Shown here: one piece after another, positions 1 to 36,906 of the stretch
Numbering within the stretch: the first letter of the stretch is position 1
Layout of the letters: each line of letters starts with the position of its first letter
Source of the DNA: an uncultured Oscillospiraceae bacterium
GTDB lineage: Bacteria; Bacillota; Clostridia; Oscillospirales; Oscillospiraceae
Length of the DNA: 36,906 bases
NCBI GenBank assembly: GCA_944385095.1
Contig: CALWVS010000021.1
Span: forward strand, 1-36,906
Direction of reading: 5' to 3'
Notes under the pieces: generated by a model
What the model saw: only the letters and a program-made list of their open reading frames with translations
What the model was told of the DNA's origin: nothing
Database searches by the model: none
Made by a program: the position numbers and the translations under genes

Positions 1-417
1 AACCTAATGCTCTTGGAAACCTCAACGCTGTTTCATTGAATGATGTCGGTGATGGCGACTCCTGAAGTTCTTTTTGCCTACTTTTTCTTTCAAGAAAAAG
101 TAGGAGAGCTCTGAGGCGACGTTTTCTTTGTTGTTTGTCTCTGCCACTTTTCCACCTAATGTTCTTGGAAACCTCAACTCTGTTCCATTGAATGATGTCA
201 GTGATGGCGACTCCTGAAGTTCTTTTTGCTTCCTTTTTCTTTCAAGAGAAAGGTTACACATCTCAGCAGTTTTTCAACCTAATGCTCTTGGAAACCTCAA
301 CGCTGTTTCATTGAATGATGTCGGTGATGGCGACTCCTGAAGTTCTTTTTGCTTCCTTTTTCTTTTAAGAAAAAGGAAGTCTTTTTGCCTACTTTTTCTT
401 TTTCAAGAAAAAGTAGG
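1..417. repeat. Hairpin-core repeat array 1
   Basis: Three tandem copies of a roughly 76-nt core (about 1-76, 154-229 and 276-351), each followed by a hairpin. Hairpins lie at 77-104 (13-bp arms CCTACTTTTTCTT, 2-nt gap), about 230-253 (decayed), 352-379 (variant arms CTTCCTTTTTCTT) and 388-417 (13-bp arms, 4-nt loop). The last hairpin ends at base 417, next to the TAA stop of the sensor kinase on the minus strand (418-420), so it can act as that operon's terminator. Cores 1 and 3 are nearly identical; core 2 differs at several bases. Short open frames here are repeat sequence, not genes. The array may continue left of the window. Confidence 0.9.
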
Positions 418-2448
418 TTAGGTGGCTTGTGGGACTGTGACAATGGCTTTGAACAAGTCTCCATCCACTACAAGCTGGAAGGTTCCACCCTGTAATTCTG
501 TCAAATTTTTTGCTATAGACAACCCTAAGCCGGAGCCTTCTGTTGTACGGGATTCTTCTCCCCGCACAAATCGCTCCATGAGCCGTTCCGGTGGAATGTT
601 CAGAGGCTCTCTGGAAATGTTTTTGATGGAGAGAGAAACACTCCCCTGTGCCCGCTCCACTTCAATATAGACCCGTGTTCCTTCCAAAGCATACTTGGAA
701 CAGTTTCCTAAAAGATTGTCAATTACACGCCATAGATGTCTGCCATCTGCATAGACATAGCTCTCCCCCTCTGGCAAGGTACAGACCACCTGCAACTGTT
801 TTGCCTGCAACTTCTCCTCATACTCACCCAATGCCTGGTCCAGTAGCTGCCCCATACCAATTCGCTCCCGATTGACTTTCAGTACACCAGTAGATGCTTT
901 GGATGCCTCCACCAAATCTTCTGTCAGTTTGCGCAGCCGCTGAGATTTCCGCTCCAATACCTCAATATATTCTAATGCTTTGGGGTCAGTCTGTTCTGTG
1001 GTTTTCAATAGATTCACATAGTTGATGATAGAAGTCAATGGTGTTTTCAGGTCATGAGACACATTGGTAATTAACTCCGCTTTGAATCGTTCACTTTTCA
1101 TTTTTTCATCCATTGCACAGGTGAGACCATTGGAAATGTTGTTGAGAATCTCCCCATGCCGCTTCAAATCAGCAGGAAGCCGCTCTGTTTCAATGCGATG
1201 GTTTAAATTGCCTGCTGCAATAATCTCTGCCCCTCTGCGCACCTTCCAAAATCCATATGCCCAGCGACACAGCAGCAACATCACCACCAAATTGAGACAG
1301 AGTCCCGGCACAGGGGCATATTCTGTCAGTGGGTACAGATAATCTACCATAAAAACGCAGGCAACATATCCGCAAAATCCCAAGATAACCTTCCAAATCA
1401 GGGGCAATCCCAAAAAGAAATCCCGTATGAGACGATAAATCCATCGAATCACACGTCCAATAAGAGAGTATTGTACCAGTGTTTTTGTTTTACAGCGTAC
1501 TGCCACTGTTCGTAAAAAGAGTGCCACAGAATACCCCCATCCTGTAACCAATGCCCCTGTACCGAGGCAAATACCAGTTAAAATCCCTCGTTGCATGTAG
1601 GAAATCATCTGCAATACCACCCCCTCATATTCCAGTATGATACTGACAATACAAATGCTCAAAACAAATAGCAGAAGCAACCAAAACTCCAGAAACACTC
1701 TGTCCTGCCAACCTGCCACCAATGTTCTGTTGTTCTCTGGCTGATAGCCTGCTCCCCACAAAAGATAGACCAGCAAAAGCAGTGCAATCCCCAGTGTCCC
1801 AAGAGATGCCACAACATATCCAGTAAACTGGTGCTGACAGCTTTCAAAAACCTGTTGCAAGGCAGAAAAATCATCATTGGCTGTCATCCATTCCGGTTTG
1901 ACCACACCATAACACAACACAAGCCCTTCTTCTGTCAGGTTGCTTTTGTCGGAAAATGCCATGGCTGGCTCCAGTCCAATGGCGTAGACTTCATCAGCCG
2001 AAATGACATAGGATTCCTGAATCAGAGCACTGTCTCCCTGTTCAAATGTGGCATAAAAAAGGGTTTGTACCTGTTCCTCAATGCCTCCTCCTACATTTTC
2101 TAGTACAACCTGACTGCCATCCCAATTCAAAAGCCGGAACCGGAAATTGGTGTTCTGCTGTTGCATCTCCTCTTGAATGCGGTTCATCTGGTTTTGGTAT
2201 CGCTGTTCTTCTACATAGCTCAAATCTTCCTGTTCCAACTTGATCATGCAGTTTGTATACTCAATCAATCTGTTTTCATGCTCTTTGATAAGAAGATAAA
2301 AGGCTTCTGTATCCTCTATGGAATTCAGATTCACATAGGGCAGGGCAATCAGTGTTTGACAGCCATAAAACGCAGAGGTGAACAGGGCAACCAGAAACAA
2401 AATCCAGCCTGCAAAACGCAGGGAGAGGCTCTCCTGCAACCGGTGCAT
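418..2448 (-). CDS. Membrane sensor histidine kinase
   Basis: Two-component sensor kinase of 676 aa that would autophosphorylate and pass phosphate to the response regulator encoded just upstream. A first membrane segment lies at about 12-35, followed by an extracytoplasmic region of about 170 residues, then further hydrophobic segments at about 211-231, 252-272, 284-310, 352-370 and 380-396. This is more membrane than a typical two-TM kinase. The H-box NVSHDLKTPLTSI places the phospho-accepting His near 465, the N-box DNLLGNCSKYA is at about 577-587, and the G-box EGSGLGLSIAKNL is near 637-649, so the catalytic core looks intact. Its ATG directly follows the regulator's TAA, with GGAGGGG inside the regulator's end as ribosome binding site. 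The signal is unknown. Confidence 0.93.
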   Translation of the reverse strand: MHRLQESLSLRFAGWILFLVALFTSAFYGCQTLIALPYVNLNSIEDTEAFYLLIKEHENRLIEYTNCMIKLEQEDLSYVEEQRYQNQMNRIQEEMQQQNTNFRFRLLNWDGSQVVLENVGGGIEEQVQTLFYATFEQGDSALIQESYVISADEVYAIGLEPAMAFSDKSNLTEEGLVLCYGVVKPEWMTANDDFSALQQVFESCQHQFTGYVVASLGTLGIALLLLVYLLWGAGYQPENNRTLVAGWQDRVFLEFWLLLLFVLSICIVSIILEYEGVVLQMISYMQRGILTGICLGTGALVTGWGYSVALFLRTVAVRCKTKTLVQYSLIGRVIRWIYRLIRDFFLGLPLIWKVILGFCGYVACVFMVDYLYPLTEYAPVPGLCLNLVVMLLLCRWAYGFWKVRRGAEIIAAGNLNHRIETERLPADLKRHGEILNNISNGLTCAMDEKMKSERFKAELITNVSHDLKTPLTSIINYVNLLKTTEQTDPKALEYIEVLERKSQRLRKLTEDLVEASKASTGVLKVNRERIGMGQLLDQALGEYEEKLQAKQLQVVCTLPEGESYVYADGRHLWRVIDNLLGNCSKYALEGTRVYIEVERAQGSVSLSIKNISREPLNIPPERLMERFVRGEESRTTEGSGLGLSIAKNLTELQGGTFQLVVDGDLFKAIVTVPQAT

Positions 2449-3144
2449 TTAAACCCCTCCTTTCTCCATTTTGTAACCCAGCCCCCAGACTACTTTCAGA
2501 TAACGGGGGTCCGCTGGGTTAATTTCAATTTTCTCACGAAGATGGCGAATATGTACTGCCACTGTATTTTCAGAACCATAGGCGGGGTCATTCCACACCT
2601 GCTCATAAATCTGTGCAGAGGAGAATACCTGCCCAGGATGGGTCATCAGCAACTTGAGAATGTTGTACTCAATGGGCGTCAGTGCCACAGGGTCTCCATC
2701 CACTGTGACCTGTTTGGCACTGTCATCCATGGAAATGGGTCCTACTGTCAATAGCCCTGGCTCCTTGTCCATGCCACCCAACGCTGTATATCGACGCAGT
2801 TGACTTTTCACCCTTGCCACCACTTCCAGTGGATTGAATGGCTTTGTGATATAGTCATCCGCTCCAATGTTCAGTCCCAGAATTTTGTCTGTATCTTCAC
2901 TTTTGGCAGTGAGAAGAATGATGGGAATATTCGTCTCCTCCCGCAGCTTTGCTGTTGCCCGAATGCCGTCCAGTTCCGGCATCATAATATCCATTAAAAT
3001 TAAATCTGGCTTGTGCTCCTGTACTTTTTCAATGGCTTCTTTGCCGTGGTACGCTTTGATGGTCTGATACCCCTCACTGGTCAGGTAGATATCCAATGCA
3101 GACACAATATCCTGGTCGTCGTCGCAAATCAGAATGGTATACAT
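2449..3144 (-). CDS. OmpR/PhoB-family response regulator
   Basis: DNA-binding response regulator of 231 aa. The receiver domain (about 1-120) has the acidic pocket DDD at 8-10, phospho-acceptor Asp52 in LMDIMMPELDG and the conserved Lys in LLTAKSED. The winged-helix domain (about 130-228) carries the family's LTPIEYNILKLL and VAVHIRHLREKI motifs. It is the first gene of a two-gene operon with the kinase, with no gap between stop and start. A possible promoter is on the minus strand at 3183-3210. The neighbouring glycosylation cassette is divergent, so regulation of it is possible but unproven. Confidence 0.95.
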   Translation of the reverse strand: MYTILICDDDQDIVSALDIYLTSEGYQTIKAYHGKEAIEKVQEHKPDLILMDIMMPELDGIRATAKLREETNIPIILLTAKSEDTDKILGLNIGADDYITKPFNPLEVVARVKSQLRRYTALGGMDKEPGLLTVGPISMDDSAKQVTVDGDPVALTPIEYNILKLLMTHPGQVFSSAQIYEQVWNDPAYGSENTVAVHIRHLREKIEINPADPRYLKVVWGLGYKMEKGGV

Positions 3145-3182
3145 ATTCTCTCATCCTTTCTGCTCAATTTCTGTCTGATTCT

Positions 3183-3210
3183 AGGATAACACACAGAATT
3201 TAAGATGCAA
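3183..3210 (-). promoter_or_regulatory. Putative promoter of the two-component operon
   Basis: On the minus strand, TTGCAT (3205-3210) and TATCCT (3183-3188) are separated by 16 bp, about 40 bp upstream of the regulator ATG. The match to the vegetative consensus is moderate. Confidence 0.4.
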
Positions 3211-3307
3211 GAGGGAATTTCTTAAAAATAGATGAAGCATTTTCCTGTTTTTGGCACTTTTCGACTTTCCACAGGGGCTGTGGAAAAAGGAATCTCCTCT
3301 TTCCTGC

Positions 3308-3336
3308 GTGACTTTTCTGGTATTTTATGCTACAAT
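3308..3336 (+). promoter_or_regulatory. Putative promoter of the glycosylation cassette
   Basis: GTGACT (3308-3313), 17-bp spacer, TACAAT (3331-3336). It lies 38 bp before the first cassette gene. Confidence 0.5.
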
Positions 3337-3374
3337 AGCTTGATTTGATTTTTCTTTGGAAAGGAGACCATTCC

Positions 3375-4976
3375 ATGCCCCTAGACCAGTTGATGGAAAA
3401 ACTGAAACATATGCTATCCCCAACTCAGTGGGTCAGCTTTTTTTCCTGTTTCATTTCTGGCTACCTCATTCACCTTTTTGCGTTTACCAATCTCATCCCA
3501 AACTCGGATGGGTTAAGCCGTGTATTTGATTACCAACAGATGACGGTATCCGGTCGGTGGTTTCTCCACTATGCCTCATCTTTGAATGGATTTACCCAAA
3601 TGCCTGCCCTGATTGGCTTTCTAACCATGTTGTTGCTGTCCTGTGCCGCTGTGGTGGTTGTCACCATTCTGGAACTGAGGGGGCGCACTCTGTCCAGTTT
3701 TGTGGGCATTGTTTTGGCTGCCACACCCTGTCTGGGTTATACTTTTCTCTATATGTTTACCGCTTCTGCTTACAGTCTGTCCATTCTGTTGGCTGCATTG
3801 GCGGTTCTGGCAGTAAAACAGGGGCGGTTTTGGTGGCTTTTGGGCAGTGTATCCCTTACCTTTTCTATGGGTATTTATCAGGCCTATGCTGCATTTGCCA
3901 TCTCCCTATCTCTGCTTGCTGTTCTTGTGGAATGTATGGACCCCCGTTCCTCCTTTTCCTCCACACTGCGTCTGGGACTGCGCCTGTTGGGGATGCTGGC
4001 TTTGGGGGCTGCCCTCTATTATTTGACCTTACAGGTCTTTCTCTCTGTCAAAAATCTGGAATTGTTGGACTATCTGGGTATCAGTGAAACCAGTGGTGGC
4101 TATCCCATTGCCCAGCTTCCCAACCTCATCTTAGATACCTACAAACAGGTGATTGTGTATTTCTTTCTCCCCAACCACTCCAATCCGTTCTCCACACTGT
4201 TCTTTGTGATTCTCAATGGGTTGATGGTGCTGTTTGCTGCTGTATGCCTTGTCATGTTGGTCATCAAGAGGACCCTCTATCGAGACATCTGGCGCATCTG
4301 TGGCATCCTTGTCATGGTGGCACTGCTGCCTCTGGGTATGGGGTTTGCACAAATCATCTCTCCCTTTTCCACCGCCACCCCCATTATGAAATATGCCTAT
4401 GTCTGCGCTTATCTGGCAGCTCTGCTCATGGTCAACTGTGGGCTCAGCCTGCTGCCCCGTCCAAAGGGTACCGTTGCCCTCTCCTGTGGGCTGGTGGTTG
4501 TGATGGTCTGTCTTACTGTGTATCAGGCAAACATCAATAACCTGTTATATACCGCCTCTGCACAGGCGCACCGTGCCACCCTCAGCTATGCCACAAGACT
4601 GCTCAGCCGGATTGAGAGCTGTGAAGGCTACACCGGTGAGGAAGAAATTCTCATCATTGGTTCTTTTCCCACCGACCGGATTTACTCAGATATTGAAAGC
4701 TATGCCCTTGTAGACCACTACAGTCTGCCTATGGACACAGTGGCTCCTCTGAATAAACACATCTACTACTATCTGAACGACTGGCTCAACGTCCCCATTG
4801 AGGAACCAGATGAGGAAACTATGATTTCCATGTCTCAGTCCAAAGAATTCCAAAAAATGCCCCTCTACCCCGCCCAGGGCAGCGTGGCAAAAGTGGATGG
4901 CAAAATTGTGGTAAAAATTCAGGAAGAATACACCCCAAAGAGCGACTATGAACTTGCCTACGAAAAGAGGAGATAA
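3375..4976 (+). CDS. GT-C membrane glycosyltransferase, GtrII-like
   Basis: Polytopic membrane protein of 533 aa with about ten hydrophobic segments and a soluble C-terminal tail of roughly 120 residues. The N-terminal region, with NSDGLSRV and SGRWFLHY, resembles the glucosyltransferase GtrII family, which transfers a sugar from a polyprenyl-phosphate carrier to an acceptor outside the membrane. An upstream in-frame ATG at 3345 is disfavoured because AAGGAG (3361-3366) sits correctly for 3375. The next two genes encode a polyprenyl-phosphate sugar transferase and a GtrA flippase, which completes the known three-component scheme. The acceptor (teichoic acid, lipoprotein or other polymer) cannot be read from sequence. 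Confidence 0.75.
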   Translation: MPLDQLMEKLKHMLSPTQWVSFFSCFISGYLIHLFAFTNLIPNSDGLSRVFDYQQMTVSGRWFLHYASSLNGFTQMPALIGFLTMLLLSCAAVVVVTILELRGRTLSSFVGIVLAATPCLGYTFLYMFTASAYSLSILLAALAVLAVKQGRFWWLLGSVSLTFSMGIYQAYAAFAISLSLLAVLVECMDPRSSFSSTLRLGLRLLGMLALGAALYYLTLQVFLSVKNLELLDYLGISETSGGYPIAQLPNLILDTYKQVIVYFFLPNHSNPFSTLFFVILNGLMVLFAAVCLVMLVIKRTLYRDIWRICGILVMVALLPLGMGFAQIISPFSTATPIMKYAYVCAYLAALLMVNCGLSLLPRPKGTVALSCGLVVVMVCLTVYQANINNLLYTASAQAHRATLSYATRLLSRIESCEGYTGEEEILIIGSFPTDRIYSDIESYALVDHYSLPMDTVAPLNKHIYYYLNDWLNVPIEEPDEETMISMSQSKEFQKMPLYPAQGSVAKVDGKIVVKIQEEYTPKSDYELAYEKRR

Positions 4977-4980
4977 TCCC

Positions 4981-5949
4981 ATGATAGAACCAACCCGCAC
5001 CGGTCTGCTGTCTGTGGTGCTGCCAGCGTATAACGAGGAGGCTTCCATCTCCATTGCCGCCTCTACCATCCACCAGATTTTATTACAGGCTGACATTGCC
5101 CATGAACTCCTCTTTGTCAACGATGGCTCAAAAGATGGAACGTGGAACGAGATTCAATCTATCAGTGAGACCCTCCCTATGGTACATGGAATCTGTTTCT
5201 CCCGCAATTTCGGCAAGGAAGCTGCTATTTTTGCTGGGCTTGCCAACGCCAATGGGGCGTGCTGTGTGGTGCTGGACTGTGATTTACAGCACCCACCGGA
5301 AAAAATTGTGGAGATGTATCGCCTGTGGCAATCTGGCGTACAGGTAGTAGAAGGGGTCAAAATCAGCCGTGGCAAAGAACACGCCCTGCACACACTGGCT
5401 GCCAAAACCTTTTACCGCTTTATGAGTGGTGCCACTGGAATTGACATGTCACGGGCTTCTGATTTCAAACTACTGGACCGTCGGGCTGTGGATGTACTGG
5501 TTGCCATGCGCGAAAAAAACGCCTTTTTCCGTGCCCTTTCCTCCTGGATTGGGTTTTCCACTGCTCAGGTAGAATTTGAAGTGCAGCCACGGGTGGCAGG
5601 TGTGTCCAAATGGTCGCTGAAAAGTCTGGTTCGCTATGCCTTTACCAATCTCTCTGCATTTTCCACCGCTCCTTTGCAGCTTGTGACCTTTTTGGGGCTG
5701 CTGGTGTTTCTCTGCTCTCTGGTACTGGGAAGCTGGTGCCTGTGGCAAAAGCTGAATGGGCAGGCTCTGGAGGGCTTTACCACAGTCATTTTACTGATTT
5801 TACTCATTGGCAGTGCGTTGATGATTTGTCTGGGCATCATTGGATACTACATTGCCAAAATCTATGAGGAAATCAAGGACAGACCTCGGTATATTGTTGC
5901 CCAACAGTGTGGAGGAACTCATGATACAACGGTTGAAAAAACTTCTTGA
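4981..5949 (+). CDS. Polyprenyl-phosphate glycosyltransferase (GT2, GtrB/CsbB-like)
   Basis: Family 2 glycosyltransferase of 322 aa, expected to load a sugar from a nucleotide donor onto undecaprenyl phosphate at the cytoplasmic face. The GT-A fold shows VLPAYNEE (13-20), VNDGSKDGT (46-54) and the metal-binding LDCDLQHPPE with Asp99 and Asp101. Two C-terminal membrane segments (about 233-255 and 266-292) are typical of GtrB and CsbB. The start at 4981 follows GAGGAG; an in-frame ATG at 4948 lies inside the preceding gene and is disfavoured. It is 4 bp after the GT-C gene and its end overlaps the GtrA gene by 29 nt, so the three are surely co-transcribed. Dolichol-phosphate-mannose synthase-like enzymes share this layout, so the sugar is unknown. 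Confidence 0.92.
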   Translation: MIEPTRTGLLSVVLPAYNEEASISIAASTIHQILLQADIAHELLFVNDGSKDGTWNEIQSISETLPMVHGICFSRNFGKEAAIFAGLANANGACCVVLDCDLQHPPEKIVEMYRLWQSGVQVVEGVKISRGKEHALHTLAAKTFYRFMSGATGIDMSRASDFKLLDRRAVDVLVAMREKNAFFRALSSWIGFSTAQVEFEVQPRVAGVSKWSLKSLVRYAFTNLSAFSTAPLQLVTFLGLLVFLCSLVLGSWCLWQKLNGQALEGFTTVILLILLIGSALMICLGIIGYYIAKIYEEIKDRPRYIVAQQCGGTHDTTVEKTS

Positions 5950-6361
5950 CCCCACCTTTTTCCGCTTTCTTCTAGTGGGGATTGTCAATACCTTGGTGGG
6001 CACGGCCATTATGTTTGGGCTTTACAATGTGGCTGGTCTTTACCTATGGGGAGATGCTGGCTACTGGATTTCTTCCGCTGCCAACTATGTAGTGGGCAGT
6101 GTGGTCAGCTACTTTCTCAACAAGCATTTTACCTTCCGCAACACGGAAACTGGCGGTAAAGTGGTCATTCGGTTTGTGGTCAACATTGCTGTGTGTTGGG
6201 TGCTTGCCTATGGCATTGCCCAGCCTGTAACAGAACTGGTGTTAGGTGGTATCTTAAATGCACAGATGGTGGGCAACCTCTCTATGTTCTGTGGTATGGT
6301 GCTGTTTGTGATGCTCAACTACTTGGGGCAGCGATTTTTTGCTTTCCGTGAAAAAAAGTAA
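5921..6361 (+). CDS. GtrA-family membrane protein (polyprenyl-sugar flippase)
   Basis: Small 146-aa protein with four predicted membrane helices and the GtrA-family features FFRFLLVGIVNTL near the N-terminus and SYFLNKHFTF in the middle. GtrA proteins are thought to move polyprenyl-phosphate-linked sugars to the outer leaflet. The start is set at 5921 because GGAGG (5911-5915) lies just before it; a longer frame from 5840 would sit inside the GT2 gene. It overlaps the upstream gene by 29 nt and ends the cassette at a shared bidirectional terminator. Confidence 0.9.
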   Translation: MIQRLKKLLDPTFFRFLLVGIVNTLVGTAIMFGLYNVAGLYLWGDAGYWISSAANYVVGSVVSYFLNKHFTFRNTETGGKVVIRFVVNIAVCWVLAYGIAQPVTELVLGGILNAQMVGNLSMFCGMVLFVMLNYLGQRFFAFREKK

Positions 6362-6397
6362 AAACAGGGTGTGGAAGAATTTTCCACGCCCTGTTTT
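6361..6397. terminator. Bidirectional terminator between the glycosylation cassette and sigF
   Basis: Stem AAAACAGGGTGTGGAA (6361-6376) pairs with TTCCACGCCCTGTTTT (6382-6397) apart from one G-U wobble. A-rich and T-rich flanks let it serve both convergent units. The right arm includes the end of sigF. Confidence 0.8.
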
Positions 6398-7127
6398 AGT
6401 TCTCTCTTGGTAACAGCTGTCCACGCAGTTTATCCACCCCTCTCCGTTCCAGTCTGGACACCTGTACCTGAGACACCCCCAGCACCTTTGCCGCCTGTGT
6501 CTGGGTCAGCCCTTTATAGTAGCGCAATAGGAGTACCTGTTTTTCCCGCTCCGGCAATGCCTCCAGCGCACTTTTCAGTGCCAGCTTCTCCACCAGATTC
6601 TCCTCCAGATTGCCCTCAGACAGCATCCCTTCCAAGGTCAGCCCATTTTCCCCTGTCTCCGCCTGAAGTGACACCACAGGTTCTGTGGCAGTCTCTGCCG
6701 CTGCAATTTCCTCCGGTGTCAGCCCTGACAGTTCAGAAAGTTCTGACAGGGTTGGTTCCCGTCCCAGTTCACCAACCAGCCGGCTGCGCAGGCTGCGAAT
6801 AGAAATGCCACGTTCCTTTAAGCTGCGGCTCACCTTTACCGCTCCGTCATCCCGTAAAAAACGGCGGATTTCTCCGGCAATTTTTGGAACTGCATAGGTG
6901 GAAAACTGGGTTCCATAGTCTGGGTCAAACCCCTGTACTGCCTTTAAAAATCCAATACACCCCAGCTGGTACAAGTCCTCTGGTTCCACTCCTCGCCCAT
7001 AGTATCGACGTACAATAGACCAGATGAGACCATTGTTCTCCTCTAAAACCTGCTCACAGGCTCTGTTATCTCCCTGCCTTGCTGCTGCCAGCAGTTCAGG
7101 GCTTGAGATGGTACCATTCATTTGCAC
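6396..7127 (-). CDS. sigF: RNA polymerase sigma-F factor, forespore-specific
   Basis: Sigma-70 family factor of 243 aa (241 if the second Met at 7121 is used). Region 2 includes DLYQLGCIGFLKAVQGFDPDYG and FSTYAVPKIAGEIRR, region 3 spans about 95-150, and region 4 holds LPEREKQVLLLRYY and the helix-turn-helix TQTQAAKVLGVSQVQVSRLE. In the Bacillus model it directs early forespore transcription and is held inactive by SpoIIAB. It is the last gene of a spoIIAA-spoIIAB-sigF operon in the classical order and overlaps spoIIAB by 10 nt. No spoVA genes follow, unlike in Bacillus subtilis. Confidence 0.96.
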   Translation of the reverse strand: MQMNGTISSPELLAAARQGDNRACEQVLEENNGLIWSIVRRYYGRGVEPEDLYQLGCIGFLKAVQGFDPDYGTQFSTYAVPKIAGEIRRFLRDDGAVKVSRSLKERGISIRSLRSRLVGELGREPTLSELSELSGLTPEEIAAAETATEPVVSLQAETGENGLTLEGMLSEGNLEENLVEKLALKSALEALPEREKQVLLLRYYKGLTQTQAAKVLGVSQVQVSRLERRGVDKLRGQLLPREN

Positions 7128-7555
7128 ACCCGACAGGCAATCCGCCGCTTCATGGTAACAGTGGTGCCCTTGCCCAGTTCAGAACGCACTTTCAGATTGT
7201 CCATAAAACTTTCCATAATGGTAAATCCCATACCGGAGCGTTCCTCCCCACCGGTGGTGAACATGGGCACTCTAGCCTGCGCTACATCGGCAATCCCTGT
7301 TCCCCAGTCTCGAATGATAATTTCCAACACACGGTCCTCTTTGATTCTCAGCTTCATGCTGATTTTCCCAATGCGGTCAGGGTATCCATGGACAATGGCA
7401 TTGGTCACTGCTTCACTGACTGCTGTTTTGATGTCGTTGATTTCCTCCAGTGTGGGGTCAAGCTGGGCTGCAAAACACGCTGCCACAGTGCGGGCAAAGC
7501 CCTCATTGGCAGAGCGGCTGGGAAACTCCAATACGGTATAATTGTCTAATTTCAT
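7118..7555 (-). CDS. spoIIAB: Anti-sigma-F factor and SpoIIAA kinase
   Basis: GHKL-family protein kinase and anti-sigma factor of 145 aa, close to the usual 146. The ATP-binding N-box EAVTNAIVHGY and the DWGTGI and GMGFTIME motifs are present. It binds sigma-F, and releases it after interacting with unphosphorylated SpoIIAA, which it otherwise phosphorylates. The start is placed at 7555 because AAGGAGG is positioned just before it (about 7567-7573); the longer frame back to 7708 would run through spoIIAA. It lies between spoIIAA and sigF, overlapping the latter. Confidence 0.96.
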   Translation of the reverse strand: MKLDNYTVLEFPSRSANEGFARTVAACFAAQLDPTLEEINDIKTAVSEAVTNAIVHGYPDRIGKISMKLRIKEDRVLEIIIRDWGTGIADVAQARVPMFTTGGEERSGMGFTIMESFMDNLKVRSELGKGTTVTMKRRIACRVCK

Positions 7556-7571
7556 CTGATGTACTGCCTCC

Positions 7572-7883
7572 TTATACCCCTTCGAAGGGGATGATATGTT
7601 GCAGCCCTGCTGCCCAAAAGACCTTTTTTGCCTGCTGTGGGGTATTGCGCACACACATGGTTCCACCAAGTTCCTGTACATTGCGGTAGGTCCGCAATAA
7701 CAGAGCAATCCCTGAACTGTCTGTAAATGTCAATCCACTCAAATCCAGTTCCAGTTTTCTAGGCAGGGCACAATTAATCTCCCTGTCTAACTGTGTCATC
7801 AGCTCCCTTGCCCTGTGGTGGTCCAGTTCTCCCTGTATGTGTACGGTTAAACAGCGGTTTTCTTCTGTACAGATAATGGACAT
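7572..7883 (-). CDS. spoIIAA: Anti-anti-sigma-F factor
   Basis: STAS-domain protein of 103 aa, somewhat shorter than the Bacillus homologue of about 117. The motif FTDSSGIALL holds the phosphorylation site at Ser56/Ser57, the second Ser by analogy with Bacillus subtilis. Unphosphorylated protein displaces sigma-F from SpoIIAB. It is the first gene of the operon and ends 16 nt before the spoIIAB start. A sigma-H promoter would be expected upstream, but I could not assign one. Confidence 0.95.
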   Translation of the reverse strand: MSIICTEENRCLTVHIQGELDHHRARELMTQLDREINCALPRKLELDLSGLTFTDSSGIALLLRTYRNVQELGGTMCVRNTPQQAKKVFWAAGLQHIIPFEGV

Positions 7884-7902
7884 ACCTCAAACACTCCCTT
7901 CT

Positions 7903-7932
7903 TTGACCCTACGCTATTTTGTCCATTATAAA
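7903..7932 (+). promoter_or_regulatory. Putative promoter of the MATE gene
   Basis: TTGACC (7903-7908), 18-bp spacer, TATAAA (7927-7932). It would give a 5' leader of about 100 nt before the GTG at 8042 and overlaps the spoIIA control region on the other strand. Confidence 0.4.
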
Positions 7933-8041
7933 AAATCTATCTGGTCACATTCCCATGTTTTCTGTCGCTGCCAGTTGTGGTTTTTTCCCTCTCTTTGTGG
8001 TAAACTAAAAGAAAACCATCAGATACAAGGAGGATTTCTCT

Positions 8042-9394
8042 GTGTCCAACTCATCCCAGCTCACCTCTGGTCCCATCACAAGTCAGCTTTTGCGGCTGTG
8101 TCTGCCTCTGCTAGCTGCCAATGTACTGCAACAGCTCTATAACATGATCAATGCTCTGGTGGTCACGCACTATCTGGGTCACGATGCTTTTGCAGCCCTT
8201 GGCGTGGCAGAAAGCGTGATGAATCTGTTTATTTATGTCATCACAGGTGCCTGTATGGGGGCATCTGTTTTGATTGCCCGTTTTTATGGGGAGGGAAACC
8301 TGCCAAAACTGCGCCAGCAACTATTTGTATCTGGTGTTTTGATTGGTGGTGCCACTGTGGTGGCAGTGTCTCTGGTGCTCCTCTTTTTGCCTCAGCTTCT
8401 CGGTCTGATACAAACACCTTCAGAATTGATGGTACATGTGTCCTCCTATCTGCAAATTGTATTGGTGGGTATGATTTTCACCTTTGCTTATAACTATCTG
8501 GCTTCCACACTGCGGGCTGTGGGCAATACCAAAGCTGCATTGGGTTTTCTGCTTCTCTCTTTGGGCTATAATCTGGTGGCTGCATGGGTATTGGTAGCAG
8601 TTTTGGATTTGGGGATTCAGGGAACTGCCCTAGCCACCGCCACTGCCCAGCTTCTGTCTGCCCTGCTGTGCTATCTGTATTTGCGCAAAAAAATGCCCCA
8701 TCTGATGATGGGGCGAGAAGATATGAAGTTGGACGGTCGGTTGATGCGTCTCACCATCAGCTATGGGGCAGTGGCTGCCCTCCAACAGTCCAGCCTCTAT
8801 CTTGGAAAATTGATGGTACAAAGTGCTGTGAATGGCATTGGAACCACTGCCATTTCTTCCTTTACTGCTACCACACGAATTGAGAATTTCAGCCAGGCGT
8901 TTGGCATCAGTGGCTGTGAAGCCATCGCCATTTTTGTGGCGCAAAATCAGGGGGCGGGCAAATATCGACGTGCCACACAGGGCTTCTATCGAGGTGGTGC
9001 CATTGTGGTTGGGATTGGTGTGCTGTTTTCCTTCCTGCTGTCTCTGGGTGGGCATATTCTAGTGCTTCCATTCCTGAACGGGGAGCCAGATGCCATTGTT
9101 TTGGGCGCCTCTTATCTGCGTTGGATGGGGCTGTTCTATTTCCTGTCCTTTATTGGTCATGTCTATGTGGGACACTATCGGGGCATTGGTCGCATGAATA
9201 TTACCTTTTGGGGGACTACCATTCAAATTGCCGTGCGTGTTGTATGCACCTATTTACTGGTGAATTCCATGGGACTGGATGCTGTGGCATTTGCCACCGG
9301 TCTGGGCTGGCTGGTCATTGTACTGTTCCACTCCACAGTGTACTATCTGGAGCGAAAGGGAATTGGATACCCCATTCAACAGGAAACAGAATGA
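8042..9394 (+). CDS. MATE-family multidrug/Na+ efflux transporter
   Basis: Integral membrane protein of 450 aa with the twelve-helix MATE layout of two related halves. Family-like segments include LPLLAANVLQQLYNMINALVV near the N-terminus and the matching start of the second half at ISYGAVAALQQSSLYLG. MATE proteins export cationic drugs or metabolites in exchange for Na+ or H+. The start is GTG, preceded by AAGGAGG about 7 nt away. It is monocistronic, divergent from spoIIA, and ends at a clear bidirectional terminator. Substrate is unknown. Confidence 0.92.
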   Translation: MSNSSQLTSGPITSQLLRLCLPLLAANVLQQLYNMINALVVTHYLGHDAFAALGVAESVMNLFIYVITGACMGASVLIARFYGEGNLPKLRQQLFVSGVLIGGATVVAVSLVLLFLPQLLGLIQTPSELMVHVSSYLQIVLVGMIFTFAYNYLASTLRAVGNTKAALGFLLLSLGYNLVAAWVLVAVLDLGIQGTALATATAQLLSALLCYLYLRKKMPHLMMGREDMKLDGRLMRLTISYGAVAALQQSSLYLGKLMVQSAVNGIGTTAISSFTATTRIENFSQAFGISGCEAIAIFVAQNQGAGKYRRATQGFYRGGAIVVGIGVLFSFLLSLGGHILVLPFLNGEPDAIVLGASYLRWMGLFYFLSFIGHVYVGHYRGIGRMNITFWGTTIQIAVRVVCTYLLVNSMGLDAVAFATGLGWLVIVLFHSTVYYLERKGIGYPIQQETE

Positions 9395-9425
9395 AAAAAA
9401 AGAGGTCGTCCCGACCTCTTTTTCT
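9394..9425. terminator. Bidirectional terminator after the MATE gene
   Basis: AGAGGTCG (9401-9408), loop TCC, CGACCTCT (9412-9419), flanked by an A-run on the left and a T-run on the right. It serves the MATE gene and the convergent small exported protein. Confidence 0.88.
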
Positions 9426-9426
9426 T

Positions 9427-9936
9427 TTATACAATGGTATATCCACCACGGACCAGCACCTTGACCACATCGCTGCCTGCTGTCACATAGTGTTCTGTCA
9501 TAGTGGACAGATACAGATGATTCTGCACCAGTGCACCGCCATTGTTTAAATTCTCCCCAGTGGTCATATCCACCAGTGCCGGATTTTCCTTCGCTCCTGC
9601 TGTGGCACTGCCCACACGCAACAGCACTTCACTGCCCAATTCCAGATGAAGTGTCTGCCCTTTGGACAGTGTTACCACTGCATAAGAACTCCCCTGGTTC
9701 TGTCCTGGCTGCTGCCCCCCTTGGGATTCCAGCAGTTTTCCAAACTCCATTGCCAACTGTGTTTTCTGTTCCTGTGCATAGGTCTCTGTCTCTTTGCGGA
9801 TGTTGGGCAAAATCGTCTCATTCACATAGCTTAAAGTAATCAGTGGGTCGTCCTGCCCTCCGGCTGTGGCTGCCACACCTGTGGCAACACAAATCAAGGT
9901 CAGCACCACTGCCACTGCCTTTTGTGATTTCCTCAT
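9427..9936 (-). CDS. Exported protein of unknown function
   Basis: I do not recognise a named family. The 169-aa product begins with KR-type positive charge and a hydrophobic stretch (about 7-24) ending near VAATAGG, a plausible signal peptide. A helical region rich in Glu and Gln (about 35-70) is followed by a Gln/Gly-rich linker. The C-terminal half has VLLRVGSATA, PALVDMTTGE and GGALVQNHLYL, and ends in VLVRGGYTIV, suggesting a small beta domain. It has its own good promoter and a ribosome binding site AAAGGAG, so it is very probably a real gene. It diverges from the AIM24-like gene. Confidence 0.8.
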   Translation of the reverse strand: MRKSQKAVAVVLTLICVATGVAATAGGQDDPLITLSYVNETILPNIRKETETYAQEQKTQLAMEFGKLLESQGGQQPGQNQGSSYAVVTLSKGQTLHLELGSEVLLRVGSATAGAKENPALVDMTTGENLNNGGALVQNHLYLSTMTEHYVTAGSDVVKVLVRGGYTIV

Positions 9937-9966
9937 GGCTCAAAAGCTCCTTTTTGGTTTTCTCTT

Positions 9967-9996
9967 ATTATACACGATTGCCCTATTCTGTCGCAA
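9967..9996 (-). promoter_or_regulatory. Promoter of the small exported protein gene
   Basis: Minus-strand TTGCGA (9991-9996), 18-bp spacer, TATAAT (9967-9972). It is back to back with the plus-strand promoter at 10009. Confidence 0.65.
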
Positions 9997-10008
9997 GTAG
10001 AGTTTTTC

Positions 10009-10037
10009 TTGTATTTTTGTTGGTTTTATGGTATAAT
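10009..10037 (+). promoter_or_regulatory. Promoter of the AIM24-family gene
   Basis: TTGTAT (10009-10014), 17-bp spacer, TATAAT (10032-10037). AAGGAGG follows at 10074-10080. Confidence 0.7.
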
Positions 10038-10089
10038 GCACACCAGCCCTATCTTATATTTGAATATCTCTACAAGGAGGCTGGTTGAG

Positions 10090-10863
10090 ATGTACGCAAT
10101 CCGAAATTTTACAGACAATGATGATGTGAAGGTTCTTTCTGAACGTGGAGCATTTCAGGTGATTGAATATCAGAAAGACTTGAGTGTAGCACCTTCCAAT
10201 GCCATAAAGGCCTACTACAGTGCTCAGATGAATGTGAGAAAACGTCAGTTGGTCTGTCAGCTGAGCAAATCTCCTGTGACCATTCAGGCTGGGGCTATGC
10301 AGTGGATGCTGGGCAATGTCAATGCCACAACCGGTATCAAAGGTGTGGGTGACTTCTTTGGCAAGGCAGTTCGGGGCAAAGCCAGTGGAGAATCTGCCAT
10401 TAAACCAGAATACACCGGTGATGGTGTACTGGTGTTAGAGCCTACTTACAAGCATCTGATTCTGTTGGATGTTTCAGAGTGGGGCGGTTCCATTGTACTG
10501 GATGATGGGCTGTTCTTGGCATGTGAAAGCAATTTAAAACACAAGATTGTGACACGCTCCAATGCTTCCTCCGCTTTTGCTGGTGGAGAAGGTCTGTTTA
10601 ATCTAAGTTTGAATGGCAATGGGATTGTCTGTGTAGAGTCTGAATGCCCCATGGAAGAACTGGTGGAAATTACATTAGAAAATGATGTCTTGAAAATTGA
10701 CGGAAACTTTGCCATTGCATGGAGTGGCAGTCTGGAATTTACTGTGGAACGCTCTGGCAAAACGCTGCTTGGTTCTGCTGCCTCCGGTGAGGGTCTTGTG
10801 AATGTATACCGTGGCACAGGTAAGGTTCTGATGATGCCTGTTGCAAATGTCCCCAAATCCTAA
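10090..10863 (+). CDS. AIM24-family protein
   Basis: Predicted all-beta protein of 257 aa that matches the AIM24/TIGR00266 family in layout: QLSKSPVTIQAGAMQWM in the first third, then GVLVLEPTYKHLILLD, GEGLFNLSLNGNGIVCV and a C-terminal SGEGLVNVYRGTGKVLMMP. Bacterial members have no firmly established function. The start at 10090 is chosen because AAGGAGG precedes it by 9 nt; a longer frame from 10009 begins in the promoter. No signal peptide is visible. Its TAA (10861-10863) abuts the first hairpin of repeat array 2. Confidence 0.85.
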   Translation: MYAIRNFTDNDDVKVLSERGAFQVIEYQKDLSVAPSNAIKAYYSAQMNVRKRQLVCQLSKSPVTIQAGAMQWMLGNVNATTGIKGVGDFFGKAVRGKASGESAIKPEYTGDGVLVLEPTYKHLILLDVSEWGGSIVLDDGLFLACESNLKHKIVTRSNASSAFAGGEGLFNLSLNGNGIVCVESECPMEELVEITLENDVLKIDGNFAIAWSGSLEFTVERSGKTLLGSAASGEGLVNVYRGTGKVLMMPVANVPKS

Positions 10864-11111
10864 CCTACTTTTTCTTGAAAAGAAAAAGTAGGCAAAAAGA
10901 ACTTCAGGTGTAGCCATCACCGACACAGTTCAATGGAACAGCGTCGAGGTTTCCAAGAACTTTGGGTTGAAAAGTCGCTAAGACCCCTACTTTTTCTTGA
11001 AAAGAAAAAGTAGGCAAAAAGAACTTTGGGTGCAGCCATCACCGACATTTTTTGAGGAAACAACATTGAGGTTTCCAAGAGCATTGGGTGGAAATATCAT
11101 AAAAATCAGTA

Positions 11112-11156
11112 AGAGAGTAGCTATCATGAGAAAATTTCTCATAACAGCTACTCTCT
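11112..11156. repeat. Internal palindrome, copy 1
   Basis: Inverted repeat with outer arms AGAGAGTAGCT and AGCTACTCTCT and inner arms ATGAGAAA/TTTCTCAT. It is followed by TGTTTTAAAAATAT and appears only in the long units of array 2. It could act as an extra terminator. Confidence 0.8.
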
Positions 11157-11502
11157 CTGTTTTAAAAATATAAAGTAGAAAAGCCGCTGTGACTGACCAC
11201 AAGGGAAATATCGCCTCAGAGCCCTCCTGAAATTTTCTTTGCCTACTTTCTTTTTTAAAAGAAAGTAGGTGTAGCCATCACCGACACAGTTCAATGGAAC
11301 AGCGTCGAGGTTTCCAAGAATATTGGGTTGAAAAGTCGCTAAGAGTACCTAAAAAGGAATGGCTACCTCAGAACACTTACAAAATTTTCTTTGCCTACTT
11401 TCTTTTTTAAAAGAAAGTAGGTGTAGCCATCACCGACATTTTTTGAGGAAACAACATTGAAGTTTCCAAGAGCATTGGGTGGAAATATCATAAAAATCAG
11501 TA

Positions 11503-11547
11503 AGAGAGTAGCTATCATGAGAAAATTTCTCATAACAGCTACTCTCT
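11503..11547. repeat. Internal palindrome, copy 2
   Basis: Second copy of the same palindrome, 391 bp after the first and identical in both arms. Confidence 0.8.
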
Positions 11548-11964
11548 CTGTTTTAAAAATATAAAGTAGAAAAGCCGCTGTGACTGACCACAAGGGAAAT
11601 ATCGCCTCAGAGCCCTCCTGAAATTTTCTTTGCCTACCTTCTTTTTTAAAAGAAAGTAGGTGTAGCCATCACTGACACAGTTCAATGGAACAGCGTTGAG
11701 ATTTCCAAGAACTTTGGGTTGAAAAGTCGCTAAGAGTACCTAAAGAGGAATTGCTGCCTCTGAGACCTTACAAAATTTTCTTTGCCTACTTTCTTTTTTA
11801 AAAGAAAGTAGGTGTAGCCATCACTGACACAGTTCAATGGAACAGCGTCGAGGTTTCCAAGAATATTGGGTTGAAAAGTCGCTAAGAGTACCTAAAGAGG
11901 AATTGCTGCCTCTGAGACCTCTTAAAATTTTCTTTGCCTACTTTCTTTTTTAAAAGAAAGTAGG

Positions 11965-13071
11965 TTAAGAGAGGAGGTCGGTCCACAGGTCATTGTAGAG
12001 GGTGCGGATTTCCAGTGGGCTGACCAGATAGGACTCACAGTTCTCCAGAACGTCGCTGGGGGCTGCCATAATCTCATACAGTTCCATATCCAGTGGTTCC
12101 CCATAAGTCTCCTCATAGTAGGTGGGGTACTGCTCCAGTGCCTCAGTGTTGGGAGAAGCGTACCAGATGTAGTCCATGTTCTTCAAGGATACCTCTGTGG
12201 ATGCCATAAAGTTAATCCATGCCTCTGCTTCGTCCTTGTTCTGTGCATCTTTTAGTACACACATGGCATCTACAAAGTAGTTGGCTCCCTCCTCTGGCAC
12301 CACATACTTCAAATCAGGGTTGTTTTCCAGCATGGTCAGGTAGTCACCGGCATAGTAGGCACCAATGGCAGCATTGCCGCCTTCCAGCTTCTGGAATACC
12401 TCATCCATCACAAATCCCTGATAGACACCAGCTTCCTTTGCCTCTGCCAGCTTCTCATATGCCTCCTGAATTTCTGCCTCATTGGTGGTATTGAGGGAGT
12501 AACCCAAATCCAGCAGAGCAATGCCAATGGCATCACGGGAGTTTTTAATCATCAGCACATCGCCGGCATATTGGGGGTCAAACATGGCGTCCCAGCTAGT
12601 AATGGGTTCTGATACCATGGCAGAATTATAAATCAGCCCCAAAGTGCCCCAGGTATAGGGAACAGTATACTTGTTGTCTGGGTCAAAGGAGAGATTTTTG
12701 AACCGCTCATCAATCAGGGCATAGTTGGGGATGTTGTCATAGTTCAGTTCTGCCAGCTTGCCTTCCTCAATGAGTTGAGAAATCATATAGTCAGAGGGGC
12801 AAATCACATCATAGTTCGTCCCCTGTAACTTGGAGTACAGTGCCTCATTGCTCTCTGCGGTGGTGTAGTTGACGGTAATGCCAGTCTCTGCCTCAAACTG
12901 GTCAATGAGAGAGGGATCAATGTACTCGCCCCAGCTGCACACATTCACCACACGGTTTCCTCCGGTCTGTACCGCAGACTGAGACCCTTCTGGTACTTCT
13001 TCCATTGCACAGCTGGAGAGCAATCCCAGTGCAAGTGCAGAAGTGAAAGCCAATACAATTTGTTTTTTCAA
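11965..13071 (-). CDS. potD: Spermidine/putrescine ABC transporter substrate-binding lipoprotein
   Basis: Extracellular binding lipoprotein of 368 aa. The signal peptide ends in a lipobox LLSSC with Cys21 as the lipidated residue. Family features include VNVCSWGEYIDPSLIDQFEAE at the N-terminal lobe, YDVICPSDYMI, and YTVPYTWGTLGLIYN. It delivers polyamines to the PotBC permease. The start codon is TTG, set by AGGAGG 8 nt upstream (13080-13085). It is the last gene of potABCD, 15 nt after potC, and its TAA directly touches the final hairpin of repeat array 2. Confidence 0.94.
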   Translation of the reverse strand: MKKQIVLAFTSALALGLLSSCAMEEVPEGSQSAVQTGGNRVVNVCSWGEYIDPSLIDQFEAETGITVNYTTAESNEALYSKLQGTNYDVICPSDYMISQLIEEGKLAELNYDNIPNYALIDERFKNLSFDPDNKYTVPYTWGTLGLIYNSAMVSEPITSWDAMFDPQYAGDVLMIKNSRDAIGIALLDLGYSLNTTNEAEIQEAYEKLAEAKEAGVYQGFVMDEVFQKLEGGNAAIGAYYAGDYLTMLENNPDLKYVVPEEGANYFVDAMCVLKDAQNKDEAEAWINFMASTEVSLKNMDYIWYASPNTEALEQYPTYYEETYGEPLDMELYEIMAAPSDVLENCESYLVSPLEIRTLYNDLWTDLLS

Positions 13072-13086
13072 GGTTGGTTCCTCCTG

Positions 13087-13944
13087 TTAGTCGGTGTATT
13101 TTTTCTGTTTTTGCTGCCGTGTCTCCAGCACATTCACCAGAATCAGCAGCACCAAAACCGCCCCAAAGAGCAGCGTGGATATGGCGTTGATTTCCGGGCT
13201 GACCCGCTTTTTGGTCATGCTGTAGATGGTCATTGCCAAGGTAGAAGAAGTGGCTCCCGCTGTAAAGTAGGAAATCACAAAATCATCAATGCTCATGGTA
13301 AAGGCAATGAGCATACCGGACACAATGCCGGGCTTAATTTCCGGCAGTGCCACTTTCCAGAATGCCTGCATCCAGGTACAGCCCAAATCCTGAGCAGCGT
13401 CCAATAAATGTTTGTCCATCTGTTTCAGCTTTGGCATGACAGAGAGAATCACATAGGGAATATTAAATGTAATATGGGCAATCAGCAGGGTACCAAAGCC
13501 CTGATATAGCCGTGGAGCCGTGAGCCGGTAATTCACTTCCATCCAGCTGACAAACCCATTCCATGCACCAAATGCTGCCGCAAACAACAGGCACAGGCTG
13601 ACACCGGTCACAATATCCGCATTCATCATGGGAATGCCGTTGATGGTCATCAGTGGTTCCCGAATGGACTTTCGCATGTTGTAAAAGCCAATGGCTGCCA
13701 GCGTACCTGCCACAGTTGCCACCAGTGTGGCAATCACAGAGACAATCAGAGTGGTATAGACACTGTTCATAATAATGCGGTCCTGAAACAGTTCCCCATA
13801 CCACTTCAGAGAAAAGCCCTTCCAGACCGCACTGCTGGTTCCCTCATTGAAGGAAAAAATAATCAACAGAAGAATGGGGGCATAGAGAAAAAAGAACACA
13901 AGCCCCATAAAAAGGCGGCTTCCAATGGAATTTTTTCTGCTCAT
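13087..13944 (-). CDS. potC: Spermidine/putrescine ABC transporter permease PotC
   Basis: Permease of 285 aa with about six membrane helices and the inner-membrane permease EAA-like loop DAAQDLGCTWMQAFWKVALPEIKPGI, which contacts the ATPase. With PotB it forms the polyamine channel. Its ATG overlaps the potB stop by 4 nt (ATGA), indicating translational coupling. It is the third gene of potABCD. Confidence 0.94.
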   Translation of the reverse strand: MSRKNSIGSRLFMGLVFFFLYAPILLLIIFSFNEGTSSAVWKGFSLKWYGELFQDRIIMNSVYTTLIVSVIATLVATVAGTLAAIGFYNMRKSIREPLMTINGIPMMNADIVTGVSLCLLFAAAFGAWNGFVSWMEVNYRLTAPRLYQGFGTLLIAHITFNIPYVILSVMPKLKQMDKHLLDAAQDLGCTWMQAFWKVALPEIKPGIVSGMLIAFTMSIDDFVISYFTAGATSSTLAMTIYSMTKKRVSPEINAISTLLFGAVLVLLILVNVLETRQQKQKKYTD

Positions 13945-14822
13945 AGCATCACCGCCTCCTCTTCACCTTCTCCGAATCGGTTCATCACATACATACAGAT
14001 GACCACAATGACCATCATCACAAGGGCGATTGCACTGCCCAGATAGGGGTTATAGGCTCCGCCTAAGAATTGCAGTTCAATCAAATCACCCAGCATCATC
14101 TGGGTGCCGCCACCCATCATCTGAGAAATGGCAAAGGTGGACACAGATGGCACAAATACCATGGTCACACCGGAGAGAATACCAGGCAATGACAGGGGAA
14201 AAATCACCCTGCGGAACACACTGACAGAATCGGCTCCCAAATCTCTTGCCGCCTCCAACAGAGAGTGATCCAGTTTGAGAATCACAGAGTAAATGGGCAG
14301 AATCATAAAGGGCAGGTAGTTATACACCATGCCCAGCACCACTGCCCCCGGTGTGCCCAGCATCTGAAAATATTCCAAATTGGTGCCAAATATGCCATTG
14401 ATGAGGTCAAACAGCCCAATGGCTCTGCAAAACTGGTTGATAAACCCATTCCGGTCCAGAATGGCAATCCAAGAGTAGGTGCGCAGCAGAAAATTCATCC
14501 ACATGGGCAACATAATAATGACCATTGCCATTTTCTGAAACTGCTCCCCCTCCCGTGCCATAAAATACGCCACAGGGTAGCCAATGAGCACACACACCAG
14601 AGTGGCAACAATGGCAAGTTGAAAGGAGCGTAAAAATACAGGGGCATAGCTGCCCATTCTGGCGAAATTGTCCAGTGTAAACCCGTCTGGAGAAAACAGA
14701 AACCCTGCCTGTGCATTGGTAAAGGCATAGAGAACCACCATGAGAATGGGAGCCACCACAAAAAGAGCCATCCACCCTACATAGGGCACTGCAAAGAGGG
14801 GAAGTCGGTTACGTTTCTTCAT
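13941..14822 (-). CDS. potB: Spermidine/putrescine ABC transporter permease PotB
   Basis: Permease of 293 aa with about six membrane helices and an EAA-like loop [26 protein letters not shown]. The start is set at 14822 (MKKRNRL), with GAGGGGG just upstream inside the end of potA; a longer frame to 14909 overlaps potA by 101 nt and is less likely. With this start it overlaps potA by 14 nt and potC by 4 nt. Confidence 0.93.
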
Positions 14823-15990
14823 TGGAATCCCCCTCATCCTCCTCTGTGGGGTCGTAGCTGGCATCACTGATTTCCTCATACTCCTCAGAATAGGAAGAAT
14901 AGTCCCCAAACATGCCGGAGTAGTGGCTTTTTTTCATGACATGAATGCCGTCTGGGTCAATTTTAATCCCAATTCGGGAACCCACTGGGGACAGGTCTGT
15001 GGTCTGAATGAGCCACTTGAACCCATAAAAGTCCACAATGATGTCATAGTGTACCCCTTTGAAGGTCACAGAGGTCACAGTACCTGTGAGCTGCCCCTCT
15101 GCCTCTGGTACAATGTCCACATCCTCCGGGCGAATGACCACATCCACTGGCTCATTCACTGCAAAGCCCTTATCGAGACAGGCAAACCGGCGGTTGAAAA
15201 TCTCTACTACGCCATCCCCTCGCATATAGCCATCAATGATATTGGATTCTCCAATAAAGTCTGCTACAAAGGCATTTTTTGGCTCATTATAAATGTCCTC
15301 TGGCGTGCCAATCTGCTGGATTTTGCCTCCATCCATGACCACCACAGTATCAGACATGGCAAGGGCTTCTTCCTGGTCGTGGGTCACATAGATAAAGGTA
15401 ATACCCATGGCCTTTTGGATGCGCTTCAGTTCATTTTGCATATCTTTCCGCAAGCGTAAATCCAGTGCCCCCAGTGGCTCATCCAATAAAAGCACCTTGG
15501 GGCGGTTGACCAGTGCCCGTGCGATTGCCACACGCTGTTGCTGCCCACCAGACAGTGAGGTGACAGAACGCTTTTCAAATCCTGTCAGGTTCACCGCCGT
15601 CAGCATCTCTGTCACACGCGCTTTGATTTCCGCCTCAGACAGTTTTACTTTTTTCTTGGTCTCCGGGTCTGTTTTGGGCAGACGCAGCCCAAAAGCAATG
15701 TTCTCATAGACGTTGAGATGTGGAAAGAGGGCATAGCGTTGAAATACCGTATTCACTGCTCGCTTATGTGGGGGAACATCGTTGATTTTCTCCCCATCAA
15801 ACAGAACCTCACCGCTGGTTGGAGTCTGAAATCCACCAATGATACGCAGGGTTGTGGTTTTTCCACAGCCACTGGGTCCCAGCAACGTTAAAAATTCTTG
15901 ATCATTGATATAGAGATTGATGTTGTCCAGCACCACATTGTCATCAAACGACATACAGCAGTTGGACAGACGGATCAGCTCTTTTGCCAT
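14809..15990 (-). CDS. potA: Spermidine/putrescine ABC transporter ATP-binding protein
   Basis: ABC ATPase of 393 aa. It has Walker A GPSGCGKT (38-45), the signature LSGGQQQR, Walker B VLLLDEP and the switch His in THDQEEAL, then a C-terminal TOBE-type regulatory domain (about 270-355). An unusual acidic tail rich in Glu, Asp and Ser follows (about 360-393), longer than in typical PotA. It is the first gene of potABCD, with GGAGG before its ATG and a strong promoter upstream. Confidence 0.94.
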
Positions 15991-16072
15991 ATATCCTCCC
16001 CCACTTCTAAAGTGTTATCTTGTCAGCTCCCTTTTATTCTGTCAAAACAGACATACACGGATTGCGACATAA

Positions 16073-16101
16073 ACTATATCGTTTTAAACTGCAAATGTCA
16101 A
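16073..16101 (-). promoter_or_regulatory. Promoter of potABCD
   Basis: Minus-strand TTGACA (16096-16101), 17-bp spacer, TATAGT (16073-16078). The leader before potA is about 75 nt; I see no recognised riboswitch in it. Confidence 0.8.
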
Positions 16102-16117
16102 TGGATTTTGTCGAGAA

Positions 16118-17086
16118 TCAGCCCCCATATGCAGGGAAATATTCCTGTACAAAGTCCACTTCCTCCACCTGAAAGGTTTTCCCGTTCAAATGGGACAGGA
16201 CACCTGCCTCTGTGGTAAAGTGGAAGGACAATTTATAGGAGTAGAGTGCCTGTCCATGTCTGCCATAGGGTTTATTCTGCCGCTCACTGCCATACTTGCC
16301 ATCCCCCAGCAGTGGGTGCCCTGCATAGGCAAACTGGGCACGAATCTGGTGGGTTCTGCCTGTGATGAGTTCACACTCCACCAGTGACAGCCTTCCATTG
16401 CTGGCAAGGGTTTTGTAGAGGGTCACTGCCGTTTTTCCACCAGATATTGGTCTTGTGTGGACAGATACCTGCTTTTTGCCCTCATCCTTCAACAGAACAT
16501 GCTCCAGTTTCCCTGCTCTGGGTGTAGGCGTGCCATGTACCACACACAAATAATACTTTTCCAGTTCTCTGTCCTTGATTTTCTGGTTCATAATCCGCAG
16601 GGCTTCTGCGGTTTTGGCAGCAATGACAATGCCCCCTGTGTTGCGGTCAATACGGTTGCACAGTGCTGGTGCAAAGGAGTTCTCCCAGTAGGGCGACCAC
16701 TCCTTTTTTTGATAGAGATATGCCTGTAAATGGGTCAGCAGGGTATTCACCCGCTCCGTTTCATCGGGATGTACCACCATGCCAGGGCGTTTATCCAACA
16801 ATAAAATGTGGTCATCCTCATATAAAATATTCAGTTTGGGCTGGTAGAGGGAGAGAAACGCATTTTCTGGAGTGGGTGTTTCAAAAAATTCGTCGTTGAT
16901 GTAGAGCTGCAAAACGTCCCCTACTGCAAGGCGCACATCCCGTTTTGACCCCTTCCCATTGACTTTCACCCGTTTGAGTCTGATGTACTTCTGTGCCAGT
17001 GGTGCCGGCAACAGGGGCAGGGTTTTGGCAAGCCACCGGTCCAGCCGCTGCCCAGCGTCATTTTTTCCTATGGTAAATTCCTTCAT
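16118..17086 (-). CDS. RluA-family 23S rRNA/tRNA pseudouridine synthase
   Basis: Pseudouridine synthase of 322 aa. An S4-type RNA-binding domain occupies about 1-75 (GQRLDRWLAK, then KVNGKG). The catalytic domain follows, with NRIDRNTGGIVI placing the catalytic Asp near 147, and ELITGRTHQIRAQFAYAGHPLLGD as the conserved C-terminal motif. It belongs with the RluC/RluD group, but the exact target uridines cannot be told. The start is set at 17086, after a GGAAGGAA ribosome binding site; the upstream in-frame Met at 17191 would overlap the divergent promoter. It is a single gene, divergent from yceD. Confidence 0.92.
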   Translation of the reverse strand: MKEFTIGKNDAGQRLDRWLAKTLPLLPAPLAQKYIRLKRVKVNGKGSKRDVRLAVGDVLQLYINDEFFETPTPENAFLSLYQPKLNILYEDDHILLLDKRPGMVVHPDETERVNTLLTHLQAYLYQKKEWSPYWENSFAPALCNRIDRNTGGIVIAAKTAEALRIMNQKIKDRELEKYYLCVVHGTPTPRAGKLEHVLLKDEGKKQVSVHTRPISGGKTAVTLYKTLASNGRLSLVECELITGRTHQIRAQFAYAGHPLLGDGKYGSERQNKPYGRHGQALYSYKLSFHFTTEAGVLSHLNGKTFQVEEVDFVQEYFPAYGG

Positions 17087-17175
17087 ATTGGAAATTCCTT
17101 CCTTTTTATTGCATAATTCATAAGATAGACCCATTCCAACACAAAAAATTTTATTTGTCAATGAGAAAAAAATGT

Positions 17176-17204
17176 TTGACATTTTCCTCAAAAGTCACTA
17201 TAAT
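17176..17204 (+). promoter_or_regulatory. Promoter of yceD-rpmF
   Basis: TTGACA (17176-17181), 17-bp spacer, TATAAT (17199-17204): a perfect vegetative consensus. A short GGGG/CCCC hairpin (about 17230-17244) follows in the leader, just before GAGGAGGG (17246-17253). Confidence 0.85.
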
Positions 17205-17258
17205 ACTCTCCGTACCATTATGCGAGTAAGGGGTCTCAATCCCCTGAGGAGGGACGAG

Positions 17259-17762
17259 ATGAAGCTTGATTTAAGGAATGTCATTCACGTTCCCAACGCT
17301 GAGAAGTCTTTCCAGTTCCAGTTGGATTTATCCGATTTGGAGTTTTGGGGAAGAAAGCCAATTACAAGGCCTATTCTGGTCGAGGGCAGTGTGGTCAACC
17401 ACGCCGGCGCCTTAGTCCTGAATGGAACGGCCCGTTCGGAGCTTGATCTGGTTTGTGACCGATGCGGCAAAGAAATTTTGCGGGAGAAGGTTGTCTCACT
17501 GGATACCCTCCTTGCCACTGAGCTGGAGGATGAGGACAATGAGGACGACTATTTTCTTCTTGACGGCAACGAACTGGATTTAGACGAGGTGGTCACCACG
17601 ACTTTTGTCCTCGCAATGGATACGAAGAACCTTTGCTCAGATGACTGCAAAGGGCTGTGTGCCAAGTGCGGAGCTGATCTGAACCTCGGCCCCTGCGGGT
17701 GCAGACCTGAAGTGGATCCACGATTGGCGGCGCTTGCGCAGCTGTTGGATAAAGAAAGCTGA
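17259..17762 (+). CDS. YceD/DUF177 family protein
   Basis: Protein of 167 aa of the DUF177/YceD family, which commonly precedes rpmF and has been linked to 23S rRNA accumulation in some bacteria and plastids. The N-terminal half has a beta-rich layout with LDLVCDRCGKE, and the C-terminal part carries CSDDCKGLCAKCGADLN then CGC, suggesting a metal site. It ends with DPRLAALAQLL, typical of the family. The start is set at 17259 by GAGGAGGG. It lies 48 bp before rpmF in one transcription unit. plsX and fapR, which often neighbour it, are absent here. Confidence 0.88.
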   Translation: MKLDLRNVIHVPNAEKSFQFQLDLSDLEFWGRKPITRPILVEGSVVNHAGALVLNGTARSELDLVCDRCGKEILREKVVSLDTLLATELEDEDNEDDYFLLDGNELDLDEVVTTTFVLAMDTKNLCSDDCKGLCAKCGADLNLGPCGCRPEVDPRLAALAQLLDKES

Positions 17763-17810
17763 GTAGTCCAAACATGCCCACAGGGCGTATAACCGAAGGA
17801 GGTGTCACCA

Positions 17811-17996
17811 ATGGCGGTTCCTAAGAGAAAAGTATCTAAGGCCAGACGCGATAAGCGGCGTAGCTCCCACTGGAAGCTGGAGACTCCCGGTATCGTGACC
17901 TGCCCCAAGTGCGGTGCATATCGTCTGCCCCACCGTATGTGCAAAAACTGTCTGACCTACAATGGCCGTTCCTTTGGCCAGGTAGAGGCTCAGTAA
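17811..17996 (+). CDS. rpmF: 50S ribosomal protein L32
   Basis: Complete L32 of 61 aa, beginning [18 protein letters not shown]. It is the zinc-ribbon form, with CPKCG and CKNC pairs that would bind Zn2+. GAAGGAGG lies 7 nt before the ATG. It is followed at once by a strong terminator. Confidence 0.98.
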
Positions 17997-18010
17997 TTTG
18001 CGTACCTGAG

Positions 18011-18050
18011 AGAACGTGTTGTAGTCCTTTCTGCAACACGTTCTTTTTTT
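18011..18050 (+). terminator. Terminator after rpmF
   Basis: AGAACGTGTTG (18011-18021) pairs with CAACACGTTCT (18034-18044), followed by seven T residues. Confidence 0.9.
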
Positions 18051-18068
18051 CTCTCCTGTGGCTTCCTC

Positions 18069-18100
18069 TTGACACATCTGTGTTGGAATGTTAATATAAT
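18069..18100 (+). promoter_or_regulatory. Promoter of the cysES T-box transcript
   Basis: TTGACA (18069-18074). The -10 is either TAATAT (18092-18097, 17-bp spacing) or TATAAT (18095-18100, 20-bp spacing). Confidence 0.55.
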
Positions 18101-18104
18101 GACC

Positions 18105-18330
18105 TGTAAGCACTGTGAACGGAAAAGTAACAGAACATCCAAAGAACAGAGAGGGCTTCTCACCGGCTGAAAGGAAGCCTGCGGCGGCGTTGTGTGAAGT
18201 GCGTCCGGGAGTGTGGAGGGTAATGCCTCCCGTATGGGTCACGTTATCGACCTGACAAGTGAGAAATGAGAGTGGAACCGCGATGTTTTATCGCCTCTTA
18301 TGCCGCATGGACGGGATAAGGGGTTTTTCT
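18105..18330 (+). promoter_or_regulatory. T-box leader, cysteine-type
   Basis: tRNA-sensing riboswitch in the leader of cysE-cysS. The conserved T-box TGGAACCGCG is at 18273-18282, and AGAGAG plus GCTGAAAG-type stem I elements lie near 18150-18172. A TGC at 18200-18202 is a candidate Cys specifier codon, which fits the downstream genes. The terminator stem is CCTCTTATGCCG (18294-18305) with CGGGATAAGGGG (18312-18323), then a T-run; the T-box pairs in the alternative antiterminator. Uncharged tRNA-Cys should allow read-through. Confidence 0.92.
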
Positions 18331-18373
18331 TTTCCCTTTTTTCGGTCCATAGCACTCACAGGAGGGAACCTCA

Positions 18374-19045
18374 ATGTTTCAGTATTTGAATGAGACGCTG
18401 GAGGCATACCAGCGTCGTGACCCGGCTGCCAGAAGCAAGCTGGAGATTTTTCTGCTCTATCAGGGGGTACATGCCACCCTGTACCACCGGTTGGCTCACT
18501 GGCTCTATGAGAGAAAGCATTTCTTTCTGGCCCGTTTTGTCTCCCAGTGGAACCGATTCTGGACGGGGATTGAAATCCATCCCGGTGCCAAAATTGGGCG
18601 TCGTTTTGTCATTGACCACGGCATGGGAATTGTCATTGGTGAAACTGCGGAAATTGGGGATGACTGCCTGCTTTATCATGGTGTTACATTAGGAGGCACC
18701 GGAAAAGACCACGGCAAACGCCACCCCACCATTGGCAATAATGTACTCATTGGCTGTGGTGCCAAAATTCTGGGACCCTTTAAAGTGGGCGATGGGGCCC
18801 GTATTGCTGCCAACTCGGTTGTGCTGTCTGAAGTGCCAGAACAGGCAACCGCTGTGGGCATTCCTGCCCAGATTGTACGCATTGCCGGAAAGGCAACCCA
18901 TTTTGCCGATGATGTGGACCAGACCAGCGTGGAAAACCCCACTTTGGAGCGCATCAATGCCCTGTCGGAACGCCTTGATTTCATTGAAAGATTGTTAGAT
19001 GAACAGTACCGCCGTGGGGATTTTCCAAAACCCACATCCAAATAA
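18374..19045 (+). CDS. cysE: Serine O-acetyltransferase
   Basis: Acetyltransferase of 223 aa that makes O-acetylserine from serine and acetyl-CoA, the first step of cysteine synthesis. The short N-terminal helical domain includes [10 protein letters not shown]. The left-handed beta-helix has [41 protein letters not shown] and [15 protein letters not shown], with the active-site His in DHG. The C-terminal helical tail is longer than the minimum. GGAGGG (18361-18366) precedes the ATG. It is under the Cys T-box with cysS. Confidence 0.95.
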
Positions 19046-19067
19046 AACAAAAGAATGAGGTATGATT

Positions 19068-20513
19068 ATGCTGCTTTATAACTCAGCCACCCATAAAAAA
19101 GAGGAATTCAAAACCCACACACCCAATCATGTGGAGATGTACACCTGTGGTCCCACTGTGTATCACTTTGCCCACATTGGAAACCTGCGCTCCTATATTA
19201 TGGAGGATGTGCTGGAAAAGTATTTGCGGTTTGCCGGCTACGATGTGAACCGTGTCATGAACATCACCGATGTGGGGCACCTGTCCTCTGATGCTGACAC
19301 CGGCGAGGATAAAATGCTCAAAGGGGCAAAGCGGGAACACAAGACCGTCATGGAAATTGCAAAGTTCTATACTGACGCCTTTTTCAGCGACTGCCAGAAA
19401 CTGAACATCAAACGCCCTGATGTGGTGGAGCCTGCCACCAACTGCATCAATGAATATATTACCATTGTCTCTGGTCTGCTGGACAAGGGCTACGCCTATC
19501 TGGCTGGCGGCAATGTGTACTTTGATACCTCCAAGCTGGACCGCTACTATGTATTCAATGACCACAATGAGGACGATTTGGCTGTGGGTGTTCGGGAAGG
19601 CGTGGAGGAGGACACCAACAAGAAAAACCGCAACGATTTCGTGTTGTGGTTCACCAAGTCCAAATTTGAGGATCAGGCACTGAAATGGGATTCCCCTTGG
19701 GGTGTGGGCTATCCCGGCTGGCACATTGAGTGCTCCGGTATTTCTTTAAAGTATAATGGGGAATATCTGGACCTCCACTGTGGCGGCATTGATAACGCAT
19801 TCCCCCACCACACCAATGAGATTGCCCAGTCTGAATCTTATCTGGGTCATGCCTGGTGCCCCCAGTGGTTCCATGTACACCATCTGAACACCAACAGCGG
19901 CAAGATGTCCAAGTCCAAAGGGGAGTTTTTGACCGTCTCCCTGCTGGAAGAAAAAGGCTATGACCCCCTTGCCTATCGCTTCTTCTGTCTCCAATCCCAC
20001 TACCGCAAAGGGCTTGTATTCTCCTGGGAGAATCTGGACAACGCTGTAGTAGCCTATCAGAAGCTGATTGCCAAAATTGCCACCCTGACAGAAGAAGGCG
20101 AGGTAGATGAGGCAGTCAAACAAAAATACCATGAAACCTTCCTGCAACAGGTGGGCAATGACTTAAATACCTCTATGGCGGTTACACTCATCTATGATGT
20201 GCTGAAAGCCAAAACCACACCTGCCACCAAGCTGGCTGTCATTGGAGAGTTTGATTCTGTATTGTCCCTCTCCCTGTTGGAAAAGGCGGCTGAAAAGCGC
20301 AAAGAACTGGTTGCGCAGCAGCAGGCACAGGCTCAAAAGGGCTATACCATCCATGGTGAAGGGGATGATGCCATTGATGCTCTGGTGCTTCAGCGAGCCC
20401 AAGCAAAGAAGGCAAAGAACTTTGCAGAAGCTGACCGCATCCGTGACGAACTGAAGGCACAGGGCATTGAAGTGACAGATGTTCCAAATGGTGCCGTTTG
20501 GAAGCGGATTTGA
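19068..20513 (+). CDS. cysS: Cysteine--tRNA ligase
   Basis: Class I synthetase of 481 aa that charges tRNA-Cys. It has the Zn-binding start CGPTVYHFAHIGN (HIGH-type motif HIGN), the further Zn ligands in WHIECSGIS and HHTNEIAQSE, and KMSKSKGEF as the KMSKS loop. The C-terminal DALR-like region ends in FAEADRIRDEL. I prefer the ATG at 19068 to the one at 19062, because the ribosome binding site AATGAGG (19054-19060) is 7 nt from it and only 1 nt from the earlier ATG. It is 22 nt after cysE. Confidence 0.96.
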   Translation: MLLYNSATHKKEEFKTHTPNHVEMYTCGPTVYHFAHIGNLRSYIMEDVLEKYLRFAGYDVNRVMNITDVGHLSSDADTGEDKMLKGAKREHKTVMEIAKFYTDAFFSDCQKLNIKRPDVVEPATNCINEYITIVSGLLDKGYAYLAGGNVYFDTSKLDRYYVFNDHNEDDLAVGVREGVEEDTNKKNRNDFVLWFTKSKFEDQALKWDSPWGVGYPGWHIECSGISLKYNGEYLDLHCGGIDNAFPHHTNEIAQSESYLGHAWCPQWFHVHHLNTNSGKMSKSKGEFLTVSLLEEKGYDPLAYRFFCLQSHYRKGLVFSWENLDNAVVAYQKLIAKIATLTEEGEVDEAVKQKYHETFLQQVGNDLNTSMAVTLIYDVLKAKTTPATKLAVIGEFDSVLSLSLLEKAAEKRKELVAQQQAQAQKGYTIHGEGDDAIDALVLQRAQAKKAKNFAEADRIRDELKAQGIEVTDVPNGAVWKRI

Positions 20514-20542
20514 TTGACAAATTTTCACCATTGTGGTATAGT
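20514..20542 (+). promoter_or_regulatory. Promoter of the rubrerythrin gene
   Basis: TTGACA (20514-20519), 17-bp spacer, TATAGT (20537-20542). The -35 begins at the base after the cysS stop. Confidence 0.8.
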
Positions 20543-20600
20543 GTAAACACCTTAGTGGGAATGATTCTTTTTAACAAAAGAAGGAAAGCGAGGAGCTACT

Positions 20601-21137
20601 ATGCCAGAATTAAAAGGAAGTAAGACCGAACAAAACCTTTGGACTGCGTTTGCAGGAGAATCTCAGGCACGCAATAAATACACCTATTTTGCATCCAAGG
20701 CAAAAAAGGATGGCTATGTACAAATCTCCAAAATTTTTGAGGAGACTGCTGCCAACGAAAAGGAACACGCTGAAATCTGGTTCAAGCTGCTGGGCGGCAT
20801 TGGAACCACAGAGGAAAATCTGGCTTCTGCTGCCGCTGGTGAGAACTACGAGTGGACAGACATGTATGCCACCATGGCAAAAGAGGCAAAGGAGGAGGGC
20901 TTTGACCACATCGCTTTCCTGTTTTCTGAAGTTGCCAAAATTGAGAAGGAGCATGAGGAGCGTTACCGCAAACTCCTTGCCAATGTGGAGGGCGGTCTGG
21001 TGTTCTCCCGTGATGGGGATATGATTTGGCAGTGCAGCAACTGCGGTCACATCCATGTGGGCAAGGCTGCCCCTGAGGTGTGCCCTGTCTGTGCCCATCC
21101 CAAGGACTACTTCCAGCTGAAGGCTGAAAATTATTAA
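20601..21137 (+). CDS. rbr: Rubrerythrin
   Basis: Peroxide-detoxifying di-iron protein of 178 aa. The four-helix ferritin-like domain has the Glu and ExxH ligands in [23 protein letters not shown] and [13 protein letters not shown]. The C-terminal rubredoxin-like domain has [10 protein letters not shown] and [11 protein letters not shown] as the two CxxC iron ligands. It protects anaerobes from H2O2 using electrons from rubredoxin or NADH. It is monocistronic, with its own strong promoter and terminator. Confidence 0.96.
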
Positions 21138-21151
21138 GTGTTTCCTAAGAC

Positions 21152-21195
21152 AAACCGACCAGATTGCCGCTGGGTAATCTGGTCGGTTTTCTTTT
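21152..21195 (+). terminator. Terminator after rubrerythrin
   Basis: AAACCGACCAGATT pairs with AATCTGGTCGGTTT around a loop of about ten bases, followed by T-rich sequence. Confidence 0.9.
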
Positions 21196-21254
21196 TCTTG
21201 TATGTGTGACGGAAACAATCAAAACAGGTACACATCTATTTTTCTGTTTTACAG

Positions 21255-21283
21255 TTGCTTTTTTGCTGAAATTCCGGTATACT
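21255..21283 (+). promoter_or_regulatory. Promoter of the YitT-like gene
   Basis: TTGCTT (21255-21260), 17-bp spacer, TATACT (21278-21283). Confidence 0.65.
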
Positions 21284-21316
21284 GGTAACAGAATCGTGTA
21301 AAAAGGAGTTGTTACT

Positions 21317-21952
21317 GTGTTTTCCCTGTTGACACCCAAGCGGTGTCTGATGGCATTTGGCGGCAGTACCATTTTGGCGTTTGGTCTTTACAACATCCAC
21401 GCACTGTCCGGCGTGACGGAAGGCGGTATTTTGGGTATGACCTTACTGCTGCACCACTGGTTCCACCTGTCCCCTGCCCTTTCCGGGCTTGTGATGAATG
21501 TTCTGTGCTATCTGATTGGCTGGAAGCTGTTGGGGAAGGAATTTATTGCCTACTCCATTGTGGCTGGTGGTGGATTTTCCCTGATGTATGGAATATTTGA
21601 GCAGTTTCCACCCCTGTGGCCGGAACTTGCCACCCAACCTCTGTTGGCTGCCTTTCTGGGGGCCCTGTTTGTTGGGGTCGGTATTGGGCTTAGTGTACGG
21701 GCTGGCGGAGCACCGGGGGGCGACGATGCCCTTGCCATGAGTGTCTGTGCCCTCACTGGCTGGAAGATTCAATGGGCATACCTTGCCAGTGATTTGATTG
21801 TGCTTGCCCTGTCTGCTACCTATATCAACTGGGAACAGTTGGGCTGTTCCCTGCTGACCGTGATGCTGTCCGGGCAGTTGATTGGACTGGTACAGAGAGC
21901 AGGGCAACCAAAGTCATCTCTGGACGATGGTCAGGAAATAGAAGAAATCTGA
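21317..21952 (+). CDS. YitT-like (DUF161) membrane protein
   Basis: Membrane protein of 211 aa with five to six predicted helices. It has the family-like ALSGVTEGGILGMTLLLHHW near the N-terminus and RAGGAPGGDDALAMSV in the centre, resembling the YitT/DUF161 group. The function of these proteins is not established. The start is GTG, set by AAAGGAG about 9 nt before. No C-terminal DUF2179 domain is present, so it is shorter than the common 280-residue form. Confidence 0.75.
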   Translation: MFSLLTPKRCLMAFGGSTILAFGLYNIHALSGVTEGGILGMTLLLHHWFHLSPALSGLVMNVLCYLIGWKLLGKEFIAYSIVAGGGFSLMYGIFEQFPPLWPELATQPLLAAFLGALFVGVGIGLSVRAGGAPGGDDALAMSVCALTGWKIQWAYLASDLIVLALSATYINWEQLGCSLLTVMLSGQLIGLVQRAGQPKSSLDDGQEIEEI

Positions 21953-21968
21953 ATATTAAAATCACAAT

Positions 21969-22002
21969 AACTGGGGCAGTGGTATTTTCCGTTGCCCCAG
22001 TT
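21969..22002 (+). terminator. Terminator after the YitT-like gene
   Basis: AACTGGGGCA (21969-21978) pairs with TGCCCCAGTT (21993-22002). The right arm overlaps by 3 nt the first hairpin of array 3 (22000-22029), so the two structures compete at their border. Confidence 0.75.
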
Positions 22003-22819
22003 ACTTTCTTTTGAAAAAAAGAAAGTAACCAAAGAAAATTTCAGGAGGTCTCTGAAGTAACATTTCCTTTGCTGCCAGTCTCAGCGGCTTTTCTACCCTA
22101 TATTCTTGAAAATCTCAATGTTGTTCTTTCCATAAACCTCGGGGATGGCTACTCCCACTTTCTTTTAAAAAAGAAAGTAGGCAAAGAAAATTTTATAGTT
22201 GCTCTTTTGGATTGCTTCCCTATTTTGGTACACTCTGCCTCTTAATTGCCTTTTGCTCTTGGAAACCTCAATGTTGTTCTCTCCATAAATCTCGGGGATG
22301 GCTACTCCCACTTTCTTTTAAAAAAGAAAGTAGGCAAAGAAAATTTCAGGAGGGCTCTGAGGCAGTATTTCCTTTGTTGTCAGTCTCAGCGGCTTTTCTA
22401 CCCTATATTCTTGAAAACCTCAATGTTGTTCTCTCCATAAATCTCGGGGATGGCTACTCCTACTTTCTTTTAAAAAAGAAAGTAGGCAAAGAAAATTTTA
22501 TAGTAGCTCTTTTGGGCTGCTTTCCTATTTGGTCCTCCCTGCCTCTGAATTGCCACCACCCAATGCTCTTGGAAACCTCAATGTTGTTCTCTCCATAAAC
22601 CTCGGTGATGGCTACTCCCACTTTCTTTTAAAAAAGAAAGTAGGCAAAGAAAATTTTATAGTAGCTCTTTTGGGCTGCTTTCCTATTTGGTCCTCCCTGC
22701 CTCTGAATTGCCACCACCCAATGCTCTTGGAAACCTCAATGTTGTTCTCTCCATAAACCTCGGTGATGGCTACTCCCAAAGTTCTTTTTGCCTACTTTTT
22801 CTTTCAAGAAAAAGTATGG
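22000..22819. repeat. Hairpin-core repeat array 3
   Basis: Six hairpins: 22000-22029 (arms GTTACTTTCTTT), 22154-22181, 22307-22334, 22459-22486, 22617-22644 and 22791-22819. Spacing is 153, 152, 158 and 174 bp after the second. Most have CCACTTTCTTTT or CTACTTTCTTTT arms; the last is the CCTACTTTTTCTT type with a one-base insertion in its right arm. The core (CTCTTGGAAACCTCAATG then CGGTGATGGCTACTCCC) is in the same orientation as in arrays 1 and 4. The array lies between two genes reading the same way and ends 45 bp before yqfC. Open frames here are repeat sequence. Confidence 0.92.
22487..22778. repeat. Perfect tandem copies in array 3
   Basis: Bases 22487-22620 recur at 22645-22778 with a period of 158 bp and no difference that I can find, so the duplication is recent. 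Confidence 0.9.
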
Positions 22820-22864
22820 TTTCTCCTTCTGTATCATAGACATAGAAGGAAGGGGGATGATACC

Positions 22865-23140
22865 ATGCCACATGGAACACAGCGTCTTTTAGAAAAAACC
22901 GCACAGCTTCTGGATTTGCCAGCCGATGCAGTGGCTGGCGTACCAAAACTGGAACTTCTGGGCAGACGGGAACTGAGAATGGAACATCATAAAGGGATTC
23001 TGGCATATGGAGAACAGGAAATCCACATCAGTGGTGGCAGCTATGTGGTGAAGGTATCAGGGGAACATCTGGAATTGAGAGCCATGACCGGCTTTGACCT
23101 GTTGATTACCGGTGAAATTTCCTGTGTGGAGTTGGCATAG
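22865..23140 (+). CDS. yqfC: Sporulation protein YqfC
   Basis: Small 91-aa protein of the YqfC family, about the usual length. In Bacillus subtilis yqfCD is a mother-cell sporulation operon. The family-like LLDLPADAVAGVPKLELLGRRELRMEHHKGI is recognisable, followed by short beta strands. The start is set at 22865 after GAAGGAAGGGGG; a longer frame from 22763 would read through repeat array 3. It begins a long run of plus-strand genes. No sigma-E promoter could be assigned with confidence. Confidence 0.88.
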   Translation: MPHGTQRLLEKTAQLLDLPADAVAGVPKLELLGRRELRMEHHKGILAYGEQEIHISGGSYVVKVSGEHLELRAMTGFDLLITGEISCVELA

Positions 23141-23142
23141 CT

Positions 23143-24375
23143 ATGGGAATGTTCATGAATCAGGCTCGGGGCACTGTGGTACTGTGTATCACAGGAAAAT
23201 TTCCTGAGCGTTTTTTAAATCTCTGTGCTCAGCATAGAATCGCCTACTGGGGGCTTAGCTGGGTGGGAGAACATACCATACGGCTGACCACCTTTGCCCA
23301 GAACAGGCGGCGTATGGAGCCACTGGCAGAACGGATTGACTGCACCATACAGGTGGAAGGCAGCAAGGGACTGCCAGAATTTTTAAGCCACTTCCGCAGA
23401 CGGTACGCCTTTCTCATTGGTCTCGCCTGCTCTCTGTTTGCCGTGTGTGTGCTGTCCTCTTTTATTCTCACCATTGAGGTCACAGGAAACAGCACCGTTC
23501 CCACTTCAGAAATTCTGTGGGAACTGCGGCGGCAGGGGGTACGGATTGGGGTATATGGTCCCTCTCTGGACCGAAAAGTCATTGCCCAACAGGCATTGGT
23601 ACATCTGGACACCCTCTCATGGATGTCCATTAACCTGTATGGAACCCGTCTGGAAGTGGTGGTGCGTGAGGCGGTGGAGCCGCCGGAATTGCTGGAAGAT
23701 GAGGGCTTTTTCGACATTGTAGCAGAGGCAGATGGCATTATCACACAAATTGAACCATTGCAGGGGGAAGCAGTGGTACAGGAGGGAGACACGGTAGCAC
23801 AGGGGGATATGCTCATTTCTGGTACCATCACCATGGAACCGCCCCTTTACAGTGACCTGCCCATACGCACTTATCAGACCCACGCCAGAGGTCGGGTGTA
23901 TGCCAGAACATGGCGCACTGTCACCGCCGTCATCCCCACAGAGGCTTCTATTAAGGTGTATACTGGGGAAAAACACTCCAACTGGTCCCTTTCTCTGCTG
24001 GGATTTCACATGGATTTTTTTCAAAAGAGTAGCATTTTCCCATCTGGGTATGATAAAATAACAAAGTCGTATCCTCTTACACTGCCTGACGGGACTACCC
24101 TGCCTGTGATGCTTGTGGCAGAGCAGTTCCATGCCTACCAGTTGGAAACCGTCTCCATTCAGGTAGACGAGGCGCAGAAACTTTTGGAGGAACGACTATT
24201 GGAGCAGCTTCAAAAGACCATCGGCAGTGAAGGGCAGATTTTAAGTACAGACTATCGCAGCCGTGTGTGGAATGGGCTTTTGGAGGTGACTTTGACCGCG
24301 GAGTGCAGGGAAGAAATTGGAAAAGAAACTGCCGGCACTCCCATAGAATCCAATCCTTTACAACAGGGAGAATGA
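23143..24375 (+). CDS. yqfD: Sporulation protein YqfD
   Basis: Membrane-associated sporulation protein of 410 aa, near the usual length of about 400. An N-terminal cytoplasmic domain (about 1-85) is followed by one clear membrane segment (about 88-108) and a large outside domain with TVSWMSINLYGTRLEVVVREA-like strands and a lipoyl-type hairpin region ADGIITQIEPLQGEAVVQEGDTV. It is 2 nt after yqfC. A role in spore coat or cortex formation is inferred from Bacillus. Confidence 0.9.
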   Translation: MGMFMNQARGTVVLCITGKFPERFLNLCAQHRIAYWGLSWVGEHTIRLTTFAQNRRRMEPLAERIDCTIQVEGSKGLPEFLSHFRRRYAFLIGLACSLFAVCVLSSFILTIEVTGNSTVPTSEILWELRRQGVRIGVYGPSLDRKVIAQQALVHLDTLSWMSINLYGTRLEVVVREAVEPPELLEDEGFFDIVAEADGIITQIEPLQGEAVVQEGDTVAQGDMLISGTITMEPPLYSDLPIRTYQTHARGRVYARTWRTVTAVIPTEASIKVYTGEKHSNWSLSLLGFHMDFFQKSSIFPSGYDKITKSYPLTLPDGTTLPVMLVAEQFHAYQLETVSIQVDEAQKLLEERLLEQLQKTIGSEGQILSTDYRSRVWNGLLEVTLTAECREEIGKETAGTPIESNPLQQGE

Positions 24376-24381
24376 GACTAC

Positions 24382-25365
24382 ATGACAGAACAGAGCATCA
24401 GTTTAGAGCGATTAGAAGATACCATGAGTGTCTTTGGTTCCTTTGATGAAAATATTCGTATGTTGGAACATGAACTGGGAGTATCGGTTGTGAGCCGTGA
24501 TTCCCAGCTCAAAATCACAGGGGATGACCCAGAAGGTGTGATGCACGCCACCAAAGTGATTGAACATCTCATGGCAATGGCTGCCAAAGGAGAGCCAATC
24601 CACGAACAGAATGTGCGGTATGTATTGCAGCTGGTACGGGAGGGACGTGAGGACCAGATTCACCAACTGGCTGCGGATGTACTGTGCATTACCGCAAAGG
24701 GCAAACCCATCAAAGCCAAAACTTTGGGGCAGAAAAAATATATTGAAGCCATTCAAAACAATGTGATTACTCTGGGCATTGGTCCTGCCGGTACGGGTAA
24801 AACCTATCTGGCTGTGGCTGCTGCGGTGGCTGCCTTTCGGGAAAAGCAGATTAACCGGATTATCCTCACCCGTCCAGCGGTGGAAGCCGGGGAACGGCTG
24901 GGATTTTTGCCCGGTGATTTGCAGTCAAAGGTAGACCCCTATCTGCGTCCCCTGTATGATGCCCTTTTTGATATGCTGGGGGCTGAGACTTACCAGAAAT
25001 ATCTGGAGCGTGGCAACATTGAAGTGGCTCCCCTTGCCTATATGAGAGGTCGCACACTGGATGACAGCTTTATTATTTTGGATGAGGCACAGAATACCAG
25101 TCGGGAACAGATGAAAATGTTTTTGACCCGTCTGGGCTTTGGCTCCAAAATTGTCATCACCGGTGATATTACCCAAATTGACCTGCCAGCCGATAAAGTA
25201 TCTGGCTTGCGTGAGGCAATGCGGGTACTGAAAGGGGTGGACGACATTGCCATTATGCGTTTGACCGAAAGCGATGTGGTCCGCCATGCACTGGTACAGC
25301 GGATTATCAAAGCCTACGAACTGGACGAGGAGCGCAAAAACCCCTTGAAAAAGGAGCGCAGATAA
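24382..25365 (+). CDS. phoH: PhoH-like ATPase
   Basis: P-loop ATPase of 327 aa, the usual length of PhoH/YbeZ. An N-terminal KH-like region (about 10-70) precedes Walker A GPAGTGKT (134-141) and Walker B IILDEAQN (231-238). The motifs LTRPAVEAGERLGFLPGD and ITGDITQIDLP are typical. It probably works with YbeY in rRNA processing or RNA turnover, which fits the gene order. It begins 6 nt after yqfD. Confidence 0.95.
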   Translation: MTEQSISLERLEDTMSVFGSFDENIRMLEHELGVSVVSRDSQLKITGDDPEGVMHATKVIEHLMAMAAKGEPIHEQNVRYVLQLVREGREDQIHQLAADVLCITAKGKPIKAKTLGQKKYIEAIQNNVITLGIGPAGTGKTYLAVAAAVAAFREKQINRIILTRPAVEAGERLGFLPGDLQSKVDPYLRPLYDALFDMLGAETYQKYLERGNIEVAPLAYMRGRTLDDSFIILDEAQNTSREQMKMFLTRLGFGSKIVITGDITQIDLPADKVSGLREAMRVLKGVDDIAIMRLTESDVVRHALVQRIIKAYELDEERKNPLKKERR

Positions 25366-25366
25366 G

Positions 25367-25858
25367 ATGGAACACAACATTTTATTTGAAACCGAAGTGG
25401 ATTGCCCAGCAAACACACAGGAACTGCTGACCAAAACCATTGTGGCTGCACTGGATGCAGAAGGTGTGGAAGTCCCCTGTGAATTGAATGTACTGCTGAC
25501 CGATGATGCAGGGATTCATCAAATCAACTTGGAAATGCGGGAGGTGGACCGCCCCACTGATGTACTATCCTTCCCCATGTTTGACTTGGTGCCAGGGGAA
25601 CACCCCACCGAGGAGGACGCAGACCCGGATACCGATTTGGTACCCTTGGGAGATATGTGTCTCTCATTGGAGCGGGCACAGGCACAGGCGCAGGAGTATG
25701 GGCACAGTGTACAGCGGGAACTCTGTTATCTGACTGTTCATTCTGTGCTCCATCTGCTGGGCTATGACCACATGGACGAAGGACCCATGAAAGCCCAAAT
25801 GAGAGAACGGGAAGAAGCCATTCTGGCAGAACTGGGCATTACAAGAGAAGAAACGTAG
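25367..25858 (+). CDS. ybeY: rRNA maturation endoribonuclease YbeY
   Basis: Metal-dependent endoribonuclease of 163 aa for 16S rRNA 3' maturation and ribosome quality control. The zinc site HxxxHxxxxxH is complete (His125, His129, His135 in HSVLHLLGYDH). RPTDVLSFPMF is also conserved. It begins directly after the phoH stop and precedes era by 13 nt, the standard phoH-ybeY-era order. Confidence 0.96.
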   Translation: MEHNILFETEVDCPANTQELLTKTIVAALDAEGVEVPCELNVLLTDDAGIHQINLEMREVDRPTDVLSFPMFDLVPGEHPTEEDADPDTDLVPLGDMCLSLERAQAQAQEYGHSVQRELCYLTVHSVLHLLGYDHMDEGPMKAQMREREEAILAELGITREET

Positions 25859-25871
25859 AGAGGACAGACTT

Positions 25872-26768
25872 ATGATTCAAAAATCCGGTATTATTACCAT
25901 CTGTGGACGCCCCAATGTGGGAAAATCCACCCTGACCAATGCACTGGTGGGAGAAAAGGTTGCCATTGTCACCAATAAACCACAGACCACTCGAAACCGT
26001 ATCTGTGCCATTCTGAACCGTGGGGAGAGCCAGTTTATTTTTATGGACACCCCCGGTTTGCACAAGGCACGCACCCGACTGGGAGATTACATGGTGAATG
26101 TAGTCAAGGAGAGTGTATCTGATGTGGATGGCATTATGCTGCTGGTAGAGCCAATCCCCAACATTGGCGCACCAGAACAGGAGCTGATTGACCGTATCAA
26201 ACAGTTAAAATGCCCTGCCGTACTGGTTATCAACAAGGTGGACACCCTGGAGAAAAAAGAGGCGTTGCTGGAGGTCATCGAGACCTACAACAATGCCCAT
26301 CACTTTGATGCAGTTGTACCCATCTCTGCCAAAAAGAAAGAGGGCATTGAGGAACTGTTGACCATTTTGGATGGCTACCTGCCCAAAGGTCCACAACTGT
26401 TCCCAGAGGACATGGTATCAGACCAACCAGAGCGGCAGATGATGGCAGAAATTCTGCGTGAAAAACTGCTGCTGTGTCTGGACAAGGAAATCCCCCACGG
26501 TACGGCGGTAGAGATTACCAAATTCTCTGAACGTGACGATGAAGTGATTGAAGTGGATGCCACCATTTACTGTGAGAAAAACAGCCACAAGGGGATTATC
26601 ATTGGCAAAGGTGGAGCAATGTTGAAAAAAGTCTCCTCCCTTGCCCGTGTGGATATGGAACGCTTTATGGGTACCAAGGTATTTTTGCAGACTTGGGTGA
26701 AAGTGAAAGAAAACTGGCGTGACAATGTGAACCTGATTCAAAATTTCGGATATCGACAGGACAATTAA
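25872..26768 (+). CDS. era: GTPase Era
   Basis: Essential ribosome assembly GTPase of 298 aa that binds 16S rRNA. G1 is GRPNVGKST (12-20), G3 DTPG (57-60), G4 NKVD (119-122). The C-terminal KH domain (about 205-285) includes KGIIIGKGGAML. Length is normal. Confidence 0.97.
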   Translation: MIQKSGIITICGRPNVGKSTLTNALVGEKVAIVTNKPQTTRNRICAILNRGESQFIFMDTPGLHKARTRLGDYMVNVVKESVSDVDGIMLLVEPIPNIGAPEQELIDRIKQLKCPAVLVINKVDTLEKKEALLEVIETYNNAHHFDAVVPISAKKKEGIEELLTILDGYLPKGPQLFPEDMVSDQPERQMMAEILREKLLLCLDKEIPHGTAVEITKFSERDDEVIEVDATIYCEKNSHKGIIIGKGGAMLKKVSSLARVDMERFMGTKVFLQTWVKVKENWRDNVNLIQNFGYRQDN

Positions 26769-26810
26769 GTAAAACATGTACGGTTTACGGAAAAAGGGAG
26801 TTCCAATACT

Positions 26811-27305
26811 GTGAAAAAATCCATCAAAAAACACCTTTTCACCTGTATTGTAGCTGGTGTCTGTATCCTGATTGGTCTGTTGTTTCTGCTGTCCGGCTGG
26901 CGTCTGTGTGTGATCCAGTCAGGCTCTATGGAGCCGACCCTCCCCACATACAGCATTTGTCTGGTGACAACTCAGGTGGGCTATGATGACCTGTCCACAG
27001 GGGATATTGTGGTTTATCGCCGTCCATCGGATGAAAAACTGATTATCCACCGTATTGTGGAACTGACAGATACAGGAGCCATTACAAAAGGGGATGCAAA
27101 TCAAATAGATGATGGTGTCAGTGTGACTTCAGACACGCTCTATGCCAGATATATTGCCCATATCCCCTTCGGCGGGCGTATCATCAATGCCATTCGCACC
27201 CCAGCAGGCTTTACCATGATGGCTGCTCTGATTGGGATTCTCATGATTTTTGATGCAGTAGAGAGCAGGCGTCGGAAAAACACAGAACATGGTCAGGAAA
27301 TGTGA
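26811..27305 (+). CDS. Signal peptidase I, ER/SipW type
   Basis: Membrane-bound signal peptidase of 164 aa. The catalytic Ser is Ser39 in QSGSMEPT. The usual bacterial general-base Lys is replaced by His80 in IIHRIVE, the Ser-His type of SipW and eukaryotic signal peptidases. Helices lie at about 11-31 and near the C-terminus (about 128-147), so both ends are likely membrane-anchored. The start is GTG, with AAAGGGAG 10 nt before it. It is 42 nt after era, which is an unusual place; no TasA-like substrate gene is in the window. Confidence 0.88.
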   Translation: MKKSIKKHLFTCIVAGVCILIGLLFLLSGWRLCVIQSGSMEPTLPTYSICLVTTQVGYDDLSTGDIVVYRRPSDEKLIIHRIVELTDTGAITKGDANQIDDGVSVTSDTLYARYIAHIPFGGRIINAIRTPAGFTMMAALIGILMIFDAVESRRRKNTEHGQEM

Positions 27306-27387
27306 AGCGATTTGTACACACCACAAAAATTTCCACACATACTCTCCCCTCTTGTTGATAAAATAAGAGAGAAGGGAGTTGTGTGTC

Positions 27388-27540
27388 ATGCAGGAAGCAG
27401 AGGCGTGGAAACTGTTTTTTGAGACGGGACTGCCTCAGGCCTATCTGATGGCAAAGGTGCAGCAGAAACCACACCAGCCACCACCTGAGCAGACACCCCC
27501 CATTCAACAGGGCAAAACCCAACAAAGCCCACTCTGTTAG
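27388..27540 (+). CDS. YqzL-like small protein
   Basis: Overlooked small gene of 50 aa with AAGGGAG about 9 nt before its ATG. The N-terminus reads EAWKLFFETGLPQAYLMAK, which resembles the short YqzL protein encoded between era and recO in Bacillus. The position here is the same. The C-terminal half is rich in Pro and Gln, longer than in the Bacillus protein. Function is unknown. Its stop codon falls in the loop of a terminator-like hairpin. Confidence 0.7.
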   Translation: MQEAEAWKLFFETGLPQAYLMAKVQQKPHQPPPEQTPPIQQGKTQQSPLC

Positions 27541-27556
27541 GGAGTGGGCTGTTTTT
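27526..27556 (+). terminator. Terminator-like hairpin across the yqzL stop
   Basis: AGCCCACTC (27526-27534), loop of seven bases containing the TAG, GAGTGGGCT (27542-27550), then GTTTTT. The recO ribosome binding site starts about 5 nt after the T-run. Confidence 0.8.
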
Positions 27557-27573
27557 ACATGGAGAGATGGGAC

Positions 27574-28362
27574 ATGTATTTGAAAACAAAAGCCATTGTG
27601 TTGCGTGAAGTGACATACAAAGATTCGGACAAAATTCTCACCCTGCTCACACAGGAAGCAGGCACCCTTGCAGCATCTGCCAGAGGCTGCCGCAAGAAAA
27701 ACAGCCCCATTGGGGCATCCAGCCAGCTTCTGGTGTGGTCTGATTTGGTGCTGTTTCAGTCCAGAGGCAAATGGACGGTACAGGAAGCGGCGGTGGAACA
27801 GGAATTCCGTGGGGTCCGGCAATCCATCGAGGGCTTTGCCCTTGGGTGCTATATGGCAGAACTGACAGAGTTATTGGCGGTAGAGGGGATTCCAAGCCCG
27901 GAAATCCTATCCCTTCTGTTAAACAGCCTCTACATACTGGACTGTAACAGACAGCCTGTACCCTTAGTGAAAGCAGTATTTGAACTGAAAGCCATGTGTA
28001 TTGCCGGTTATGAACCCATTGTAGATGCCTGTGGTGTGTGTGGTACACAAAACCCTGTGGAACCTTGCTTTTACCTGCCAGAAGGGGTGCTCCACTGCAA
28101 ACACTGCCGCAATAAACTGCCACAGGGGGAATCCATTCCCATTGGTGAGGGGGTGCTGGCTGCCATTCGGCACATTGTCTATGGTAATCCCAAAAAATTA
28201 TTTGCCTTTCAACTGGGGGAAGGTGGCTGTATGGTATTGGGCAGATTGGCAGAATCCTATCTGCTTCACCAGATGGAGCGCAATTTCCGCACTCTCGATT
28301 TTTATAAACAAATCACTGCACCATACACAGATCAACCAAATGGAGGGCAAAAACATGACTGA
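27574..28362 (+). CDS. recO: DNA repair protein RecO
   Basis: Recombination mediator of 262 aa that loads RecA with RecR at gaps. An N-terminal OB fold (about 1-78) is followed by a helical domain with the zinc site CGVCG (Cys153, Cys156) and CKHC (Cys175, Cys178). The start is set at 27574 because GGAGAG (27561-27566) lies 7 nt before; an earlier ATG at 27559 has no ribosome binding site. It follows the yqzL hairpin with no room for a conventional promoter between. Confidence 0.93.
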   Translation: MYLKTKAIVLREVTYKDSDKILTLLTQEAGTLAASARGCRKKNSPIGASSQLLVWSDLVLFQSRGKWTVQEAAVEQEFRGVRQSIEGFALGCYMAELTELLAVEGIPSPEILSLLLNSLYILDCNRQPVPLVKAVFELKAMCIAGYEPIVDACGVCGTQNPVEPCFYLPEGVLHCKHCRNKLPQGESIPIGEGVLAAIRHIVYGNPKKLFAFQLGEGGCMVLGRLAESYLLHQMERNFRTLDFYKQITAPYTDQPNGGQKHD

Positions 28363-28912
28363 AAACAAACGGGCAACCATTCAGGCATTTTTTCTGTATT
28401 TTCTCTGTTACAGTGTCATTGGCTGGTGCTATGAGGTCTTTTTAGAAGTAGTGGTCTATCAATGGGGATTCAGCAACCGAGGAGTTTTGTTTGGTCCCTA
28501 TCTTCCTGTCTATGGAGTAGGAGCACTGGTCTTTCTGTTTACTATCTATCCCCTGATTCAGGGCAGACCCAGACGGGAACAACTGAAATTCCTTCCCATT
28601 GTTTTTGTGGGGTGTGCACTTCTGGCAACTGGCATTGAGTTGGCAGCCTCTTATCTGTGTGAATGGATGCTTGGCTCCTGGCCGTGGCAGACCTACGCCA
28701 GAGACTATACCATTCAATTTCAGGGGCGCATTGCCCTGTCTCCTTCCATCCGCTTTGGTCTGGGTGGTGTGCTGTTCCTCTACCTTCTGCAACCTCTGTT
28801 TGAAACATGGGTGGGACGGATGCAGCCTAAGTTCAAAACTGCCCTGTGCCGGTTTTTGCTGGTGGTCGTGGGTGTGGATGTTGTGGTATTTCTGGTCAAA
28901 ATGATATTGTGA
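28355..28912 (+). CDS. CmpB-like (putative ABC-transporter type IV) membrane protein
   Basis: Membrane protein of 185 aa with about five hydrophobic segments. The motifs YSVIGWCYEV and NRGVLFGPYLPVYGVGAL are characteristic of the CmpB/DUF1113 family, whose role is not established. The start at 28355 has GGAGGG 7 nt before and overlaps the recO end by 8 nt. A longer frame from 28025 lies in recO and is rejected. Confidence 0.8.
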   Translation: MTENKRATIQAFFLYFLCYSVIGWCYEVFLEVVVYQWGFSNRGVLFGPYLPVYGVGALVFLFTIYPLIQGRPRREQLKFLPIVFVGCALLATGIELAASYLCEWMLGSWPWQTYARDYTIQFQGRIALSPSIRFGLGGVLFLYLLQPLFETWVGRMQPKFKTALCRFLLVVVGVDVVVFLVKMIL

Positions 28913-28991
28913 GAAAAACAGGGGGTACTCCCATTCTTCACAAATTATTCATGTTTTATTCGCAGTTTTGTGATGAATGAATGAGAATCTG

Positions 28992-29000
28992 TGGTAAGAT
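28992..29000 (+). promoter_or_regulatory. Extended -10 promoter before the putative ncRNA
   Basis: TGG then TAAGAT (28995-29000), the TG-n extended -10 form, with no good -35 at the usual spacing. Confidence 0.35.
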
Positions 29001-29005
29001 ATAGG

Positions 29006-29293
29006 TGGATTTAGAAATCCAGTTTGTTTTCCCTTTCTTTTGTAGACAGACTCCCCTAATCTGTTTGCACCGTTCCTGGCACTTGGTCTCAGGGAGATCA
29101 ACAAAAACCAGAACACAACACGACTTTATGTCGTCCTACAACTGCCGTTTCGTCCGGGCAACGGCTTGCACGTTTCGGCAGACCACTTACCCCCATTTGT
29201 CTTTTCAAAGATAAGTGGATTCCATATACTCTCTCATTTTCTCTTTCGCACAACACCCCTTCTGCATCCGCAGAAGGGGTGTTGTGTGTTTTT
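29006..29293 (+). ncRNA. Candidate structured noncoding RNA
   Basis: The gap of about 435 bp between the CmpB-like gene and the LRR gene has no convincing CDS but many local helices: GGATTT/AAATCC (29007-29020), TTGGTCTC/GAGATCAA (29083-29101, one G-U pair), ACGAC/GTCGT (29120-29134), and CTGCCG/CGGCAG (29142-29181) with an alternative inner CCGTT/AACGG. A strong terminator closes it. Length would be about 290 nt. It may be a 6S-type RNA or an unclassified RNA; I cannot assign a family. Confidence 0.45.
29249..29293 (+). terminator. Strong terminator in the recO-LRR gap
   Basis: CACAACACCCCTTCTGC (29249-29265), loop ATCC, perfect complement 29270-29286, then five T residues (29289-29293). 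Confidence 0.9.
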
Positions 29294-29348
29294 GCATATT
29301 TTCTGTTTTGATTGGATGCTCTGCCCTGTATTCAGTACAGCAGTCCAT

Positions 29349-30395
29349 TCAGTATGTATAATAGAAGGTGTCCAGACTGCGGCATCCCTCGAATGCACCT
29401 CTGCCAATTTTGTGTATATGGCTGGGAATCTGGATGTTTGTCAGGCGACTGCATCCCAAAAACGCACCCTGCCCGATGGATGTCACACTGTCTGGCAGGG
29501 TGACGCTGGTTAAACTGCTGCACTCTGCAAAGGCATCATCCCCAATCCATGGCACACCGTCCGGAATGGTGATCTGTTCCAGACAGCTGCAACCGGAAAA
29601 CACACTGGTTCCCATCCATGTGACGCTGTCGGGAAGGGTAATGAATTGGAGACTGGTACAATCGGAAAACGCACCTGTTCGGATGGATGTGACACTGTCG
29701 GGCAGGGTGACCTCTTCCAGACTGCTGCACTCACTGAACACCCAAACCTCCAGCCGTGGCACACCCTCTGGAATGGTGATGCATGCAAGACTGCTGCAAC
29801 CCAAAAACGCCCGCTCCCCAATGGCGGTTACACTGTTTGGGAGGGCAATGTGTTTCAGGCTGCTGCACCCTGAAAATGCGCTGTCCCCGATGGAGCAAAC
29901 TCCCTCTGGAAGGGTGATGCGTGCAAGGCTGCTGCAATCATAAAATACTTCACGTTCCACGGTGCTCACACGGTTGGGGAGGGCGATGCAGCTGAGACTG
30001 CTGCAATAAGAAAACGCCTGACGTTCGATGGAGGTGATGCTGTCTGGAAGGCTGAGATCCGTGAGACTGGTACACCATGCAAATACTCCCTGTCTGAGGA
30101 CAGTCATGCCATGGGGGATGGTGATGTGGGTCAAACTGGTACACCCGAAAAACGCCTCCTCCCCAATGGAGAGAACACTGTCTGGGATGGTGATGTGCAC
30201 CAGTTCACTGCACCCGAGAAATGCCTGACGCCCAATGGACGTGACACTGTTTGGGATGATAACGTCGGTCAGGCTGGTACACTGAAAAAACGCCCGCTCC
30301 CCAATGGCAGTTACATGGTCTGGAATGACCAGTTTTGTAACATCTTCCCCAAAGTATTCTTTCAAAACTCCTTGCTCAATGGTCCATTTGCTCAT
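29349..30395 (-). CDS. BspA-type leucine-rich repeat protein
   Basis: Protein of 348 aa made almost wholly of 14 repeats of 23 residues, pattern xxIxLPDSVTSIGxxAFxxCSSL, the BspA/LRR_5 type. A short N-cap of about 18 residues precedes them. Such proteins often bind surfaces or other proteins, but this one has no signal peptide and no membrane or wall anchor, so it may be cytoplasmic. Repeats 4, 6 and 9 lack the central Gly. The DNA of the repeats (69-nt period) is strongly conserved, indicating recent internal duplication. An AAAGGAG ribosome binding site precedes the ATG. Function is unknown. Confidence 0.88.
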   Translation of the reverse strand: MSKWTIEQGVLKEYFGEDVTKLVIPDHVTAIGERAFFQCTSLTDVIIPNSVTSIGRQAFLGCSELVHITIPDSVLSIGEEAFFGCTSLTHITIPHGMTVLRQGVFAWCTSLTDLSLPDSITSIERQAFSYCSSLSCIALPNRVSTVEREVFYDCSSLARITLPEGVCSIGDSAFSGCSSLKHIALPNSVTAIGERAFLGCSSLACITIPEGVPRLEVWVFSECSSLEEVTLPDSVTSIRTGAFSDCTSLQFITLPDSVTWMGTSVFSGCSCLEQITIPDGVPWIGDDAFAECSSLTSVTLPDSVTSIGQGAFLGCSRLTNIQIPSHIHKIGRGAFEGCRSLDTFYYTY

Positions 30396-30472
30396 CGTTT
30401 ACCACTCCTTTGTCATATCGGTCTGATTGGAGTCACAGGATCTCCCAAATTGAACACGGATGTTCTGTGAAA

Positions 30473-31153
30473 TTATAAGAACAGCACCAAAACAGAGGTC
30501 ATAATCCCACAGACACAGATGGCAATGGAACTCATGGCTCCCTGTACTGAGCCAATTTCCATGGCTTTGGTGGTGCCAAGGGCATGGCTGGAGGCTCCGA
30601 TTGCCAGTCCCTCTGCCACCGGCTCTGTGATGTGGAACCATTTTGCAAACAGTGGGGCAAACATGGCTCCGCACACACCAGCCACAATGACGCCAGCGGC
30701 TGCAATGCCCTGTATCCCCCCTCTGCTCTCTGCAATTCCAAGGGCAATGGCAGTGGTGACACTTTTGGGAATCAGGGAGGCGGTCAACGCCTCATCCAGC
30801 CCAAACAGATTGCACAACAAATACACACTGGCAATACTGGTGACACTGCCCACAAAGCACCCTGCCACCACTGGCACAAAATATTCCTTCAATACGGTTC
30901 TCTGTCGGTAGATATTCAGGGCTAAAATGGCAGTCACTGGTCCCAGCATCAGTTGAATCATTTCTCCCCCTGCCTCGTAGCACTCCAAAGGGATGTGAAA
31001 CAGGTTCATCCCAATTAAAATCAGTACAGAGGCAATCACCAGAGGATTGCACAAAATCAATCCAGTTTTTTTCTGTACTTTCACCCCTACGCACCACGAC
31101 ACAATGGAAGTAGCTAAGCCAAAAAAAGGGGAATAGAGCATGGCATGAATCAT
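30473..31153 (-). CDS. lrgB: LrgB-family protein
   Basis: Membrane protein of 226 aa with about seven hydrophobic segments. Conserved features include LGPVTAILALNIYRQR, LIPKSVTTAIALGIAE and GASSHALGTTKAMEIG. LrgB acts with LrgA in the holin-like control of murein hydrolase export or in small-metabolite transport. The start is set at 31153 by GGAGG; an in-frame extension to 31474 overlaps lrgA and is rejected. It overlaps lrgA by 4 nt. Confidence 0.93.
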   Translation of the reverse strand: MIHAMLYSPFFGLATSIVSWCVGVKVQKKTGLILCNPLVIASVLILIGMNLFHIPLECYEAGGEMIQLMLGPVTAILALNIYRQRTVLKEYFVPVVAGCFVGSVTSIASVYLLCNLFGLDEALTASLIPKSVTTAIALGIAESRGGIQGIAAAGVIVAGVCGAMFAPLFAKWFHITEPVAEGLAIGASSHALGTTKAMEIGSVQGAMSSIAICVCGIMTSVLVLFL

Positions 31154-31512
31154 CCTTTTTTCCTCCGTTTCATCCAAATCATACACCCCTGTACTGTCCA
31201 TGCTGTGACCAGATACACCAGAGGGGTGGTAACACCTGCCACCACCAGCAGGGCAACTGCCTGCTGTTTCATCAGCTCCGCATATTCCAAAGTACCAACA
31301 AATGGTGGGATAAAGAAAAATGCCATATTCACCATCATTAATTCGGTTGCTTTTTGCAGATACCGCTCCTTCACCACGCCAGTGAGCAACAGCACCATCA
31401 GCAATACCATGGCAATCACACTGGCAGGAAACGCCACCGGCAGCAGGGCTGCAATCCCCTCCCCCACCAGGCACACACCAAAAATCAGGGCTAATTCACC
31501 CATCACATTCAT
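31150..31512 (-). CDS. lrgA: LrgA/CidA-family holin-like protein
   Basis: Membrane protein of 120 aa with four predicted helices and the family-like FPASVIAMVLLMVLL and MAFFFIPPFVG. It pairs with LrgB, to which its stop is coupled by ATGA. The start at 31512 follows AAGGAGG by 10 nt. The region just upstream is a terminator of the decarboxylase gene, leaving no space for an ordinary promoter. Confidence 0.92.
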   Translation of the reverse strand: MNVMGELALIFGVCLVGEGIAALLPVAFPASVIAMVLLMVLLLTGVVKERYLQKATELMMVNMAFFFIPPFVGTLEYAELMKQQAVALLVVAGVTTPLVYLVTAWTVQGCMIWMKRRKKG

Positions 31513-31535
31513 ATCTGAACTTCCTCCTTTGCAAA

Positions 31536-31566
31536 TAAAAAATGCACCAGCATTACACTGGTGCAT
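31536..31566 (-). terminator. Terminator or attenuator between the decarboxylase gene and lrgA
   Basis: On the minus strand ATGCACCAG (complement of 31558-31566) pairs with CTGGTGCAT (complement of 31542-31550), then TTTTTTATTTG. The lrgA ribosome binding site begins within about 10 nt. Confidence 0.85.
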
Positions 31567-31578
31567 GGGGATAATACA

Positions 31579-32838
31579 TCAGTCCCAGATGGCAGTTGCA
31601 AAATAGTCCTCAGGGGTTTCTGCTCGACGGATGAGACGTGTGGAGCCGTCCTCACACAACAGCACCTCCGCAGAGCGCAGACGCCCGTTATACTGGTAGC
31701 CCATTGCATGACCATGGGCTCCTGTGTCGTGGATGACCAACAAATCCCCAATCTCCACTTCTGGCAACATGCGGTCAATGGCGAATTTATCACTGTTCTC
31801 ACACAGGGAGCCAGTCACATCATATTTGTGGTCACAGGGCTGGTCCTCTTTGCCCATCACAGTAATGTGGTGGTATGCCCCGTAAATGGCAGGACGCATC
31901 AAGTTAGAAGCGCAGGCATCTACACCCACATATTCCTTATAGGTGTGCTTCTGGTGCAGCACTTTTGTGACCAGATGACCGTAGGGAGCCAGCATAAAAC
32001 GTCCCAGTTCGGTGCAGATTGCCACGTCATCCATTCCAGCAGGTACCAGAATTTCCTCGTATGCCTTTCGGACACCTTCGCCAATCACTGCAATGTCATT
32101 TGCTGGCTGCTCTGGGCGATAGGGAATACCAACACCACCGGACAGGTTGATAAAGGTGATATGTGCGCCGGTCTCCTCCTTCAGCTCCACAGCCAGTTGG
32201 AACAGAATTCGTGCCAAAGCTGGGTAGTAATCGTTGGACAGGGTATTGGAAGCAAGGAACGCATGAATACCAAATTCCTCTGCACCCAGCTCCTTCAGAC
32301 GGGTATAAGCCTCTGCAATCTGGGGACGGGTCATGCCGTATTTTGCATCCCCTGGGTTATCCATCACCTGAAAGCCCTCTTTGCTCTCTCCCAGCTGGAA
32401 CACACCACCGGGATTAAACCGGCAGGAAATCTTTTTAGGAATATAACCCAGTGTCTTGTGTAAAAACTCCACATGGGTCAGGTCGTCCAGATTGATGGTG
32501 GCTCCCAGCTTGGCTGCCATTTCAAATTCCTCTGCTGGTGTATCATTAGAGGAAAACATAATCTCATCACCAGAGAAGCCACAGCGTTCTGACATCATCA
32601 GTTCACAGGCAGAGGAACAATCCACACCGCAGCCCTCCTCTTTGAGAATTTTCAAAATTTGAGGGTTTGGAGTTGCCTTCACTGCAAAATATTCGGTATA
32701 TCCCTTGTTCCATGCAAAGGCGGCTTTCAGTGCTCTTGCATTTTCACGGATGCCCTTCTCATCGTAGAGGTGGAAGGGAGTGGGATAGGTTTCTGTGATG
32801 GTTTGAAGCTGTTCTAAGGTAACAAAAGGCTTCTTCAC
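31579..32838 (-). CDS. lysA: Diaminopimelate decarboxylase-family PLP enzyme
   Basis: Group IV PLP decarboxylase of 419 aa, expected to convert meso-diaminopimelate to lysine. The PLP Lys is Lys54 in YFAVKATPNP. Further active-site segments are FNPGG, NLSGGVGIPY and GSLCENSDKFA, which hold the usual Cys-Glu pair, but several differ from classical LysA (SGGVG instead of GGG, ENSDKF instead of ESGD). It may be a divergent clostridial branch or use another amino acid. The start is GTG with AAAAGGAG 9 nt before. Confidence 0.85.
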   Translation of the reverse strand: MKKPFVTLEQLQTITETYPTPFHLYDEKGIRENARALKAAFAWNKGYTEYFAVKATPNPQILKILKEEGCGVDCSSACELMMSERCGFSGDEIMFSSNDTPAEEFEMAAKLGATINLDDLTHVEFLHKTLGYIPKKISCRFNPGGVFQLGESKEGFQVMDNPGDAKYGMTRPQIAEAYTRLKELGAEEFGIHAFLASNTLSNDYYPALARILFQLAVELKEETGAHITFINLSGGVGIPYRPEQPANDIAVIGEGVRKAYEEILVPAGMDDVAICTELGRFMLAPYGHLVTKVLHQKHTYKEYVGVDACASNLMRPAIYGAYHHITVMGKEDQPCDHKYDVTGSLCENSDKFAIDRMLPEVEIGDLLVIHDTGAHGHAMGYQYNGRLRSAEVLLCEDGSTRLIRRAETPEDYFATAIWD

Positions 32839-32885
32839 GTTGTATCGCTCCTTTTCGCTTGGTGGTTTTTCGCCATAATATCCAT

Positions 32886-32914
32886 AGTTTATCCAGTTTT
32901 CCCTTCAAAGTCAA
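32886..32914 (-). promoter_or_regulatory. Promoter of the decarboxylase gene
   Basis: Minus-strand TTGACT (32909-32914), 17-bp spacer, TAAACT (32886-32891). Confidence 0.7.
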
Positions 32915-32986
32915 CACACACAACGCACAAGGCTTTCTAAAATCACAGATAAATTTTGATGATTTTGAAAAAATCACAAAATCTTC

Positions 32987-33015
32987 TTGCACTTTTCTGG
33001 GGTATCTGGTACAAT
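32987..33015 (+). promoter_or_regulatory. Promoter of the uracil permease gene
   Basis: TTGCAC (32987-32992), 17-bp spacer, TACAAT (33010-33015). The transcript would carry a leader of nearly 120 nt. Confidence 0.7.
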
Positions 33016-33021
33016 AAGCCG

Positions 33022-33113
33022 AATGTTTGGGCGGGAGCCTGTCTAAACTTGTATATGGATCTGGTTCTCCCATCCAAAGACAATCACCAGCGTGATTGTC
33101 TTTTTTCACGAAA
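33022..33113 (+). promoter_or_regulatory. Attenuator leader of the uracil permease gene
   Basis: The leader ends in a terminator hairpin, AGACAATCA (33075-33085 region), loop, TGATTGTCT and a run of T, about 30 nt before the ATG. An upstream GGGAGCC/GGTTCTCCC pairing is possible, and TGTCT at 33040-33044 could pair with AGACA of the terminator's left arm. This suggests conditional termination. It is not a match to a riboswitch or PyrR site that I recognise. Confidence 0.55.
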
Positions 33114-33139
33114 GAGTATTGGAAAGGGGTTTTCTGTAT

Positions 33140-34516
33140 ATGAATGAAAACAAAGGCATTTATGATGCCAGAAGTTTGGGTACTTCCAAAATGATGATTT
33201 TGGGTATCCAGCACATGTTTGCCATGTTTGGTGCCACAGTACTGGTGCCCACACTGACAGGATTGTCTGTGTCTGCCACACTGTTATTTGCAGGGCTTGG
33301 CACACTGCTGTTTCATTTTCTCACCAAAAAGATGGTGCCCGCTTTTCTTGGTTCCTCCTTTGCCTTCATCGGTGGCTATCAAGCCATTGCCCCTATGATT
33401 GCCGATGGGGATGGCACCCTCACTGCCAACACACAGCTATTACCCTATGCCTGTTTTGGTGTGGCTCTTGCTGGTCTTTTATATGTGGTTCTCTCTGCCC
33501 TTTTTAAAGTATTTGGCACCAAAAAAGTCATGCGCTTTTTCCCACCCATTGTGACCGGTCCCATTATCATCTGCATTGGGTTGACCCTCTCCTCCTCTGC
33601 CATTACCAGTTGCCGTGCCAACTGGTTCATTGCACTGGTTGCCATTGGCATTGTGGTGGGCTGCAACATCTGGGGCAAAGGCATGATTAAAATCATTCCC
33701 ATTCTTCTGGGTGTGGTGGGTTCCTATGCTGTGGCTGCCCTGTGCCACATGGCTGGTATGAACACAATGGACCCAGTAAAATTGCAGGAGCTTGCCAACG
33801 CCCCTTGGATTGGTCTGCCCTTTGCCTATGAAAATACTCTCTTTGGGCTGTTCAGCCGCCCAGATTTGGACCGTGGACTGCTGCTCACCTCCGCTGTTAC
33901 CATTATGCCCCTTGCCCTTGCCACTATGGTGGAGCATATTGGAGATATGTGTGCCATTTCCTCCACCTGTGAACGCAACTATCTGGAAAATCCGGGCTTC
34001 CACCGCACACTGTTGGGAGATGGTCTTGCCACCTCTCTTGCCTCTCTCTTTGGCGCACCTGCCAACACAACCTACGGCGAAAATACAGGCGTGCTGGCTC
34101 TCTCCAAGGTCTATGACCCCCGTGTGATTCGCATTGCTGCCTGTCTTGCCATTGTGTTCTCCTTCTCTCCTAAATTTGCCGCTCTGGTGGGTGCCATGCC
34201 CACAGCTACCATGGGTGGTGTGTCCATGGTACTATACGGCATGATTTCCGCCGTGGGTGTGCGCAATGTGGTGGAAAATCAGGTCAATTTTTCCAACAGT
34301 CGCAATGTGATTATTGCTGCCCTCATCATGGTGCTTGCCATTGGTGTCAACTACTCCGGTCCTGTGAGTTTTCAGGTTGGCACTGCTACCATCAGCCTGT
34401 CTGGTCTGGCTGTGTCTGCTATTGTGGGCATTGTCCTCAATGCCATCCTGCCCGGTCAGGACTATGAGTTTGGCACAGGTTCTCAGGGTGACACCTCTGT
34501 CAACTTCAAAGTGTAA
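33140..34516 (+). CDS. uraA: Uracil permease (NCS2 family)
   Basis: Nucleobase:cation symporter of 458 aa with about 12 to 14 helices. Family motifs are GIQHMFAMFGATVLVP in the first helix, FAFIGGYQAI, VVGCNIWGKG, TMVEHIGDMCAIS with the substrate-binding Glu, and APANTTYGENTGVLALSKV typical of uracil-type NCS2 proteins. A xanthine-type transporter is less likely because of the YGEN motif. The start at 33140 is after GGAAAGGGG; a longer frame from 33092 begins in the terminator. Confidence 0.93.
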   Translation: MNENKGIYDARSLGTSKMMILGIQHMFAMFGATVLVPTLTGLSVSATLLFAGLGTLLFHFLTKKMVPAFLGSSFAFIGGYQAIAPMIADGDGTLTANTQLLPYACFGVALAGLLYVVLSALFKVFGTKKVMRFFPPIVTGPIIICIGLTLSSSAITSCRANWFIALVAIGIVVGCNIWGKGMIKIIPILLGVVGSYAVAALCHMAGMNTMDPVKLQELANAPWIGLPFAYENTLFGLFSRPDLDRGLLLTSAVTIMPLALATMVEHIGDMCAISSTCERNYLENPGFHRTLLGDGLATSLASLFGAPANTTYGENTGVLALSKVYDPRVIRIAACLAIVFSFSPKFAALVGAMPTATMGGVSMVLYGMISAVGVRNVVENQVNFSNSRNVIIAALIMVLAIGVNYSGPVSFQVGTATISLSGLAVSAIVGIVLNAILPGQDYEFGTGSQGDTSVNFKV

Positions 34517-34560
34517 GGATTGTCATTTCCTAAGATTCTGTGAAGATGCCATATTCCTGC

Positions 34561-34589
34561 TTGCAGATTTCCAAAAAATAAGGTAAAAT
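34561..34589 (+). promoter_or_regulatory. Promoter of the small helical protein gene
   Basis: TTGCAG (34561-34566), 17-bp spacer, TAAAAT (34584-34589). Confidence 0.65.
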
Positions 34590-34633
34590 GGAGACACCAC
34601 ACGGGATACCCGTATTTAAAGGAGGCAACTATC

Positions 34634-35038
34634 ATGGGATTTTTTGATAATTTGAAGGAAACTGCCGATACCCTGAAGGAAAAGGCAACCGACCTGGCCC
34701 AGAGTGGTGTGGCTACCTCCAAACGCCTTGCAGAAATTGCAAAGCTGAAAACTGCCAATATGGCAGAGGAGGATACCATCAAAAAGGCATACATTGAACT
34801 GGGCAAGCTGTACTATGCAGAGCATGGTGCCACCCCTGAGGGTGCCTATGCTGCCGCCTGTGAGAAGATTACTGCTTCCAAGGCGACCATTGAAGCCAAC
34901 AACGACCGTATTGCTGAGTTGAAGTCTGCCGCTGAGGCTGCCGGTGAAGTGGTGGCAGAAGTCACTCCCAGTTCTGTGGAAGATGTGGCTGACAATGAAG
35001 CAACTGAGGCTGACATTGAGCCAGAAGAAAAGAAATAA
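34634..35038 (+). CDS. Small helical protein of unknown function
   Basis: Protein of 134 aa, not recognised. It begins MGFFDNLKETADTLKEKATD, an amphipathic helix, and continues with Ala-, Lys- and Glu-rich helices that could form coiled coils (about 1-100). The central KKAYIELGKLYYAEHG is shared with many small clostridial zinc-ribbon proteins, but no Cys pair is present apart from a single Cys. The acidic tail is low in complexity. AAAGGAGG precedes the ATG. Its TAA (35036-35038) abuts the first hairpin of array 4. Confidence 0.8.
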   Translation: MGFFDNLKETADTLKEKATDLAQSGVATSKRLAEIAKLKTANMAEEDTIKKAYIELGKLYYAEHGATPEGAYAAACEKITASKATIEANNDRIAELKSAAEAAGEVVAEVTPSSVEDVADNEATEADIEPEEKK

Positions 35039-35564
35039 CCTACTTTCTTTTGAAAAAAGAAAGTAGGCAAAGAAAATTTCAGGAGGGCTCTGAGGCTACT
35101 CTTTTGAAAAGGAACCAATGCTCCACTCTGTAAGAGCATTTTTGAAAGTCTTTTAGGGTAGTTTTTCACTCCGAAAAACTACCCTCTTTCTTTCAAACAA
35201 GAAAGTGGGTAGAGAAAATTTCAGAAGGGCTCTCAGGCTACATGTCCTTTGCTGGCACTCTCAGCGACTTTTCTACCCAATGCTCTTGGATAGTTGAGTA
35301 TTGTTCTATTGAATTATGTCGGTGATGGCTACACTCAAAATTCTTTTTGCCTACTTTTTCTTTTAAGAAAAAGTAGGGGGCTTTGAAGCAATCATTCCTT
35401 TGTTGGCAATCTCAGCCACTTATCCACCCAATGTTCTTGGAAAGCTCAGCTTTGTTCCATTGGAACATGTCGGTGATGGCTACACACGAAGTTCTTTTTG
35501 CTTCCTTTTTCTTTCAAGAAAAAGGAAGTCTTTTTGCATACTTTTTCTTTTCAGAAAAAGCAAG
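35039..35564. repeat. Hairpin-core repeat array 4
   Basis: Hairpins at 35039-35067 (CCTACTTTCTTT arms), 35155-35185 (a different stem, AGGGTAGTTTTTC), 35186-35205 (decayed), 35350-35377 (CCTACTTTTTCTT arms, perfect), 35501-35528 (CTTCCTTTTTCTT arms, perfect) and 35538-35564 (decayed). Two cores are recognisable at about 35276-35349 and 35426-35500, in the orientation of arrays 1 and 3. It fills the gap between two convergent genes. The first hairpin begins at the base after a TAA stop. Confidence 0.9.
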
Positions 35565-35566
35565 AA

Positions 35567-35923
35567 CTATTCCCGATAGTAATAAGTATATTTTTTCTTT
35601 TTTTCCTGTTCTTTATCCTCTGGTGGGTTTAACATTTGCTTCTTCCTTCTGTTGCGGCAGAAAAGATATATCAGAACATAAAGAACCACCACAAGGACAA
35701 AATATCTCATTGCAACCAAACCACCCAGAAAATCACCGGACAGCACACACAGGTATAGGACAAAAGCTGATACCAAAGCTGGTAAAATCAGCCCTGCCCA
35801 TGGATTTTTCAGCCTGCTGAGTGCGAATTGTAACACAAAACTACCAATCACCATCATAATCAATATTGCATACATCGCCAGCATCATAAACCCTGACAGG
35901 AGCACAATTGTTATAAATGCCAT
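35567..35923 (-). CDS. Small membrane protein of unknown function
   Basis: Protein of 118 aa with three or four hydrophobic segments (about 2-35, 44-62 and 70-88), then a charged C-terminal tail rich in Lys, Glu and Tyr. I recognise no family. The start is set at 35923 after GGGGGAAG; an earlier Met at 35968 has no such site. It has its own promoter and ends in TAG three bases from the last decayed hairpin of array 4. Confidence 0.75.
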   Translation of the reverse strand: MAFITIVLLSGFMMLAMYAILIMMVIGSFVLQFALSRLKNPWAGLILPALVSAFVLYLCVLSGDFLGGLVAMRYFVLVVVLYVLIYLFCRNRRKKQMLNPPEDKEQEKKKKYTYYYRE

Positions 35924-36022
35924 ATTCTTCCCCCTTTTCTCTCTGTTGCCATCTGCTGTTGAACACAAAAGTAAATGGACTCACATATTGCTATAAACCT
36001 GTCTCATGGATTGCATGTCCAA

Positions 36023-36052
36023 ATTTTACTACTGTTCCGTTTCCCATGTCAA
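36023..36052 (-). promoter_or_regulatory. Promoter of the small membrane protein gene
   Basis: Minus-strand TTGACA (36047-36052), 18-bp spacer, TAAAAT (36023-36028), giving a leader of about 95 nt. Confidence 0.65.
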
Positions 36053-36147
36053 CTGAACCAACTTTCTTCTATAAACATCATAAAAAGACAAGCCATTGTT
36101 ACAGCTACGCAAATACCATAAAACCACTTGTCTATTTTTGAGCAGAA

Positions 36148-36183
36148 AAAAATCAGAGTAAGTGTTTTACACTTACTCTGATT
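36148..36183 (-). terminator. Terminator of tRNA-Leu
   Basis: AATCAGAGTAAGTG and its complement (36151-36164 and 36170-36183) around a loop of about five bases, followed on the minus strand by a T-run. Confidence 0.9.
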
Positions 36184-36270
36184 TGGTGCGCGAGGCGGGA
36201 GTCGAACCCGCACGCCCTTGCGAGCACTGGCACCTGAAGCCAGCGAGTCTACCAATTCCACCACTCGCGC
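36184..36270 (-). tRNA. tRNA-Leu (anticodon CAG)
   Basis: Type II tRNA of 87 nt with encoded CCA. The acceptor arms are GCGCGAG and CTCGCGC. The anticodon arm is CTGGC, loop TTCAGGT, GCCAG, giving CAG, which reads CUG codons. The long variable arm and GGTTCGACTC of the T loop are clear. Confidence 0.97.
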
Positions 36271-36309
36271 AGAGGGGGTTGGAGCAACTGATTGCTCAGT
36301 GCGTTGTAT

Positions 36310-36338
36310 ATGATACCACACCATTCCCCTTTTGTCAA
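36310..36338 (-). promoter_or_regulatory. Promoter of tRNA-Leu
   Basis: Minus-strand TTGACA (36333-36338), 17-bp spacer, TATCAT (36310-36315). Confidence 0.75.
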
Positions 36339-36369
36339 CTGTTTTTCTGAATTTTTTTCATTGCCCATC

Positions 36370-36906
36370 TTATGACTGAGTCAGACAGGATTCCAGAAAC
36401 GGCAATACCGCCTCTACCGTTTTGTCCTGCTGCTCCTGTCTGGAAATTTTCCCTGCCGGGTCGCCTTTTTGCAATCCATAGTTTCCAAACTGGGCATGGT
36501 TTCCACCCTCCAGACACACCACATGGTCTGTTTCCTCCAGCTTTTCTGCCACACTGGTATTCAACGACCCATACACCACCAGAGTGGGGTCAAATTCCCT
36601 GTAGGGGTAGGCTCCCAACAGCACCAGCCCCTCCAATTCCTCTGGATGTTCCGATGCAAATTGGGACGCCATAGCTCCACCCATAGAGTGCCCCATTAAA
36701 AACCAGTGGTCAATGTCCTCACATGCCCCTATCCCGTCCAATGCAGCATCTGTGTCAAAAATCGCCATATAAAACGGCATTTCTATGAGAACACACAGAT
36801 AACCTGCCTCCCGAAACTGGTTGAGCAGGGTTGACACTCCCCACGGATAAATCCGGGGGATTCTCGGTTCGCCCACCACAGCCTGCATCTGCGAGGTCTT
36901 ACACAG
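36370..36906 (-). CDS. Alpha/beta hydrolase, partial
   Basis: C-terminal part of an alpha/beta hydrolase; the frame is open to the window edge, so the true start lies outside. The nucleophile elbow is GHSMGGAMAS, and the catalytic His is likely in EGGNHAQFGNYG, a motif typical of a clostridial and actinobacterial hydrolase group. A Met at 36888 would give 172 aa but lies mid-domain, so I treat it as internal. Substrate is unknown. Confidence 0.85.
   Translation of the reverse strand: MCKTSQMQAVVGEPRIPRIYPWGVSTLLNQFREAGYLCVLIEMPFYMAIFDTDAALDGIGACEDIDHWFLMGHSMGGAMASQFASEHPEELEGLVLLGAYPYREFDPTLVVYGSLNTSVAEKLEETDHVVCLEGGNHAQFGNYGLQKGDPAGKISRQEQQDKTVEAVLPFLESCLTQS

Follow-up and report, generated by a model that had tools for sequence, protein, structure and literature searches.

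Triple helices of the telomerase, SAM-II and ENE/MALAT1 types place a pyrimidine strand in the major groove of an A-U-rich stem, beside a pseudoknot or loop. REPs, according to PMC3733652, are palindromes that form opposite-orientation pairs and lie behind genes and between convergent or unidirectional genes; in the GTAG and CGTC REPs, as defined there, the palindrome carries at one end a GTAG or CGTC tag that is unpaired. MITEs, and with them the enterobacterial RU-1 and RU-2 (PMC2759123), are non-autonomous intergenic elements of 100–500 bp with inverted ends. Here we analyzed a 36,906-nt stretch of DNA from an uncultured Oscillospiraceae bacterium (the window), which carries a repeat family with likeness to each of these systems. 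We put the probability at roughly 0.6 that these repeats are intergenic, non-autonomous and REP/MITE-like, and that their functional part is a module of which a single strand can take up a three-stranded hairpin fold.

The module is 36–38 nt long and comprises a hairpin of ~13 bp, in which a 5-bp foot is followed by a polypyrimidine-polypurine stem of 7–9 bp and a short loop (2–6 nt in the window copies), and then, after a linker of 1 nt, a purine tail mirroring the purine strand of the stem, such that complementing the left arm base by base, without reversing it, gives the tail. Two kinds of hairpin face opposite ways: one has the tract TTTCTTTT with the tail AAAGAAAA, the other the tract TTTTTCTT with the tail AAAAAGAA. 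The preliminary description had seen a single kind, a perfect inverted repeat of 12–13 bp joined to a core of about 76 nt. Hairpin and core are both present, and 19 perfect inverted repeats of 10–13 bp lie inside the arrays; the mirror-image purine tail, which is the main feature and is attached to 18 of the 19 (the exception is at 35155–35185), had been missed. None of 200 dinucleotide shuffles folded as well as the two window modules analyzed on both strands (z −5.1 to −5.8), and reversed control patterns gave 0 matches in every genome of two 64-genome scans, which argues that the module family is not a product of chance.

The four arrays reported earlier all proved to be intergenic, to belong to one family and to lie where they had been placed; their bases sum to 2,864 of 36,906 (7.76%, the "nearly 8%" of that report). 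We listed 21 modules in the window with a scan that demanded the tail and allowed at most one mismatch in it, a list that omits a decayed hairpin near 231–256. Cores of ~110 nt sit between left- and right-type modules, on the + strand in arrays A, C and D and on the − strand in array B. There are 16 by their GGTGATGGC half and 15 by their CTTGGAAACCTCAA half, the sixteenth, at 35285, having diverged in the latter.

Array A (1–417, +) has three cores, beginning at 12, 164 and 287 (spacings of 152 and 123), and right-end hairpins, its left side being cut by the contig start. Its modules, all on the − strand, lie at 68–104 (TTTTTCTT type), 343–379 (TTTTTCTT type, foot CTTCC) and 380–417; the last, the outermost of the array, abuts a stop codon, the TAA of a gene at 418–2448 (−) encoding histidine kinase domains. 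Array B (10864–11964, −) holds six cores, beginning at 10957, 11079, 11318, 11470, 11709 and 11861, with spacings of 122, 152 and 239, the last representing a unit lengthened by a palindromic insert. Two right-end modules (TTTTTCTT type, +) lie at 10864–10901 and 10986–11023, and five left-end modules (TTTCTTTT type, −) at 11233–11269, 11385–11421, 11624–11660 (one stem mismatch), 11776–11812 and 11928–11964. The first and last of these seven abut stop codons, the TAAs of 10009–10863 (+, AIM24 family) and 11965–13071 (−, solute-binding protein). Array C (22000–22819, +) starts within the 3′ arm of a terminator-like, G+C-rich stem that follows 21317–21952 (YitT family). It has five left-end modules (TTTCTTTT type, +) at 22000–22038 (foot GTTAC), 22154–22190, 22307–22343, 22459–22495 and 22617–22653, with one foot mismatch in the second, third and fifth; five cores 152–158 apart, beginning at 22105, 22258, 22410 and 22568 and, for the fifth, spanning 22726–22773; and, at its right end, one TTTTTCTT-type module at 22782–22818 (−, one foot mismatch). 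Array D (35039–35564, +) contains two cores, beginning at 35285 and 35436 (spacing 151), and two left-end modules on the + strand, a good one at 35039–35076 (TTTCTTTT type), which abuts the TAA of 34634–35038, and a decayed one at 35182–35217 with mismatches in stem, foot and tail. Its three right-end modules (−) lie at 35341–35377 and 35492–35528 (both TTTTTCTT type, the second with foot CTTCC) and at 35529–35564 (foot decayed, two mismatches), 2 nt from the TAG of 35567–35968 (−). The core was rejected as the functional part, and with regard to the suggested family of small RNAs it yielded no shared fold: 18 copies could be aligned, and RNAalifold returned 0 consensus pairs from this gappy alignment.

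Having pre-selected purine tails for the mirror counts, the exact scan and the shuffle tests, we treated hairpins as distinct when they differed in arm, loop, feet or tail, regardless of locus, and found a perfect mirror tail in 78 of 114. Among the 89 distinct stems that are asymmetric, the tail is a perfect mirror in 58 and a direct repeat in 0, with 31 showing neither. An exact scan gave mirror-to-direct ratios of 64:2 for TTTCTTTT, 47:2 for TTTTTCTT and 9:0 for TTTTCTT. With 13-nt tails, 100 of 136 stems were perfect, against a shuffle mean of 39 and maximum of 54 (5,000 shuffles, a test that overstates independence because the tails are simple A/G runs and the copies are related). An earlier count, taking arm, tail and locus together, had given 125 of 161 (maximum 66 in 2,000 shuffles) and is superseded by the count of distinct hairpins. 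A direct-repeat origin of the tail is ruled out for asymmetric tracts, the symmetric TTTCTTT being uninformative. Tails that are mirrors and not direct repeats are thus a base-triplex signature, and the putative third strand obeys the Hoogsteen code, as purine-strand mirror symmetry read from sequence only. The 31 of 89 asymmetric hairpins without a perfect mirror were counted against the triplex reading.

The same counts bear on whether the family is an ordinary RAYT-type REP or BIME of new sequence, with the mirror tail a by-product of A-rich sequence. The module does resemble REPs in being a short dispersed palindrome (~28 bp) that occurs in opposite-orientation pairs mostly behind genes, as in PMC3733652. 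However, low complexity fails to explain why asymmetric tracts give mirrors and not direct repeats; the module has no unpaired GTAG or CGTC tag, its feet being paired and variable (CCT/AGG, CTT/AAG, GTT/AAC and others); its stem is A/T-rich, with a mirror third strand and, outside this phylum, a covarying loop-tail helix; and the RAYT partner was absent from the source genome by the Y1_Tnp profile. We consider this reading, already weakened, quite improbable.

Covariation among the sequences shows the hairpin and the mirror-tail rule. At one and the same border, that of a gene which we take to be cdsA, four genomes have TTTCTTT accompanied by AAAGAAA, and two have TTTCTTTT accompanied by AAAGAAAA; the element is absent at 24 of 30 cdsA borders, which was counted against the best explanation. 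TTTCTC with AAAGAA changes to TTTCCC with AAAGGA in L114 and L127, where the mirror extends across five bases and the next 22 bases are common to both. In a genome from another family of the phylum (G463), a single copy, found with a pattern that left the mirror-extension positions free, has its mirror extended to 9, with GCGGT opposite ACCGC. The triplex, if real, can be tested from sequence alone, since stem and third strand covary.

In the fold that we propose, the single strand would form the foot, the pyrimidine-purine stem and the loop, and after the linker the tail would fold back onto the stem to make a third strand. On the pyrimidine-tail strand the tail would have the same polarity as the purine arm, which is how the third strand is oriented in U.A-U / C+.G-C major-groove triplexes such as, by analogy, those of telomerase-type pseudoknots. 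This predicted placement of the pyrimidine strand resembles that in the telomerase-type, SAM-II and ENE/MALAT1 triplexes; the module differs from them in being a short intergenic repeat of bacteria, with 7–9 contiguous triples predicted and no poly(A) or ligand. The triplex may act in RNA or in single-stranded DNA. If it is real, this would be a dispersed bacterial repeat with a triple helix as its conserved core, for which the stem, mirror tail and loop complement supply a simple search rule for more copies and the module a small, defined target for structural studies.

Copies on plasmids of Fusobacteriota and Proteobacteria have a longer loop, which by sequence covariation pairs with bases behind the tail, a loop-tail helix that completes an H-type pseudoknot. 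Such a helix of at least 4 bp was found in 15 of 17 hand-picked copies (10 of 12 distinct), of which 14 came from named plasmids, one from a viral contig and two from relatives in the genus, against a mean of 1.3 and a maximum of 7 in 20,000 shuffles; in a wider list it was found in 19 of 22 rows. Loop pairing 3′ of the stem with compensating changes occurs mainly in other phyla. It is missing from the window copies, and a good second helix is lacking in B. cepacia, B. cenocepacia and one Paraburkholderia copy, both of which count against the best explanation. The occurrence of this design, completed into a pseudoknot, at intergenic sites of distant bacteria marks it as more than an ordinary palindromic repeat. 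Stem mismatches in the other phyla are of G-U type on the pyrimidine-tail strand by 20 to 1 (7 to 1 when distinct), many of them stemming from one Caballeronia form; the source, sister and related genomes gave no strand preference for wobble-type mismatches (11 versus 11), which was counted against the best explanation.

Many modules lie flush with coding-sequence ends, and some with tRNA or 5S ends. In the source genome 8 array ends are flush with stop codons, and 22 of 54 sites in relatives (~12 different genes) have zero gap behind the stop codon, with 3 more overlapping it. At tRNA borders, the copy in L130 stands at the 3′ end of tRNA-Asp and those in L053, L077 and L080 at the first base of tRNA-Lys. 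Among 32 readable 5S leaders, 14 carry some form of the module ahead of 5S, in many cases with the stem shortened, and there the transcribed strand is the pyrimidine-tail strand; 12 of the 14 stand, by eye, behind a promoter-like sequence. The position of many copies directly behind genes, where some occupy the 3′ arm of terminator-like stems, agrees with the earlier suggestion of an amplified intrinsic terminator. That suggestion did not hold up and is very unlikely to be right: the stems are A/T-rich and followed by no U-run, several copies sit behind a separate G+C-rich terminator-like stem, and copies also precede 5S and tRNA genes or lie between same-direction genes. Under the three-stranded-hairpin reading, the triplex would be a stiff cap that marks and protects RNA ends, or an insulator of neighboring genes, and copies would be kept exactly at RNA and gene borders because it caps or insulates there. 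Placement flush with stop codons and RNA ends could lead to a new mechanism, acting in insertion or at RNA ends. Behind stop codons the sense strand has the purine tail; RNA triplexes prefer a pyrimidine tail, and this was counted against the best explanation.

The likeness to REPs and MITEs proposed in the preliminary description is borne out by dispersed copies, inverted ends, tandem arrays, sites behind genes and presence or absence between relatives. The source and sister (G072) genomes differ by one exact module, 36 bp that in G072 separate the stop codon from array B's first hairpin. Larger elements are bounded by inverted modules: inverted pairs 475–500 bp apart define 9 elements on two Caballeronia plasmids and take up 18 of the 23 copies found there. 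Left and right modules thus stand inverted on a short non-coding element, as terminal inverted repeats do in MITEs, but these ends fit self-folding triplex hairpins and not plain terminal inverted repeats. No target duplication was recognized by eye at the junctions inspected, and no autonomous parent was seen; empty sites are too diverged to align. An autonomous element at array C was also ruled out, the sister genome having there a radical-SAM-like gene (by eye) and no transposase. The earlier statement that there is no transposase stood as tested: Pfam Y1_Tnp (PF01797) had 0 matches in the source genome, with 5 of 14 control genomes positive, and of the seven proteins flanking the arrays five fall in ordinary Pfam families and two had no match. 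No mobilizing enzyme was found, which counts against the best explanation; under it, the module would spread by tandem duplication and by transposition through a putative enzyme, and this species would have amplified module and ~110-nt core into arrays behind genes.

Inverted ends, the exact module difference, presence or absence and arrays would also suit a DNA transposon end, whose triplex hairpin would be bound as single-stranded DNA by an HUH-type or other recombinase in trans, the element inserting beside a target complementary to the 3-nt foot. The foot is variable yet complementary in 83 of 114 distinct hairpins, its pairing sometimes takes in flanking stop-codon bases (TGAT with ATC), and at one border both halves of the foot have changed between the source genome and its sister (CTT/AAG versus GTT/AAC). 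Mirror repeats also permit triplex formation on each of the DNA strands, which would make orientation irrelevant. However, Y1_Tnp, the transposase family searched, is absent from the source genome; stop codons, tRNA ends, 5S and terminator-like stems offer no common target sequence; correction between palindrome arms could yield foot complementarity; and the 5S leader copies look inherited and transcribed. We regard this reading as possible, though improbable. We entertain only speculatively, as a doubtful extension, a new class of mobile element: a self-folding triple-helix pseudoknot of 36–45 nt that multiplies as a unit, inserts precisely where functional RNA segments end (at stop codons and at the termini of tRNA and 5S) and has spread to at least three bacterial phyla.

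The module is rare, in 2 of 398 genomes of the phylum (source genome included) and 15 of 64 in the genus, and this too was counted against the best explanation. Half-module matches to viral_contigs number 24, with a full palindrome, by eye, only in L175; the others look by eye like A-rich chance matches. In the phage collection, 0 of 14 matching records cover 80% of the query. The earlier claim that no named element has this structure agrees with our searches: no Rfam family models the module, the window at gathering threshold yields only a tRNA, relaxing the threshold brings in a T-box leader and two weak matches, none inside the arrays, and the literature searched by strings and words returned nothing on the module. 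The Burkholderia sRNA candidate Bp1_684 (RF02421) covers a stem beside the module in Burkholderia copies, overlapping only about the first 11 module bases and leaving the triplex hairpin and tail unmodelled; it scores 35.2 and 29.1 bits in L164 and L224, below its gathering threshold of 44, and 118.8 bits in L222.

The four intergenic repeat arrays of the preliminary description (A, 1-417; B, 10864-11964; C, 22000-22819; D, 35039-35564) were borne out, in existence and position, by reading through the sequence and by an inverted-repeat scan. Together they contain 16 cores, located by a core search, and 21 modules, located by a scan that demanded a mirror tail. Read from its bare side, each module consists of a 5-nt foot, a tract of 7-8 pyrimidines, a loop of 2-6 nt, the complementary purine arm and the complementary foot, followed by a single pyrimidine linker and a purine tail. 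The linker is C, with T found only in a decayed copy at 35182, and the tail mirrors the purine arm: tract TTTCTTTT occurs with tail AAAGAAAA, and TTTTTCTT with AAAAAGAA. An unbiased count came from a search for perfect inverted repeats with no tail requirement, in which 18 of the 19 repeats within the arrays proved to carry the mirror tail. Left- and right-type modules point outward, an array running left module, core, left module, core, right module. Five of the seven proteins flanking the arrays belong to ordinary Pfam families and two had no match. Array B also holds one and the same insert in two units (∼11094-11170 and 11485-11560), containing a near-perfect palindrome GAGAGTAGCT..AGCTACTCTC that forms a second dyad element nested in the array, and array D a distinct 13-bp hairpin without mirror tail, AGGGTAGTTTTT..AAAAACTACCCT (35155-35185).

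Across all loci read, 78 of 114 distinct purine-tail hairpins (distinctness being judged by arm, loop, feet and tail) are perfect mirrors. Among the 89 with asymmetric arms, 58 tails are mirrors, none is a direct repeat and 31 are neither; exact scans with the three commonest asymmetric tracts gave mirror-to-direct counts of 64 to 2, 47 to 2 and 9 to 0. Perfect mirrors make up 100 of 136 13-nt tails, compared to a mean of 39 and a maximum of 54 in 5,000 shuffles, although this shuffle test and the one below overstate independence because the copies are related. The tail tracks the stem: at a gene border read as cdsA, four genomes have TTTCTTT/AAAGAAA and two have TTTCTTTT/AAAGAAAA. In two fetched stretches, L114 and L127, TTTCTC/AAAGAA gives way to TTTCCC/AAAGGA, the mirror spanning five bases. 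Duplication, inversion and slippage do not produce mirrors; a third strand obeying the Hoogsteen code would. We read the family as a REP/MITE-like repeat in which a hairpin with a triplex stem would be the working part. On the strand that bears the pyrimidine tail, this tail would run in parallel with the purine arm, the arrangement of a U·A-U/C+·G-C major-groove triplex.

In plasmid searches the module also turned up in Ilyobacter (Fusobacteriota) and in Caballeronia, Paraburkholderia, Burkholderia, Variovorax, Chitinibacter, Pasteurella, Aeromonas and Pseudoalteromonas. Loops in these other phyla measure 6-8 nt, and the 3′ half of the loop is complementary to the sequence that follows the tail (GCTGC/GCAGC, GCGGC/GCCGC, GCCGC/GCGGC, TCGCC/GGCGA, TGGCC/GGCCA, CTTGAT/ATCAAG and TGTA/TACA). 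Two genus relatives show the pairing GCGAT/ATCGC, and the single copy in a genome of another family of the same phylum has a 9-nt mirror and GCGGT/ACCGC, at positions to which the search pattern was blind. A loop-tail helix of at least 4 bp is present in 19 of 22 rows of a wider list and in 15 of 17 hand-picked copies (10 of 12 distinct), compared to a shuffle mean of 1.3 and maximum of 7 (20,000 shuffles); the 17 omit B. cenocepacia, which has the same form as B. cepacia, and additional Caballeronia copies, which pair well. The helix fails in B. cepacia and one Paraburkholderia copy, and is absent from the window's own modules.

In the window's own genome (2.43 Mb, 59 contigs), a pattern scan found 39 left-type and 14 right-type exact modules. 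Sixteen additional arrays were delimited across 15 stretches (L031-L045), all with exact modules except the array in L033, which is built from a shorter module type (TTTCTT/AAAGAA); five further stretches chosen for core-like words (L046-L050) contained no array. At least seven contig ends fall inside arrays, and the assembly is therefore probably short of some repeat copies. Array B is shared with a sister record, the uncultured Oscillospiraceae MAG CALWON010000018.1, where, at the left border, an extra module of exactly 36 bp separates the stop codon from the first hairpin. At the border of array C, contig C18 of the sister genome G072 has a gene not found in the window (∼18400-20770), radical-SAM-like by eye and with a possibly split frame. 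Within the genus, the exact left-type pattern occurs in 15 of 64 genomes, own counted, and the right-type in 10 of 64; beyond it carriers are few (2 among 398 genomes from the phylum, own counted).

Placement was scored at 54 distinct sites in relatives, with own, sister and other-phyla sites excluded and orthologous sites counted separately. At 22, behind ∼12 different genes as judged by last codons, zero bases separate stop codon and foot, and at three the module overlaps the stop codon by two bases. Eight array ends in the own genome are flush with stop codons, five of which are furnished by the hairpin. One module abuts the 3′ end of tRNA-Asp (L130), three touch the first base of tRNA-Lys (L053, L077, L080), and others adjoin 5S rRNA or terminator-like stems. 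In L052, L054 and L069 the neighbor is a duplicated tRNA-Asp 3′-end fragment, which separates the module from the genuine tRNA-Asp gene and resembles an integration scar. The putative cdsA border, read at 30 loci out of 62 genomes with a match, carries the element in six and lacks it in 24; by identity values alone, two carriers show 71-72% protein identity to the other four, and several empty relatives are closer (74-86%). Whole elements there occupy the stretch that separates the stop codon from the vicinity of the next gene's ribosome-binding region, as do similar ones between genes read as parA and parB.

Upstream of 5S, 14 of 32 readable leaders contain a version of the module, in many cases one whose stem is shortened, and 12 of the 14 have promoter-like sequence upstream of it. 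Many remaining leaders carry an unrelated hairpin; in module-less ones (e.g., L258, L261, L263) a different conserved hairpin, TTTTAGTCAC TTCG GTGATTAAAA, frequently lies just upstream of 5S. At 5S leaders the transcribed strand is the pyrimidine-tail strand, and in other phyla stem mismatches preserve G-U on that strand by 20 to 1 (7 to 1 distinct). In the own, sister and related genomes the same test is even, 11 to 11, and modules that follow stop codons have the purine-tail strand as their sense strand; that the triplex works in RNA is therefore our better guess, not a result. The main rival is that the triplex works as single-stranded DNA at transposon ends.

The repeat behaves like REPs but differs from them in that neither a REP tag nor, in the own genome, a RAYT was found. 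Rfam scans of the window and of Burkholderia copies returned no family for the module, and string and word searches, mostly outside the subscription literature, found no published description. In Burkholderia copies, RF02421 covers the stem adjoining the module and ∼11 bases of the module itself, and this published sRNA may be a fragment of the repeat. The RF02421 match beside the module occurs in L222, L164 and L224, exceeding the gathering score only in L222. Elsewhere in the window, 18106-18301 gave a T-box leader-like Rfam match (74.1 bits, below the gathering score of 93), and 69-bp tandem repeats at 29545-30307, which we take to be typical of leucine-rich repeat proteins, lie within a minus-strand open frame (29349-30395).
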